This document shows, one piece after another, positions 1-64,000 of a DNA stretch of 64,000 bases. The stretch comes from Shewanella seohaensis (GTDB lineage Bacteria > Pseudomonadota > Gammaproteobacteria > Enterobacterales > Shewanellaceae), in assembly GCF_025449215.1 (NCBI RefSeq), contig NZ_CP104900.1, forward strand, positions 1,674,001-1,738,000, read 5' to 3'. Each line of letters opens with the position of its first letter. The stretch's first letter is position 1. The notes below the pieces were generated by a model that saw only the letters and a program-made list of their open reading frames with translations, was not told where the DNA came from and made no database searches. Both the position numbers and the translations under genes were made by a program.

Positions 1-293
1 AAGCCAAGAGTTGCACCTTTAACGTCTGCATCATTGCCAATGCCTGCATAGGTCCAATCTGCACTACCTAGATCACGATAGCCGATTTCAGCACCAAAGT
101 AGTCATTAAACATATAGCCTGCAAAGATGTCCCATGCGTATGGGTTGTCATCGCCGTTGTCAGTTGCAATGTGTTCATAGTTATTAACGCCTAAACCTGC
201 ACCAACATACCAAGGTGTTAACTCTTGAGATGCACTGGCAGCAAGTGGAAGCATTGATGTAAGCAAAACTACTTTTAATGTATTCTTCATCAT
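1..293 (-). CDS. Outer membrane beta-barrel protein, OmpA-like (N-terminus only)
   Basis: About 97 N-terminal residues are visible; the gene runs off the left edge of the window. It begins with a typical signal peptide (MMKNTLKVVLLTSMLPLAAS) followed by a barrel start rich in glycine and aromatics (WYVGAGLGVNNYEH, then FAGYMFNDYFGAEIGYRDLG), the pattern of the OmpA transmembrane-domain family in Gram-negative outer membranes. Two adjacent ATG codons (293 and 290) are possible starts; an AGAG motif just upstream serves either. Whether a C-terminal peptidoglycan-binding OmpA domain follows cannot be seen. Function beyond an outer-membrane barrel is not assigned. Confidence 0.7.
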   Translation of the reverse strand, partial: MMKNTLKVVLLTSMLPLAASASQELTPWYVGAGLGVNNYEHIATDNGDDNPYAWDIFAGYMFNDYFGAEIGYRDLGSADWTYAGIGNDADVKGATLG

Positions 294-488
294 TTTCTCT
301 AAGTCCATTGTTTATGATTCTCCACCAATATGCTTTGCAGGTTTTATGCAAAACATTGCTAGCACTTAGTGTGGGGATCCTTTGGTATTGTAGCCAGCGA
401 TTAATTATCACTTCATTTGTTAAATTTTTCCAGTGCTTAGTCCAAAGTTTTTTTATGGAATAGCATGTTGTTACTTTTGATTGATGTT

Positions 489-515
489 AAAAAGGCATCC
501 TGAAGGATGCCTTTT
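489..515. terminator. Bidirectional hairpin terminator downstream of phosphoketolase
   Basis: GGCATCC (494-500) pairs with GGATGCC (505-511) around a TGAA loop. A-tracts and T-tracts flank it on both sides, so it can end transcription from the leftward phosphoketolase gene. The rest of 294-548 holds the upstream region of the OmpA-like gene; no other gene is seen there. Confidence 0.8.
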
Positions 516-548
516 AATTGTATTTAATTTGTTAATTAAAATTTGGGA

Positions 549-2917
549 TTAACGGGTCCAAACCCAATTTTCAATTTCGACAGGGTCAACACCGTTTGCC
601 TTAATATAGTTGCGATGATCAACGAGTCGTTGCAGCATATCGGTTGTGATCGAAACGTGCTTGGTTTCATCGATGACGCCTTGTTGGAATAGTTTGTAAG
701 CCATATCAATAACAAGGTGATAGCGAGAAGTACCATTACGAACACCCATATCAAATGGTGTTGTAGTTGAACCTTCTTCTTCATAACCTTTAATTCTGAA
801 ACGGCGACTTCCTTTGTAGTCAAAAATTAACTTTTTGATAGTATTTGGATAACCGTGATAGTTAAATACAACCCCTTTATCTTGGGTAAATATTTCATCC
901 ATTATCCAAGGTTTTTCTTTAAACTTACGGCTACCTAAACCATCACTGCTTAATTCGGTCACGCTGACAAAACGAATTCTCACTCTAGGCAAGAGTTCAC
1001 GAATAATCACAAGTGAAGCCATACATTCTTGAGTGACATAATCACCACAACCCGCAAGAACGATATCTGGATTTTCATCGGAAGCAAAATCCCACACCAT
1101 CACACCGTCTTTGGCTTGCTTACGTGCTTCTTCTAAACTCAACCATTGTGGCAGTTCTTTTTACCTGCCACTAGGATGTTCAGTTTGTCACGATCGGCAA
1201 AAGCGCGTTCGGTATAAACTAAAGTGCTGTTTGCATCCGCAGGTAAATAAGCCGAAATGATCTTCGGATGTTTTTCCAGCATCGCACCCAAGAATGATGG
1301 ATTCTGATGCGAGTAACCGTTGTGATCTTGACGCTCTAATAATGAAGATAGTACGACGTTGCATGCGGGTAAGGGTTTACGGAAATGCACCCCTTGGCTG
1401 GCATAAACGTACTTACAGTATTGGTCGGCCATTGAGGACACAACCTGTGAGAAAGACTCATAGGTTGGGAACATGCCGTGACGACCTGTCACAGTGTAAC
1501 CATGTAGCATACCAAACAGTAAGTTTTCAGAGAGTAACTCGAGTACGCGGCCATCACGAGTCATATCCTCGTCCCAACTTTCAATTGGCCATTGCCATGC
1601 GCGGTCGGTTTCTTCAAATACCGCTTGCAGTTGGTTTGAATAGGTTTCGTCTGGGCTAAAGATGCGTAAGTTACGTTGATCACGGTTCAGTTTGAATGCG
1701 TCACGCATCCATTGTCCCATTTTCAACATGGAGTAACCGCGGTGTCCACGTGGTACTTCTGGGCCGTAGCTGAGCTTTTCGAGATCTGGATTCGATAGGG
1801 CTCTGACGACTTCACCACCATAAGTAAGATGTTGACGACCACAGGCTAAATGTTTGGGTGGGATCAGAGAGCTAATATCCGCATCAAAAATCAGTTCACC
1901 CTGGGCATTAATTTGGTAGAGCTCTTGGAACTGATAGCTGGCAAGCCAGTTATCCAGTGCGCTAAGGTGACCTTTATCCGTCGCGCATTTATTGACGATA
2001 ACTTGGTGCGATTCGCAGTTACCTTCTAATTTTGTACCATTATATTCGCTTACCCCTGTCCAACCTTTAGCGGTGCGCATTAAAATCACTGGCCAGCGAG
2101 GTTTGACAATATCTTCACCGTTACGAGCACGGGTTTGGATATCGTTAATCATGCTGTAAGCAGTATCCATCGCGGCAGTCATTTGAACGTAGATATCTTC
2201 TTCCGCTTCACTGTCGACAATAATTGGGTGATAACCCAGACCACGGAATTCAAGATCTAGCTCTTCATGGCTCATACGTCCCATACGGGTTGGGCCTGAA
2301 ATTTTATAGCCGTTGATATGCACGATAGGTAACACGGCACCGTTGGTTGCGGGGGAGACTAAACGGTTAGCATACCAAGAGGCTGCCAGAGGGCCGGTTT
2401 CAGATTCACCGTCACCGACTAATACTGTTGCGATAAGATCAGGATTGTCTAATACGGCGCCCCAACCTACAGCTAATGAGTAACCTAATTCGCCTCCTTC
2501 AAGGATTTGACCGGGGGCTTCAGGGTTTGCGTGTGATGGATAACCATAGGCCGCAGAAAACTTCTTACAGATATCTTCGATACCGGTTTCATTATAAGGA
2601 ATGGTTTCTGGATAGAAGTGGCTGAGTGAGCCTTCAATGAATAAGTTAGCTTGTACTGCGGGGAAACCATGGCCTGGGCCGACGAGGTAAATGAAAGGAC
2701 GATTATGTTTTACAATGAGTCGGTTGACGTTGGCATAGACAAAGTTGATACCTGGACAGGTTCCCCAGTGACCGAGCAAACGAGGCTTAATGTCCGAATG
2801 CGCAAGGGGTCGTTTGTGTAATACGTTTTGTTTTAAATAAATCTGAGACGTAGCGAGGAAGTTTGTGGCTCTTACATACTTTTTAAGAGCATTAATCTCA
2901 TGTGTAGTAGTCGTCAT
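549..2917 (-). CDS. xfp: Xylulose-5-phosphate/fructose-6-phosphate phosphoketolase (one frameshift)
   Basis: A thiamine-diphosphate enzyme that splits xylulose 5-phosphate (and often fructose 6-phosphate) with phosphate to acetyl phosphate plus a sugar phosphate. The reading frame is broken once. Codons from 2917 give the N-terminal two thirds, with GHWGTCPG, GPGHGFPA, GDGESETGP and the family motif HINGYKISGPT. Codons from 1142 down give the last third (DIVLAGCGDYVTQE to ENWVWTR). Adding one base in the T5 run at 1158-1162 (plus strand) restores one protein of 789 residues, the normal family size. The start at 2917 is preferred over 2929 because GAGG lies six bases before it. A bidirectional terminator follows. 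No acetate kinase or phosphotransacetylase gene is adjacent. Confidence 0.9.
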
Positions 2918-2929
2918 ATTAAGCCTCAT

Positions 2930-3350
2930 TGGAGCAGACGGAAGTGAATTGTGTTTTCTTGGAGTTACTATATTTGTAATTTTCTTACAAAAATGTGTTC
3001 TACATCCAAATTTTAAAACTTGTGTCTGTGGTTAACGCATGTGGCTTAAGTTTGTATTTTTGTTAATTTAATATTAACAGTGACTTATCTGAGCTTTGTC
3101 TGTGTGAGTTCACTGCTGTTTTAGTGGGCAAACGTAGGCTTGATCACATGAGTAATTTCGAATACTGTGCTATTTTGCTGCGTTGAATTCGGTAGCCGTG
3201 ATGTTGTAAATTCACGGAAGGATAATTTGAAAGAATAAATCTACCGATATTCTTACCTTTATTTGGAAGGATTCATTCACCACAAATGTTGCACCTCTCC
3301 CTTAATTATAGGTAGAGGAGGGCATTTGCTACGGGAAGAAGTAAAATAAT
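2930..3350. other. Intergenic region between divergent xfp and symporter gene
   Basis: About 420 bases without a convincing gene. It must hold both divergent promoters. One small inverted repeat is visible, CCGTGA (3196-3201) with TCACGG (3212-3217). I looked for a glycine-riboswitch-like aptamer, which precedes some AGCS genes, and did not find one. Confidence 0.5.
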
Positions 3351-4817
3351 ATGCTAGAAACCATTGTAAACTTTTTGAACGCACTGCTCTGGGGCAAATT
3401 GCTCGTATACGGACTGGTGGGTGCGGGCCTTTATTTCACCTTACGACTTGTTTTTATTCAAATTACGCATTTCAAACATTCTCTTAAAGTGATGACCATG
3501 AGCCGCCAAGGTTGCGAGAGTGGTCTGTCTTCATTCCAAGTCTTTTGTACCAGTATGGCGGCCCGTGTGGGGGCTGGAAACATGGCTGGGGTGGCTGTGG
3601 CTATCGGCGCAGCTGGACCTGGCGCCGTATTCTGGATGTGGCTTATTGCCATGTTAGGTATGGCGACGGCTATGGTGGAGTCGACTCTTGCGCAAGTATA
3701 TAAGGTGCGTGACACCAACGGTCAATTCCGCGGCGGTCCTTCCTATTATATGGAGAAAGGGCTTGGTCAGAGATGGATGGGAGTGTTGTTTGCTTTCTTC
3801 CTGATCATTGCCTTTGGTCTGGTGTTTAACGCGGTGCAAGCGAATACCATTACGGGGGCAATGGAGCGGGTGTTTGGCTTCAATCCAACCTATGTGGGTA
3901 TTGGGTTAGTGATAGCCAGTGGCTTTGTGATTGTCGGTGGGTTACGTAAAGTTGCTCGAGTGTCTGAGTTTATCGTGCCTATCATGGCGCTGGCTTATAT
4001 TCTGATCGCTTTCATTATTGTGCTGTTCAATTTAGAACAATTACCAGCCGTGATAAGCCTGATCGTAAAGAGTGCCTTCGGTTGGCAAGAGGCCGCTGCG
4101 GGTGGCGTTGCTTATACTGTCGCACAAGCCATGCAAGCGGGGATTGCCCGTGGTTTGTTCTCAAACGAGGCGGGGATGGGGAGCGCAGCAAACGTCGCGG
4201 CCAGTGCATCACCGAATCCTAACCATCCAGCATCCCAAGGTTTTGTGCAGATGATGGGAGTGTTTGTCGATACCATCGTTATCTGTACTGCAACTGCGGC
4301 AATTATTTTACTTTCAGGCGACATCGGTTCTAGTGAAGACGGCATTCGTCTCACCATAAATGCGATGTCAAACCACGTTGGAGACTGGGGCGGCGCCTTT
4401 ATCGCGATAGCGATTTTCCTATTCTGTTTTACCTCTATCATTGCTAACTATTCCTACGCGGAAACCAATGTGATGTTCCTGACGGGCAACAGCACTAAGG
4501 CGTTACCGCTATTCCGTCTGTGCGTATTGGGCATGGTGATGTTTGGTGCTGTGGCTAAAATCAGCTTAGTGTGGAACTTAGCGGACGTGTCTATGGGGCT
4601 GATGGCCACGGTCAATATTATTGCATTGCTGTTGTTATCGGGCCTCGCGATTCGGGTTATTAATGATTATTGTGAACAATTGAAGAGTGGCAAAATGCCT
4701 GAGTTCGATCGCAGCAAGTTCCCTGAGTTAATGGAACAACTCGATGATGGTATTTGGCAGGATAATAGTGCTAACGAGCAGGCGAAAACGCGTACAGAAT
4801 CTGCGCTGAGTCGCTAA
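3351..4817 (+). CDS. AGCS family Na+/alanine (or glycine) symporter
   Basis: Inner-membrane sodium:amino-acid symporter of the alanine-or-glycine:cation symporter family. The protein is 488 residues, the usual length, with about ten hydrophobic segments. The family signature is at residues 70-95 (RVGAGNMAGVAVAIGAAGPG, then AVFWMW), followed by MVESTLAQVYK and, later, GLFSNEAGMGSAAN. Substrate (alanine, glycine or another small amino acid) cannot be set from sequence. The ribosome site is weak (GGGAAGAAG about 10 bases before the ATG). The gene is transcribed alone and ends in a strong terminator. Confidence 0.88.
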   Translation: MLETIVNFLNALLWGKLLVYGLVGAGLYFTLRLVFIQITHFKHSLKVMTMSRQGCESGLSSFQVFCTSMAARVGAGNMAGVAVAIGAAGPGAVFWMWLIAMLGMATAMVESTLAQVYKVRDTNGQFRGGPSYYMEKGLGQRWMGVLFAFFLIIAFGLVFNAVQANTITGAMERVFGFNPTYVGIGLVIASGFVIVGGLRKVARVSEFIVPIMALAYILIAFIIVLFNLEQLPAVISLIVKSAFGWQEAAAGGVAYTVAQAMQAGIARGLFSNEAGMGSAANVAASASPNPNHPASQGFVQMMGVFVDTIVICTATAAIILLSGDIGSSEDGIRLTINAMSNHVGDWGGAFIAIAIFLFCFTSIIANYSYAETNVMFLTGNSTKALPLFRLCVLGMVMFGAVAKISLVWNLADVSMGLMATVNIIALLLLSGLAIRVINDYCEQLKSGKMPEFDRSKFPELMEQLDDGIWQDNSANEQAKTRTESALSR

Positions 4818-4845
4818 ACTCAAGTTCACTGATTAGCGCTATCGG

Positions 4846-4876
4846 AAAAACCACGTCATCCGCACGTGGTTTTTTT
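4846..4876 (+). terminator. Rho-independent terminator of the AGCS symporter gene
   Basis: ACCACGT (4850-4856) pairs with ACGTGGT (4864-4870), preceded by A5 and followed by a run of seven T. Confidence 0.85.
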
Positions 4877-4925
4877 ATACCTGTTCAGTATCATAGTGGC
4901 TTATTTTATTTCTTGGAGCGTGTTA

Positions 4926-5699
4926 ATGTTGATTTTGGTTTCACCGGCGAAAACCCTAGATTTTGAGCAACCTCCTTTGACTCAAACCCATACTCGGCCC
5001 GATTTTTTAGCTTATAGCCAAGAACTCATTCAAGTCTGCCAACGGTTAACCCCGAGTGACATTGCAACATTAATGAAGGTGAGCGATAACATCGCGGGCT
5101 TAAATGCCGCGCGTTTTGGTGAGTGGACGCCCGACTACAGTATTGCCAACGCCAAACAGGCGATTTTTGCGTTTCGGGGGGATGTGTATACGGGGTTTGA
5201 TGCCGATACGTTGACGCCTGAACAGCTCGAACGTACTCAGTCACAATTGCGTATTTTATCTGGTCTCTATGGTTTACTGCGACCCTTGGATTTGATTTTA
5301 CCTTACCGTTTAGAAATGGGGACTGCGCTTGCCAATCCTAAAGGTAAGAATCTCTACGATTTCTGGGGCAATATTCTCACCGAAGCGGTCAATCGTGCCG
5401 TTGCAGAGCAGGGTGATGAGCTGATAATTAACCTTGCATCGAATGAATATTTTAAAGCGGTTAAACCAAAGCAATTAACTGGGCAATTAATCACTCCTGT
5501 CTTTAAAGATTTTAAAAATGGCCAATATAAAATCATCAGTTTCTTTGCGAAAAAAGCACGGGGAATGCTGGCAAGATATATCATTGATCAGCAAGTCAGT
5601 TCAATTGATGAATTAAAAGCGTTTGATATGGCAGGTTATTACTACAGTGAAGAATTGAGTAAACCTAATGAGCCAACATTCTTGCGTGAAGCGCAGTAA
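4926..5699 (+). CDS. yaaA: Peroxide stress protein YaaA (DUF328/UPF0246)
   Basis: 257 residues, against 258 in E. coli YaaA, a protein induced by peroxide that limits free intracellular iron and DNA damage. The N-terminus [14 protein letters not shown] and the segments [27 protein letters not shown] and [11 protein letters not shown] are family hallmarks. The frame is open 60 bases further upstream, but ATG 4926 is chosen because it matches the family start and has GGAG about seven bases before it. A bidirectional terminator separates it from the convergent peptidase gene. Confidence 0.93.
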
Positions 5700-5716
5700 C
5701 TTATTACGGTTTAAAT

Positions 5717-5744
5717 AAAAAGAGCAGCTTAGGCTGCTCTTTTT
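5717..5744. terminator. Bidirectional terminator between yaaA and the M28 peptidase
   Basis: AGAGCAGC (5721-5728) pairs with GCTGCTCT (5733-5740) around TTAG, flanked by A4 and T4, so it serves both convergent genes. Confidence 0.85.
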
Positions 5745-5770
5745 ATGGGTGAAAGATTTACTTATGAGGC

Positions 5771-7177
5771 TTATTTCGATTCAGTGCTAATGGGGGTTAA
5801 CAGTAAATTCGAGTTTGCCATGATATAAGCAAATTGAGCGTACGCAGCCACATTTTGTGCCAGCGCCTTAGGGTCTATTTTATCTAAGGTATCGTTAGGG
5901 GTGTGGTGGTAATCGAAGTAATCGTGACCATCCTGTCTTAATGAAGCAACTGGTACGCCTAATGCGGGCAGCATAGAGACATCAGGCCCACCAGAGGCTT
6001 GGTTATTGCCGAGGGCAACACCGTTGTATGTCATTGGTTTTATGCTTTCTTGAACTTGGGCGAAAATGCCGTCACTTACCTTAGTGTCGATTTGATAAAT
6101 TGGGCCTGCGCCAAAGTCCGATTCGGCAGCAATATAATGCAGAGGTAGCTCGGCTTTGTGCGCTTCAGCATAAGCCTTGCCTCCCACTAAACCAATTTCT
6201 TCAGCAGCATATAGAACCACTCGTACCGTACGAGCGGGCTTTTGCGGAAGATCTTGAATATGTTTCGCCGCTGCCGTCACAATCGCAACGCCTGCGCCAT
6301 CATCAATCGCGCCTGTACCTTCGTCCCAAGAATCTAAGTGAGCACCAATCAGAACGATTTCGCTAGGTTTACTACTGCCTGTGACTTCTGCAATCACATT
6401 GTAGGATGTGTTGGAGCCTAAATCCTTTGGTGACATGTGTAGCTCGAGCACCGCGTTTGGATCGCGTTTTAACATCGCATCTACTAAGTCGGCATCGGGA
6501 TTAGACATCGCTGCGGCTGGGATTTTAGGCACGCCATCTTGATAACGCATCACACCAGTGTGCGCCATGCGGTCATGGTCGGTGCCAATCGAGCGAATGA
6601 CAATTGCTACGGCTCCCTTTTGTGCGGCTGCGACTGCGCCTTTTGAGCGGCCGCCGACACTTTTGCCATAACCTTCACCTGTGATGTGACGTTCGGTCTT
6701 TTGGTCGATAAAGGCAATCTTGCCTTTTACATCTTCTGGATTTGCCGCTTGTAGTGCCGCAAGGCTATCAAAACGAGCAATTTTGGCTTGAATGCCTTCG
6801 GCTGGCGTGGCAATACTGCCCCCTAAGGCAGTTATCACTAAAGGCTGTTCTACCGGCGAGATCATCTTGGCTTTGGCTTCACCGCGTTCCCAAATCGGAA
6901 CTTGTACAGGCTCTTTATAAACCTTATCAAACCCAAGACTTGTTAACTTATTCATTGCCCAGTTTACGGCAATAATGTCTTTTGGGCTGCCAGCTAAGCG
7001 TGGGCCGACTTCTACAGTGAGGGATTCGACTATGTCATATCCTAAAGATGAAGCTAATGCGGTTTGCTGCAATTGAGCCGGAATATCGTTTTTTACGGGT
7101 GTCTCTACGTGAGTTTGGCAAGCGCTCAAACCGCCAATAAATAGCCCTGTTATTAGTGTTGTTTGGTAGGATTTCAT
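5771..7177 (-). CDS. M28 family metallopeptidase, predicted lipoprotein
   Basis: Predicted zinc aminopeptidase/carboxypeptidase of family M28, exported and lipid-anchored. The signal peptide ends in a lipobox, LSAC, with Cys20 the lipidated residue. Residues about 110-240 look like a protease-associated (PA) insert. The di-zinc ligands are all present in order: His280-x-Asp282 (GAHLDSWDEG), Asp292/293 (AIDDGAG), Glu326-Glu327 (YAAEEIG), Asp354 (AESDFG) and His425 (DYHHTPNDT). 468 residues is normal for the group. It is monocistronic. The natural substrate is unknown; periplasmic or outer-membrane peptide processing is inferred. Confidence 0.88.
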   Translation of the reverse strand: MKSYQTTLITGLFIGGLSACQTHVETPVKNDIPAQLQQTALASSLGYDIVESLTVEVGPRLAGSPKDIIAVNWAMNKLTSLGFDKVYKEPVQVPIWERGEAKAKMISPVEQPLVITALGGSIATPAEGIQAKIARFDSLAALQAANPEDVKGKIAFIDQKTERHITGEGYGKSVGGRSKGAVAAAQKGAVAIVIRSIGTDHDRMAHTGVMRYQDGVPKIPAAAMSNPDADLVDAMLKRDPNAVLELHMSPKDLGSNTSYNVIAEVTGSSKPSEIVLIGAHLDSWDEGTGAIDDGAGVAIVTAAAKHIQDLPQKPARTVRVVLYAAEEIGLVGGKAYAEAHKAELPLHYIAAESDFGAGPIYQIDTKVSDGIFAQVQESIKPMTYNGVALGNNQASGGPDVSMLPALGVPVASLRQDGHDYFDYHHTPNDTLDKIDPKALAQNVAAYAQFAYIMANSNLLLTPISTESK

Positions 7178-7312
7178 AGGTTTCCTTTATTTTTATTAAG
7201 CATGTCCCATTTTTGAAAACAATCTAGCAAAAAGTGTGCTTTATGTCCCGACTATATCTGTAAGGCAACGCTATATTAGCGCAGGGGTTAGTTTTAGGAG
7301 AAAAAGTGCGTA

Positions 7313-7609
7313 ATGAATATTGAATTGATGCAGGAGCGAGCCGATCATGCCGTAGTGCTATTAAAAGCACTCGCAAACGAACGCCGTTTATTTATCCTTT
7401 GTTATTTATTGAACGAAGGTGAAATGTGCGTTGGCGAAATGAATAAAAAATTAGGCTTAAGTCAATCGGCACTATCACAACACCTTGCTTGGTTGCGCAA
7501 AGATAATTTAGTAACCACACGCAAAGAAGCGCAAACCGTATTTTATTCGCTTAAGAGTGATGAAGTGCGTGAGATGATCCATTTACTGAACAATATTTAT
7601 TGTCATTAA
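7313..7609 (+). CDS. ArsR/SmtB family winged-helix transcriptional regulator
   Basis: 98-residue DNA-binding protein with the compact ArsR fold: ALANERRLFILCYLL, then the recognition region LGLSQSALSQHLAWLRKDNLV, then a beta-wing (TTRKEAQTVFYSL). A GEMCVGEM segment sits where metal sensors carry ELCVCDL; with only one cysteine there, metal sensing by the classic alpha-3 site is doubtful. BigR/NolR-like redox or other ligands are alternatives. The start at 7313 has AGGAG ten bases upstream. It is divergent from the M28 peptidase gene and ends in its own terminator. Confidence 0.85.
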   Translation: MNIELMQERADHAVVLLKALANERRLFILCYLLNEGEMCVGEMNKKLGLSQSALSQHLAWLRKDNLVTTRKEAQTVFYSLKSDEVREMIHLLNNIYCH

Positions 7610-7626
7610 TGGTAATCATCAGATAT

Positions 7627-7655
7627 AAAAAAACCGGCAATTGCCGGTTTTTTTT
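7627..7655. terminator. Bidirectional terminator between ArsR-type gene and rpsT
   Basis: CCGGCAATTGCCGG (7634-7647) is a perfect palindrome, preceded by A7 and followed by T9, so it serves both convergent genes. Confidence 0.88.
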
Positions 7656-7669
7656 ATTTACTAAGAAAA

Positions 7670-7936
7670 TTAAGCAGCCAGTGCTTTGATCTTAGCGTTT
7701 AGACGAGCCTTATGACGAGCAGCTTTATTCTTGTGAATAAGGCCTTTAGTCGCCATACGGTCAACAATTGGTTGTGCAGCATTGAATGCTTCAGTTGCCG
7801 CTTTGTGATCGCCAGCTTTGATCGCAGCGATAACTTTCTTAACGTAAGAACGTAGCATAGAACGACGGCTAGCGTTGTGCTGACGACGTTTTTCAGATTG
7901 AAGCGCGCGCTTCTTTGCAGACTTGCTATTAGCCAA
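7670..7936 (-). CDS. rpsT: 30S ribosomal protein S20
   Basis: 88 residues, highly basic ([21 protein letters not shown]), the standard S20 of the small ribosomal subunit, binding 16S rRNA early in assembly. The start codon is TTG at 7936, with TAGGAG seven bases before it. A UUG start is also used by E. coli rpsT, where it is tied to autogenous translational control, so the rare start here supports a conserved control. It is divergent from murJ. Confidence 0.96.
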
Positions 7937-8185
7937 GGTGCAACTCCTAAAAGGGTTAGATATTTTTAAAGGTCGAGGAATATGCCTGCATTTAGTCAGT
8001 TTGTCAATGACAATGATTGAATAATCATCATAAAGATAAATTAATTCAACCCGCCTTGGCTATCTTCAACCCAACTCGTGTAATATGTGGCGCAATTCTA
8101 ACAGCTATTGCCGCAGTGTGACAGAGCCTGAGTCGATTTTTTGAGATGAATCACCTAATCCATTCGATGTAGGTCTGGGGGACGT

Positions 8186-9742
8186 TTGAGTAAAAAATTA
8201 TTGAAATCTGGCATGATTGTTAGTGCTATGACGCTGATTTCTCGTGTTTTAGGTTTGGTTCGAGATGTAGTTGTTGCCAATTTAATGGGGGCAGGTACAA
8301 GCGCCGACGTTTTTTCTTCGCCAATAAAATTCCTAACTTTTTACGTCGATTATTTGCCGAGGGCGCTTTTGCTCAGGCATTTGTTCCCGTATTGACCGAA
8401 TATCAGGAAAAACACACTTCGGACGAGACTCGAGAGTTACTCAGTAAAGTGGCGGGGACCTTAGGGCTCTTGGTGACCATTGTGACTCTTGTCGGTGTTA
8501 TCGCTTCCCCGTATTGTCGGCCTTATTTGGTGGCGGCTGGTTTGTGGCCTGGCTTAACAATGAGCCCGATGGTGCCAAGTTTGAGCTGGCAACCGTTGTG
8601 CTTAAAATCACCTTCCCGTATTTGTGGTTTATCACCTTTACCGCGTTAGCGGGGTCCATCCTAAATACCCGTGGGCGTTTTGCTGTATCAGCCTTTACCC
8701 CAGTATTCTTAAACGTGGCCATTATTGCGGCGGCGATGTTTTTTGCGCCTACGTCTTCCCAGCCTGAAATTACCTTGGCGTGGGGGTGTTCTGTGGCGGT
8801 TTAATTCAGTTTTTATTCCAGATCCCCTTTCTACTTAGAGAAAAGGCTCTCGTTAAACCGTCATGGGGCTGGAAACACCCTGGGGTCGTGAAGATTAGAA
8901 CTCTGATGATCCCTGCGCTTTTTGGTGTGTCTGTCTCACAAATCAATCTGTTATTCGATACTTTTATCGCCAGCTTCCTGATGACGGGCTCTATTAGCTG
9001 GTTGTACTATTCGGACCGTTTATTGGAATTTCCACTCGGTTTGTTTGGTATTGCCATTGGTACAGTGATTTTACCTGCTCTATCTCGAAATCATGTAAAT
9101 GCAGAAGGCGATGGCTTTGGTAAAACCATGGATTGGGGCATCAAGGCGATTCTGTTATTAGGATTACCCGCCATGATGGGGCTGATTGTGCTCGCCCAAC
9201 CTATGTTGATGGTGCTGTTTATGCGCGGCGCCTTCTCTATCCAAGACGTTGAGATGGCATCCTACAGCTTGATGGCTTATGGCAGTGGTTTACTCAGCTT
9301 TATGCTTATTAAAGTGTTAGCGCCTGGATATTACTCGCGCCAAGACACTAAGACTCCAGTGCGCTACGGCATTATCGCCATGATCACCAATATGGGCTTT
9401 AACTTGATCTTTGCGATTCCCTTTGGTTATGTCGGCTTAGCGATTGCGACATCGATGTCGGCTTTATTGAATGCCACTTTGTTATATCGCGGCCTACATA
9501 AGGCGGGTGTTTACCGAATTTCTAAGCCAACAATGGTGTTTTTCCTTAAAGCCGTGGTTTCGGCAGCCTTGATGGTGGTAGTCTTGTACTACTTCTTACC
9601 TTCACAATCCCAATGGTTGGAATGGCAGCTGGTTGGGCGTGCTAAGGCTTTGATTGGTTTGATTGCTGTTGGCGCTATGACGTATTTACTTGGCTTATTG
9701 GCGTTAGGAATTCGTCCTTGGTCAATGAAACGGGGAGTTTGA
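8186..9742 (+). CDS. murJ: Lipid II flippase MurJ (three frameshifts)
   Basis: MurJ (MviN) moves lipid II across the inner membrane for peptidoglycan synthesis and is expected to be essential. The frame is broken three times, and one added base repairs each. (1) T6 at 8310-8315: one more T gives the family sequence DVFFFANKIPNFLRRLFAEG. (2) CCCC at 8507-8510: one more base gives GVIASPVLSALFGGGW. (3) G5 at 8782-8786: one more G gives AWGVFCGGLIQFLFQIP. The repaired protein has 519 residues and about 14 membrane segments, normal for MurJ. Start is TTG 8186 (SKKLLKSGMIVSAMTLISR) after a GGGGG ribosome site. It heads the block leading to ribF, ileS, lspA, fkpB and ispH. Confidence 0.9.
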
Positions 9743-9807
9743 TTGCTGATTCTTATCGTTAGCTGTTATATAATCAGCCGATTTGCGCTTGGCAGTTGTC
9801 TAAAGTT

Positions 9808-10743
9808 ATGGAATTAATCCGCGGTATACATAACATTTTGTCATCTCACCATGGCTGTGTGCTGACGATAGGTAATTTTGATGGCGTGCATCGCGGCCAT
9901 GCACAGGTGATTGCCAATCTGGTGCAAAAGGCCAAGCAGCTTTCATTACCTCCGACGGTGATGACGTTTGAGCCTCAACCACAGGAGTTGTTCCGTGGTG
10001 AGAATGCGCCCGCGCGTCTGAGTTTATTGCGGGACAAAATTATCCTGTTAGATGAATTAGGCGTTGAACGGTTAGTGTGTGTTAACTTCAACCGTGCCTT
10101 TGCAGACCAACCGGCAGAGCATTTCATCGAAGAACTGTTGGTGCGCAAGCTCGGGGTGAAATACCTCGTCGTTGGCGATGACTTTTGCTTTGGTCAAGGC
10201 CGAAAAGGCAATTTTGAAATGCTGATGCAGGCGGGAGCTCGTTATGGCTTTACTGTGGTCAGCACCCAGAGTTTTGTGGTGGGCTCGCAACGTGTGAGTT
10301 CGACTGCGGTAAGAGAACAATTGGCTAAAGGAAACCTTGAGCAGGCAAGACGCCTACTCGGTCATCCTTTTACCTTAAGCGGCCGTGTGGCCCATGGCCA
10401 AAAAATTGGCCGAACCATAGGTTTCCCCACCGCCAATATTGCCCTCAAACGCAATGTGGTGCCCGTGCGCGGGGTGTTTGCGGTGAAACTCTATTGGGAT
10501 GAGAGCGATATTTATGAAGGGGTTGCCAACATTGGTTTCCGCCCGACCGTAAATGGTCAAGTTTGTCAGCTTGAGGTGCATCTTTTTGATTTTGAAGGTG
10601 ACATTTATGGCAAGCATGTTGAGGTTGAGTTAGTGGCAAAACTTCGCGATGAACAACCCTTTGATTCATTGGATGCACTAAAACAACAGATTTTGAATGA
10701 TGCAAATGAGGCCAGAGCTTTATTTGGTAACGATGCAGGCTGA
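9808..10743 (+). CDS. ribF: Bifunctional riboflavin kinase / FAD synthetase
   Basis: Makes FMN from riboflavin and then FAD. The N-terminal nucleotidyltransferase domain is seen from [15 protein letters not shown] (HxGH-like) and [16 protein letters not shown]; the C-terminal kinase domain carries [11 protein letters not shown]. 311 residues matches the family. ATG 9808 is chosen over the upstream TTG 9796 because [10 protein letters not shown] aligns with the E. coli start MKLIRGIHN. It lies 65 bases after murJ and 32 before ileS, as in other gammaproteobacteria. Confidence 0.95.
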
Positions 10744-10775
10744 TATTTATCAGTTTAATTAACGGTATAGGATCA

Positions 10776-13598
10776 ATGAGCGACTATAAATCTACTTTAA
10801 ACTTGCCGGAAACTGAGTTTCCGATGCGTGGTAATTTGGCAAAGCGCGAGCCAGAGATGTTAGAGCGCTGGACGAAAGACGGTCTGTATCAGCAGATCCG
10901 TGATAGCCGAATTGGCCGCACACCTTTTATTTTGCACGACGGCCCGCCGTATGCGAACGGTAGTATTCATATTGGTCACTCAGTAAATAAGATTCTTAAG
11001 GACATCATTATTAAGTCTAAAACCTTGTCGGGTTTCGATGCGCCTTATATTCCGGGTTGGGACTGTCACGGTCTGCCGATCGAACTTAAGGTTGAGCAGA
11101 AAGTGGGTAAGCCTGGTCAAAAAATTTCAGCGGCCGAATTCCGTGAGGAATGCCGTAAATATGCTGCCGAGCAAGTCGATGGCCAACGTGCTGACTTTAT
11201 TCGTTTAGGCGTGCTGGGTGATTGGCAAAAGCCTTATTTAACGATGGACTTTGCTACCGAAGCCAATATCGTACGCTCTTTATCTAAAGTGATTGAAAAC
11301 GGTCACTTACATAAAGGTGTTAAACCTGTTCATTGGTGTACAGACTGTGGTTCAGCATTGGCTGAAGCCGAAGTGGAATACGAGGATAAAACCTCTCCCG
11401 CTATCGATGTGGCCTTTACTGCGACTGATAGCAAAGCTTTAGCCGCTCAATTTGGTGTAAGCGATTACTCACATCCTGTGGCTATGGTGATTTGGACTAC
11501 CACCCCTTGGACGCTGCCTGCTAACCGTGCGTTATCTATCAGCCCAGAGCTTGATTACAGCTTGGTTGAATTTACGAAAGATGGAGCGACTCACGCAGTT
11601 ATTCTGGCCGATGTGTTAGTTGAAGCTTGTATGACGCGTTACGGCGCCGAGAGTCACAGCGTGTTAGGTAAAGTTAAAGGCGCAGCACTTGAGCTGGTTC
11701 GCTTTAAGCATCCATTCTTAGCCTTTGACGTACCTGCGATTTTAGGCGACCACGTGACGACTGACGCGGGTACGGGTGTGGTTCACACGGCACCTGGCCA
11801 TGGTCAAGACGACTTCGTGGTAGGTCAAAAATACGGCTTAGAAGTGGCCAACCCTGTTGGTGATAATGGCGTTTACAAACCAGACACTGAGTTTTTTGCC
11901 GGTCAACACGTATTTAAAGCAAACGACAATGTGGTTGCCCTGCTGAAAGAACAAGGTGCGCTATTACACCATGTTGCGTACCGTCACAGCTACCCACACT
12001 GCTGGCGCCATAAAACGCCCATTATCTTCCGTGCTACGCCGCAATGGTTTATCTCAATGGATAACCAAAACCTGCGCAAGCAAGCATTAAGCGAAATTGA
12101 ACAGACTCAGTGGATCCCTGACTGGGGCCAAAGCCGTATCGAGAAGATGGTTGAGAATCGCCCTGATTGGTGTATCTCCCGTCAACGTACTTGGGGCGTG
12201 CCAATTACCTTATTCGTACACCGTGAAACCGAAGAGCTGCACCCTGACAGCGTGTCGCTAATGGCACGTGTAGCTAATCGTATTGAGCAAGAAGGCATTC
12301 AAGCTTGGTGGGATCTCGATGCCGCCGAATTACTGGGCGAAGAAGCCGAACAATACCGTAAAGTGACCGATACCTTAGACGTATGGTACGACTCAGGCTC
12401 AACCTTTGCTTCTGTGGTAGGTGCGCGCCCAGAGTTTCATGGTCATGGTGTCGATTTATACCTTGAAGGTAGCGATCAACACCGTGGTTGGTTTATGTCA
12501 TCTCTGATGATTTCTACCGCAATGACTGGCAAAGCACCTTACAAGCAAGTGCTAACCCACGGCTTTACCGTTGATGGTAAAGGTCGCAAGATGTCGAAAT
12601 CTATCGGTAACGTTATTGCGCCTCAGCAAGTGACCAACAAGCTAGGTGCGGATATTCTGCGTCTTTGGGTTGCGGCAACCGACTACAGCGGTGAAATGAC
12701 GGTATCGGATGAAATCTTAAACCGTAGCGCCGATGCTTATCGCCGTATTCGTAACACTGCTCGTTTCTTACTGGCGAACCTTAATGGCTTCGACCCAGAT
12801 AAGGATTTAGTGGCTGTAGAAGATATGGTGGCGTTAGATCGCTGGGCAGTGCGCCGCGCGGCAGCGCTGCAGCAAGAAATCATTGAAGCTTATGAGCAAT
12901 ATAACTTCCATATTGTGACGCAAAAGCTGATGCAGTTCTGCTCGGTTGAGCTAGGTAGCTTCTACTTAGACATCATCAAAGACCGTCAATATACCGCTAA
13001 GCAAGAGGGCCATGCCCGTCGTAGCTGCCAATCGGCACTGTTCCACATTGCTGAGGCTATGGTGCGTTGGATTGCGCCAATCCTGAGCTTTACTGCCGAC
13101 GAAGTGTGGCAATTACTGCCAGGTCAACGTGATGCTTACGTGTTTACCCAAGAATGGTACCAAGATCTGCAATCTATCACTTTAGATACTGATTTAAGTG
13201 ATGCGTACTGGGAAAATCTGCTGACTGTGCGTAACGAAGTCAACAAGGTTATCGAGCAAGCGCGTCGCGATAAACGTATTGGCGGCTCCTTGGAAGCCGA
13301 AGTCACGCTGTTTGCCGATGCTGCTTTAGCTGAGCAGTTAACGCACATTGGTGATGAGCTGCGTTTCGTCCTGTTAACTTCAGAAGCCAAAGTATTGCCA
13401 TTGGCAGATGCGACAAGCGATGCCGTTGAAACTGAATTGGCTTCATTGAAGTTAGTGGTAAATGCAACAACAGCAGAGAAATGCGAACGTTGTTGGCACC
13501 ATAGGGAAGAAGTGGGCACGATTGAGGCTCACCCAACGCTGTGCCATCGCTGCGTAACCAATATTGAAGGTGACGGCGAAGTTCGTCTGTTTGCATAA
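10776..13598 (+). CDS. ileS: Isoleucyl-tRNA synthetase
   Basis: Class I aminoacyl-tRNA synthetase that charges tRNA-Ile in the cytosol. 940 residues, normal for the bacterial enzyme. The HIGH motif is at 65-68 ([12 protein letters not shown]) and KMSKS at 605-609 ([10 protein letters not shown]); the editing domain includes [16 protein letters not shown] and [15 protein letters not shown]. The C-terminal zinc ribbon is CERC (903-906) and CHRC (923-926). Intact despite flanking genes with frameshifts. Nine bases separate it from lspA, so they are co-transcribed. Confidence 0.98.
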
Positions 13599-13607
13599 AG
13601 GATCTGT

Positions 13608-14119
13608 ATGCCATTAACTTGGAAAGACAGTGGCTTACGTTGGTATTGGGTAGTTGTGTTGGTGTTTTTAGCCGATCAACTATCCAAACAATGGATCTTA
13701 GCCAATTTTGATTTGTTCGAATCGGTGAAGTTATTACCTTTTTTAATTTCACCTATGTACGTAACTATGGCGCCGCATTTAGCTTTTTAAGTGAAGCGGG
13801 CGGTTGGCAACGTTGGTTATTTACCCTAGTGGCTGTTGGTTTCAGTACCTTGTTGACTGTGTGGCTGCGCAAGCAATCGGCATCCCTATGGAAGTTAAAC
13901 TTGGCTTACACCTTAGTGATTGGTGGCGCCCTAGGTAACTTAATCGATCGATTGATGCACGGTTTTGTGGTGGATTTTATCGATTTTTATTGGGGTAAGA
14001 GCCATTATCCCGCCTTTAATATCGCCGATTCCGCGATTTTTATCGGTGCAGTGCTGATCATTTGGGATTCGTTTTTTAACAGCAAATCCGAACAAGATAA
14101 AACCGAAGAGGTGAAGTAG
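13608..14119 (+). CDS. lspA: Lipoprotein signal peptidase (signal peptidase II; one frameshift)
   Basis: Inner-membrane aspartyl protease that cleaves prolipoproteins before the lipidated cysteine. The frame breaks at the T6 run 13739-13744. Adding one T gives the family sequence FFNFTYVRNYGAAFSFLSEAGGWQRW and a 170-residue protein (E. coli 164). The catalytic aspartates lie in GNLIDRLMHG and FVVDFIDFYWG, and four membrane segments are visible. GGAT upstream is the ribosome site. Its stop overlaps the GTG of fkpB by one base. LspA should be needed for the many lipoproteins in this cell, which argues that the break is a read error. Confidence 0.92.
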
Positions 14120-14541
14120 TGACTGTGACACGTTCGTTATTGTGCCATATGAATATTGTGCTTGAAGATGGTTCGACCGCCGATAGCACTAAAGCCTCGG
14201 GTAAGCCAGCACGCCTTAATATCGGTGATGGTACTTTAAGCCCTGCATTTGAAGCGCAACTTGTTTCCTTGAATGAAGGCGATAAGCACAACTTTACGCT
14301 CGAAGCGGTCGATGCCTTTGGTGAGTCAAATCCCGATGCGATTCATTATATGGATAGAACCCGCTTCCCAGCCGATATGGAGCTTGAAGTTGGCGTTATC
14401 GTCAGTTTCGCAGGCCCTGGCGGCAGTGAGATCCCTGGAATTGTGCGTGAGGTTGCTGGCGATTCGATTACCGTCGATCTCAATCACCCTCTAGCGGGAC
14501 GCAAAGTGACATTTGAACTCGACGTGGTGAAGGTACTGTAA
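14119..14541 (+). CDS. fkpB: FKBP-type peptidyl-prolyl cis-trans isomerase (SlpA/FkpB)
   Basis: Small proline isomerase of the SlyD/SlpA class, 140 residues. It has the FKBP half-domain ([21 protein letters not shown]), the insert-in-flap region, and the terminal [15 protein letters not shown] motif shared with E. coli FkpB. GTG start overlaps the lspA stop, and one base separates it from ispH, matching the E. coli lspA-fkpB-ispH order. Role in protein folding is inferred from family. Confidence 0.94.
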
Positions 14542-14542
14542 G

Positions 14543-15499
14543 ATGAAATTAGATCCTACCAGCCCAAGTTTAAATATTATGCTGGCCAATCCTCGCGGCT
14601 TTTGTGCTGGTGTGGATCGCGCCATTAGTATTGTCGAGCGCGCACTCGAGTTATTTTCGCCGCCGATTTATGTTCGCCATGAAGTGGTGCATAACCGCTA
14701 TGTAGTGCAAAACCTAAAAGATCGCGGTGCCGTTTTTGTTGAAGAGTTAGACCAAGTACCTGATAACAATATTGTTATCTTCAGTGCTCATGGAGTTTCT
14801 CAGGCAGTGCGTGCCGAGGCTAAGGCGCGTGGGTTGCGTGTTTTCGATGCGACTTGCCCATTAGTCACCAAAGTGCATTTGCAGGTCACTCGAGCAAGTC
14901 GCAAGGGGATTGAATGTATTTTGATTGGTCATGAGGGACATCCAGAAGTGGAAGGCACCATGGGGCAATATGATAACCCTAATGGCGGTGTTTATCTGAT
15001 TGAATCTCCTGCAGATGTCGAAACTTTAGAAGTTCGTGATCCAAATAACCTCTGCTTCGTGACTCAAACAACGCTCTCGGTAGATGATACCCTCGATATT
15101 ATCACCGCATTGCAAAAGCGTTTTCCTTCGATTGAAGGTCCGCGTAAGGATGATATTTGTTACGCGACGCAAAACCGTCAGGATGCAGTGCGGAACTTAT
15201 CGGCCGATGTGGATTTGTTGATTGTGGTCGGCTCGAAAAATAGCTCTAACTCTAACCGCTTGCGTGAATTGGCATTAAAAACCGGAACTCAATCTTATCT
15301 GGTTGATACCGCGGATGATATCGATTCATCTTGGTTTGAAAATGTGACTAAAGTTGCGGTGACCGCTGGCGCATCAGCACCAGAAGTACTGGTTCAGCAA
15401 GTGGTTCAAGCGATTGCGAAATTAGCACCGAGTGTCGTTACCGAAGTTGAAGGGCGTAAAGAAGATACTGTCTTTGCAGTACCTGCGGAATTACGCTAG
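14543..15499 (+). CDS. ispH: 4-hydroxy-3-methylbut-2-enyl diphosphate reductase
   Basis: Last enzyme of the MEP isoprenoid pathway, a [4Fe-4S] protein giving IPP and DMAPP. 318 residues. The three cluster cysteines are Cys21 ([12 protein letters not shown]), Cys105 (DATCPLV) and Cys206 ([10 protein letters not shown]), each exactly nine residues later than in E. coli IspH (12, 96, 197). The catalytic region [14 protein letters not shown] is also present. Last gene of the operon; a terminator follows. Confidence 0.97.
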
Positions 15500-15523
15500 T
15501 TCATTCGAATCAATGTGATGAAT

Positions 15524-15551
15524 AAAAAAGAGGCCAACGGCCTCTTTTTTA
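15524..15551 (+). terminator. Rho-independent terminator after ispH
   Basis: AGAGGCC (15529-15535) pairs with GGCCTCT (15539-15545) around AAC, with A6 before and T6 after. The remaining stretch to 15715 is AT-rich and carries the pilin-operon promoter region; no further gene is seen. Confidence 0.85.
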
Positions 15552-15715
15552 TTATCAAAATTCACCAAATACAAACAAGGCATAATGGAATTAACGCTTA
15601 TATGCTATTGTTACTGGCTACTTACATTTTACTCATCTATTATTAACTGCTAGTAATGTTTTTATCGTAAGATTAAGATTTAAAAGGGTAAATAGCTGAA
15701 AAGCTTGTCAAAAAT

Positions 15716-16276
15716 ATGACTAAATTTGAACGATTGACGCATAACAGAATTCAACGGGGCTTCTCTTTAATTGAAGTGCTTGTCGCATTGGTGATTCTAG
15801 TGATTGGCTTGATCGGTATTTTTAATTTACACATAGTGGCCAAACGCGGCAGCTTTGAATCTTTTCAGCAAACACAAGCCTCCTATTACGCCAATGATAT
15901 TATCAACCGCATGAAGCTAAACCGAACGCAGCTTGATAGCTATGCCGGAGAATACACTGGCATCCCCAGTTCTGTCGCAAAGGTGTGTGAAAACACAACA
16001 CTTTGTAATCCAACAGAATTGAAGTTGTGGGATATTTTTGAATGGCAATCTTCGTTAACCGGAGAGTCTGAGACTGTTGGCACTCAAAACGTTGGGGGAT
16101 TGGATTCTCCTACGGCTTGTATTGAAGTGAATAATCGTGATGTGCTTGTTGTGATTACTTGGCGAGGAATACGCGAGACCAATATTGATACCTCAGCGGT
16201 TGCGGATGCTGCAAACACTTGTGGTGCTGACACTGAAAACAGGCGCATTTTTTCACTTAAGACAGTGATTATTTAG
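15716..16276 (+). CDS. pilV: Type IV pilus minor pilin PilV
   Basis: 186-residue prepilin-like protein. A type III signal is clear: RGFSLIEVLVALVILVIGLIG, cleaved after the glycine with Glu at +5, as PilD requires. It is followed by the PilV-typical region QQTQASYYANDIINRMKLNR and a cysteine-containing C-terminal globular domain. It is the first of a tightly packed minor pilin operon (stop adjoins pilW). Minor pilins prime pilus assembly at the inner membrane together with PilY1. Confidence 0.88.
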   Translation: MTKFERLTHNRIQRGFSLIEVLVALVILVIGLIGIFNLHIVAKRGSFESFQQTQASYYANDIINRMKLNRTQLDSYAGEYTGIPSSVAKVCENTTLCNPTELKLWDIFEWQSSLTGESETVGTQNVGGLDSPTACIEVNNRDVLVVITWRGIRETNIDTSAVADAANTCGADTENRRIFSLKTVII

Positions 16277-17272
16277 ATGAAAAAATCATTTCGTATGAAG
16301 TTAAGTAAAACCATGGAACGGGGAATGTCACTCGTTGAGTTGATGGTCGCTATGGTCATCGGGCTTTTTTTGACTGCCGGTGTTTTTACTATGTTTAGTA
16401 TGTCGTCTTCAAACGTGACGACAACAAGTCAGTTTAATCAGTTGCAAGAGAATGGTCGTATAGCCTTGGCCATTATGGAAAGAGATATTAGCCAGTTAGG
16501 TTTTATGGGGGATTTAACGGGCACTGATTTTATCGTCGGGACAAATACCAACATCGAGGTCACTACCATAACCGCTGATTGTGTCGGCGATGGGCTGAAT
16601 AACGCGACGCTGCCTAATAATCAGCCAGCCCATTTTAGGCGATTGTGGGGGTATGAGAATACTGCAACAAGTACACATCTTAGTTGTTTGGGGAACAGTG
16701 ACGTTAATGCGGATACAGATGTTTTACAGCTAAAACGCTTTATTGGGCCTAATGTCGCAACTGGGAACTCAAGCTCTGTGTATGTGGCTGCGAACTCCTC
16801 TCAGGCGGTATTTTTTGTTGGTGCAACTCCTACCACAGCACTTGAAAATCCGAGAACATGGGAATATCAACATCATGTCTATTTTATTGCAAACGACGCT
16901 AATCAAATACCTATCCTAAGGCGTAAAACCTTAACCAGTACAGGCATGAGTAACGATGAGCAGTTAGTTGAAGGCATTGAGAATATTCGATTCTTATATG
17001 GTTTTGATAATGACGGGGATAGCACTCCTGATAGCTTTATGCCTGTTGAAGATGTCACATCGTTGATGTGGGATAACGAAGGCTTTCAGCGATTAGTTGC
17101 GATAAAAGCGTTTGTACTGGTGAGATCGATTAACGAAGACAAGAGCTATACCAACGAGACTGAGTACCTTTTGGGAGACAAAACCATCACTATTCCTGCT
17201 AACGACCATTATCGTCGTAAGGTATTGTCAACAACGATCGTATTGGAAAACCCAGTACTTATACGCAGTTAA
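16277..17272 (+). CDS. pilW: Type IV pilus assembly protein PilW
   Basis: 331 residues, the large minor pilin. Prepilin leader RGMSLVELMVAMVIGLFLTAG, then RIALAIMERDISQLGFMG, a conserved PilW feature, and a long C-terminal domain. Its stop TAA is at 17270-17272 and the next gene starts within 16 bases. Confidence 0.88.
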   Translation: MKKSFRMKLSKTMERGMSLVELMVAMVIGLFLTAGVFTMFSMSSSNVTTTSQFNQLQENGRIALAIMERDISQLGFMGDLTGTDFIVGTNTNIEVTTITADCVGDGLNNATLPNNQPAHFRRLWGYENTATSTHLSCLGNSDVNADTDVLQLKRFIGPNVATGNSSSVYVAANSSQAVFFVGATPTTALENPRTWEYQHHVYFIANDANQIPILRRKTLTSTGMSNDEQLVEGIENIRFLYGFDNDGDSTPDSFMPVEDVTSLMWDNEGFQRLVAIKAFVLVRSINEDKSYTNETEYLLGDKTITIPANDHYRRKVLSTTIVLENPVLIRS

Positions 17273-17287
17273 TTGAGGCCATGTGTG

Positions 17288-17722
17288 ATGAGAAAGCAGA
17301 AAGGGATCGTGTTGTTTTTTGCATTAATTGTCTTGGTCCTCATGACAGTAATTGGTGTTGCGTTGGCGGTTAACTCAACACAATCGTTGCGAATGTCAGG
17401 AGCGGGCGCAGAAAGAATAGAAGCTAAAGCGATTGCTGATGGTGGTTTAGAGCAGGTAATTTCAGATTATTCGGGCGAGCAATTGGCAAACCTTAACGCA
17501 GAGGCGGATACAACAGTATTTAATAGCAGCCAGACATTGAAGCCCTTGCCTGAAACGGGCGTGCGTGATGTGGGATGCCAAAGAACCACAAATGCGACAG
17601 GGGCAAATTTGGTTAGCTGTAGAAGGGTTGAGATTAGCAGTTCAGTGACCTTTGGTCGGGACAATCTTGGCTCATTAACCGTTGTTTCAGGTGTAGAGCA
17701 ACAAGTGCTAACAGGAAACTAA
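17288..17722 (+). CDS. pilX: Type IV pilus assembly protein PilX
   Basis: About 144 residues with N-terminal RKQKGIVLFFALIVLVLMTVI, the PilX pattern (prepilin-type leader lacking the usual Glu+5, hydrophobic helix, then NSTQSLRMSGAGAERIEAKAIADGG). ATG 17288 is preferred over TTG 17273 because GAGG lies nine bases before it. Somewhat shorter than many PilX proteins. Its partner pilY1 begins a few bases downstream. Confidence 0.83.
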   Translation: MRKQKGIVLFFALIVLVLMTVIGVALAVNSTQSLRMSGAGAERIEAKAIADGGLEQVISDYSGEQLANLNAEADTTVFNSSQTLKPLPETGVRDVGCQRTTNATGANLVSCRRVEISSSVTFGRDNLGSLTVVSGVEQQVLTGN

Positions 17723-17726
17723 AGTT

Positions 17727-20700
17727 ATGTTGAAAAAACTCTTTTGTGCTCTTATGGCTGCAACAGTCATTATTGCAGGGCAAATACATGCAGATGATAC
17801 AGAGCTTTATCTTGTTGACTCAACGGTAAGGACTGGCAAGCGCCCACAGGTGTTATTTATCTTTGATAACTCAGGGAGTATGTCAACGGAAGATCAGAAT
17901 GCTGTCAGCTCATATTGTTCCGAAGCTGGTCATGCGGCAGGTACTTGTACCTATCCTGCAGGATTTGAGACATACATGAACAGTTATTCTGGGTATATCA
18001 ATCAGAAAGGTACCTATTGGAATGCAGGCGGTATCGATAATACCAGCAATATGCCGACCCCTGATGATCCTAATGATGGTCGTCGTTTTTATTTGGGAAA
18101 TAATAACTGTAATACTGCTGCCAAAGCGTTAGTGGATAAGGGACGTTACACAGGATACTTGCGAGAGTTTAACAAAAATAAGTGGGAGTCTTTAGCAAAC
18201 AATAATGGTTTTAATCAGAACGATATTGTTGACTGCTACGAAGATATTCTCAATAAAGACCCTAAAAATCCAGGTTCAACTAATAAAAACCCAACGTTTG
18301 CAAATGGTTATCCTGTTGATACTAACAAAATGTATACATCGGGAAGCTCTGAGACAGATCGTTTATATAGCTTAAATAATACAAAGTTTGGAACCGAAAC
18401 GCCGGTGACACTTTACTCTGCACATTACCTTGTGTGGTACAAGTGGGCTACAACTACAACAGAAGGGCAGAATAGTGGTGGTACTGGTACTCGTTTAGAT
18501 GTCGCAAAAAATGCACTTAAGTCAGCATTAGAGTCCTTGGCTATTCCCATTGATGCAGCTCTTGCCGTTTATAACTTGAACTATCCAACCGAAAATTATG
18601 CTGACGGTGGACGTATTATTTATGATATGACCGAAATGACGGAAGCCAATAAGTCCTCTTTAATATCTTTAATTAGGGACATGCCTGCTCAAACCAATAC
18701 ACCTCTGTGTGAAACATTATATGAAGCTTATCAATTTTTTAGTGGCGGACCTGTCACCTTTGGTAATGATGATAAAAATGCGACAGGATATTATAAGGTT
18801 GATAACTATACGCCAAATAGTCCCTCAAGCATCTTGATGAGTGGCAATTATGCTACGAAGTTTAAAGCATGTCCGGATACCGCATATGTGATTTATATTA
18901 CCGATGGTGCGCCAACAATCGACCATGCTGCGGACGATTCGATTAAGCAATTAACTTCAACCGCTAAAGTCGCTGGTGACTACAGCGCTATGAGTTTCAA
19001 AGATGATCGTAATCAAGATGATTTTAGTTATTTGCCTGCTTTAGCGGCTTATATGTACAACAATGATATTGTTGTTGGGCCGAAAGATTCGAATGGTGTT
19101 GATAACAAACAAAACGTTAGATTGTTTACCATAGGCTTTTCTGACGGTGCGGATAAAGCAGCTGCGCTCTTGGAGGAGGCGGCTTTTAGGGGCGGAAGCC
19201 CAAGAGTAAATGGCGTATCTAAAGGTTATTACGTCGCTAAAACGGGCCTTGATTTAGTCGAAGCGATGAACGACGCATTAAAGTCTATTCTGACCATTGA
19301 TTCATCTTTCACCTCTCCGAGTATTGCCAGTAACAACTTCGATAAAACTCAGACCTATAACTCAGCTTACTTTGCCATGTTTTTACCCGGTGGTGGACCC
19401 CGCTGGAGTGGTAATTTGAAAAAGCTGAAAGTTAATTCCTCTGGTGAGATTGTCGGTCCAGGTGGTACGACGGGAGCAATTGATACTAACGGCAATATAT
19501 CAAGTGATACATGCACCTATTGGAATACCTGTCCCGCAGGTAACATTGATGGTAATAAGGTTAAATCGGGTGGGGTGTTACCGACCTTAAAATCCCAATT
19601 AAAAAATAGAAAAATATATATAAATGATGGAAGTGGTTTGAGTTTGCTTACAACAATAAGCGATTCGAGTTTTTATTCTCTTCTAGGAAGTCCTGCAACT
19701 AGCTCCGTTTCTGATACTGTCTCCAAGAATCGAGACTGGATTTATGGTGTAGATGTTGATGATGAAGATAATGATGAAATCTATACCGACCCTCGAGATG
19801 ATATTATGGGGGATCCTCTCCATTCGAAGCCTCTCGCCATTAACTTCGGTAATAAACCTACAACAGATGCCGATGGCAATGTGACATCTGAAAATCTTGA
19901 TGTTCGAATCTTAGTTGGCACCAATCAGGGATTGGTACATATGTTTAAAGATTCTGACACTGGTAGTGGCGATTATGCTGTTGGTTCAGTTACCGAGTCT
20001 TGGGCATTTATACCATCTGAATTAGTACATAACATTCCAACACTCAGGCAAGATGATTCGACTGGTACTCACAGTGTTTATGGGATGGACTTATCACCGG
20101 TTGCATATACTGAGACGGATTCGGTTGGTAAAGTTAATAAGGCTTGGGTTTTCCTTGGGATGAGGCGCGGCGGCACATCTTACTATGCGTTAGATATCAC
20201 AAACCCAGATTCACCACAGTATAAGTGGCTGATCAATTCTAGTACGGAAAAGTTTGAAGACTTAGGCCAAAGCTGGTCAGAACCTGTCGTCACTTTTATC
20301 CCATCAATCTCTGAACCAGTATTGATTTTTGGTGGCGGGATGGAATCAGCAGAGGGTTCTGGGGCTGCTGTTTATATTGTCAAAGCATTTACTGGTGAAT
20401 TTGTGACTAAGTTTACCGCTACGGGAATGAGCAGTATCCCAAATAAAGTGGCTGTGTTAGACAGTAATAATGATGGTATCTCTGATCGGATATATGCAAG
20501 TGACATCGAGGGAAGTATTTGGCGAATAGATTTACCTTCGACGAATAAAACAAATTGGTCTGTATTCCAATTTGCTAAAATTGCAACAACGAGCTCTCCT
20601 AACAACCGCATGTTTTTTGCTGAACCTACAGTGGCCCAAACCCAGTTTAATAATATTCATTCTGAAAATGGGGTCTTATCCTATCAGAGTATCCCGTATG

Positions 20701-21301
20701 ACGCTGTCACTGTGGGTACGGGGAATAGAACGCATCCATTGGACATCGCCACTAATGACATGTTTTATGTATTTCAGGATAGAAATGTTGTCACTAAACA
20801 ATTCACTGGCACCGATATACCGGCCCCTCTAACGATTTCTAATCTGTATGATGTGACCTCTGCGGCACCTACTTCGCAGAGTGATAATATTGCTTTTGGG
20901 CAAAAGAGAGGCTGGTATTATGATTTCCCTGCCACGGGAGAGAAAAGCCTATCTTCCTCGCTTATTTTTGATGGTAAAGTTTATTTCACTTCATTTGTTC
21001 CGCCGACTAACCAAGCCGTTGATTTGGATGCGGGGGTATGTGGTTTTTCAGGACAGGGACGACTCTATGTATTTGACCTACATAAAGGTACTCGAACATC
21101 AAGTACACTTTACTATGAGGTTGGTGAACGTATTCCTGATACCCCCAAATCGTTATCCCTGAGCCACAACCGGGTGAAGAGCCGAAAGCGTATGTTATCG
21201 GTGTTGGTAAAGGCGAGTGTGAGAACGGTGAATGCAAGGGAACGATCGAATTGGGTAGTGGCTTAAAGACTAACAAAATTTATTATCATATTGATGAGTA
21301 A
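17727..21301 (+). CDS. pilY1: Type IV pilus tip-associated adhesin PilY1 (frameshift near C-terminus)
   Basis: Large secreted or surface protein of the pilus tip, acting in pilus extension, surface sensing and adhesion. Signal peptide at 1-22. A von Willebrand-like MIDAS is at residues 47-51 (DNSGS). The C-terminal half is the PilY1 beta-propeller, with a calcium-loop-like DSNNDGISD near residue 911. As read, the frame stops at 21266 after a low-complexity tail. Adding one base in the C5A3 stretch at 21142-21149 instead gives a tail containing IPEPQPGEEPKAYVIGVGKG and ending YYHIDE, with the stop at 21301, overlapping pilE by eight bases. That tail looks more natural and holds two cysteines. 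The repaired length is 1191 residues. Confidence 0.9.
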
Positions 21302-21707
21302 GAACATTAATGAAAAAAATAGACTGCAAGGGTTCACTTTAATTGAAGTCATGATCGCTGTTGTTATTGTGGGGATTTTAGCTTCGATAGCGTATCCATC
21401 ATACATTGATTACGTGGTTAAGAGTGGACGGTCTGAAGGTGTTGCGGCGGTGATGAAGGTTGCAAATCTTCAAGAGCAGTATTATTTGGATAACCGAGCC
21501 TATACTACTGATATGACCAAACTGGGGTTAGCCGCTAATCCTTTTGTTACAGAGCATGGGCGTTATAGCTTAGCGTCAAGTGGAACCAGTTCATTCACTA
21601 TCACTGCGACTGCACAAGGTTCGCAGGCTAGTCGAGACTCAACGTGTGCGACTATTACGATGACATCTGCTGGTGTAAAGGGGCCTTCTGCGGAGTGTTG
21701 GAAATGA
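21294..21707 (+). CDS. pilE: Type IV minor pilin PilE
   Basis: 137 residues. Prepilin leader GFTLIEVMIAVVIVGILASIAYPSYIDYV, then NLQEQYYLDNRAYT and a short C-terminal disulfide region (CATI...ECWK). This matches PilE-type minor pilins found last in pilV-W-X-Y1-E operons. ATG 21294 overlaps the repaired pilY1 end; the stop TGA overlaps the ATG of the next gene. Confidence 0.88.
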   Translation: MSKNINEKNRLQGFTLIEVMIAVVIVGILASIAYPSYIDYVVKSGRSEGVAAVMKVANLQEQYYLDNRAYTTDMTKLGLAANPFVTEHGRYSLASSGTSSFTITATAQGSQASRDSTCATITMTSAGVKGPSAECWK

Positions 21708-22009
21708 TAAAATATTGTATTGCTTTAGCATTAGCATTAGCTTTGCCTACATTTGTGTTTGCTGCGGAACCTACAGTTGTTATGCAGGATTACAAATGCC
21801 ATGTCACAACGACAAATGGTGATAAAGTACTGTTCTATCGATGGAGGATTAAAGATGTCAATTTGAACATGGCTAGTCTTCCTAGCAAGCAAAAAATAGG
21901 TGGAGATAAAAAGAAATTCTTTATTAAAGAGGTCGTAGAGTGTGTTGAGCTTAGTCAAGAGTTTACTAATGAAAACAGTAAGAAAATTGATGAGCTAACC
22001 TTGAGATAA
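21704..22009 (+). CDS. Small secreted protein, TapY2-like
   Basis: 101 residues. A clear signal peptide (MIKYCIALALALALPTFVFA) is followed by a small domain with two cysteines (YKCHVTT, VVECVEL) that could form a disulfide. It starts inside pilE with an ATGA overlap, so it belongs to the pilin operon. Position after pilY1/pilE and size resemble TapY2, known as a small partner next to TapY1/PilY1 in Aeromonas. That name is inferred from context and general resemblance; its function is not established. Confidence 0.6.
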   Translation: MIKYCIALALALALPTFVFAAEPTVVMQDYKCHVTTTNGDKVLFYRWRIKDVNLNMASLPSKQKIGGDKKKFFIKEVVECVELSQEFTNENSKKIDELTLR

Positions 22010-22036
22010 GCTTATGTGTGTGGAATATCTTCTGGT

Positions 22037-22519
22037 TTATGAGCAGCTTTTACCATCTGCTCCGTAGGAGATTAATCCGCTAGAGCTTATGTTTACACTC
22101 TTGGAGTTTGTCGCAGAGCCGCCTGGGCAGTAGATGATTTCTACAGCACTGTTTGCTGATAACATGCCTTCAGAGCTAAAGGTAAAACTTGCCGAATTAC
22201 TTTTTACACTGTCATTTGTATTGAATGCGTCAATAACACGAATATCTTTATTATCAGGACTAATCACTTTAATCCCATTCCCCCAATTTGTACCACATGC
22301 ACTTCCATTTGATGCACAAACTTTAATTGTTGCGCCATAACTGACGGCTTGATTTCTGGCAAAAACCATAATGTCATGAATTTTGGCGATATTATTATTA
22401 ACACGCACACCTTCATAGACGGATATTAAAGATGGTACTCCGATAGTTAATAATATTGCAGCCACTGCAATCGTAACCATCAGTTCAATTAGTGTGAAAC
22501 CAAGCAATTTATTTAGCAT
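22037..22519 (-). CDS. GspH/FimT family pseudopilin (copy 1)
   Basis: 160 residues with prepilin leader LGFTLIELMVTIAVAAILLTIG and the FimT-type follow-up PSLISVYEGVRVNNNIAKIHDIMVFARNQAVSYG, then a C-terminal pair of cysteines. ATG 22519 is preferred over GTG 22534 because GAGGG is placed eight bases before it. It is convergent with the pilE operon; the intergenic gap is only 27 bases. Confidence 0.82.
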   Translation of the reverse strand: MLNKLLGFTLIELMVTIAVAAILLTIGVPSLISVYEGVRVNNNIAKIHDIMVFARNQAVSYGATIKVCASNGSACGTNWGNGIKVISPDNKDIRVIDAFNTNDSVKSNSASFTFSSEGMLSANSAVEIIYCPGGSATNSKSVNISSSGLISYGADGKSCS

Positions 22520-22672
22520 GCACTCAACCCTCACTTATACAAACTAAAGTATAAGCGAGAATAGGCGGGATTTCAGTATCTAAGTTGTATCCTTTGTGCT
22601 GTTTAGTTTCTGAAAGATAGTCTTAATCCTTTATGTTGTTAGTTGATATTGCCTTCAATCAATTCTCGCCAT

Positions 22673-23185
22673 TTATCCGCAGCGGATATTGGCATCAGTC
22701 GATAGTCTTGCCCTGCCAGCTTGATTTACCACAATCCCTCGCGAATGAGGGCTCGTGGGACTTGATGGACAATACTTCAATGTTCCATTAGTACCAGAGG
22801 CAAGACCATCTGGTTGAAAACGAATTGAGGTTCGATTGTAGATGACAGTATCACTGGCATTGAAAGCGTTAGTGGTAAAAATAGTCGTTTCATTGCCATC
22901 GAGTTGACTATTGCTGTTTACATCAATAAATACCGTTAAGCCAAGCTGCCAGTTAGATGTGCACTGATTGTTGCTTAAGGCACAGACTGTCACTTTTCGA
23001 TTGAAGGAAATGGCATGATTTCGGGCGAGCATTAGTGTTTGCTGGATGACTTTGATATTACTATCAGCTCTGAATCTTGTGTTGAAATCGCTTAACGAGG
23101 GAGCTCCAATCGATAACAGAATGGTCGAAATGGATACCGTAGTGATGAGTTCAATCAGGCTAAAGCCATGTGGTAGAGTTTTCAT
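22673..23185 (-). CDS. fimT: GspH/FimT family pseudopilin (copy 2)
   Basis: 170 residues with leader HGFSLIELITTVSISTILLSIG, then MLARNHAISFNRKVTVCALSNNQC, typical of FimT. It lies upstream of copy 1 on the same strand and the two share layout but differ widely in sequence, so they are an old pair. In many gammaproteobacteria fimT sits at the head of the minor pilin operon; here both copies face it. Confidence 0.85.
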   Translation of the reverse strand: MKTLPHGFSLIELITTVSISTILLSIGAPSLSDFNTRFRADSNIKVIQQTLMLARNHAISFNRKVTVCALSNNQCTSNWQLGLTVFIDVNSNSQLDGNETTIFTTNAFNASDTVIYNRTSIRFQPDGLASGTNGTLKYCPSSPTSPHSRGIVVNQAGRARLSTDANIRCG

Positions 23186-23391
23186 AACAGTTCCTTTGTT
23201 ATAAATGTCGCTCGCATCCTACGAGCCTTTGGAGCAAAACTGCTGCTGTTAAAGTATAGAAGCGTACCAACGAGCCTTTTAGATTTTTACGGACTAAGAA
23301 TTGTTTTATAGAAACTGTGTTTTATGAGGAAAGCGCTGCCTATACTTCAATAATCGCCTAACCCCGTGTAAGCTAATGGCATTCTATTTGA

Positions 23392-23760
<369 letters not shown>

Positions 23761-23775
23761 TTCATCCGTTTAAAG

Positions 23776-23798
23776 AGAGGGCCATTAGGCCCTTTTTT
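23776..23798 (+). terminator. Rho-independent terminator after glnB
   Basis: AGGGCC (23778-23783) pairs with GGCCCT (23788-23793) around ATTA, then T6. Confidence 0.8.
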
Positions 23799-23952
23799 GT
23801 TGCTTAAAATTTATGATTAATGGGACTAAGTCTTTCTGTTCCTGAAATATCTTTAATGCAAAATAGCCTCTTTAGTTAGACTAAAGTAGTTATCTCTTAT
23901 CTGTTCCATGGTATAACTTAGCCACTTAAATAGGCTTGTTGAGGTTGTTATT

Positions 23953-25242
23953 TTGGCTACGAAACGAATCGTGATAGTAGGTGGTGGGGCGGCAGGTTTA
24001 GCGCTAGCCTCTAAATTAGGCCGCAAGATGGGCGGTAGTGATGTCGTCGATGTTTGCTTAATTGATAAAAGCACAATCCATATTTGGAAGCCAAAATTAC
24101 ACGAAGTAGCTGTTGGGGTTATTGACCAGTCTATAGAGGGATTGTTGTATCGAGATCATGGTCTTAAGAATGGCTATCGCTACATTCGTGGCGAAATTGA
24201 GCAATGTGAACCCGATGCCAAAACCATCCAACTTGCTGCGGTTTATAGTGACTCGGGTGAATTACTGCTTGAGCCCCGTCAAATTGAATACGATTACTTA
24301 GTGCTAGCCTTAGGTGGGGTCTCTAATAGCTTTAATACCCTAGGGGCTGAGAAACATTGTATTTTCCTTGATAGTTTAGATAACGCTAACTTATTCCATC
24401 AAAAGCTATTGGATGCATTACTGCAACTTAATGAAACACAAGAGAAAGTCAGTATAGGTATTGTTGGCGCTGGCGCCACAGGTGTCGAATTAGCCGCAGA
24501 GCTTCACCATGTTATTGAGTCGGTGAAAGAGTATGGTTACCTCAATATCTCTAAGCATCATCTTGATGTGCATCTTATTGAAGCATCACCAAAAATTCTC
24601 CCACAGTTACCCGAACGTGTGAGCGCAAGAGCTCAAGCGGTATTGGATAAAATTGGCATCCGCTTGCATATCGGGGTGCAGGTTAAAGAAGTCACCCGCG
24701 ATGGGTTTATTACACAGGATGGTGACGTTATCGAAGCGGGGCTTAAAGTGTGGGCGGCTGGTGTGAAAGGTCCAAAAGCGTTTCAAAACTTCTCTAAGTT
24801 ACCCATTACGCCACGCAATCAAGTGGAAGTTGATGCTTGTATGCGAGTTAAAGGCCATCAAGATATTTATGCGCTTGGGGATTGCGCTCTATTAATTTTG
24901 GAGTCCGGCCAACCTGTGCCACCGCGTGCTCAAGCGGCAGCACAAATGGCGGATACCCTGTATGAGAATATTGTGAATCGTTTACAAGGGAAGGCGGAAA
25001 AACCTTTTGTGTATAAAGACTATGGTTCTCTGGTGTCTTTAAGTCGTTTTTCTGCGGTCGGTAATCTAATGGGGAATTTGCGTTCAGGGACTTTCTTCGT
25101 GGAAGGTCATATCGCAAGGATCATGTATATTTCGTTATACCAAAGACACTTAGCGAGCCTATATGGCTGGTTCTCCGCAATTATTTATCGCATTGCGCAA
25201 AAGCTACTGAAATGGCAAAGGCCAAAGCTGAAATTGCATTAA
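23953..25242 (+). CDS. ndh: Type II NADH dehydrogenase (NDH-2)
   Basis: Single-subunit, non-proton-pumping NADH:quinone oxidoreductase on the inner face of the membrane. 429 residues (E. coli 434). Two dinucleotide folds: FAD site VIVGGGAAGLALASKLG near the N-terminus and NADH site GIVGAGATGVELAAELHHV near residue 175. HIWKPKLHEVAVG, ALGDCALL, PPRAQAAAQMA and GSLVSLSRFSAVG match E. coli Ndh. The C-terminus is the amphipathic membrane-binding region ending KLKLH. TTG start at 23953 with GAGG eight bases upstream. Confidence 0.93.
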   Translation: MATKRIVIVGGGAAGLALASKLGRKMGGSDVVDVCLIDKSTIHIWKPKLHEVAVGVIDQSIEGLLYRDHGLKNGYRYIRGEIEQCEPDAKTIQLAAVYSDSGELLLEPRQIEYDYLVLALGGVSNSFNTLGAEKHCIFLDSLDNANLFHQKLLDALLQLNETQEKVSIGIVGAGATGVELAAELHHVIESVKEYGYLNISKHHLDVHLIEASPKILPQLPERVSARAQAVLDKIGIRLHIGVQVKEVTRDGFITQDGDVIEAGLKVWAAGVKGPKAFQNFSKLPITPRNQVEVDACMRVKGHQDIYALGDCALLILESGQPVPPRAQAAAQMADTLYENIVNRLQGKAEKPFVYKDYGSLVSLSRFSAVGNLMGNLRSGTFFVEGHIARIMYISLYQRHLASLYGWFSAIIYRIAQKLLKWQRPKLKLH

Positions 25243-25253
25243 CTGAAAACAAA

Positions 25254-25282
25254 ACAGAGAGCCTTGGCTCTCTGTGTTGTTT
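25254..25282. terminator. Terminator between ndh and nagR
   Basis: ACAGAGAGCC (25254-25263) pairs with GGCTCTCTGT (25266-25275), followed by GTTGTTTT on the plus strand, with A-rich sequence on the other side. It probably serves both convergent genes. Confidence 0.75.
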
Positions 25283-25302
25283 TAGCCTTGCTGAGCTAAA
25301 AA

Positions 25303-26319
25303 TTAATGTTTGGGAGAGGCTGAAGAGTCTCGGATCACAGGCTCTGGCGTAAATGTTTTTGCAAACTTGGCATCTTGTTCACGGCGTTTCGCGATTAACA
25401 GCTCTGTTGCCACTTGGGCAATTTCAGCGTTAGGTTGATGCACTGTTGTTAGTTTTGGCCAAGTTTGGCGTGAGAATGGACTGTCTTCGAAGCCGACAAT
25501 GGATAGATCGCCAGGGATATCTAGCCCTGCTAAACGAGCTGCAAAAAGTGCCCCTGCTGCAATTTCGTCGTTACAGGCAACTATCGCTGTTGGACGGTTC
25601 TTCTGTTTGATCAGTGTGTTAGCTCCTTCAACGCCAGACTCAAATGAGTATTTTCCTTCAATTATGTAATCTTCATTCAAAAGCAGGCGATTTTTTGTTA
25701 ATGCTTGTTTATAACCAAGTAACCGCTCTTTGGTAGACTCGTGGTGTAGATCGCCACTTAAAAAGGCAATTTCTTTATGGCCTAAGTCGATCAAATGCTG
25801 AGTAATCTCAACCGCACCAAATTTGTCATTGACTAAAATCGTCAGTCCATCCTGCTCTTTATCACCTTCGCCGGCAATAATGCGCACATAGTTGGCGTCA
25901 ATATCACTTAAGGCTTTAAGGACTTTAGGATCTTCAGAAAGAGGCGGTGTTAACACTAAACCCGCCAGTCGAGAATGTTTCACGAGTTGAGTCAGTTCAT
26001 CGCAAATGGTGTCAGATTTGGCATTACAAGGATGAATAACCAACTCATAGCCTTTATCTTTGCAGGCCGACAAAATCCCGTTTTGCATATCAATAATGTA
26101 ATAAGCGTTGGGATTATCATAAATAAATCCAATGGCATAGGATTTTGTACCAGCAAGGTTTCTGGCCGCGAGATTGGGCTGGTAGTTTAATACCTTGATG
26201 GCCTCATTCACTTTATCAACCGTGGCTTGTTTTACCGAAGGTTCGTTATTGGTTACGCGGGAAACTGTCTTGATTGACACTCCAGCATATTTAGCGACGT
26301 CGTTGATAGTGACTTTCAT
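25303..26319 (-). CDS. nagR: LacI family repressor of GlcNAc/chitin utilisation
   Basis: 338 residues. N-terminal helix-turn-helix TINDVAKYAGVSIKTVSRVTNNEPSVK and hinge NYQPNLAARNLAG, then a periplasmic-binding-like effector domain (ACNDEIAAGALFAARL, VGFEDSPFS). The name rests on context: in Shewanella a LacI-type NagR beside this gene set controls GlcNAc catabolism. Matching palindromes precede nagR itself, the TonB receptor, the chemoreceptor pair, nagK and nagP, and are of the even, CG-centred type LacI proteins bind. The effector is not visible from sequence. Confidence 0.87.
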   Translation of the reverse strand: MKVTINDVAKYAGVSIKTVSRVTNNEPSVKQATVDKVNEAIKVLNYQPNLAARNLAGTKSYAIGFIYDNPNAYYIIDMQNGILSACKDKGYELVIHPCNAKSDTICDELTQLVKHSRLAGLVLTPPLSEDPKVLKALSDIDANYVRIIAGEGDKEQDGLTILVNDKFGAVEITQHLIDLGHKEIAFLSGDLHHESTKERLLGYKQALTKNRLLLNEDYIIEGKYSFESGVEGANTLIKQKNRPTAIVACNDEIAAGALFAARLAGLDIPGDLSIVGFEDSPFSRQTWPKLTTVHQPNAEIAQVATELLIAKRREQDAKFAKTFTPEPVIRDSSASPKH

Positions 26320-26397
26320 TGATCTACAAACTCTTTATTCAAATGTGCGAAGGGCTAGCTAATTGATGAACCTAAATCCTTTAGGCGCAATTTACAA

Positions 26398-26416
26398 GCC
26401 GACAGCGTTGTCAGCT
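26398..26416. promoter_or_regulatory. Predicted NagR operator upstream of nagR (autoregulation)
   Basis: GACAGCGTTGTC (26401-26412) matches the core of the NagR palindrome; outer bases are less conserved. It lies about 80 bases before the nagR start. Confidence 0.7.
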
Positions 26417-26671
26417 TACTTTTTCTTATGCTTCTTATAGTGCGAGCATTTACCGCGTATAGCAATGCTGAATTGTTACAAACTGAGGCATTTTTCAACT
26501 GTTAACACTCGGTTATAAGTTGTAATTTTACATCAAAACATCTAAGTGATTATTTTTGCTTGAATATATTGATTTTTCTCTTCTCAACACTTCGCTTTAT
26601 GACATTTTTTTCGTCCAGAGTTATTTTGTTGTGGCAAGGCTGTTAATTATTGTGTAATGTTTGCACTAGAC

Positions 26672-26687
26672 ATGACAGCGTTGTCAT
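26672..26687. promoter_or_regulatory. Predicted NagR operator upstream of the TonB receptor gene
   Basis: ATGACAGCGTTGTCAT, palindromic except at the central dinucleotide pairings, and the exact reverse complement of the sites at 32835 and 38429. Its centre is 273 bases from the centre of the nagR-proximal site. Confidence 0.82.
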
Positions 26688-26744
26688 TCCATCGGAATGG
26701 TTATGAATACTAAAACGATAATAAAGTTATGGAAGGGAAACGAG

Positions 26745-29365
26745 ATGCGACCATCATCCTTTAAGAAAAGTGTACTAGCTACAAACATTGCTATCCTACT
26801 CGGCAGCGCTGTTTCAATCGGAGCTGTTGCTGCAGAAGCTGAAGCCACTGCAGCTGCTGAAAATATTGAGAAAATTGAAGTTCGTGGTATGAGAGCTTCG
26901 ATGAAAGCTTCTGTTAACGACAAACGTTTTTCTGATTCTGTCGTTGATGCTGTGACTGCAGAAGATATCGGTAAATTCCCTGATGGTGACGTAGGGGAGT
27001 CCTTAGGTCGTATTCCTGGCGTTGCTGTAAACCGTCAGTTTGGTCAAGGACAGCAAGTTTCTATCCGTGGCGCTTCAAGCCAATTAACGAGCACGTTACT
27101 GAACGGCCATTCAGTTGCTTCTACTGGTTGGTTTGACCAACAAGCTATCGACCGTAGCTTTAACTACAGCTTACTGCCACCAGAAATGGTTGGTGGTATT
27201 CAAGTTTACAAATCATCTCAAGCAGATATCGCTGAAGGTGGTATCGGCGGTACTGTAATTGTTAAAACTCGTAAACCTTTAGATTTGGAAGCGAACTCAG
27301 TCTTTCTGAGTGCGAAAGGGGATTACGGAACCGTTTCAGAAGAAATTGATCCACAAACTTCAGGTTTGTACAGCTGGAAAACGGAAGATGAGAAGTTTGG
27401 TTTCCTAGTGGCAGGTTCTTTGGATCAAACACAATATCAACGTAACGGTATTGAAACTCTGTTAGGTTGGGGGAAATTGTTCCTACTACTTTCCAGCAAG
27501 ACCGTGAGCGCACAGCTTTAAATGCTGCATTCCAATACAGACCAACTGATAACCTGGAATTCGGTCTGAATTTAATGAGCTTACAGCTCGATGCTAACAA
27601 CGCTAACACGTCAATTTTCTTATTCCCAACCCAGCAAGGTGAGAATACTTGTCTTAAGAAAAATGCCGCAGGCGTATGTACATTAGTTGAACACACAGAT
27701 AAAGGCGGATTTGCTTGGGCACAAACATGGGCTCGTAAAGCAAGTATGTCATCAGACACTGTGGATTTAGATTTCGCTTATCAGGCTGATAACTATAAGT
27801 TAGAAGGCCGTATCGGTAAAACTAAAGCTGAAGGAGGTACCGATCTTACTTCTAACTACGGTCAATCAATTGGTAAACCAGAAGATTTCGCAGGGACTTA
27901 CGATGCAACTGGTGATGTGATTGACATCAACATTGCAAACAACTCATTTGATGCGGGTGACTTCAACGGTCAATTGGAAACTGCTGGTTGGGCACTGAAA
28001 AAACAACCTAACACAGACGAAGAATCATTTGCGACCTTCGATATTACTGTTCCGGTTGAATTTGGCGTTATTACCTCTATTAAATCAGGTATTAGCTATG
28101 CAGACCACGATGTAACTCAAACGACTGAAGCTGCACAATCATCTAATATTGTCGCAAAAGATGCCTCTGAATATTACTCTGGCACTATGTCATCTGGCGC
28201 TGGTTTTACCTTACCTAAGCCAATTTTTGACAATATGATCAGAGATGCTTATGGCGCTATTGATGGCTTTACTTTAGATAAGTCTGGTTACGGTACACTG
28301 CAAGAGAAAAACTTAGCCCTGTACACTATGGCTACTTTTGCCGGTGAAGGTGTGCGTGGTAACTTCGGTTTAAGATATATCTCTACCGATGTTGAGTCTG
28401 ACTACTACGCGTTTAGCCAAACTGGTACTTATGCTGATGTTTTAAGTACTGATAAGGCAAGCTATCACGATGTATTACCAAGCATGAACATTGCGTTTGA
28501 CTTGGCAAGTGACTTAATTTTAAGAGCATCAGCTGCGCAAGTTATTTCTCGTCCTAACTATGCGGATCTCTTCGCGACGTCTAAGTTACCAGGTTTCAAC
28601 GATGGTACGCCAGGCAACGAGAAGAAAGTGACTGGTAGCGTGAATCTGCAGCCGTTCAAAGCCTCTCAGGCTGATCTGAGCTTAGAATGGTACTTCAGCG
28701 GTGAAGGATTATTTGCTGTTACTTACTTCATTAAAGATGTTAACTCTTTCATTTCGACAAGAGAAAAGCTGAACCAACAGATTGGTATTGATGATCCTAA
28801 CTTAGTTGCGCAAGGTGGCAGTTCTTGTGGTGCAGGCATCTACGACTGCTGGACCGTGAGTGAAAACTACAATGCTAACGGTGGTTCTATCGATGGTATT
28901 GAGTTGCAGTTGCAAGATTCATTTGACAATGGTTTTGGTTACTCAGCTAACTACACCTTTGCAGATGCTTCATCTCCAGCTGAAAACTATGCGGATCGCG
29001 TAGGGGTGTTCTCTGACTCATCTAAGCATACTGTTAACTTAGTGGGTTACTATGAAATCGATGATTTCTCTGCTCGTGTAGCTTATAACTGGCGTTCTGA
29101 GTACATGATGCGCGAATTACCAGGCTTCTACGGTAACCGCGAGCACCAAGCCTACGGCACGTTAGATTTAAGTGCTAACTACGATGTAACTGACTACTTA
29201 TCTGTGACATTTGAAGTGGTTAACTTACTTGAAGAGGATAGCATTCAGAAAGGTGTATCACCTGTTGATGCTGAAGGCGTTATCAGTGAGTTTAAAGATA
29301 ACTACCCAGTGTGGAGCTTCGATGGTGAAGCTCGCTACAAACTTGGTGTAGCACTGCGCTTCTAA
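26745..29365 (+). CDS. TonB-dependent receptor, predicted chito-oligosaccharide uptake (one frameshift)
   Basis: Outer-membrane gated channel, 873 residues when repaired. Signal peptide MRPSSFKKSVLATNIAILLG, then IEKIEVRGMRASMKAS (TonB-box region), plug domain (DIGKFPDGDVGESLGRIPGV, VSIRGASSQLTSTLLNG, GGIGGTVIVKTRKPLD) and a beta-barrel ending in the aromatic VALRF. This resembles the large carbohydrate TonB receptors of Shewanella, Xanthomonas and Caulobacter. The frame breaks at G5 27469-27473; one more G gives ETLLGWGEIVPTTFQQDRE. ATG 26745 is chosen over 26697 because AAGGG lies before it and a signal peptide begins there. Chitin-oligomer uptake is inferred from the NagR site and neighbours. 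Confidence 0.88.
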
Positions 29366-29380
29366 TTCAATTCAGTGACC

Positions 29381-29408
29381 AAAAAGCCTAGCAATCGCTA
29401 GGCTTTTT
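29381..29408 (+). terminator. Terminator between TonB receptor and halogenase genes
   Basis: AAAAAGCCTAGC (29381-29392) pairs with GCTAGGCTTTTT (29397-29408) around AATC. It may only reduce read-through, since the next gene starts 54 bases later with no clear operator of its own. Confidence 0.82.
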
Positions 29409-29462
29409 ATTATCAAAAACACCAACAATAAACTCAGCTTACGCAATTTTTAGAGGCGCGTT

Positions 29463-30984
29463 ATGACAATCAGAAAAATAGCCATTATAGGGGGGGACTT
29501 CAGGTTGGTTAGCGGCGAATCATTTAGGGCGAGTGTTGCAGGGGCGCTCTGAGCTATCTATCACGCTGATTGAATCTCCTGATATTCCTATCATCGGAGT
29601 TGGTGAAGGTACTGTACCGTCCATTCGGAAATCACTACAGAGTTTTGGGATCAGTGAATCAGAGTTTATTCGCTCATGCGATGTGACATTTAAGCAGTCA
29701 ATTAAATTTGTCAATTGGTTAGATCAAGCTCGACATGGTAAGGATAATTTCTACCACCATCTATTTGATATTATTAATTTACAAGGCTTAGATACTGTTT
29801 CTGCTTGGTTGGCCGAGAAACAAGGCGATTTTGCTGATTATGTTTCTCCCCAGCATCTTGTTTGTGAGGCTGCAAAAGCGCCAAAGCTAATCACAACACC
29901 CGAATATGCCGGAGTGTTAGGCTATGCCTATCATCTAAATGCGGCAAAATTTGCCAAATTACTGGCTAAAAATGCGATTGAGAAATTCAACGTTGAGCAC
30001 ATTTTTGCCACTGTGCAGGATGTTCGTTTAGGCGATGATGGTGCAATTTCATCTTTGCAGACCGAGCAAGGGACTCTCTCTTTCGATTTTTATATTGATT
30101 GCAGTGGCTTTGAATCGATTTTGTTAGCTAAGGCACTAAAAGTGCCATTTATCAGTAAAGCGCATCAACTGTTTATTGATACTGCGTTAGTCGCGCAAAT
30201 CCCGACGCAACCTACGGATATCATCCCTCCTTATACTCAAGCAACGGCCCATCAAGCGGGTTGGATTTGGGATATCGCATTGACTCAGCGCCGAGGCACG
30301 GGATTTGTCTATTCGTCTGCTCATATGGCGCAGTCAGAGGCAGAGCGAAAGTTTGACCATTATCTCGGTGGCAAACTTGCCGATGTTCCCCATCGTAAAA
30401 TTCCAATGACAGTGGGTCATCGTCAACAGTTTTGGGTAAAAAACTGTGTAGCTTTAGGGTTAGCTCAAGGCTTTTTGGAGCCGATTGAAGCGACATCCAT
30501 ATTGTTAACGGATTTCTCTGCACGTTTTCTGGCAGAACGTTTTCCTGTGCATACAGATGATGTTGATTACTTAGCAAAGCGATTTAATGATACCGTGGGC
30601 TATGCATGGGAGCGGGTCGTTGAATTTGCCAAACTACATTACTGTTTATCGGATAGAACTGACTCGTCATTTTGGCTAGATAATCAGGCTTCAGAGACTA
30701 TTCCCGAAGGATTAAAGCAACGACTCGAACTATGGAAATCCTATAGTCCTATTGCTGAAGATTTTCCATCTAAGTTTGAAGTGTTTAACTTAGACAATTA
30801 TTTATACGTGCTTTATGGCATGAAATATCAGACTAATTTGCGTGGTGGGTCATCGGCAACACAGGCCTCTTTGAACATGTATATGAACAAAATGTCGAAG
30901 GTAAAACAACAGATGCTAGATGGTTTGCCTGAGCATAGGGAATTGCTCGATAAAATCTGTACCTATGGTTTGCAATCTATTTAA
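29463..30984 (+). CDS. Flavin-dependent tryptophan halogenase-like protein (one frameshift)
   Basis: FAD-binding protein of the tryptophan 7-halogenase family. The frame starts at ATG 29463 (GAGG seven bases upstream) but breaks in the G7 run at 29490-29496. Nine G would give the expected nucleotide motif IGGGTSGWLAAN; one G fewer would give IGGTSGW. Repaired length is 507 (PrnA has 538). Family catalytic features are kept: Lys78 in FKQSIKFVNW (PrnA Lys79), the Trp-x-Trp motif GWIWDIA at 268-270 (Pro replaced by Ala), and Glu343 in FLEPIEAT (PrnA Glu346). It sits between a TonB receptor and a SapC-like gene. Substrate is unknown and halogenation unproven; such genes recur beside sugar TonB receptors. 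Confidence 0.85.
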
Positions 30985-31020
30985 TCGTTTTAAATTTAAT
31001 GGGTAAAAAGGAAAAATATA

Positions 31021-31710
31021 ATGAAAACACAATTTGTACCTTTAAATGACTCGAGCCATAAGAATTTGGCTATTGGTGATAAGGTCGATTACAGCTACTT
31101 TGAAACTGTGCATATGCTACCACTGCAAGTGCAAGAGTTTATGTCGGCTGCGACAAGCTTTCCTATTGTATTTACAAAGAATAACCAAACTGGCGAGTTC
31201 GTCTCTATCGCGATTACCGCGCTAAAACCGAATACCAATAAGCTGCTAAAAAATGGGCAATGGCAATCACGATACTTACCTATTCAAGTGCAGCTGTATC
31301 CATTAGGCATGACCCATGTCGATGAGGAAAAGATTATCTTAGGTATCGACATTAACAACTCATCCGTGGCTGAAAATGAAACTCACCGATTATTTACTGA
31401 GGCTGGTGAGAAAACGGACTACTTGTCCAAGAAGCTTGAACTCGCGGGTTTACAAGCTAGCTACCAAGATATGACGAAGTACTTTATCAAAGTATTGTTG
31501 GAGCATGAGTTATTACAACCAAGAACACTTACAGTGACGGCGCTGGATGGCACGAAAACCAACATCGACGGGATCTATACGATTGATGAGCCTAAACTAC
31601 AGCAGCTTGATGATGCGACTTTGCTGAATTTCGCGAAACGGGGTTTCTATTCAGCCATTTATGCGCATCTTTGCTCATTAAGTTTAATTGATTTAGTGAT
31701 GGATAGATAA
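31021..31710 (+). CDS. SapC family protein
   Basis: 229 residues, resembling the SapC-like family (named for a Campylobacter surface-layer gene) often found beside TonB receptors and tryptophan halogenase-like genes in Alteromonadales and Caulobacter relatives. Features: FVPLNDSSHKNLAI at the N-terminus, FPIVFTKNNQTGEFVSIAI, RYLPIQVQLYP, and the C-terminal GFYSAIYAHLCSLSLIDLV. No signal peptide or membrane helix is seen, so a cytosolic protein is likely. It follows the halogenase gene by 36 bases, with an AAGGAAAAA ribosome site. Role unknown. Confidence 0.78.
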   Translation: MKTQFVPLNDSSHKNLAIGDKVDYSYFETVHMLPLQVQEFMSAATSFPIVFTKNNQTGEFVSIAITALKPNTNKLLKNGQWQSRYLPIQVQLYPLGMTHVDEEKIILGIDINNSSVAENETHRLFTEAGEKTDYLSKKLELAGLQASYQDMTKYFIKVLLEHELLQPRTLTVTALDGTKTNIDGIYTIDEPKLQQLDDATLLNFAKRGFYSAIYAHLCSLSLIDLVMDR

Positions 31711-31728
31711 GATAGCGAGCTTTCCATT

Positions 31729-32637
31729 TTAGTTTGCGAGCATGACACTCCCAGTCAAGATAATCCAACTTGAGAAAAACAGCTTTAAGGTTTTGACTGG
31801 GAGAAATAGCGCCAGTTTTCGCGCTAATAAACCGCCGATAATTGCGCCAGGGCCTGCAAACAGTACCAGTTCGAATAGGGCATGACTGCTACTTGAAAAG
31901 ACATGTATCGGACTTGCCGACCAGACGGTAATAGCCGAGACAACCACTCCGATAGCAACGGCCATCTTGGCGCACACTCCCCGTAACATCAGATAGATCA
32001 CTAGCAACTCGCCCACGCCAACCGATAACCAGGCGGTGATGATCCCACCCAAATAACCAATTACTGCTAGCCAGCAATAGTCTAGGGCGTTGAGGCGATG
32101 GCTTTGAAGGGTACGGCGCTGGCTGCTGATAATGATCGCTATCCCTAATACGATAGAGAAAAGGCTAAAGCTGGTATGCAGCGAGGAAGGTGAGTTCAAT
32201 TGCCATAACTGACTGCTCCAAAGACCAGGCACTGAGCAGGTTGCCGCTAATAAAATGCTCGGAATAAAGCCTGACCAGGTTTTGTCATGGTGATGGTGTC
32301 GTCGATAGTAGCCTGACCATGAAATCGCCCCTGCCGTCATACCAAAGCATTGGATCATAAATGACGTGGAGACACTCTGAACTTCACTGAAATTTAAACT
32401 AGAGAACACCGGAATAAAGATCACTCCACCGCCCGCTCCCGTGGCGTTTGCAAAGATGGCTCCCGTTATCCCCAAAAACACAAACTGACCGTATTGTTTT
32501 ATTAACTCAACGGGTTGATGAAATTGGACTAACCAACATAGCCATACACTCAATAGCACAATGACGATTGCTATCGGTCGATAATATTGGCTGAGGTTAA
32601 TATGTCTACGTTTGAAGATAAGGCCATATGGCAGCAT
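31729..32637 (-). CDS. TauE/SafE family membrane permease
   Basis: 302 residues with about eight hydrophobic helices. The TauE/SafE signature is present as two related halves (GITGAIFANATGAGGGVIFIPVF; AVIGYLGGIITAWLSVGVGELLVIYLM). The family exports or imports sulfite, sulfonates and other organic anions; the substrate here is unknown. It is convergent with the SapC gene (18-base gap) and divergent from the chemotaxis genes. No good ribosome site precedes ATG 32637. A weak NagR-like site lies about 55 bases upstream, hinting at membership of the chitin regulon. Confidence 0.82.
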   Translation of the reverse strand: MLPYGLIFKRRHINLSQYYRPIAIVIVLLSVWLCWLVQFHQPVELIKQYGQFVFLGITGAIFANATGAGGGVIFIPVFSSLNFSEVQSVSTSFMIQCFGMTAGAISWSGYYRRHHHHDKTWSGFIPSILLAATCSVPGLWSSQLWQLNSPSSLHTSFSLFSIVLGIAIIISSQRRTLQSHRLNALDYCWLAVIGYLGGIITAWLSVGVGELLVIYLMLRGVCAKMAVAIGVVVSAITVWSASPIHVFSSSSHALFELVLFAGPGAIIGGLLARKLALFLPVKTLKLFFSSWIILTGSVMLAN

Positions 32638-32690
32638 TTTGAGTTAGCGCGCGGGATGGGTGAGTTGTTGCATGCATGTTATCAGTCAGA

Positions 32691-32704
32691 GGCAACGTTG
32701 TCAC
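32691..32704. promoter_or_regulatory. Weak NagR-like site upstream of TauE/SafE gene
   Basis: GGCAACGTTGTCA matches 12 of 14 positions of TGACAACGTTGTCA. The centre differs from the other sites and no flanking match is seen. Confidence 0.4.
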
Positions 32705-32834
32705 ACTGGTGTGGAAATAAAAAGTTAAAACATAATATATTGATATTTAAGGGTTAAAAGTATTTCGGCTAAAAAAGTACCGATAAATGTCAAAAAAATG
32801 TAGAAAACCTGTTCTTTCTTGTGTAATTTAATCA

Positions 32835-32850
32835 ATGACAACGCTGTCAT
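32835..32850. promoter_or_regulatory. Predicted NagR operator upstream of the chemotaxis pair
   Basis: ATGACAACGCTGTCAT, identical to the nagK site and reverse complement of the TonB receptor site. It lies about 340 bases before the first gene of the pair. Confidence 0.8.
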
Positions 32851-32994
32851 CTGCTTGTGTGATTCGTTGTTTTGTAAGGTCTGCATGAAGAGGATGAGGT
32901 CTCCTTATTCATGTACTTGGCAGAAGTATTGCTGGTCGGGCGGCGATACGTTTGTCTTTAATATTTTGATAGTCTCTCCCCAGAAACTAGCGTT

Positions 32995-33029
32995 GGCTGG
33001 GTACTGTAAGCAGTGCCCAGCCATTTTTT
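32995..33029 (+). terminator. Intrinsic terminator inside the leader of the chemotaxis genes
   Basis: GGCTGGGTACTG (32995-33006) pairs with CAGTGCCCAGCC (33011-33022) over 12 pairs with one G-U, loop TAAG, then A and T7. Confidence 0.8.
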
Positions 33030-33143
33030 TAGGTAGAGCGACCTTGCTTAGGATAAGCAGACAAGTTAGCGGCATTAAAAAATAAAACTCGCTGGATATT
33101 CCAGTCATAAAAAAGAGGCTGCGATTCATGGTTATTCATATTG

Positions 33144-33164
33144 CTACACTGCTTGGCAGTGTAG
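33144..33164 (+). repeat. Perfect hairpin just upstream of the binding-protein gene
   Basis: CTACACTGC (33144-33152) pairs perfectly with GCAGTGTAG (33156-33164) around TTG. It is 26 bases before the start codon and has no T-tract, so a translational or RNA-stability role is possible. Confidence 0.6.
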
Positions 33165-33189
33165 TAACTACTTTGCTAAGCGTTTGCTG

Positions 33190-34112
33190 ATGCCCATCCT
33201 TGGACTCTGGGCGAGCGCTATGGTTTGCGCTTTTAGTTTCACCGCGATAGCCGCCGTGGAGTCGGCGTCGTTTACGCTTACCAATGCAGCTACTGCAGGC
33301 ACTTCTACGGCAAACAATGCCGCTCCCATTAAGATAGTGACCACAATCCAACAGCAGTGGCAGTTTAATCTCCTCAAAGAGGCGCTGCGCCGCTCAGGTC
33401 AGCCCTATCAGGTCGAACAAATGTCGACGCAGATGAACCAAAAACGTAAGGTCGAAGAAGCGCTTGCTGGTACTGTCGATGTTTTTGGAGCATGACTTCG
33501 AAGGAGCTTGAGGAAACCGTGCTCCCGGTTCGTATCCCTTTGTTTAAGGGATTACTCGGTAACCGCCTGTTAATTATCCGCAAAACGGATGAGGCTAGAT
33601 TTGCCAATGTAAAAACGCTGGCGGATTTTAAGCGATTAAAAGCAGGGCAAAACCGCTATTGGCCCGATGCCAGCATCCTTGAAACCAATGGTTTGCCTGT
33701 TGTGACTAGCTATCAATACACCAATCTGTATCCGATGTTAGAGGGTGGCCGATTCGATTACCTTGCCCTCGGCGCACAGGAAATTGGCGATGAACTCGCA
33801 AGCCACCCCGATCCTGCGCTGAAAATCGATACTCATATCCTGCTGCAATACCGTTCGCCAGCATATTTTTTTGTGTCCCCAAAACGCCCCGAGTTAGCGG
33901 CGGCAATCTTAGCTGGGCTCGAAAATATGATAAGCGACGGCAGCTTTGATGAGATGTTTAATCGTGAGCTTAAGATAGACAAGCTCTACCGTGATGCCCA
34001 GTTTGAGCAGCGCGTCATTATTCGTCTCGATACGCCCGATTTAAGTCCCTTAACCCCCATTGAACGCCAAGAGTTGTGGTTAGATCTATTTAGTATGCAA
34101 GGTGCAAAATAA
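33190..34112 (+). CDS. Periplasmic solute-binding-like protein paired with a chemoreceptor (one frameshift)
   Basis: When repaired, 307 residues: an N-terminal signal peptide ([21 protein letters not shown]) and a type 2 periplasmic-binding fold with [47 protein letters not shown] and [12 protein letters not shown]. The frame breaks in T5 at 33482-33486; one more T gives [16 protein letters not shown]. The stop overlaps the start of the chemoreceptor gene (TAATG), so the two are translated together. A role as periplasmic ligand-binding partner of that receptor is inferred from coupling and NagR control. It lacks neighbouring ABC-transporter genes. The start could also be TTG 33184. Confidence 0.75.
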
Positions 34113-35599
34113 TGAAAACATTAGCCTTAAAAGTACAAATTGGGTTAGCAGCTGCGATATTTATGATTGTCAGCGTGCTGTTTGGGGTGTCCTATTGGTT
34201 GGCGAGCGATAGCTTGGCCAGCAACGAAATGGCCTTTGAAGACAATACCGTTGCTAATCTTCAAGTCACCATGGCGCAGCCGATTTTTACCTACGACTAC
34301 GAGCAGATCCGTGCCGTGTTGTCTGTCATGTTAAAGTCTGAGCAAATCTATCAAATTACCGTTGTGGATCATCGGGGTAAGTTGCTCGCCGAAGACAAAC
34401 AAGCCGAGGCTGTTGCCGCAAGCGATCTACAAACAAGAGAGTTACAGTTCAGCGACCAAGGTAATCCGACCGGGCGTTTAACCATTGCCTTCTCGACTTT
34501 GCCGGTTAAGGCGCAATTATCTGAGTTACTGCTGGGGTACTTTTTACAGGCGCTGCTGATTTTAGCGGGCAGTCTGTTAGTGATTTTCATCATTCTTAAA
34601 CGCTTAGTGATTAGTCCCTTAGATAAGGTTGTCGCCGCGTTAGAAGAAATCGCCAATGGTGATGGCGATTTAAGCCACAGATTACCCGTGGAGAGCGAAG
34701 ATGAAATCGGCAAACTTGCCAATGCTTTCAACGGTTTTGTCGAACAGATTCATGGCACTATTACCAGAGTGCATGAAACCTCAGGTCTGCTATTGGGCGA
34801 TGCTAAGGCACTTGGGACGCTGTCGCAAAGCAACAATCAAAGGGTGCAAGCTCAGCTTAAAGAAACCGAAGCCGCGGTCACGGCCGTGACTCAATTGAGT
34901 GCCAGTGCCAACGAAGTGGCCATCAATGCAAAACGTACTGCCGATGCGGCAACCCAAGCCGATAGAGCGGTCGACGATGGTCAACGTCAGTTTGACTCGG
35001 GCTTAGCCATTACCCGTCAATTAGCGGGGGAATTAGCGCGTTCTGCCCAATCGGTATCGCAGCTACAACAGGAAACCCAACGCATCGATGAAGTGGTGGT
35101 GGTGATCAACAGCATTGCCGAACAGACTAATCTACTCGCCCTCAATGCCGCCATTGAAGCCGCCAGAGCGGGTGAGCAGGGGCGTGGTTTTGCCGTCGTT
35201 GCCGATGAAGTGCGCTCTTTAGCGAGCCGCACCCAACAGGCGACGGGAGAAATCCAAAAAATGATCCAACAGGTGCAGAGCCGAGTTGCTGAAACCGTGA
35301 ATGTGATGCAATCGAGCCAGACTCTCTCCAATCAAGGGGTCAACCGTTCGGAAGAAATTAAGCTAGTGCTGTCTAAAGTGACTGATTTAGTTTCCAATAT
35401 CAGTAATATGAATATCGAAGTTTCCCATGCGGCGCAGGAGCAAACCTGCGTCACCGAAGCGATTTCTCGTACATTAAATGATCTTGCCAATGTCTCAGGT
35501 TCAGCCTCCCTCGATAGTGAGCACTTAGCACAATCGAGTGAGCGACTGTTTCACCAAGGGGAAAGACTGCGGACGTTAGTAACTTCCTTCAGACTGTAG
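34112..35599 (+). CDS. Methyl-accepting chemotaxis protein
   Basis: 495-residue receptor: membrane helix at about 7-30, a small periplasmic domain at 31-138, second helix at 139-162, HAMP at about 163-215, and the cytoplasmic signalling domain with the highly conserved hairpin at 337-371 ([20 protein letters not shown] onward). No CheB/CheR-tethering pentapeptide is visible at the C-terminus (ends TSFRL). The short sensor domain and the overlap with a periplasmic binding protein gene suggest indirect sensing through that protein. Located in the GlcNAc regulon between the NagR operator at 32835 and the hexosaminidase, so a chitin-derived attractant is likely. Confidence 0.9.
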
Positions 35600-35627
35600 C
35601 CATTTCTGAAGCTAGAAAAGGAATATC

Positions 35628-38318
35628 ATGAATAAAACGATTGCCGCCACAGCGATTTTATTGGCTCTGGGCTTAACGGCCTGTAGCGATGCGCCTAAAA
35701 CCAATGCTGTGCCTAGCTCAAGTACTGCCGAGCAGGCTAAGCATAGCCAATTAACCCAAGCGCAATTGCAGCTGTTTGGGGATTCCTTGGGCGTGAGTTA
35801 TCGCGTATTTACTAACAGGCCCGACGATAGCTGTGACAAAGCTGCCGCCGAAGGTCGTTGTTTTGTTGCTGAAATCGATTTTGTCCCAGAGGTTGAGCTT
35901 AAGAGCCGGGATTGGGCGATTTATTTTAGCCAAATGCGTCCAGTTCAAGCTGTTGAAAGTGAAGAGTTTAGTATTACGCATATCAAGGGCGATCTGTATC
36001 GTATCGCACCCACCGAGGCATTTAGCGGTTTTAGTAAGGGCGAGAAAAAGACCCTAAGGTTCCGTGGTGAATTGTGGCAGCTCTCAGAAACCGATGCCAT
36101 GCCCAACTATTACATAGTTGCAGGCGATTTATCGCCAGTAGTGATCGCCAGCACGCAAGTAAAGCAAGATCCTGAGACTCAGATGGAGGTGCGCCCCTAT
36201 GTTGAGGCGTACACCGATATGGTGAAGCAGTATCGCCGAACCGATGCGGACAAATTAGCGCCAGCCACACCTGCACAGTTATTTAGTAATAATCAACACG
36301 TCAGTGAAGATGCCAACTTAGCGGTCAATACCATTATTCCGACGCCACAAAAAGTCGCTATCCACAGCCAAGATAAAGCCGTGTCACTGACTTCTGGTAT
36401 TAAACTGGATTTCGGCTCGGTCACCAACGCATCTGCGGCGCAACAGGCTTTGGATCCTGAACACTTGGCGGCGGCACTTTCCCGTTTAGCGCGCTTAGGC
36501 GTTAAAGAGTCAGAACAAGGTTTAGCGGTAAAGCTGAACTGGCGTCAAGGCGCTGAGGGCAGCTATCTGCTGGATATTAAAGCGGATGCGATTGAGATTG
36601 CCGCTGCCGATGCTGCCGGGTTTTCCTATGCGTTATCGTCACTTGCCAGTTTGATTGATGTGCAGGATCTGCGCGTAAATACCATGACGATTGAGGATAG
36701 CCCAAGGTATCCCTTCCGCGGCATGCATATCGACGTGGCCCGTAACTTCCATAGCAAGGCGTTGATCTTTGACCTGCTGGATCAAATGGCGGCATACAAG
36801 CTCAACAAATTGCACCTACATATGGCCGACGATGAAGGTTGGCGCCTAGAGATCGATGGCCTGCCTGAACTAACCAACATCGGCAGTAAGCGTTGCCACG
36901 ATCTTGAGGAAAATACCTGTCTGTTACCGCAGCTTGGCAGCGGGCCTTTTGCGGATGTGCCTGTTAACGGTTTCTATAGCAAGCAAGATTATATCGATAT
37001 TGTTAAATATGCCGATGCGCGCCAAATTCAAGTGATCCCTTCGATGGACATGCCTGGCCATAGCCGCGCGGCGATAAAATCCATGGAGGCGCGTTACCGT
37101 AAGCTAGTGGCCGAAGGTAAAGCAGAAGAGGCTAAAACCTATCTGTTGTCGGATGCGGCGGACACCACAGTGTATTCTTCGGTGCAGTATTACAACGATA
37201 ACACCCTGAACGTTTGCATGGAGTCGACCTATCTGTTTGTCGATAAAGTCATTGATGAAATTGCAAAATTACACCAAGCAGCGGGCCAGCCATTAACTCG
37301 ATACCATATCGGTGCCGACGAAACGGCAGGGGCGTGGAAGCAATCGCCCGCCTGTTTGGACTTTGTGGCCAATAACGATAAAGGCGTGAAATCCATCGAC
37401 GATTTAGGGGCGTACTTTATCGAGCGCATTTCGAATCAACTCGCGAGTAAAGGCATAGAAGCGGCGGGTTGGAGCGATGGTATGAGCCATGTGCGCCCAA
37501 GCAACATGCCTGCAAAAGTCCAATCCAACATTTGGGATGTGATTGCCTATAAGGGTTACGAGCATGCCAATCAACAAGTCAACAACGGCTGGGATGTGGT
37601 GCTCTCAAATCCTGAGGTGCTGTACTTTGATTTCCCCTATGAAGCCGATCCTAAGGAGCATGGCTACTACTGGGCAAGCCGCGCAACCAACGCACACAAA
37701 GTGTTTAGCTTTATGCCGGACAACTTAGTGGCAAACGCGGAGCAGTGGACCGACATTCAAAATCTGCCTTTTGAGGCCGACGATAGGGCCAGAACCGATG
37801 AGAAGGGCAAACAATCCGGCCCAAGGGAACAAGGTAAAGCCTTTGCCGGATTACAGGGCCAGCTCTGGAGTGAAACCATCCGCAGCGATAACACCGTGGA
37901 ATATATGATTTTCCCGCGTTTACTGATGCTGGCGGAGCGTGCTTGGCATCAAGCCGCGTGGGAAGTGCCATATCAATATCAAGGCGCTTTGTATAATCAG
38001 ACTACGGGGCATTTCACCGCAGCGATGCGTGAGGCTCAGGCGCAATCTTGGCAGCAAATGGCTAACACCTTAGGACATAAGGAGTTTATCAAACTCGATA
38101 AAGCGGGTATCGATTATCGAGTGCCGACCGTCGGCGCCGAGATCCGCGACGGTAAACTGTTTGCCAACGTGGCTTATCCGGGACTTAAGATTGAATGGCG
38201 CCAAGCGAGTGGACAATGGCAATCCTATCAAGCTGGGCAGGCGGTAACGGGCCCCGTTGAGATCCGCGCCATCGCGGCCGATGGAAAACGTAAAGGCCGC
38301 AGCTTAGTCGTTAATTAA
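35628..38318 (+). CDS. Beta-N-acetylhexosaminidase, GH20, lipoprotein
   Basis: Releases terminal GlcNAc from chito-oligosaccharides. 896 residues: lipoprotein signal with lipobox LTAC (Cys19), an N-terminal chitobiase-type carbohydrate-binding domain (about 45-190), a GH20b domain (240-350), the catalytic TIM barrel (about 355-780) and a C-terminal Ig-like domain. Catalytic Asp564-Glu565 lies in YHIGADETAGAW; FRGMHIDVARNFHSK and KLNKLHLHMADDEGW are also family motifs. It lies 28 bases after the chemoreceptor gene with no operator between, so co-transcription is likely. A terminator follows. Confidence 0.93.
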   Translation: MNKTIAATAILLALGLTACSDAPKTNAVPSSSTAEQAKHSQLTQAQLQLFGDSLGVSYRVFTNRPDDSCDKAAAEGRCFVAEIDFVPEVELKSRDWAIYFSQMRPVQAVESEEFSITHIKGDLYRIAPTEAFSGFSKGEKKTLRFRGELWQLSETDAMPNYYIVAGDLSPVVIASTQVKQDPETQMEVRPYVEAYTDMVKQYRRTDADKLAPATPAQLFSNNQHVSEDANLAVNTIIPTPQKVAIHSQDKAVSLTSGIKLDFGSVTNASAAQQALDPEHLAAALSRLARLGVKESEQGLAVKLNWRQGAEGSYLLDIKADAIEIAAADAAGFSYALSSLASLIDVQDLRVNTMTIEDSPRYPFRGMHIDVARNFHSKALIFDLLDQMAAYKLNKLHLHMADDEGWRLEIDGLPELTNIGSKRCHDLEENTCLLPQLGSGPFADVPVNGFYSKQDYIDIVKYADARQIQVIPSMDMPGHSRAAIKSMEARYRKLVAEGKAEEAKTYLLSDAADTTVYSSVQYYNDNTLNVCMESTYLFVDKVIDEIAKLHQAAGQPLTRYHIGADETAGAWKQSPACLDFVANNDKGVKSIDDLGAYFIERISNQLASKGIEAAGWSDGMSHVRPSNMPAKVQSNIWDVIAYKGYEHANQQVNNGWDVVLSNPEVLYFDFPYEADPKEHGYYWASRATNAHKVFSFMPDNLVANAEQWTDIQNLPFEADDRARTDEKGKQSGPREQGKAFAGLQGQLWSETIRSDNTVEYMIFPRLLMLAERAWHQAAWEVPYQYQGALYNQTTGHFTAAMREAQAQSWQQMANTLGHKEFIKLDKAGIDYRVPTVGAEIRDGKLFANVAYPGLKIEWRQASGQWQSYQAGQAVTGPVEIRAIAADGKRKGRSLVVN

Positions 38319-38333
38319 TAAAAAGCTATATCT

Positions 38334-38366
38334 GGCTGTATTTTAAAATAAAAATACAGCCTTTTT
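38334..38366 (+). terminator. Rho-independent terminator after the hexosaminidase gene
   Basis: GGCTGTATTTT (38334-38344) pairs with AAAATACAGCC (38351-38361), then T5. Confidence 0.82.
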
Positions 38367-38428
38367 CTTTTTCACTTTCAGTCAATTCTTTCGCCTGACA
38401 TTTGATTAGAAATTGCTTCAAAAAGTAA

Positions 38429-38444
38429 ATGACAACGCTGTCAT
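38429..38444. promoter_or_regulatory. Predicted NagR operator upstream of nagK
   Basis: ATGACAACGCTGTCAT, identical to the site at 32835, about 98 bases before the nagK start. Confidence 0.83.
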
Positions 38445-38541
38445 TTTTGCTGTAACATTGAGTTAACTAAAGTTGAGTGTCGTATTAACGGCATAAGTAT
38501 AAGCAACGGTAGCGCTGCATTAAGAGATGAAGAGGGGTGTC

Positions 38542-39450
38542 ATGGGGTTAGTCCAGACAAAAGATCAACAACTGTTTATCGGTGTAGATGGGGGCGGCAG
38601 TAAGTGCCGAGCCACTATCTATACTGCGGACGGTACCGTTTTAGGGACAGGTGTTGCTGGGCGCGCTAATCCGCTGCATGGTCTTGCACAAACATTTGCA
38701 TCTATTGAAGCTTCGACTCGCCAAGCTCTGCTGGATGCGGGCATGAAGGAAACCGATAGCCATTTACTGGTTGCGGGCTTAGGGCTGGCAGGGGTCAATG
38801 TGCCGCGCCTGTATCAGGATGTGATCAGCTGGCAGCATCCGTTTGCTGCCATGTATGTCACAACCGATCTTCATACCGCTTGTATCGGTGCACACCGCGG
38901 CGCGGATGGTGCGGTGATCATTACGGGTACAGGTTCTTGCGGTTATGCCCATGTAGGTGATGACAGCTTAAGCATTGGCGGACACGGTTTTGCGCTGGGC
39001 GATAAGGGCAGCGGTGCTTGGCTTGGCTTAAAAGCTGCCGAGCATGTATTACTCGCCCTCGATGGTTTTGCCGCGCCGACCGCCTTAACCAAAATGCTGT
39101 TAAACCATTTTGGGGTAAGTGATGCCTTGGGCATAGTCGAGCATCTCGCCGGTAAGTCTTCGAGTTGCTATGCCGAATTGGCTAGAAGCGTACTCGATTG
39201 CGCAAACGCGGGAGATGAAGTCGCTCGCGGGATTGTGCAGGAAGGCGCCGATTACATCAGTGAAATGGCACGCAAGCTGTTTAGCCTCAATCCGGTACGA
39301 TTCTCTATGATCGGTGGTCTTGCCGAACCGCTACAGGCATGGCTTGGCAGCGATGTGGTGGCCAAGATTTCTGAAACCTTAGCGCCGCCAGAATTGGGTG
39401 CCATGTACTTCGCTCAGCAGCAATTTAACTCAGTCAACATTAATGAATAA
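38542..39450 (+). CDS. nagK: N-acetylglucosamine kinase (BadF/BadG family)
   Basis: Phosphorylates cytosolic GlcNAc to GlcNAc-6-phosphate, needed because NagP imports free sugar rather than a PTS product. 302 residues. ATPase-fold motifs: FIGVDGGGSKCRATIYTADG (phosphate 1), VIITGTGSCGYAHVGDD, and SIGGHGFALGDKGSGAWLG. ATG 38542 is preferred over 38527 because GAGGGG lies between the two. First gene of a probable nagK-nagB-nagA operon controlled by NagR. Confidence 0.9.
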   Translation: MGLVQTKDQQLFIGVDGGGSKCRATIYTADGTVLGTGVAGRANPLHGLAQTFASIEASTRQALLDAGMKETDSHLLVAGLGLAGVNVPRLYQDVISWQHPFAAMYVTTDLHTACIGAHRGADGAVIITGTGSCGYAHVGDDSLSIGGHGFALGDKGSGAWLGLKAAEHVLLALDGFAAPTALTKMLLNHFGVSDALGIVEHLAGKSSSCYAELARSVLDCANAGDEVARGIVQEGADYISEMARKLFSLNPVRFSMIGGLAEPLQAWLGSDVVAKISETLAPPELGAMYFAQQQFNSVNINE

Positions 39451-39508
39451 GCCGTTTTAGCGCATCAGTGCTAAAGCAATACCCGTATTGATTTGTAAGG
39501 TAAATAAC

Positions 39509-40531
39509 ATGACAAACACTATTATGGAGCAAGAAGCTCGCACCGCGCCGCAGAAGATTGCGGGTCAGTTAGCCGCTAACGCCGATTTAATGCAGCAGTT
39601 AGGTGAAAAACTGCGTGCTTTCGATCCCCGTTTTGTGATGATTGTGGGCCGTGGTTCATCGGACCATGCGGGTGTATTTGCTAAATATCTTTTTGAAATC
39701 GAAGCGGGTGTCCCCACCTTTGCTGCCGCGCCATCTGTGGCCAGCGTTTACGGTAAAACCTTGAAGTTAGAAGGCGGATTAGTGATTGTGATTTCGCAAT
39801 CTGGCCGCAGCCCTGATATTTTAGCCCAGGCGCGTATGGCGAAAAACGCAGGCGCGTTTTGTGTGGCGTTAGTGAATGATGAAACCGCGCCAATCAAGGA
39901 TATCGTCGATGTGGTGGTGCCATTACGTGCTGGCGAAGAGAAAGCCGTTGCTGCAACAAAGAGCTACCTTGCAACTCTGTCGGCGATTCTACAATTAGCC
40001 TCGGCGTGGACGCAGAGCGAATCCCTCGCGGCGGCTGTTAACTCTTTACCTCAAGCACTGCAAACTGCGGTCGATGCTGAGCCTCAATTGACTCCAGCAT
40101 CGGTTGAAAACGTGAAAAACTTAGTAGTGTTAGGCCGTGGTTTAGGTTATGCCGTGTCTAAGGAAATCGCACTTAAGTTAAAAGAAGTGTGTTCTATCCA
40201 TGCCGAAGCCTTTAGTAGTGCAGAGTTCCTCCATGGTCCTGTGACCTTAGTGGAGAAAAAACTCACGATTGTGGATGTCTGCATTGGCGATGAGTCGTAC
40301 GCTAGCCATATCGAACAGATTGAAAATGTGAGCCAACGTGGCGCCGATTTAGTGCATTTAAATCAAACATCGACTGATATTCACCCACGTGTTGCGCCGT
40401 TAGCCCTGCTACAACGTTTTTATATCGACGTGGCCGCAGTCGCGGTTGCCCGCGGTATTGACCCAGACCAACCCGCTGGGCTGAAAAAGTCACTCAAACG
40501 CTGTAATGGATGGCCGTTGTTGTCGCGTTAA
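39509..40531 (+). CDS. nagB: Glucosamine-6-phosphate deaminase, SIS-domain type (NagB-II)
   Basis: Converts glucosamine-6-phosphate to fructose-6-phosphate and ammonia. 340 residues with two SIS sugar-isomerase domains, resembling the isomerase half of GlmS without its glutaminase half: VGRGSSDHAGVFAKY, VISQSGRSPDIL and KEVCSIHAEAFSSAEFLHGP. Shewanella uses this non-orthologous enzyme in place of the classical NagB. ATG 39509 has AAGG upstream and is preferred to TTG 39488. The gene begins 58 bases after nagK. Confidence 0.9.
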   Translation: MTNTIMEQEARTAPQKIAGQLAANADLMQQLGEKLRAFDPRFVMIVGRGSSDHAGVFAKYLFEIEAGVPTFAAAPSVASVYGKTLKLEGGLVIVISQSGRSPDILAQARMAKNAGAFCVALVNDETAPIKDIVDVVVPLRAGEEKAVAATKSYLATLSAILQLASAWTQSESLAAAVNSLPQALQTAVDAEPQLTPASVENVKNLVVLGRGLGYAVSKEIALKLKEVCSIHAEAFSSAEFLHGPVTLVEKKLTIVDVCIGDESYASHIEQIENVSQRGADLVHLNQTSTDIHPRVAPLALLQRFYIDVAAVAVARGIDPDQPAGLKKSLKRCNGWPLLSR

Positions 40532-40549
40532 TTTGAAAAGAGGTTTGGG

Positions 40550-41686
40550 ATGAAATTCACCTTAATTGCCGAGCAACTGTTTGATGGTGAAGCCTTCCAT
40601 CGGGATGTGCCTGTCACCATTGAAGATGGCTTGATAGCCAGCTTAGACACCGCATTGGGTGCTAAGGAAATCCGCTACCGAGGCACCCTAGTGCCAGGTT
40701 TTATCGATGTGCAAGTTAACGGCGGTGGCGGCGCGTTGTTCAATAGCAACCCAACGGTCGCTTGCATTGAAACCATAGGCAAGGCGCATGCTCGCTTTGG
40801 TACCACAGGCTTTTTACCCACGCTTATCACTGATGATGTGCAGGTGATGGCCAAGGCTGCCGATGCGGTTGCCAGTGCGGTCGCGCAAAAGAGCGCAGGC
40901 GTATTAGGCGTACATTTTGAAGGGCCGCATCTTTCGGTTCCTAAAAAAGGCGTGCATCCACAAGGTTTTATTCGTGAGATCACCGAGGCTGAACTGGCGA
41001 TTTTTTGCCGTCAGGATTTAGGTATTCGAGTGGTGACCTTAGCACCTGAAAATGTCTCGTCCGAGGTGATCCGCCTGTTGGTGGAGTCGGGGGTTAAAGT
41101 GTGTTTAGGCCACTCCAATGCGGACTATGATACCGTTGTTACGGCATTAGCTGCGGGGGCGACAGGCTTTACTCACCTCTACAATGCCATGTCACCCTTA
41201 GGTTCCCGTGAGCCTGGCGTGGTGGGCGCAGCGATTGAGAGCGAAACCGCTTGGTGTGGTTTGATTGTCGATGGCCACCATGTGCATCCAGCTGCCGCAA
41301 GGGTCGCCCTGCGCGCTAAACCCCGTGGCAAAGTGATGTTGGTGACCGATGCTATGCCGCCAGTGGGCATGGATGATGAAACCAGTTTTGAGCTGTTTGG
41401 TACTCAGGTTCTGCGTGTCGGCGATAAATTAAATGCGGTGACGGGTGAACTGGCAGGCTGTGTGTTAGACATGGCGACCGCGGTTGAGAACAGCGTGAAC
41501 ATGCTCGGTTTACCGCTCGGTGAGGCCTTGCGGATGGCGTCTTTGTATCCTGCCGAGTTCCTTGGCATTGCCGAGCATGTAGGTCGATTAGCGGTTGGGC
41601 AGCGTGCCGATTTAGTGTTGCTGGATAATCAATATAAAGTGCTGGCCAACTATATTGCTGGAAATGCGGTTTATGTTCGCCCTTAG
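40550..41686 (+). CDS. nagA: N-acetylglucosamine-6-phosphate deacetylase
   Basis: Amidohydrolase-superfamily enzyme that removes acetate from GlcNAc-6-phosphate. 378 residues. Motifs: PGFIDVQVNGGGG, GVHFEGPHLS with the metal-binding Glu, VCLGHSNAD and GFTHLYNAMSP with His ligands, and LVTDAMPPVG with the catalytic Asp. It starts 18 bases after nagB with GAGG before the ATG. Followed by a 13-pair terminator. Confidence 0.94.
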   Translation: MKFTLIAEQLFDGEAFHRDVPVTIEDGLIASLDTALGAKEIRYRGTLVPGFIDVQVNGGGGALFNSNPTVACIETIGKAHARFGTTGFLPTLITDDVQVMAKAADAVASAVAQKSAGVLGVHFEGPHLSVPKKGVHPQGFIREITEAELAIFCRQDLGIRVVTLAPENVSSEVIRLLVESGVKVCLGHSNADYDTVVTALAAGATGFTHLYNAMSPLGSREPGVVGAAIESETAWCGLIVDGHHVHPAAARVALRAKPRGKVMLVTDAMPPVGMDDETSFELFGTQVLRVGDKLNAVTGELAGCVLDMATAVENSVNMLGLPLGEALRMASLYPAEFLGIAEHVGRLAVGQRADLVLLDNQYKVLANYIAGNAVYVRP

Positions 41687-41713
41687 TGTGGGTTGAGTCA
41701 GTAAAGCGTTAAC

Positions 41714-41756
41714 CTTGGCCCTTGTCTTATTTTGATGACAGGGGCTAAGTTTTTTA
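41714..41756 (+). terminator. Strong terminator between nagA and nagX
   Basis: CTTGGCCCTTGTC (41714-41726) pairs with GACAGGGGCTAAG (41737-41749) over 13 pairs including two G-U, then T7. Confidence 0.82.
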
Positions 41757-41823
41757 TTGTACAGTCTGCATTTTGCTCAAAAGTTATAAAATAAGTGAAA
41801 TAACAATAATAAAGGATAATGGT

Positions 41824-43011
41824 ATGAGTACGACTGCGCCGGAATCTGTCACCAATACGGGCGTGAATGCTCAGGAGGCTGCCGCGAAAAAGCGTCAGTC
41901 AAAACCGCGGTTGATGTCCCTCGATGCCTTGCGCGGCTTCGATATGTTTTGGATTTTAGGTGGCGAAGCCCTATTTGGCACCTTGCTTATCTTGACGGGC
42001 TGGGCGGGCTGGCAATGGGGTGATACCCAAATGCACCATAGTGAGTGGAATGGGTTTCGCTTTTATGATTTGATTTTTCCGCTGTTTATATTCCTCTCAG
42101 GTGTTGCTCTTGGATTATCGCCAAAACGCTTAGATAAACTGCCAATGCATGAGCGTATGCCTGTGTATCGCCACGGGGTTAAGCGGCTGTTTCTTCTATT
42201 ATTGCTCGGCATTCTTTACAACCATGGTTGGGGAACGGGGGCGCCTGCCGATCCTGAAAAAGTCCGTTATGCCAGCGTCTTAGGTCGAATCGCCTTTGCG
42301 TGGTTTTTTGCCGCCTTGCTGGTGTGGCATACCAGTTTGAGGACCCAAGTGCTGATGGCCTTGGGCATATTAGTGGCCTATGGCGCGGTGCAACTCTGGT
42401 TGCCGTTTCCTGGTGGACAGGCTGGAGTGTTATCACCCACAGAGTCAATCAATGCTTATGTGGATAGCCTTTTACTGCCTGGTGTGAGTTATCAAGGACG
42501 AACGCCCGATCCTGAAGGCGTGTTATCGACACTGCCTGCCGTAGTCAACGCCTTAGCGGGTGTATTTGTGGGTCACTTTATTGTGAAATCCCATCCAAAA
42601 GGGGAGTGGGCTAAGGTTGGCCTATTGAGTGTTGCCGGTGGTGTTTGTTTAGCTCTAGGCTGGTTGCTGGATGGAGTTATTCCCGTCAATAAAGAGCTGT
42701 GGACAAGCTCTTTTGTGTTGGTCACTAGCGGTTGGAGCATGCTGCTGTTAGCGCTGTTTTATGCCCTCGTGGATGTGCTCAAATGGCAAAAGCTCGCCTT
42801 TATTTTTGTGGTGATAGGCACTAACGCCATCATTATTTATCTGGCCTCTAGTCTGGTGGATTGGAAATATATCGCCCAGAGTGTGTTCGGGGGTGTTATC
42901 GCGGCATTACCGGAAAATGCTCAGCCCTTAGCGGCCGTGATTGGTTTGCTCACCGTTCAATGGTTAGTGCTGTATTGGATGTATCGTCGCAATATTTTTG
43001 TGCGGATCTAA
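41824..43011 (+). CDS. nagX: NagX, membrane acyltransferase-like protein of the GlcNAc regulon
   Basis: 395 residues with about ten membrane helices. RLMSLDALRGFDMFWILGGE is the start of the heparan-alpha-glucosaminide N-acetyltransferase-like (DUF5009-type) family; YDLIFPLFIFLSGVALGLS follows. In Shewanella and other marine bacteria nagX is a fixed neighbour of GlcNAc genes, with a suggested role in handling GlcNAc or glucosamine at the membrane; the reaction is not established. ATG 41824 has AAGGAT upstream. No NagR site was seen between the nagA terminator and this start. Confidence 0.85.
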   Translation: MSTTAPESVTNTGVNAQEAAAKKRQSKPRLMSLDALRGFDMFWILGGEALFGTLLILTGWAGWQWGDTQMHHSEWNGFRFYDLIFPLFIFLSGVALGLSPKRLDKLPMHERMPVYRHGVKRLFLLLLLGILYNHGWGTGAPADPEKVRYASVLGRIAFAWFFAALLVWHTSLRTQVLMALGILVAYGAVQLWLPFPGGQAGVLSPTESINAYVDSLLLPGVSYQGRTPDPEGVLSTLPAVVNALAGVFVGHFIVKSHPKGEWAKVGLLSVAGGVCLALGWLLDGVIPVNKELWTSSFVLVTSGWSMLLLALFYALVDVLKWQKLAFIFVVIGTNAIIIYLASSLVDWKYIAQSVFGGVIAALPENAQPLAAVIGLLTVQWLVLYWMYRRNIFVRI

Positions 43012-43032
43012 CGTCGATAGCAGATTTTTCTT

Positions 43033-43063
43033 AAAGCCACAGACTCACCTCTGTGGCTTTTTT
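43033..43063 (+). terminator. Rho-independent terminator after nagX
   Basis: AAAGCCACAGA (43033-43043) pairs with TCTGTGGCTTT (43050-43060), then further T. The rest of 43064-43344 contains the nagP promoter region and operator; no gene is seen. Confidence 0.85.
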
Positions 43064-43173
43064 ATTTCTAGCACACAAAGAGCTCAGAGCATCTTTGGTT
43101 GTAAATCAGCGGTTAACTGAGTGTTTATGGCTCATTCTGGGCAAACAAGGCCATTTTGCTGGCTAAATCGCAA

Positions 43174-43189
43174 ATGACAGCGTTGTCTT
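43174..43189. promoter_or_regulatory. Predicted NagR operator upstream of nagP
   Basis: ATGACAGCGTTGTCTT, one or two bases from the perfect palindrome, about 155 bases before nagP. Confidence 0.75.
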
Positions 43190-43344
43190 TTTGCGTTGTT
43201 TGTTTTAACATCACTGAAACAATGGTGCGTTCGGATGATAACATTAGCCATTGCAGATGAGTTGCGATACGGATGTGCGGAATACTCAGCGGTTTTTAGT
43301 CCCGCCATCACCTTAAAAAATTAATTACTATAAGAAGCAGGTTT

Positions 43345-44649
43345 ATGGAAATGACACTCGATAAAAGCCAGCAGAAAAGCAGTTTTCTCCCCATGGCGAT
43401 AGTGGCAGCACTCTTTTTCATCCTCGGATTCGCAACGTGGTTGAATGGATCTTTGATGCCCTATTTAAAACAAATTTTGCAACTCAATCCCTTCCAAGCC
43501 TCATTAATCCTGTTCTCTTTCTACATTGCAGTGACTTTTACCGCGCTGCCCTCGGCGTGGGTGATCCGTAAAGTGGGTTATAAAAATGGTATGGCACTGG
43601 GAATGGGCATCATGATGCTCGCCGGCTTACTGTTTATTCCTGCGGCTAAGACCCAAATATTTGGTCTGTTTTTATGTGCGCAATTAGTGATGGGCACAGG
43701 CCAAACCTTGTTACAAACGGCGGTCAATCCCTACGTGGTTCGCCTTGGGCCTGAAGAGTCTGCCGCGGCCCGTGTGAGTGTGATGGGCATTTTGAATAAA
43801 GGTGCGGGGGTGATTGCCCCCTTAGTTTTCTCTGCATTGATTTTAGATAGCTTTAAAGACCGCATTGGCACTACGTTAACCCAAGTGCAAATTGATGAAA
43901 TGGCAAACAGCTTGGTTTTCCCTTACCTCGGCATGGCGATTTTTATTGGGATATTGGCGCTTGCTGTTAAAAAATCTCCACTGCCAGAACTCTCTAATGA
44001 AGACGAAGCAGCCGAGCACACAGATAAAGGCCAAATCAAAGCGGCCTTATCCCATCCTAACCTCGCATTTGGCGTTATCGCGCTGTTTGTGTACGTGGCG
44101 GTTGAGGTGATTGCCGGCGACACTATCGGTACCTTTGCCTTATCGCTCGGGGTTGAACATTACGGTGTGATGACCTCCTATACAATGGTGTGTATGGTGC
44201 TGGGTTATACCTTAGGGATTATCCTTATTCCTCGTTTTATCTCTCAGCCAACGGCACTGATGATTTCGGCGATTCTTGGCCTATTACTGACCTTAGCCAT
44301 ACTGTTTGGGGATAACCATTCCTACGTGATTGCAAATGCTTTGTTAGTGCCTTTCGGCGGTGTGGCCTTGCCTGATACCTTACTCTTCATTGCCTTCTTA
44401 GGATTAGCCAATGCGATTGTTTGGCCTGCGGTGTGGCCTCTGGCGCTATCGGGTTTAGGTAAGCTCACCAGCACAGGTTCGGCATTGCTCATCATGGGGA
44501 TTGCGGGTGGTGCTTTTGGTCCACTGTTTTGGGGACTCACGAGTTCTGCCACCGAGATGGGGCAGCAGGGCGGTTATATGGTGATGTTACCTTGCTACCT
44601 GTTTATTCTCTTCTATGCCGTTAAAGGTCATAAGATGCGTCACTGGTAA
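43345..44649 (+). CDS. nagP: GlcNAc permease, MFS (FHS family)
   Basis: Inner-membrane importer of free N-acetylglucosamine. 434 residues, 12 predicted helices. FFILGFATWLNGSLMPYLKQIL and GMALGMGIMMLAGLLFIPAA, with QTLLQTAVNPYVVRLG, place it in the fucose/glucose-galactose permease subgroup, as known for Shewanella NagP. ATG 43345 and ATG 43351 are both possible starts; AGCAGG lies before them. Preceded by a NagR site and followed by a terminator, so it is a single-gene unit. Confidence 0.92.
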   Translation: MEMTLDKSQQKSSFLPMAIVAALFFILGFATWLNGSLMPYLKQILQLNPFQASLILFSFYIAVTFTALPSAWVIRKVGYKNGMALGMGIMMLAGLLFIPAAKTQIFGLFLCAQLVMGTGQTLLQTAVNPYVVRLGPEESAAARVSVMGILNKGAGVIAPLVFSALILDSFKDRIGTTLTQVQIDEMANSLVFPYLGMAIFIGILALAVKKSPLPELSNEDEAAEHTDKGQIKAALSHPNLAFGVIALFVYVAVEVIAGDTIGTFALSLGVEHYGVMTSYTMVCMVLGYTLGIILIPRFISQPTALMISAILGLLLTLAILFGDNHSYVIANALLVPFGGVALPDTLLFIAFLGLANAIVWPAVWPLALSGLGKLTSTGSALLIMGIAGGAFGPLFWGLTSSATEMGQQGGYMVMLPCYLFILFYAVKGHKMRHW

Positions 44650-44670
44650 TCGGTTATCACGCGATGTAAA

Positions 44671-44695
44671 AAAGCCCTCATCAGAGGGCTTTTTA
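44671..44695. terminator. Bidirectional terminator between nagP and the TorF-type porin gene
   Basis: AAAGCCCTC (44671-44679) pairs with GAGGGCTTT (44684-44692); A6 and T5 flank it. Confidence 0.82.
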
Positions 44696-44713
44696 GTATT
44701 TGCAGGGTGTGAA

Positions 44714-45435
44714 TTAGAAGGCGTAACTGACGCTTGCTAATACTGTATCGTCGTTTTTCCACACACCGTCGGAGACTTTCTGATCGCCGCTCAAGTCGGT
44801 GCCAAGCCAAGCGAGTGACAGGCCAAATCCCATAAATTCGGTGGATACGCCAACGGAATAATCCGAGTAGCTATCAAAGCCTTCGCCATCGTCTAAGGCA
44901 TCGCCTACGTTGTAGCCGTAATGCAGATCGAGGCTCCAGTTTTCAACAAACTCATAGGAGTAATTGATTTCGCCGTAGTGATAATCTAAATCGCTGCCGC
45001 CGTAATCATTGGTGTACCAATAGGCCACGCGAAAGCCGCTAAACTCGACGCCAGCCGTTACTTCGAAATAGCCGAGTTCACTCTCGCCCGAATAGTTATA
45101 GCGGTTGAGGGTCACGTCGTAACTGACGTTATCATTGATGTCACCGCCGTAGGCAACATAAAAGTCGTACTCGATATCTGGACCGTTGTAGCCTGGCTCG
45201 TCAAAGTCGACATTACTGGCCCAGGCGCCGACCGAAAATCCCGACTCAAAACTCCAATCGACACCACCTTGAACCGCAGGATCGCCCGCTGTTTGCGAGA
45301 TACCACGGAAGCGATAATCGTTGGTTACGCCAATTTCCCCGACACTTCTGCGGCGGCAATGCCGGAGAATAAACTGGTCGTTAGCGCGAGCCCAACAACT
45401 TGTGCCAGCCGCTTTTTATTTAGGTTGTTATTCAC
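44714..45435 (-). CDS. TorF family putative porin (Gcw_chp domain; one frameshift)
   Basis: Predicted outer-membrane beta-barrel of the Shewanella-rich Gcw_chp family, which has a conserved glycine- and aromatic-rich repeat ending in Phe. GTG 45435 follows GGGAG and starts a signal peptide (LAQVVGLALTTSLFSGIAAA). The frame breaks at the C4 run 45337-45340; one more base gives AEVSGEIGVTNDYRFRGISQ, the family's hallmark opening, and a 240-residue protein. The C-terminal part (VTLNRYNYSGESELGYFEV to VLASVSYAF) is read cleanly. Acidic strands (GGSDLDYHYGE, DALDDGEGFDSYSDY) may favour cations. Substrate unknown. Confidence 0.82.
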
Positions 45436-45620
45436 GGTATTTCTCCCATTTTCTTGGTTGACACGGATGTACTAAGTTCTTTTAGCTTTTAAAACAGGCT
45501 AGTACATTCGTTGCTTTGCCAAACAACAACTCAGGAAACCCCGTAGCTGTGACCTCATGGCGAGTTAAGCTAAATTGCTTTAGCTTGGTTAAACGAGGTA
45601 AAAAGCACCCCCTATGAAAC

Positions 45621-45986
45621 TCACTTTTGTTCGAAGATGACATAAACCTTGCGGCATGGCTCAACGACTTGCCACACCCCTTGAAACCCCGCAGGAATAA
45701 TAAATCGGTCGCCGACACTGAAGGTTTGTGACAGTCCCTCAAGATCGGTGATGACGCTGGTCCCTTCGAGGATCTCGCAATACTCGTATTCAGTGTAGTT
45801 GATTTTCCAAGCGCCTGATTCGCTTTGCCAAATTCCACTATGGAATTGATTACAGGGGCTAGAGTAATGATTCTGTAATTGCTGGGTGGGGTTACCAGAG
45901 ATGCGCTTTTCTGGGGCGACTTGATAACTTTCCACCGGCGACTGTGCGCTGGCAAAGCGAATGATCGAGGTTACGCTCATGGTCAT
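45621..45986 (-). CDS. Cupin domain protein
   Basis: 121-residue single-domain cupin of the DUF861/EutQ-like group: YCEILEGTSVITDLEGLSQTFSVGDRFIIPAGFQGVW forms the core, with few of the usual metal-binding histidines. It lies 17 bases downstream of the semialdehyde dehydrogenase gene on the same strand and should be co-transcribed. A role in beta-alanine or amine metabolism is only suggested by position. Confidence 0.75.
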   Translation of the reverse strand: MTMSVTSIIRFASAQSPVESYQVAPEKRISGNPTQQLQNHYSSPCNQFHSGIWQSESGAWKINYTEYEYCEILEGTSVITDLEGLSQTFSVGDRFIIPAGFQGVWQVVEPCRKVYVIFEQK

Positions 45987-46002
45987 ATAGGCTCCACCGA
46001 GG

Positions 46003-47493
46003 TTATTTCATGGTGGGCATAACAAACTCGGCCTGAGTCTGCTTGCCTACGGGCCAGCGTGCCGTGATGGCTTTACGTTTGGTATAAAAACGTACCCCAT
46101 CAGGACCATGCATATGTAGGGGACCAAAGAGCGAACGTTTCCAGCCACCGAAGGAGTGGAAGGCCATAGGCACTGGGATGGGCACGTTAACCCCGACCAT
46201 ACCGACCTGCACATGGTGGCAAAAATGTCTGGCAGCTTCACCGCTTTGGGTAAAGATGGCTGTGCCATTGCCAAATTCATGTTGGTTGATAAGCGCCAGT
46301 GCGCTGGCATAGTCTTTAACCCGCACAATCGACAGCACTGGGCCGAAGATTTCTTCGCGGTAAATACGCATCTCTGGAGTGACGTTATCGAATAAACAGG
46401 CTCCTAAGAAGTAACCTTGCTGATGGTCGGCCACGCTTAACTGGCGACCGTCCACCACTAAGGTCGCGCCTTCTTGGACGCCAGCATCGACAAATTCCGT
46501 GACTTTGGCGAGGTGCTGGCGGGAGATCAACGGCCCCATTTCCATCTCTGGGGTGAGGCCATTGCCCACTTTTAACTGTTGAATTTGCGGTAATAATTTA
46601 TCGACTAGCTTGTCGCCCACATCCCCCACAGCCAATACCACCGAAATAGCCATACAACGCTCGCCAGCGCTGCCATAGGCGGCGCCCATGAGGGCACTCA
46701 CCGCTTGATCTAAATCCGCATCCGGCATCAGTAGCATATGGTTTTTCGCGCCGCCGAGGGCCTGAACCCGTTTACCGTGTTTAGATGCGGTGCTGTAAAT
46801 GTATTCCGCAATCGGGGTGGAGCCTACAAAGCTGACGGCTTGAATATCTTCATGGCTGAGCAGAGTATCGACGGCCTCTTTATCACCGTTGACCACGTTA
46901 AATACCCCAGCAGGGAGACCTGCTTCGGTGAGTAATTCCGCAATACGCATTACCGCGCTTGGGTCTTTCTCCGAAGGTTTCATAATAAAGGTGTTACCGC
47001 AGGCAATCGCGATTGGGAACATCCACATGGGAACCATCACGGGGAAGTTAAAGGGCGCTATGCCTGCGACAACACCTAAAGCTTGATTGACTGACCAAGC
47101 GTCTACGCCACCGCCGACCTGCTCCGTATGCTCCCCTTTGAGCAAGTGTGGGATACCACAGGCAAATTCGACGACTTCGAGGCCGCGGATGAGTTCTCCC
47201 CGCGCATCATCGAGCACTTTGCCGTGCTCTAAGGTAATCAGCCGCGCCAGCTCATCCATATGTTGCTCGACCAGCGCTTTAAACTTAAATAACACACGAG
47301 CACGATTGAGGGGCGTTACCTGTGACCAAGTGTCGAAGGCCGATTTGGCGATAGCAATGGCGGCGGAGACTTCGTCGCGACTCGCGAGGGAGACCTGACC
47401 TCGGCATTCTCCCGTAGCGGGTTCGAAAATCTCTTGGCTTCTTGTACTGGCGGCGGTGTGCTCGCCATTCACATAATGAGTCATTGTCAGCAT
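46003..47493 (-). CDS. mmsA: CoA-acylating (methyl)malonate-semialdehyde dehydrogenase
   Basis: Aldehyde dehydrogenase-fold enzyme that turns malonate or methylmalonate semialdehyde into acetyl-CoA or propionyl-CoA. 496 residues. Cys280 (GSAGERCMAIS) is the nucleophile. The segment QALGGAKNHMLLMPDAD, lacking the general-base Glu of ordinary aldehyde dehydrogenases, is typical of MmsA. ATG 47493 has AAAGG seven bases upstream; the TTG at 47517 lacks this. It follows a beta-alanine aminotransferase gene, whose product, malonate semialdehyde, would be its substrate (the BauA-BauC pairing), so that is the likely role. Confidence 0.88.
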   Translation of the reverse strand: MLTMTHYVNGEHTAASTRSQEIFEPATGECRGQVSLASRDEVSAAIAIAKSAFDTWSQVTPLNRARVLFKFKALVEQHMDELARLITLEHGKVLDDARGELIRGLEVVEFACGIPHLLKGEHTEQVGGGVDAWSVNQALGVVAGIAPFNFPVMVPMWMFPIAIACGNTFIMKPSEKDPSAVMRIAELLTEAGLPAGVFNVVNGDKEAVDTLLSHEDIQAVSFVGSTPIAEYIYSTASKHGKRVQALGGAKNHMLLMPDADLDQAVSALMGAAYGSAGERCMAISVVLAVGDVGDKLVDKLLPQIQQLKVGNGLTPEMEMGPLISRQHLAKVTEFVDAGVQEGATLVVDGRQLSVADHQQGYFLGACLFDNVTPEMRIYREEIFGPVLSIVRVKDYASALALINQHEFGNGTAIFTQSGEAARHFCHHVQVGMVGVNVPIPVPMAFHSFGGWKRSLFGPLHMHGPDGVRFYTKRKAITARWPVGKQTQAEFVMPTMK

Positions 47494-47544
47494 AGGTAAC
47501 CTTTCAATTGCCCCCAATTTGGGCGTTAGATAAAAAATTGTGCA

Positions 47545-48885
47545 TCATCCTACGGCGCGAATCGCATCGCTTAGGCTGTTAACCATTTGGTCTATTTGGT
47601 GTTTCTCTACGATTAACGGTGGGGAGATGGCGATAATATCGCCCGTCGCCCGCACGAGCGTGCCTTGATGGAAACAATGCTCGAACACGCTGTAACCGCG
47701 TTTACCGACGCCTTGGCTATTCGGCGCGAGTTGGAAGCCTGCGACCAATCCGGTGTTGCGAATATCAATCACATTCGGCAAACCTTTGAGACTGTGAACG
47801 GCATCCTCAAAATAACGCTCAAGTTCGAAGCTGCGTTCAAATAGCTGTTCGTTTTCATAGATGGACAGCGTGGCGAGCGCCGCGGCCGCCGCTACTGGAT
47901 GGCCTGAATAGGTGTAACCGTGGAAAAACTCGATGAGTTCGGTGGGGCCTTGCATACAGGTATCGTGAATAAAATCCTGCACAAACACGGCGCCCATTGG
48001 GATCGCACCATTATTGATGGCCTTGGCCGTAGTGATTATGTCGGGGATAACGCCCCAGCGCTGGCTGGCAAAGGCGGCGCCAACGCGACCAAAGGCAGTG
48101 ATCACCTCATCAAAAATCAACAGGATGCCGTATTTTTGGGTGATTTCCCGTAGGCGCTTTAAGTAACCCTGTGGCGGTAAAATCACCCCCGCCGAACCCG
48201 ACATAGGTTCAACGATAACGGCGGCAATATTCTCGGCGCCGTGGAGTGTGACGAGTTGTTCTAATACTTCGGCTTTTTCGGCACCTAGGCTAGGTAAGCC
48301 ACGGCTAAAGGCTGAATTTTGAATATCTAAGGTGTGGGGCAGGTGATCCACGCCTTGCAGCAGTTGGCCACTAAAGGCTTTACGGTTATTGCTCAAGCCC
48401 CCCACTGAAATGCCGCCAAATCCTACGCCATGGTAGCCCAGCTCTCGGCCAATAAAACGGGTGCGCGATGCTTGGCCATTGGCTCTGTGGTAACAGAGTG
48501 CCATTTTAAGCGCGGTATCGACGGACTCTGATCCCGAGTTGGTAAAGAAGACCTTATTGAGTCCTTCAGGGCTGAGTTCAGTTAATCGCTCGGCGAGTTC
48601 GAAGGCGAGGGGATGACCCATTTGGAAGGAAGGCGCGTAATCCATCTCGCGAATTTGCTTGCTAACGGCTTCGCTGATCTCACGGCGACCATGGCCGGCG
48701 TTACAACACCACAAGCCAGCCGTTGAGTCTAATACCTTGTTGCCATTGATATCTGTGTAGTACATGCCTTCTGCTTGGGCGAGCAGGCGAGGGCTGGCTT
48801 TAAACTGGCGGTTGGCGGTAAAGGGCATCCAATAATGTTCGAGAGAAGGATGCTCATGCGTTGTGTTGTAGGGTGAATCGGCCAT
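47545..48885 (-). CDS. bauA: Beta-alanine--pyruvate aminotransferase
   Basis: Class III PLP aminotransferase, 446 residues. It follows the Pseudomonas beta-alanine:pyruvate enzyme closely: HYWMPFTANRQF at the start, DYAPSFQMGHPLAFELAERL, and VDHLPHTLDIQNSAFSRG. PLP sites are Asp259-Glu260 (LIFDEVITAFGR) and Lys288 (TTAKAINNG). The product malonate semialdehyde would go to MmsA just downstream. It is divergent from puuC, with a PuuR-type box between them, so a wider role on omega-amines such as GABA or putrescine is possible. Confidence 0.87.
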   Translation of the reverse strand: MADSPYNTTHEHPSLEHYWMPFTANRQFKASPRLLAQAEGMYYTDINGNKVLDSTAGLWCCNAGHGRREISEAVSKQIREMDYAPSFQMGHPLAFELAERLTELSPEGLNKVFFTNSGSESVDTALKMALCYHRANGQASRTRFIGRELGYHGVGFGGISVGGLSNNRKAFSGQLLQGVDHLPHTLDIQNSAFSRGLPSLGAEKAEVLEQLVTLHGAENIAAVIVEPMSGSAGVILPPQGYLKRLREITQKYGILLIFDEVITAFGRVGAAFASQRWGVIPDIITTAKAINNGAIPMGAVFVQDFIHDTCMQGPTELIEFFHGYTYSGHPVAAAAALATLSIYENEQLFERSFELERYFEDAVHSLKGLPNVIDIRNTGLVAGFQLAPNSQGVGKRGYSVFEHCFHQGTLVRATGDIIAISPPLIVEKHQIDQMVNSLSDAIRAVG

Positions 48886-48963
48886 AGTGTTTACCTTGTC
48901 CTTTTCCTTGTTAATTGAGGTCAGGTCTTCGTTAAGGGTGGCTAATATTTGCTATGCTATGTT

Positions 48964-48978
48964 AGAAATAATGAACAT
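48964..48978. promoter_or_regulatory. PuuR-like box between bauA and puuC
   Basis: AGAAATAATGAACAT resembles the E. coli PuuR site AAAATATAATGAACA and the two other boxes in this window. It lies 79 bases from bauA and 188 from puuC; the rest of 48886-49165 shows no gene. Confidence 0.6.
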
Positions 48979-49165
48979 GGAAGAGGTGTGTGCAGTTATT
49001 TGTGGCAAAAATGCTATTTTTGTAAAAAATATTGAATATTAATGATTGAACAGCGTAATCTAAGCAGCAGTTAACGACTTAGGTCATCTTTGGCATTTGG
49101 CCGTCGAGATAGCCCTCATCCCAATAAAGCTAAAATAAACAAATACAAACGATTAAGAGGTCATC

Positions 49166-50662
49166 ATGAGTACACCTAAAAAACGGAGTGATTGGGAAAG
49201 CCTCGCTGCTAGCCTAGCAATCAATGGCAAGGCTTATATCAATGGCGAATACCGCGATGCGGCAGCGGGCAGCACTTTTGATTGTGTCAGCCCAATCGAC
49301 GGACGCGTATTAGCCAAGGTCGCCAGTTGCGATTTGATGGACGCCAATATTGCCGTCGCTAATGCCCGTGAGGTGTTTGAATCTGGCGTATGGTCAAAGA
49401 CAGCTCCCGTTAAACGTAAGCAAGTGATGATCCGTTTTGCCGAGTTATTGGAAGAAAATGCCAATGAACTCGCTCTGTTAGAAACCTTGGACATGGGTAA
49501 GCCAATCCGTTTTTCAAAGGCGGTAGATATTGCCGGCGCCGCCCGTGCTATCCGTTGGTCGGGTGAAGCCGTTGATAAACTCTACGATGAGCTGGCGCCT
49601 ACGGCGCATAATGAAATCGGCATGATCACCCGCGAACCCGTAGGCGTGGTGGCGGCGATTGTGCCTTGGAACTTCCCGTTATTGATGGCCTGTTGGAAGC
49701 TGGGGCCAGCGCTGGCGACGGGCAACAGCGTTATTCTTAAACCCTCTGAGAAATCCCCCTTAACGGCCATTCGTATCGCCGAGCTTGCGGTACAGGCAGG
49801 GATCCCTAAGGGCGTGCTAAACGTACTGCCTGGTTATGGGCATACGGTCGGTAAGGCACTGGCGTTGCATATGGATGTGGATACCTTAGTCTTTACTGGT
49901 TCAACAAAAATCGCCAAGCAATTAATGATTTATGCGGGCGAATCGAATATGAAGCGGGTGTGGCTCGAGGCGGGCGGTAAGAGCCCGAACATTGTATTTA
50001 ACGATGCGCCCGATCTCAAAGCGGCGGCGGTGGCGGCGGCCGAAGCCATTGCCTTTAACCAAGGTGAAGTCTGTACCGCTGGCTCGCGTTTGCTGGTGGA
50101 GTCTGGGGTTAAAGAGCAATTGATTGCGCTGATTGCTGAAGAACTCGCCTCGTGGCAGCCCGGGCATCCGCTGGATCCCGCTACCGTGAGCGGCGCTGTG
50201 GTCGATAAGCAACAACTCGATACCATCTTAAGCTATATCAAGGCGGGCCAGGATGAAGGTGCCTGTTTAGTCCATGGTGGACAACAAGTGCTGGCCGAAA
50301 CGGGCGGCGTGTATGTGCAGCCCACTATCTTTAGCCAAGTACACAACAAGATGAAAATCGCCAGCGAGGAAATCTTTGGCCCAGTGTTATCTGTTATTGA
50401 ATTCAACGGCATGGACGAGGCGATTGCGATAGCCAATGACACCATTTACGGCTTAGCGGCTGGGGTGTGGACGGCGGATATCAGCAAGGCGCACAAAACC
50501 GCCAAGGCACTGCGTTCGGGTATGGTGTGGATTAACCATTATGATGGTGGCGATATGACGGCGCCTTTCGGTGGTTACAAACAATCGGGCAATGGCCGCG
50601 ATAAATCCATGCATTCCTTCGACAAATACACCGAAATCAAGGCGACTTGGATAGCCCTATAA
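49166..50662 (+). CDS. puuC: Gamma-glutamyl-gamma-aminobutyraldehyde dehydrogenase
   Basis: NAD(P)-dependent aldehyde dehydrogenase oxidising the aldehyde produced from gamma-glutamylputrescine. 498 residues. Catalytic Cys303 (NQGEVCTAGSR), Glu268 (WLEAGGKSPN), and the Rossmann-type VFTGSTKIAKQ. The N-terminal SDWESLAASLAINGKAYING and the C-terminal HYDGGDMTAPFGGYKQSGNGRD fit PuuC rather than betaine aldehyde dehydrogenase. Separated from the other puu genes by about 2.2 kb of unrelated genes. AGAGG upstream of the ATG; a terminator follows. Confidence 0.9.
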   Translation: MSTPKKRSDWESLAASLAINGKAYINGEYRDAAAGSTFDCVSPIDGRVLAKVASCDLMDANIAVANAREVFESGVWSKTAPVKRKQVMIRFAELLEENANELALLETLDMGKPIRFSKAVDIAGAARAIRWSGEAVDKLYDELAPTAHNEIGMITREPVGVVAAIVPWNFPLLMACWKLGPALATGNSVILKPSEKSPLTAIRIAELAVQAGIPKGVLNVLPGYGHTVGKALALHMDVDTLVFTGSTKIAKQLMIYAGESNMKRVWLEAGGKSPNIVFNDAPDLKAAAVAAAEAIAFNQGEVCTAGSRLLVESGVKEQLIALIAEELASWQPGHPLDPATVSGAVVDKQQLDTILSYIKAGQDEGACLVHGGQQVLAETGGVYVQPTIFSQVHNKMKIASEEIFGPVLSVIEFNGMDEAIAIANDTIYGLAAGVWTADISKAHKTAKALRSGMVWINHYDGGDMTAPFGGYKQSGNGRDKSMHSFDKYTEIKATWIAL

Positions 50663-50680
50663 GTCGTTTGACTCCCTCTC

Positions 50681-50719
50681 AAGCCTCTTTACGCCGATGC
50701 GAAAGGGGCTTTATTTTTT
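50681..50719 (+). terminator. Terminator after puuC
   Basis: AAGCCTCTTT (50681-50690) pairs with AAAGGGGCTT (50702-50711), one G-U, then a T-rich stretch. Confidence 0.7.
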
Positions 50720-50824
50720 CTGGTTAACCCTCTAATTAAATGGATAAAGTGGCGCAAGGGTGCCTCTTAGGGATTTTTGCTGTACATTGCTCGGATGATG
50801 AACTCATTTGCTAAGGGATGTTCT

Positions 50825-51220
50825 GTGAGTCTCAAATACTTATCTTTGACCTTAATGCTGCTAGTCACCTTGGCCTTGTCAGGGTGTTCTTCTACCCATT
50901 CGGGAAGCTGGCAGGGGGTTACCGAGTCTGGCCAAGCCTCTTTCTACGGCGATAAACATCAAAATAAAAAAACCGCCAGTGGTGAGCGTTATAGCCATAA
51001 ATTAAAAACGGCCGCCCATAAGGAAATTCCTTTTGGTTCAGTGGTTAAAGTGACAAATCTTAAGAACGGTAAAACGGTTGTGGTTAAGGTTAACGACAGG
51101 GGGCCTTTCGTGCGGGGCCGAATTATAGATTTGTCCAAATCCGCATTTAGCAGCATAGGCAATACTTCGGCAGGTTTACTGGATGTCAAAATTGAAGTGA
51201 TTCAAGCCGCGAGTCAGTAA
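50825..51220 (+). CDS. RlpA-like lipoprotein (septal/lytic transglycosylase-type barrel)
   Basis: Lipoprotein with lipobox LSGC and a double-psi beta-barrel of the RlpA type: GQASFYGDKHQNKKTASGERY, LKTAAHKEIPFGSVVKVTNL, VKVNDRGPFVRGRIIDLSKSA. Residues known to matter in RlpA (the Asp and His in the groove) seem present. There is no SPOR domain, so septal targeting is uncertain; this is the short form. GTG 50825 with AAGGGA before it is preferred; ATG 50798 is possible. Confidence 0.82.
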   Translation: MSLKYLSLTLMLLVTLALSGCSSTHSGSWQGVTESGQASFYGDKHQNKKTASGERYSHKLKTAAHKEIPFGSVVKVTNLKNGKTVVVKVNDRGPFVRGRIIDLSKSAFSSIGNTSAGLLDVKIEVIQAASQ

Positions 51221-51364
51221 TCGACCCTCAATGAGCTTGTTATGTGTGCTTTACCGAAACAGTATCGTTCGAATGGTTTGAATAGCGCTTGGGTTTTAGC
51301 ATGTGCAGCAAAACGCAGGCTGATAAGTCATTATCCCAGTTGGAAATCAGAATAAGGACAGCCA

Positions 51365-52222
51365 ATGGAATATCCTCTCGTGAGTACTCAATGGCTCGAA
51401 GAGCACCTCACCTCGCCAGATCTCGTGTTACTCGATGCCAGCATGGCCGTGGTGTTGGGCAAAGAGCCTATCATCTATTCCGAACCTGTGTGCATTCCGC
51501 GCTCAAGGCGTTTTGATGTCGAAACGGATTTTTGCGATAAAACGTCCACTCAAATCCACGCCTTACCAAGGTTTGAACAGTTTATCGAAGGCATTGCCAA
51601 GCTCGGAATAGACTCACAAAGCGTGGTGGTTATCTATGATAATCAAGGGATTTATTCAGCTCCGCGCGCTTGGTGGATATTCAAGGTGATGGGATTTCAC
51701 CGTGTGTATGTGCTCGACGGTGGTTTACCCCAATGGATGGCTGAAGACAGAGTCACCTCATCCCGCTATCAGGAAGAAGGGATAGATTATGGTGCAAGCG
51801 ATAGTGAGGAACTCACTGCCGTTTTGGAATATCAGCCTGCCAAGGTGATGGATGCCGAGGCCGTGTTTGCCAAGCTTGATGATAGCGGCAGCGCGATTAT
51901 CGATGCCCGCGGCGCCGCCCGCTTTTTAGGCCAAGTGAGTGAGCCACGCCCAGGTGTGCGTAGTGGGCATATTCCCCATTCGGTTAATTTACCTTTTGCA
52001 GAGGTGCTCGATGGCTTCAAAATCAAAAGCTCGGCCGAATTACAAACCCTGTTTCAAGGGCTTGCTGGTGATAAACCGTTAAGGATTTTCAGCTGTGGTT
52101 CGGGCATTACCGCCTGTATCTTAATCTTAGCGTCGCTCGCTTCTGGCCATGCCGATGCTGTGCTCTACGATGGCTCATGGGCCGACTGGGGCAGTCGCAG
52201 CGATTTACCCATAGCGCAATAA
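51365..52222 (+). CDS. sseA: 3-mercaptopyruvate sulfurtransferase (two-domain rhodanese)
   Basis: 285 residues with an inactive N-terminal and a catalytic C-terminal rhodanese domain. The nucleophile Cys244 sits in FSCGSGITAC; the loop CGSGxTAC is the mercaptopyruvate rather than thiosulfate type. VVIYDNQGIYSAPRAWWIFKVMG and VLDGGLPQWM are also characteristic. AAGGACAGCC before the ATG gives the start. Role in thiol and persulfide metabolism is by family. Confidence 0.9.
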   Translation: MEYPLVSTQWLEEHLTSPDLVLLDASMAVVLGKEPIIYSEPVCIPRSRRFDVETDFCDKTSTQIHALPRFEQFIEGIAKLGIDSQSVVVIYDNQGIYSAPRAWWIFKVMGFHRVYVLDGGLPQWMAEDRVTSSRYQEEGIDYGASDSEELTAVLEYQPAKVMDAEAVFAKLDDSGSAIIDARGAARFLGQVSEPRPGVRSGHIPHSVNLPFAEVLDGFKIKSSAELQTLFQGLAGDKPLRIFSCGSGITACILILASLASGHADAVLYDGSWADWGSRSDLPIAQ

Positions 52223-52234
52223 GCGTTGATAGCT

Positions 52235-52266
52235 GGAGTGCTATGCAGGACACCCTGCAGCACTCC
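52235..52266 (+). repeat. Long hairpin between sseA and the DUF2937 gene
   Basis: GGAGTGCT (52235-52242) pairs with AGCACTCC (52259-52266), and GCAGG pairs with CCTGC inside it, with a two-base bulge and a four-base loop. No T-tract follows, so it is not a classic terminator. Confidence 0.65.
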
Positions 52267-52307
52267 ATTGGCAGTGATATATCCTTTGACTTATCAAGGA
52301 GTTTACC

Positions 52308-52820
52308 ATGATAACTCGATTGTTCGATAAGCTGATCTTCGGCTTTATCTTAGTGATGGCGCTGCAACTTCCCCAATTAGCCGATCATTATCAGCAATTT
52401 TTGGCGGGACTCTATACCTCGACTCAATGGCAAGTTGAGGGCTATGAGGCCACGGCGAAGGAATATCACTACGGCGATGTAGAAACCATGATTGCCCGCC
52501 ATTTGCAAAACGAGGAGCCTAGCGTTAGGGCGGATGCCGAGCAAAAGCGCCAGACGCTAGCCCTTTATCAAGCGCTGCAGCAGGGAATGCAGACCTTTGC
52601 GCAGGGGAATCTCTTCGAGAAAACCGCCTATATGTTTAATCCAGCTCGTTTTGAATATTTACAGCAAACCATAGTTAACTTTAAGCCGGGCATCCCGTTA
52701 ACCACCAGTGGGATAGGCTTTGGCGTGCTGGTGGCGCTAATAGTCCATTATCTTGGCTCGGTGCCCTTTATTCTGTGGTCAAGGCGCCGCAAACGCCTTA
52801 ACTCTGTCCGCGCCATTTAG
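52308..52820 (+). CDS. DUF2937 family membrane protein
   Basis: 170 residues with an N-terminal membrane helix, a helical middle (HYQQFLAGLYTSTQWQVEGYE, MIARHLQNEEPSVRADAEQKR) and a second helix near the C-terminus (GFGVLVALIVHYLGSVPFILW) followed by a basic tail. This matches the DUF2937 architecture. Function unknown. AAGGAG precedes the ATG. Confidence 0.75.
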   Translation: MITRLFDKLIFGFILVMALQLPQLADHYQQFLAGLYTSTQWQVEGYEATAKEYHYGDVETMIARHLQNEEPSVRADAEQKRQTLALYQALQQGMQTFAQGNLFEKTAYMFNPARFEYLQQTIVNFKPGIPLTTSGIGFGVLVALIVHYLGSVPFILWSRRRKRLNSVRAI

Positions 52821-52855
52821 TGTCGTTGGATAGCTTGCTCGCATATCCAACGACA
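52821..52855. repeat. Perfect 12-bp inverted repeat between convergent genes
   Basis: TGTCGTTGGATA (52821-52832) pairs with TATCCAACGACA (52844-52855). It fills the gap between the DUF2937 gene and puuB and probably acts as a shared transcript end, although T-tracts are missing. Confidence 0.7.
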
Positions 52856-52864
52856 GGGCAAACC

Positions 52865-54172
52865 TTAGAATAAGTCTTTAAACCTGTGGTACAGCATACC
52901 CGCAGCCAGCATGGGCGAGCGGAATGTGGGGCCGCCGGGGAAGGTCATATGTTTGATTTTGGCAAACACATCAAAATATCCCGCCTGCTGACATATGGCT
53001 TCGGCGAGCAGTTTGGCAGCCATATGGGTGGCATTGACGCCGTGGCCTGCGTAGGCTTGGGCGTAAAAAATATTACTCGAATCGGGGAGGCGACCGATTT
53101 GGGGCATACGGTTGGCGCCAATGCCTATCATGCCGCCCCATTCGTAATCGATGCGTACGCCTTTTAACTGTGGGAATACCTTCTCGAGGTTCGGCCTGAG
53201 CGCTGCTTCAATATCCTTAGGATCTTTGCCTGAATAAGTACAAAGTCCGCCGAAGAGTAAGCGTCTATCCGCCGATAAGTGGAAGTAATCTAAGGCGATT
53301 CGCATGTCTGCAAAGGCCATATTTTGCGGGATAATGCTTTGGCATTGCACTTCTGTCAGTGGCTCGGTTGCAAGCAAGTAACTCCCCGCGGGCAGGACTT
53401 TTCCGCCTATGTAGCTATTCAGTTTATGGCCAATATAAGCGTTGCCTGCGAGCACCAGATATTGGCAAGTCACTTCGCCTTTTGCCGTTAATACTCGCGG
53501 TTTATCCCCAGGAATAATCTTTTCTGCGGCGCTGTATTCAAATAATTGAGCGCCCAAGTCACGGGCGACACGAGCCTCGCCCAAGGCCAAATTCAGCGGA
53601 TGCAAATGGCCGCTGCCCATGTCGACTAGGGCGCCTTGGTAAAAGTCTGAGCCGATAACCTCTCCGAGCTGAGACTGAGTTAATAGTTTGATTTCATGCT
53701 GATATCCAAGGTGTTTAAGATGGTCGAACTCTTGTTCTAGTTCGAGCATATGCCGAGGTTTAACTGCCAGATCGCAATAGCCCATTTGTAAATCGCAATC
53801 GATGTGATGGGTCTGGATGCGATTTCGCACAATCTCTACCGCCTCAAACCCCATTTGCTCAATGGCGCTCACGCCTTCTTGGCCTATCTCATTGATAAAT
53901 TGCGCAGGATCATGGCCAATACCGCGGATCAGCTCACCACCATTACGCCCTGAGGCTCCCCAGCCTATGCGCTTGGCCTCGAGTAGCACCACGTTTAGGC
54001 CCTTTTGCCGCAGTTCGATAGCTGTGTTAATACCACTGAAACCACCGCCGATAATGCAAACGTCGGTGCTTACCTTGCCCTCAAGTTGGGGATGAGCGTA
54101 AATTTCTTTTGCAGTATCAACATAATAAGACTGGGGATATTGTTCACTATGAACGGGAGGTTTGGTGGTCAT
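52865..54172 (-). CDS. puuB: Gamma-glutamylputrescine oxidase, FAD-dependent (copy 1)
   Basis: 435-residue amine oxidase of the DAO/OrdL group: FAD site DVCIIGGGFSGINTAIELRQKG near 37, then GWGASGRNGGELIRGIGHDP, and C-terminal YAQAYAGHGVNATHMAAKL. It would oxidise gamma-glutamylputrescine to the aldehyde used by PuuC. The substrate is inferred from neighbours; N-methyl or other amines are possible. It is divergent from the PuuR-like regulator with a large palindrome between. A second, distinct copy lies at 62486. Confidence 0.87.
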   Translation of the reverse strand: MTTKPPVHSEQYPQSYYVDTAKEIYAHPQLEGKVSTDVCIIGGGFSGINTAIELRQKGLNVVLLEAKRIGWGASGRNGGELIRGIGHDPAQFINEIGQEGVSAIEQMGFEAVEIVRNRIQTHHIDCDLQMGYCDLAVKPRHMLELEQEFDHLKHLGYQHEIKLLTQSQLGEVIGSDFYQGALVDMGSGHLHPLNLALGEARVARDLGAQLFEYSAAEKIIPGDKPRVLTAKGEVTCQYLVLAGNAYIGHKLNSYIGGKVLPAGSYLLATEPLTEVQCQSIIPQNMAFADMRIALDYFHLSADRRLLFGGLCTYSGKDPKDIEAALRPNLEKVFPQLKGVRIDYEWGGMIGIGANRMPQIGRLPDSSNIFYAQAYAGHGVNATHMAAKLLAEAICQQAGYFDVFAKIKHMTFPGGPTFRSPMLAAGMLYHRFKDLF

Positions 54173-54225
54173 TTGAGCTCCAAAAAATTGTTTTTATTGT
54201 AAATTGGGCTTGTCCCAGTATACTC

Positions 54226-54281
54226 ATCACACTTTTGTGATACTGCTAAAAAGTGTGCATTTTATTTAACACACTTTTTAG
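54226..54281. promoter_or_regulatory. Nested palindromes in the puuB/regulator divergent region
   Basis: CTAAAAAGTGTG (54246-54257) and CACACTTTTTAG (54270-54281) form a perfect 12-base inverted repeat with a 12-base AT-rich spacer. A second palindrome, ATCACA-CTTT-TGTGAT, is at 54226-54241. CACACTTTT therefore occurs three times, in both orientations. Likely operator for a divergent-gene regulator. Confidence 0.62.
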
Positions 54282-54397
54282 ATAGAATACAATGGAAGCG
54301 ATTAAACTCACGCTTTTAGGGCTAAAATGTGTTTGGGATGATGTTTATCCTGAACAACCTGTTCTTCATCTATCGGGGCAACCGATCCTTTGGGGAG

Positions 54398-54955
54398 ATG
54401 CGAAATTTGGATATTGGAGCCAGTCTCAGAACTGTTCGAAAAATGAAAGGCTTATCCCAGCGTGAGCTGGCTAAGCGTGCTGGTGTGACTAACAGTACAA
54501 TTTCAATGATCGAAAAAAACAGTGTTAGCCCGTCCGTCAGTTCTTTGAAAAAGGTATTGTCGGGTATCCCTATGTCTTTAGTGGATTTTTTCTCGATTGA
54601 AGCCTCGATTGAGAGTGAGCAAAAAGTGGTTTATCGCTCCGATGAACTCCTCGATATAGGTACTGGGCCGTTAGAATTTAAGTTGATTGGCCGCGACTTT
54701 CCCAATCGTGCCATGTCGGTGATGAGTGAAACCTACCCACCGGGTTCGGATACGGGCGAGGAAATGCTGAAACACGAAGGTGAAGAGGCGGCCATGGTGA
54801 TCGAAGGCAAATTCGAACTGACCGTTGGCGATGAGGTATATATCTTAGAAGCGGGTGATAGTTACTATTTTAACAGTGAATTACCCCATAGATTTCGTAA
54901 CCCTTTCGATGAACCCTGTCGACTGGTCAGTGCAACAACGCCAGCGAATTTCTAA
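54398..54955 (+). CDS. puuR: HTH-cupin transcriptional regulator, PuuR-like
   Basis: About 185 residues, the size of E. coli PuuR. N-terminal XRE-type helix-turn-helix (LRTVRKMKGLSQRELAKRAG, TNSTISMIEKNSVSPSVSSL) and C-terminal cupin with EEMLKHEGEEAAMVIEGKFEL and YYFNSELPHRFRNP. The ending LVSATTPANF parallels E. coli SAHTPTTF. Predicted repressor of putrescine catabolism, relieved by putrescine. Start is uncertain: at ATG 54398 the GGGGAG site is too close, while TTG 54407 has better spacing, and the frame is open further upstream. Confidence 0.87.
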   Translation: MRNLDIGASLRTVRKMKGLSQRELAKRAGVTNSTISMIEKNSVSPSVSSLKKVLSGIPMSLVDFFSIEASIESEQKVVYRSDELLDIGTGPLEFKLIGRDFPNRAMSVMSETYPPGSDTGEEMLKHEGEEAAMVIEGKFELTVGDEVYILEAGDSYYFNSELPHRFRNPFDEPCRLVSATTPANF

Positions 54956-54974
54956 TCGCATAGCTAGTCGCAGA

Positions 54975-55003
54975 GCGCTGTCCTAGATTGTCTAGGATGG
55001 CGC
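54975..55003 (+). terminator. Hairpin after puuR
   Basis: GCGCTGTCCTAGA (54975-54987) pairs with TCTAGGATGGCGC (54991-55003) over 13 pairs with two G-U. Only weak T content follows. The remainder of the 390-base gap to 55346 is AT-rich and contains the PuuR-type boxes. Confidence 0.6.
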
Positions 55004-55285
55004 CATCTTGAGATTTCCCCCTTATCTACCTCGCATCAAACTGGCTTTGGATTACAAAATATTTTTCAAAGTGTAAATAATATTTTTCAAATGACTCTAA
55101 ATCAGCTCTGATTATCTTTGCCTAATTTTCATCATAAACAACCGCTATAAGCCGATTCTGTTACCCTTAGGCAACACAATACCCCTAATTTCCTGTATTA
55201 CATCCCAAAATGCTGTCTTGCAACTAAACGATCATTAACAAGTGTTTAACCTCTTGCCTGAGGTTAAAATTCGGTGTACTGTGTG

Positions 55286-55320
55286 AAAAAATGAACATCA
55301 AAACTTAACATGTTCATTAT
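55286..55320. promoter_or_regulatory. Inverted pair of PuuR-like boxes upstream of puuD
   Basis: AATGAACAT (55290-55298) and ATGTTCATT (55310-55318) face each other with 11 bases between, 28 bases before puuD. Both extend into the A-rich flank of the E. coli PuuR site. Confidence 0.68.
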
Positions 55321-55346
55321 GCAGTCATTCAAGGTGAAGGTGAGTT

Positions 55347-56106
55347 ATGTCTGTCGAGTTGCCCCTTATTGGTGTTATTGCGTGTAATCAACAATTGGGA
55401 TCACATCCCTTTAATATTGTTGGTGAAAAATACCTCTTAGGTGTAGTGAATGGTGCTAAGGGCTGGCCCTTAGTGATCCCCTCATTAGGTGCTGAACAAC
55501 CTATAGAGGCGATTCTGGCAAGTCTCGATGGCATTCTCTTTACCGGTTCGCCTTCGAATGTTGAACCCCATCTCTATGCGGGTGAACCGAGTGAAATCGG
55601 TACTCACCACGATCCCAAACGCGATGCCACCACCTTACCGCTTATTCGTGCGGCCATTGCGGCGGGTGTGCCTGTGCTTGGGATTTGTCGTGGCTTTCAA
55701 GAGATGAACGTCGCTTTTGGTGGCAGTCTGCATCAGAAGTTGCACGAAGTGGGCGGTTTTATTGAACACAGAGAAGATAAAGAGGCCTCATTAGAGGTGC
55801 AATATGGGCCATCCCACAGTATTACTGTGGAGCCTGGGGGTCATTTACGAGGCCTGGGGCCGTAACTCGGCAGAGGTAAACTCTGTACATACTCAGGGCG
55901 TAGAGCGTCTTGGGATTGGGTTGCGGCCAGAAGCTTATGCTCCAGATGGTCTAGTGGAGGCCTTCTCCGTTATAGACGCAAATGAATTTGCCCTCGGTGT
56001 GCAATGGCATCCTGAATGGAAGGTGAGTGAAAACCCATTTTTCCTCTCTATATTCAATGCCTTTGGTGATGCATGCCGTCGTAGGGCTACAACTCGAGTG
56101 AAATAA
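55347..56106 (+). CDS. puuD: Gamma-glutamyl-GABA hydrolase (one frameshift)
   Basis: Class I glutamine-amidotransferase-like hydrolase that frees GABA from gamma-glutamyl-GABA. Nucleophile Cys114 ([11 protein letters not shown]), the same number as in E. coli PuuD; the His of the triad is in LGVQWHPEW. The frame breaks in G5 at 55836-55840. Seven G would give [16 protein letters not shown] and a 253-residue protein (E. coli 254); removing one G would also restore the frame but lose a glycine. It is one base from puuA. Confidence 0.9.
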
Positions 56107-56107
56107 A

Positions 56108-57463
56108 ATGAATAAGCTAATCGCTTTTTTAAAAGAACGAAAAATCACAGAAGTCGAATGTGTTATCAGCGATATGACAGGTATCGCCCGCGGAAAAATT
56201 GCCCCAGTGGATAAGTTCCTCGACGAAAAAGGCATGCGCTTACCCGAAAGCGTGTTGCTGCAAACCGTTACTGGTGACTTTGTCGACGATGATATTTATT
56301 ACAGTTTGCTCGACGACGCCGACATCGATTTTGTCTGTGTCCCTGATGAAAATGCCGTATTTATGTTGCCTTGGACCATTGAAGCCACAGCGCAAGTGAT
56401 CCACGATTGCTACGACAGAATGGGCAATCCCATCGAATTATCGCCACGTAACGTATTGAAGAAAGTGCTCTCGCTATACGAGCAAAAAGGCTGGGAGCCA
56501 GTTATTGCACCTGAAATGGAGTTTTATCTTACCAGCCGTAGCGATGACCACGATTTACCCCTTAAGCCACCAATTGGTCGCTCGGGCAGACCCGAAGCGG
56601 GACGTCAGTCTTTCTCGATTGATGCGGCTAACGAATACGATCCGCTTTTCGAAGATATGTATGACTGGTGTGAGCTGCAAGGTTTAGATATCGATACGCT
56701 GATCCACGAAGACGGCCCAGCGCAAATGGAGATTAACTTCAGCCACGGTAATCCATTATCTCTTGCGGATCAGGTGTTTGTATTCAAGCGCACCCTGCGT
56801 GAGGCGGCATTAAAGCACAATGTGTGCGCCACCTTTATGGCTAAACCTGTGACCGATGAGCCAGGCAGTGCCATGCACATTCACCAAAGCGTGATTAATA
56901 AGGAAACAGGCAAAAACATCTTCACCAATGAAGACGGTACTCAAAGCCCATTATTCCTAAGTTATATCGCTGGTTTACAGAAGTTTATTCCTGAACTCTT
57001 GCCGTTGATGGCACCTAATGCCAACTCGTTCCGTCGTTTCTTACCGGGCACCTCTGCGCCAGTTAACTTGGAATGGGGCGTTGAGAACAGAACCTGCGGC
57101 CTGCGTATTCCTGAGTCTTCACCGCAAAACCGCCGCATTGAAAACCGTATTCCTGGGGCGGATGCAAACTGCTATTTAGCCATCGCAGCGAGCTTACTCT
57201 GCGGTTACATCGGTATGGTGGAAGGGTTAAAACCCTCGACGCCAGTGCAGGGGAAATCGAACGAAAGCCGTAGCAACAATCCACATTGCCTGCCGTTGAC
57301 CTTAGAAGAAGCGTTAGCGGCGATGGAAGAGAGCGATGCCTGTAAGGAATATTTAGGTGAAGCCTTTACCACTGGCTTTGTGGCGGTAAAACAGGCCGAG
57401 CTCGAAAACTTCCGCCGCGTCGTGAGTTCGTGGGAGCGTGAGTTCCTGTTACTCAGTGTGTAA
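56108..57463 (+). CDS. puuA: Gamma-glutamylputrescine synthetase
   Basis: Glutamine synthetase-family ligase that joins glutamate to putrescine with ATP. 451 residues, shorter than true GS. Motifs: PEMEFYLTS, DGPAQMEINFSHGNPL, GSAMHIHQSV, APNANSFRRFLPGTSAP, NRTCGLRIPESSPQNRRIENR. The N-terminal VECVISDMTGIARGK fits PuuA-type ligases. Same transcript as puuD. Confidence 0.93.
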   Translation: MNKLIAFLKERKITEVECVISDMTGIARGKIAPVDKFLDEKGMRLPESVLLQTVTGDFVDDDIYYSLLDDADIDFVCVPDENAVFMLPWTIEATAQVIHDCYDRMGNPIELSPRNVLKKVLSLYEQKGWEPVIAPEMEFYLTSRSDDHDLPLKPPIGRSGRPEAGRQSFSIDAANEYDPLFEDMYDWCELQGLDIDTLIHEDGPAQMEINFSHGNPLSLADQVFVFKRTLREAALKHNVCATFMAKPVTDEPGSAMHIHQSVINKETGKNIFTNEDGTQSPLFLSYIAGLQKFIPELLPLMAPNANSFRRFLPGTSAPVNLEWGVENRTCGLRIPESSPQNRRIENRIPGADANCYLAIAASLLCGYIGMVEGLKPSTPVQGKSNESRSNNPHCLPLTLEEALAAMEESDACKEYLGEAFTTGFVAVKQAELENFRRVVSSWEREFLLLSV

Positions 57464-59181
<1,718 letters not shown>

Positions 59182-59340
59182 TCGAGATGGGGCAAGCATT
59201 GCTTGCCCCTTTTAATCGCACAGACATTGCCTTGCTCCTTGAGCATTCGGCCTACAGATTTTATCTCTATTCATTAATTCATTGTGTAAATCTCAAGTAT
59301 TGAACGCCTTGTCGCATCAATACTCGGGTGGAGAAGTACT

Positions 59341-60476
59341 ATGGCAAGCACCTCGGGCGTCACCAACAAACCCACTACAAAGACGCAAGAAAAAGTCCTG
59401 CTTAAGATTGAGCGGGTCAGTAAATTGTTCGACGATGTACGCGCGGTTGACGACGTATCATTGACGATTAATAAAGGTGAGATTTTTGCTTTACTTGGGG
59501 GCTCTGGCTCAGGGAAGTCGACCTTATTGCGTATGCTCGCGGGGTTCGAAAGACCGACCTCGGGACGGATTTTTCTCGACGGTGAAGACATTACCGATTT
59601 GCCCCCTACGAACGTCCCATCAACATGATGTTCCAGTCTTATGCGCTCTTTCCCCATATGACGGTCGCGCAAAACATCGCCTTCGGTTTAAAGCAAGATA
59701 AGTTGCCCAAAGCGGAAATTGAGCAAAGGGTGCAAGAAATGCTCAAGTTGGTGCATATGGAGCAATATGGCAAACGTAAGCCGCATCAGCTTTCCGGCGG
59801 TCAGCGTCAACGGGTGGCGTTAGCCCGCTCCCTCGCGAAACGTCCTAAGTTATTGCTACTCGATGAACCTATGGGCGCACTGGATAAAAAGCTGCGTACT
59901 CAGATGCAGTTAGAAGTGGTTGAAATTCTTGAGCGTGTAGGCGTGACCTGTGTAATGGTGACCCATGATCAGGAAGAAGCTATGACCATGGCGGGCCGCA
60001 TTTCGATTATGAGCGACGGTTGGATTGCCCAAACTGGTTCACCTATGGACATTTACGAGAGTCCAAACAGCCGCATGATTGCCGAATTTATCGGTTCAGT
60101 GAACCTCTTTGGCGGTGAGATTGAAGTGGACGAAGTCGACCACCTCATCATTAAACCCAATGATTTAGCTCAGCCTTTCTATGTGGGTTACGGGGTAACG
60201 ACCAGTGCCGAGGAAAAGCATGTGTGGTTAGCGGTACGCCCCGAAAAAACCATTATCAGCCGTGAGCAACCTGAGGGCGAGTACAACTGGGCCAAGGGCA
60301 TAGTGCATGACATCGCCTACTTAGGTGGCATTTCGGTGTACTACATTCGCCTCGAGAACGGCCAAATAGTGCAATGCAGTATGACCAACCGTGAACGCCG
60401 TGCCGACCATGCGACATGGGATGATGAAGTGTTCATCAGCTGGGAGGACACCAGTGGCGTGGTGTTAAGATCATGA
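59341..60476 (+). CDS. potG: Putrescine ABC transporter, ATP-binding protein (one frameshift)
   Basis: ATPase subunit, 378 residues when repaired (E. coli 377). Walker A LLGGSGSGKSTLLRM, signature LSGGQRQRVALARSL, Walker B LLLLDEPMGALD, and a C-terminal regulatory TOBE domain (WLAVRPEKTII). The frame breaks in C5 at 59602-59606; one more C gives TDLPPYERPINMMFQSYALF, the conserved Q-loop region. The stop overlaps potH (ATGA). Confidence 0.93.
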
Positions 60477-61377
60477 AGATGAAGTCAAAACTAAAATGGC
60501 TTAAGGGACGTTTCTGGACGATTAGCTTCCCTATGCTTGGCTGTTGTTGTTCTTCGCCTTGCCCTTTGCCATTGTTCTTAAGATCAGTTTTTCGACGGCG
60601 GCGATTTCGATTCCGCCCTACGAGGCGACCTTCCAATATGCGGATGATGTATTAAACATCTTCCTGCATTTAGGTAACTATTTGATGTTACTCGATGATT
60701 CGCTGTATTACACCGCGTATCTCAGTTCATTAAAAATGGCGCTCATTTCGACCATTGGCTGTTTGATCATTGGTTATCCCATGGCCTATGCCATCGCCCG
60801 TGCGCCAGCAAGGTTGCAAACCGTGCTGTTGTTATTGGTGATGTTACCTTCTTGGACCTCGTTCTTAATCCGCGTTTATGCCTGGATGGGGATCTTAAGT
60901 AACACGGGGATTATCAATAACACATTGATGTGGTTAGGAGTTATTTCTGAGCCATTGCAAATCTTAAACACTAACATCGCCGTTTATATCGGGATTATCT
61001 ACGCCTATTTGCCCTTTATGATTTTGCCTTTGTACGCGACCTTAGTGAAGTTAGATATGAGCCTGATTGAGGCTGCATCTGACTTAGGGTCGAGCCGTTT
61101 AAATACCTTCTGGAAAATCACTTTCCCGTTATCGAAGAGCGGGGTGATTGCAGGTTCTATGCTGGTGTTTATTCCTGCGGTAGGGGAGTTTGTGATCCCT
61201 GAGCTGCTCGGTGGCCCAGATTCTCTGATGATAGGTAAAGTACTGTGGCAGGAATTCTTCAATAACCGTGACTGGCCAGTGGCCTCATCACTGGCGATTG
61301 TGATGCTGGCACTCTTGATTATTCCTATTACCTTATTCCATCGCTATCAGGCGCGTAGTTTGGAGAAAGACCTATGA
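60473..61377 (+). CDS. potH: Putrescine ABC transporter, permease (one frameshift)
   Basis: Inner-membrane permease, about 301 residues repaired, six helices. The frame breaks near 60536-60540; one more T gives FPMLWLLLFFALPFAIVLKISF. The permease EAA loop is at IEAASDLGSSRLNTFWKITFPLS. GEFVIPELLGGPDSLMIGKV is typical of PotH. It overlaps potG and potI by ATGA, so translation is coupled. Confidence 0.92.
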
Positions 61378-62189
61378 AAAAGCTGAGTTTTTCTTCGGTG
61401 ATGCTGTGGTTCGGCTTATTCTTCTTGTACGCACCTATGCTGATCCTCGTAATTTATTCTTTTAACGAATCTAAGTTAGTGACAGTGTGGGGCGGGTTTT
61501 CACCTAAATGGTACGGCGAGTTATTTGCCGATCAGCAAATTCTCGATGCGGTGTGGACCAGCCTTAGGATTGCGTTTTACAGCTCAACCATGGCGGTGAT
61601 TATCGGTACTATGGCCGCCTTTGTGATGACGCGGTTTAAGCGCTCTTGGGCCAAGCTCACTTTGTCGAACATGATCACTGCGCCTTTGGTTATGCCTGAG
61701 GTGATCACGGGTCTGTCATTGCTACTATTATTTGTGCATATGGCGGATCTCTTAGGTTGGCCAAAAGAGCGCGGCATGGTGACCGTTTGGATTGCACACT
61801 CGACCTTCTGTGCGGCCTATGTGGCTGTGGTGGTGTCGTCAAGATTGCGTGAGTTAGACATGTCAATCGAAGAGGCGGCAATGGATTTAGGCGCAACGCC
61901 GCTTAAGACCTTCTTCCTGATCACTGTGCCCATGATTTCACCGGCATTAGTGGCGGGTTGGTTGTTATCCTTTAGTCTGTCACTCGATGACTTAGTGATC
62001 GCAAGCTTTGCCTCAGGCCCAGGCGCGACCACCTTACCTATGGTGGTGTTCTCCTCGGTGCGTTTGGGGGTATCGCCTAAGATCAACGCCTTGGCGACAC
62101 TGATCATTCTATGTGTGTCGTTAATCGCTTTCTTGTCTTGGTATATGGCAAGACGCGCCGAAAAACGTGAGCGTATGCCGCTGAACTAA
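61374..62189 (+). CDS. potI: Putrescine ABC transporter, second permease
   Basis: 271 residues, six helices. EAA loop EEAAMDLGATPLKTFFLITVPMI, and SLDDLVIASFASGPGATTLPM, characteristic of PotI/PotC-type permeases. Starts within the potH stop. Read without breaks. Last gene of potFGHI. Confidence 0.94.
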   Translation: MKKLSFSSVMLWFGLFFLYAPMLILVIYSFNESKLVTVWGGFSPKWYGELFADQQILDAVWTSLRIAFYSSTMAVIIGTMAAFVMTRFKRSWAKLTLSNMITAPLVMPEVITGLSLLLLFVHMADLLGWPKERGMVTVWIAHSTFCAAYVAVVVSSRLRELDMSIEEAAMDLGATPLKTFFLITVPMISPALVAGWLLSFSLSLDDLVIASFASGPGATTLPMVVFSSVRLGVSPKINALATLIILCVSLIAFLSWYMARRAEKRERMPLN

Positions 62190-62203
62190 TAAGTGGTGCT
62201 ATA

Positions 62204-62233
62204 ACACAGAGTGAACAAACACAGAGCGAACAA
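62204..62233. repeat. Tandem 15-base duplication
   Basis: ACACAGAGTGAACAA is followed directly by ACACAGAGCGAACAA, one difference. Located between potI and the second puuB. Confidence 0.7.
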
Positions 62234-62451
62234 ATACTGAGTTGTCATTCTCTCGCGAAAAGGATGGCCTTGATTGCCGAGGTCATCCTTCTCTCTGCCC
62301 TCCAAGTCTTCTTATCTGTGCCTCCACAGTCAATTTTCGAATCCGTTTCAGGCATCAAGGATACCATGTTTGAAATATCAAACATTGTGTAAATTATTGT
62401 GCTTTTATGGCTAGTGTTTCCCGATTTGAAGGTGTAGGATGTGATAGTTGT

Positions 62452-62467
62452 TTAAAATAATGAACAT
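62452..62467. promoter_or_regulatory. PuuR-like box upstream of the second puuB
   Basis: TTAAAATAATGAACAT, the closest match here to the E. coli PuuR site, 19 bases before the start codon, so bound repressor would block the ribosome site and promoter region. Confidence 0.68.
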
Positions 62468-62485
62468 AAAAATCAAGGGAACATC

Positions 62486-63772
62486 ATGTCAGCCATACCT
62501 CACACTGGATCATATTATGCGGCATCGGCCAACGATAAGGTTGAGCGCGCGCGTTTACAGGAATCGATTGAAGCCGATGTTTGTGTGATTGGCGCGGGGT
62601 ACACAGGCCTGTCTGCCGCACTGCATTTACTCGAATTGGGTTTTAGTGTGGTGGTGCTCGAAGCGGCGCGAATTGGCTGGGGAGCCTCGGGGCGTAATGG
62701 CGGACAAATCGTCAACAGCTATAGCCGTGACATTGATACCATTGAAAAAACCGTCGGCAAAGAACAAGCCAAGCTTTTTGGACAAATGGCCTTCGAGGGC
62801 GGACGCATCATCCGTGAACGTATTGCTAAGTACAACATTGACTGTGATCTAAAGGATGGCGGTGTATTTGCGGCGATGAACGAAAAGCAAATGGGCCATT
62901 TACGCCATCAAAAGCAGTTATGGGAAAGCCATGGTCACGTGGGCAAGCTGGAGCTGCTCGATGCAAACAGCATTCGCTCTGTGGTAAATACTGAGCGCTA
63001 TGTCGGCGGTATGTTAGATAAGAGCGGCGGCCATATTCATCCGCTGAATTTAGCCTTGGGTGAAGCCCGCGCGGTAGAATCCCTCGGCGGAAAGATTTTT
63101 GAAGACTCAGCTGTATTGCGGGTCGATGAAGGCGATAGCCCTGTGGTGCACACCGCTAAGGGCAGCGTAAAAGCCAAGTTTGTGGTGGTGGCGGGTAACG
63201 CTTACCTCGGTAAACTTATGCCTGAATTACAAGCTAAATCAATGCCATGCGGCACTCAGGTGATCACCACTGAGCCCTTGGACGAAGAGCTGGCAGCAAG
63301 CCTATTACCCCAAGACTACTGCGTCGAAGATTGTAACTATCTGCTCGATTATTTCAGGCTGTCTGGCGATAAGCGTCTGATCTACGGCGGTGGTGTTGTT
63401 TATGGTGCCCGCGACCCTGCGGATATCGAATCCCTGATTATCCCGAATATGCTCAAAACCTTCCCACAGTTAAAAGGGGTTAAGGTTGATTACGCTTGGA
63501 CGGGTAACTTTTTATTGACCTTATCGCGCTTACCACAGGTCGGCCGTATTGGTAAAAATATCTATTATTCACAGGGTTGTAGTGGCCATGGCGTCACTTA
63601 TACCCACTTGGCAGGCAAGCTAATTGCCGAAATGCTCAATGGTCAAGCCACGCGTTTCGATGCTTTTGCGGCGCTGCCCCATTATCCCTTCCCCGGCGGT
63701 CACGCCTTACGTGTGCCTTTTAGTGCGCTGGGGGCATGGTATTACAGTCTAAGAGATAAATTAGGTATCTAA
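62486..63772 (+). CDS. puuB: Gamma-glutamylputrescine oxidase, FAD-dependent (copy 2)
   Basis: 428-residue DAO-fold oxidase. FAD site DVCVIGAGYTGLSAALHLLELG, then GWGASGRNGGQIVNSYSRD, KSGGHIHPLNLALGEARAV, and C-terminal YSQGCSGHGVTYTHLAGKL. It resembles E. coli PuuB in overall layout, perhaps more than copy 1 (GQIVN, CSGHG). It lies under a strong PuuR-like box and directly before gabD, so it is a good candidate for the main pathway oxidase. AAGGGAA precedes the ATG. Confidence 0.9.
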   Translation: MSAIPHTGSYYAASANDKVERARLQESIEADVCVIGAGYTGLSAALHLLELGFSVVVLEAARIGWGASGRNGGQIVNSYSRDIDTIEKTVGKEQAKLFGQMAFEGGRIIRERIAKYNIDCDLKDGGVFAAMNEKQMGHLRHQKQLWESHGHVGKLELLDANSIRSVVNTERYVGGMLDKSGGHIHPLNLALGEARAVESLGGKIFEDSAVLRVDEGDSPVVHTAKGSVKAKFVVVAGNAYLGKLMPELQAKSMPCGTQVITTEPLDEELAASLLPQDYCVEDCNYLLDYFRLSGDKRLIYGGGVVYGARDPADIESLIIPNMLKTFPQLKGVKVDYAWTGNFLLTLSRLPQVGRIGKNIYYSQGCSGHGVTYTHLAGKLIAEMLNGQATRFDAFAALPHYPFPGGHALRVPFSALGAWYYSLRDKLGI

Positions 63773-63791
63773 TTTATTTGAATTTTTTATA

Positions 63792-63811
63792 CGAGGTAAG
63801 GCATTACCTCG
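63792..63811 (+). repeat. Hairpin just upstream of gabD
   Basis: CGAGGTAA (63792-63799) pairs perfectly with TTACCTCG (63804-63811) around GGCA, 18 bases before the gabD start. No T-tract follows. Confidence 0.6.
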
Positions 63812-63829
63812 CCGCGAGAGGAATTTCCT

Positions 63830-64000
63830 GTGTTGTTAAAAGACCCGAGTCTGCTGCGTCAGCAATGTTATATCAATGGTCAGTGGTGTGATGCGCAGTC
63901 AAAAGAAACCGTCGCTATCGCCAATCCCGCGACGGGCGCGGTGATCGCCAGTGTCCCTGTGATGGGGCAAGCCGAAACGCAAGCGGCGATTGCGGCAGCC
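63830..64000 (+). CDS. gabD: Succinate-semialdehyde dehydrogenase (N-terminus only)
   Basis: 57 residues are visible before the window ends. LLKDPSLLRQQCYINGQWCD and IANPATGAVIASVPVMGQAETQ align well with the E. coli GabD start (LFRQQALINGEWLDA, NPANGDKLGSVPKMG). GTG 63830 with GAGAGG eight bases before it. It would oxidise the semialdehyde from GABA to succinate, completing putrescine breakdown. Confidence 0.88.
   Translation, partial: MLLKDPSLLRQQCYINGQWCDAQSKETVAIANPATGAVIASVPVMGQAETQAAIAAA

Follow-up and report, generated by a model that had tools for sequence, protein, structure and literature searches.

Frame breaks in a 64-kb chromosomal window of Shewanella seohaensis are most probably consensus errors, mainly homopolymer undercalling

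Homopolymer indel errors are described as a known fault of long-read bacterial assemblies in the reports on Kastor (PMC12007338), Homopolish (PMC8011154), and R10.4 (PMC9262707), where they are corrected from relatives or from accurate reads; the Kastor report gives 1234 pseudogenes (23.3% of genes) for one uncorrected draft. The window analyzed here (the whole 64,000-nucleotide stretch of a chromosome assembled as a single contig of 4,751,888 bases) resembled the assemblies of these reports in its short deletions tied to single-base runs and its many frameshifted genes. Base preference, taken over five chromosome sites, differed: G/C runs of 5 and 6 were struck more often per run than A/T runs of equal length, whereas the Kastor report ties the majority of its deletion errors to stretches of A and T (counts rather than rates; PMC12007338). 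A literature search on this genome or its like returned one method paper and nothing of help. The frame breaks are most probably (probability roughly 0.97) consensus errors of this genome assembly (GCF_025449215.1), mainly homopolymer undercalling.

The first-pass annotation had listed 14 frame breaks in 12 genes. All 14 were present when the letters were read at each position, and all differed from relatives, but the list was incomplete, and three further events brought the total to 17 events in 14 genes (Table 1). The potH break was real but had been misplaced at 60536–60540, its true place being a C run, and the two sites said to need something other than one added base proved to be two-base losses (29490–29496 and 55836–55840). 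NCBIfam was searched at 1e-10 with 30 of the 43 broken open reading frames (ORFs) of five chromosome sites, leaving out murJ, lspA, and 11 from other sites; no family was found for 6 of the 30. The names "halogenase" and "binding protein" are those of the first-pass annotation, since these two genes had no NCBIfam family at this threshold.

Table 1. Genes of the window with frame changes (window coordinates)
Gene	Coordinates	Strand	Frame change
xfp, phosphoketolase	549..2929	-	1158–1162; T run one base shorter than in G015
murJ	8186..9742	+	8310–8315, 8507–8511, and 8782–8786
lspA	13608..14119	+	13739–13744
pilY1	17727..21266	+	21142–21149, near C-terminal end; in-frame continuation in relatives
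pilin-like gene	21310..21707	+	21317, codon 3; absent from earlier list; weaker support
glnB	23416..23760	+	23426–23430, directly after start codon; A run one base shorter than in G015
TonB-dependent receptor	26697..29365	+	27469–27473
halogenase gene	29463..30984	+	29490–29496; two bases shorter than in the three relatives aligning
binding-protein gene	33129..34112	+	33482–33486 and 33173–33175 (the latter absent from earlier list)
nagB-II	39488..40531	+	40488, near C-terminal end; absent from earlier list
TorF-family putative porin	44714..45435	-	45337–45340
puuD-like gamma-glutamyl-GABA hydrolase	55347..56106	+	55836–55840; two bases shorter than in relatives
potG	59341..60476	+	59602–59606
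potH	60473..61377	+	60529–60531

Thirteen of the 14 listed breaks appeared as indels when the window was aligned to G015, a close relative. The exception was that in pilY1, where G015 was unaligned; here a one-base difference was present in all six aligning relatives (of nine), and 118 of 120 homologues among the matches listed covered just 95–98% of the open frame of the window. One PilY1 match (98%) was named Shewanella mangrovisoli. A comparison with nine relatives, based on the net difference in length up to 25 bases from each site, showed that 13 of the 14 listed sites had an identical net difference from the window in every aligning relative (three to nine of nine). At the remaining site, glnB, the one-base difference was found in six of eight aligning relatives, and the two exceptions (G006 and G007) carried extra indels in the non-coding stretch directly before the start. 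The glnB run was shortened as previously described, but the gene was not cut: its ORF was still open from the upstream ATG at 23416, and therefore the N-terminus was altered instead. As for the added sites, 33173–33175 and 40488 were unanimous (five of five aligning relatives), while 21317 was common to four of eight, the other four matching by only 69–71% and having unrelated gaps ahead of the start. The breaks were private to this one assembly and not common to relatives. Another assembly of this strain was sought via MurJ, and the search yielded P0003, a near relative of a different strain, whose MurJ had eight differences from that of G015 apart from the start residue and was also unlike the pieces in the window.

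Of the 14 listed positions, 13 held a run of at least 4 bases, compared with 6.6% of window bases in such runs; at 29490 and 59602, the long run of the window was partly made by the loss itself, G015 having other bases inside. The run-length comparison of the genome with G015 at five chromosome sites gave a steep climb in loss frequency from run length 5 or 6 up: (i) A/T runs of 5, 6, and 7 were shorter than in G015 in 0 of 337, 7 of 106, and 12 of 27 cases, and (ii) G/C runs of 4, 5, and 6 were shorter in 1 of 291, 6 of 35, and 4 of 5 cases. Counter to this trend, A/T runs of 5 were longer in five of the 337 cases and shorter in none. Within the window alone, the excess of shorter over longer runs was weak, at 9 to 2 with G105 as reference (p = 0.065) and 11 to 4 with G015 (p = 0.12). 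Some losses were located away from runs, such as those at 59603 in potG, at position 37011 in the 1.00M site, and at position 36340 in the 3.90M site.

Event rates were determined in ORFs called mechanically as the longest non-overlapping ones of at least 100 aa (80 aa in some comparisons); counting was restricted to ORFs of more than 85% identity that lay fully within an aligned block, and events at most 30 bases from an ORF end were excluded from the internal counts. Because ORFs were called at maximum length, some "internal" events may sit at or before the true start, possible examples being that at 33173–33175 in the binding-protein gene and an mnmA event at base 146, where the family match begins at residue 50. 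The window had 10–13 internal frame-changing indels per reference against five relatives (60 per 216.6 kb, 0.277 per kb), while the relatives had 0–2 against each other in 20 ordered, non-independent pairs (13 per 873.3 kb, 0.015 per kb). The direction was strongly one-sided: 58 of the 60 window events were losses in the window, and pooled over the five chromosome sites, 33 internal coding events lacked bases and none had extra. Leaving out the ORF-end filter, the five sites gave 46 lacking and 3 extra; two of the extras were located at ORF ends and the third at base 22. One-base indels inside ORFs numbered 35 lacking and 3 extra, compared with 54 lacking and 27 extra outside (Fisher p = 0.003). 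In total, 43 of the 163 compared ORFs were struck, or 28 of 163 if only internal events were taken. Coding sequence was biased toward losses and the rate climbed with run length, as in long-read error, the exceptions being two insertions in rpoB and rpoC.

The same type of break was found at the four other chromosome sites (160 kb), with no significant difference in rate. Internal events at the five sites numbered 13, 6, 7, 5, and 2, respectively (chi-square p = 0.36 for unequal density), with just 2 in 27.8 kb at the 3.90M site. In the sampled part of the genome, namely these four additional sites together with rpoB and rpoC, breaks occurred throughout, including in essential genes, as had been stated for the window. 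murJ appeared in four matches and lspA in two, and murJ was one match in 124 of 129 genus genomes; the murJ pieces were 98% identical over 322 residues and 97–100% over 67 residues to the MurJ of relatives. Rescue by a paralogue was considered and discarded, no second copy of murJ or lspA being found in the genome at the thresholds used. Beyond the window, rpoC was split but was one match in seven of eight relatives, and both rpoC and the adjoining rpoB fragment contained 1-base insertions.

A recent and real pseudogenization of many genes in the strain would account for frames that are broken in the sequence as given, but it is very improbable. It would have to strike essential genes lacking a second copy, with three breaks in murJ and others in rpoB and rpoC, whereas decay would be expected to spare essential single-copy genes such as the split murJ, lspA, and rpoC; and it leaves unaccounted for the 33 of 33 internal coding events that were losses and the dependence of loss on run length. 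No decay was evident from dN/dS, which was 0.038 in the 43 broken ORFs and 0.046 in the 120 intact ones (the script counted one and five in-frame stop substitutions, respectively), indicating normal purifying selection on either side of the breaks, without relaxation in the broken genes, although very recent decay would escape this measure. A hypermutator with defective mismatch repair and fixed slippage indels is hardly credible: the indels were indeed associated with runs and dependent on their length, but mutS and mutL, the two genes covered, were matched over profile positions 1–839 of 840 and 1–553 of 555 with no internal stops, no matching internal coding gains were present at the five sites, part of the events lay outside runs, and essential genes could not remain broken.

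Ribosomes and RNA polymerases of some bacteria are known to slip on runs, and the presence of runs of at least 4 at all but one of the 14 listed sites would suit real frameshifts tolerated through such frame restoration. That the window is of this kind is scarcely credible, since relatives differed from it and kept the in-frame length at the break sites, so that no out-of-frame slippery site was conserved; slippage also fits poorly with runs of only 4–6, with two-base losses, with losses away from runs, and with the rpoB/rpoC insertions. A living Shewanella with hundreds of real short-run frameshifts (murJ, lspA, and rpoC among them), making working proteins by genome-wide slippage, is barely conceivable. 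A further reading, which can hold together with assembly error, is that most of the breaks are artefactual, with one or a few changes at gene ends (the glnB start, pilin codon 3, the nagB-II end, or 33173–33175) being true differences of this strain. Changes at gene ends are tolerable, the glnB frame was open, and the pilin site was not uniform among relatives (four of eight aligned); these events nevertheless had the same character as the internal ones, and most or all aligned relatives differed from the window at glnB, nagB-II, and 33173–33175, which makes this reading unlikely.

Consensus error is the reading to which all tests pointed. Intact copies in relatives and the recurrence of the breaks elsewhere in the genome, even in essential genes, make it almost certain that the apparently broken genes are sequencing or assembly mistakes rather than biology, and the genes are very probably intact in the actual bacterium. 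The dominant error would be the loss of one (sometimes two) bases inside or beside single-base runs, the outcome to be expected of a long-read assembly that had received little or no accurate polishing; we infer both the cause (sequencing plus assembly) and the long-read platform. A minority of the errors would be losses away from runs, and a few would be insertions. The previous interpretation of base undercalling accordingly needs narrowing in one respect: the artefact stands, but undercalling covers most errors and not all, because some losses lay outside runs and rpoB and rpoC contained insertions.

Four other Shewanella genomes of the 129 searched had murJ in more than one match: G003, G062, and G140, each assembled as a single contig, and G106, in about 50 contigs. 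G140 was like the present genome in that rpoC was also split (two matches), while G003 and G062 were unlike it in having rpoC as one match; the causes of the murJ split, seen through match counts, may differ among them.

The frame breaks are best fitted by an error class that is already well described, homopolymer undercalling in the consensus, and would represent no biological feature; their relevance is one of data quality only. With 87% of the chromosome assumed to be coding and the five sites taken as typical, about 800 internal frame-changing errors would be present in its coding part. An automated annotation would contain false pseudogenes by the hundreds, and studies of gene loss or essentiality that use this representative genome of the species would be misled.

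The window belonged to a single-contig chromosome of 4,751,888 bases, assignable to Shewanella judging by its relatives. Its alignment to the syntenic stretch of a related genome, G015, gave three long blocks of 92–95% DNA identity and a short fourth block of 69%; it was further aligned to the relatives G105, G131, G132, and G060, and the more distant G002, G006, G007, and G020 served as checks. The pilus-gene block was about 69% identical to G015 or unaligned, its flanks were 92–95% identical, and its PilY1 shared 98% identity with one named Shewanella mangrovisoli; this block was likely an exchanged or fast-evolving cassette.

The first-pass annotation had listed 14 frame breaks in the window, and these were recovered as follows: 13 were seen as indels relative to G015, while the pilY1 site, lying outside the G015-aligned part, showed a one-base difference from the window in all six aligning relatives. 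For 13 of the 14 sites, the aligned relatives (three to nine of nine) all differed from the window by an identical net length, as did six of eight at the glnB site; the glnB frame remained open from an upstream ATG. The potH break was present about seven bases from where it had been placed. Three additional losses brought the window total to 17 frame-changing events.

Each of six sequences (the window, G015, G105, G131, G132, and G060) was then checked for frame-changing indels against ORFs from the remaining five, counting those more than 30 bases from ORF ends (internal events). The window displayed 13, 11, 13, 13, and 10 events against G015, G105, G131, G132, and G060, respectively, while the five relatives displayed 0, 1, or 2 per comparison among themselves (20 ordered comparisons). 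Pooled, these were 60 events in 216.6 kb versus 13 in 873.3 kb, about 19-fold, a plain ratio since the comparisons shared sequences. Two of the 13 events against G131 (at the positions corresponding to window 4908 and 47515, both frame-changing) were extra window bases unreported against the other four references, and they probably belonged to G131 itself. With window ORFs as reference, only one to four events per relative were found, as expected if broken window genes no longer form long ORFs.

Four further 40-kb sites were compared with G015 alone. The window and the sites near 1.0, 2.4, 3.2, and 3.9 Mb had 13, 6, 7, 5, and 2 internal events in compared ORFs totalling 48.2, 28.9, 29.0, 34.5, and 27.8 kb, respectively, with no significant difference in density among the five (chi-square p = 0.36). 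All 33 were losses relative to G015; those outside the window hit, by family match, bioB, a deoD-type phosphorylase, aat, truD, rlmD, and dCTP deaminase, and hslU and prc had events close to gene ends, not counted among the 33. At the five sites, runs with identical flanking bases were compared with G015; among runs of at least five in either genome, 31 were shorter and 9 longer in the genome under study, and the asymmetry in the window alone kept this direction but was weak. One-base indels numbered 35 lacking and 3 extra inside ORFs, and 54 lacking and 27 extra outside, and this loss excess outside ORFs suggests that errors extend beyond genes.

Features and run-length comparison (G000, genome under study)
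Feature	Position or comparison	Observation
Additional loss	window 21317	backed by 4/8 aligned relatives; least secure window event
Additional loss	window 33173-33175	frame-changing
Additional loss	window 40488	frame-changing
Pilus-gene block	window 16133-21260	
Run upstream of porin gene	window 45611	an extra C relative to G015, absent also from the aligned G002 and G006; non-coding, sign opposite to losses
rpoC	G000:C1:300798-304842	rpoB fragment adjoins; both named by family match
A/T runs of 5	vs G015, five sites	shorter 0/337, longer 5
A/T runs of 6	vs G015, five sites	shorter 7/106
A/T runs of 7	vs G015, five sites	shorter 12/27
G/C runs of 4	vs G015, five sites	shorter 1/291
G/C runs of 5	vs G015, five sites	shorter 6/35
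G/C runs of 6	vs G015, five sites	shorter 4/5

RNA polymerase and MurJ are indispensable to a cell. Essential genes were indeed hit: no second copy of murJ or lspA was found in the genome at the thresholds used, and rpoC was split into two matches, being a single match in seven of eight relatives searched (the exception, G140, had rpoC in two matches besides murJ in more than one). Selection on broken ORFs was not relaxed: dN/dS was 0.038 for broken and 0.046 for intact ORFs, calculated before and after every break from codons set in the frame of the relative. The mutS and mutL genes had open frames covering nearly the whole profile. Frame breaks as real biology were rejected on these grounds. 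Homopolymer undercalling would account for most of the errors but not for all, since the breaks in rpoC and the adjoining rpoB fragment were one-base insertions each (alignment to five relatives); these contrasted with the loss pattern elsewhere, in a locus about 92% identical to relatives.

Run-linked short indels with mass frameshifting in long-read assemblies, and their remedy by accurate reads or relatives, are described in PMC12007338, PMC8011154, and PMC9262707, and the window frame breaks fit best as an instance of this known consensus error class. The murJ gene was a single match in 124 of the 129 Shewanella genomes searched, the exceptions being the genome under study, G003, G062, G106, and G140, and other representative Shewanella genomes may have the same problem.
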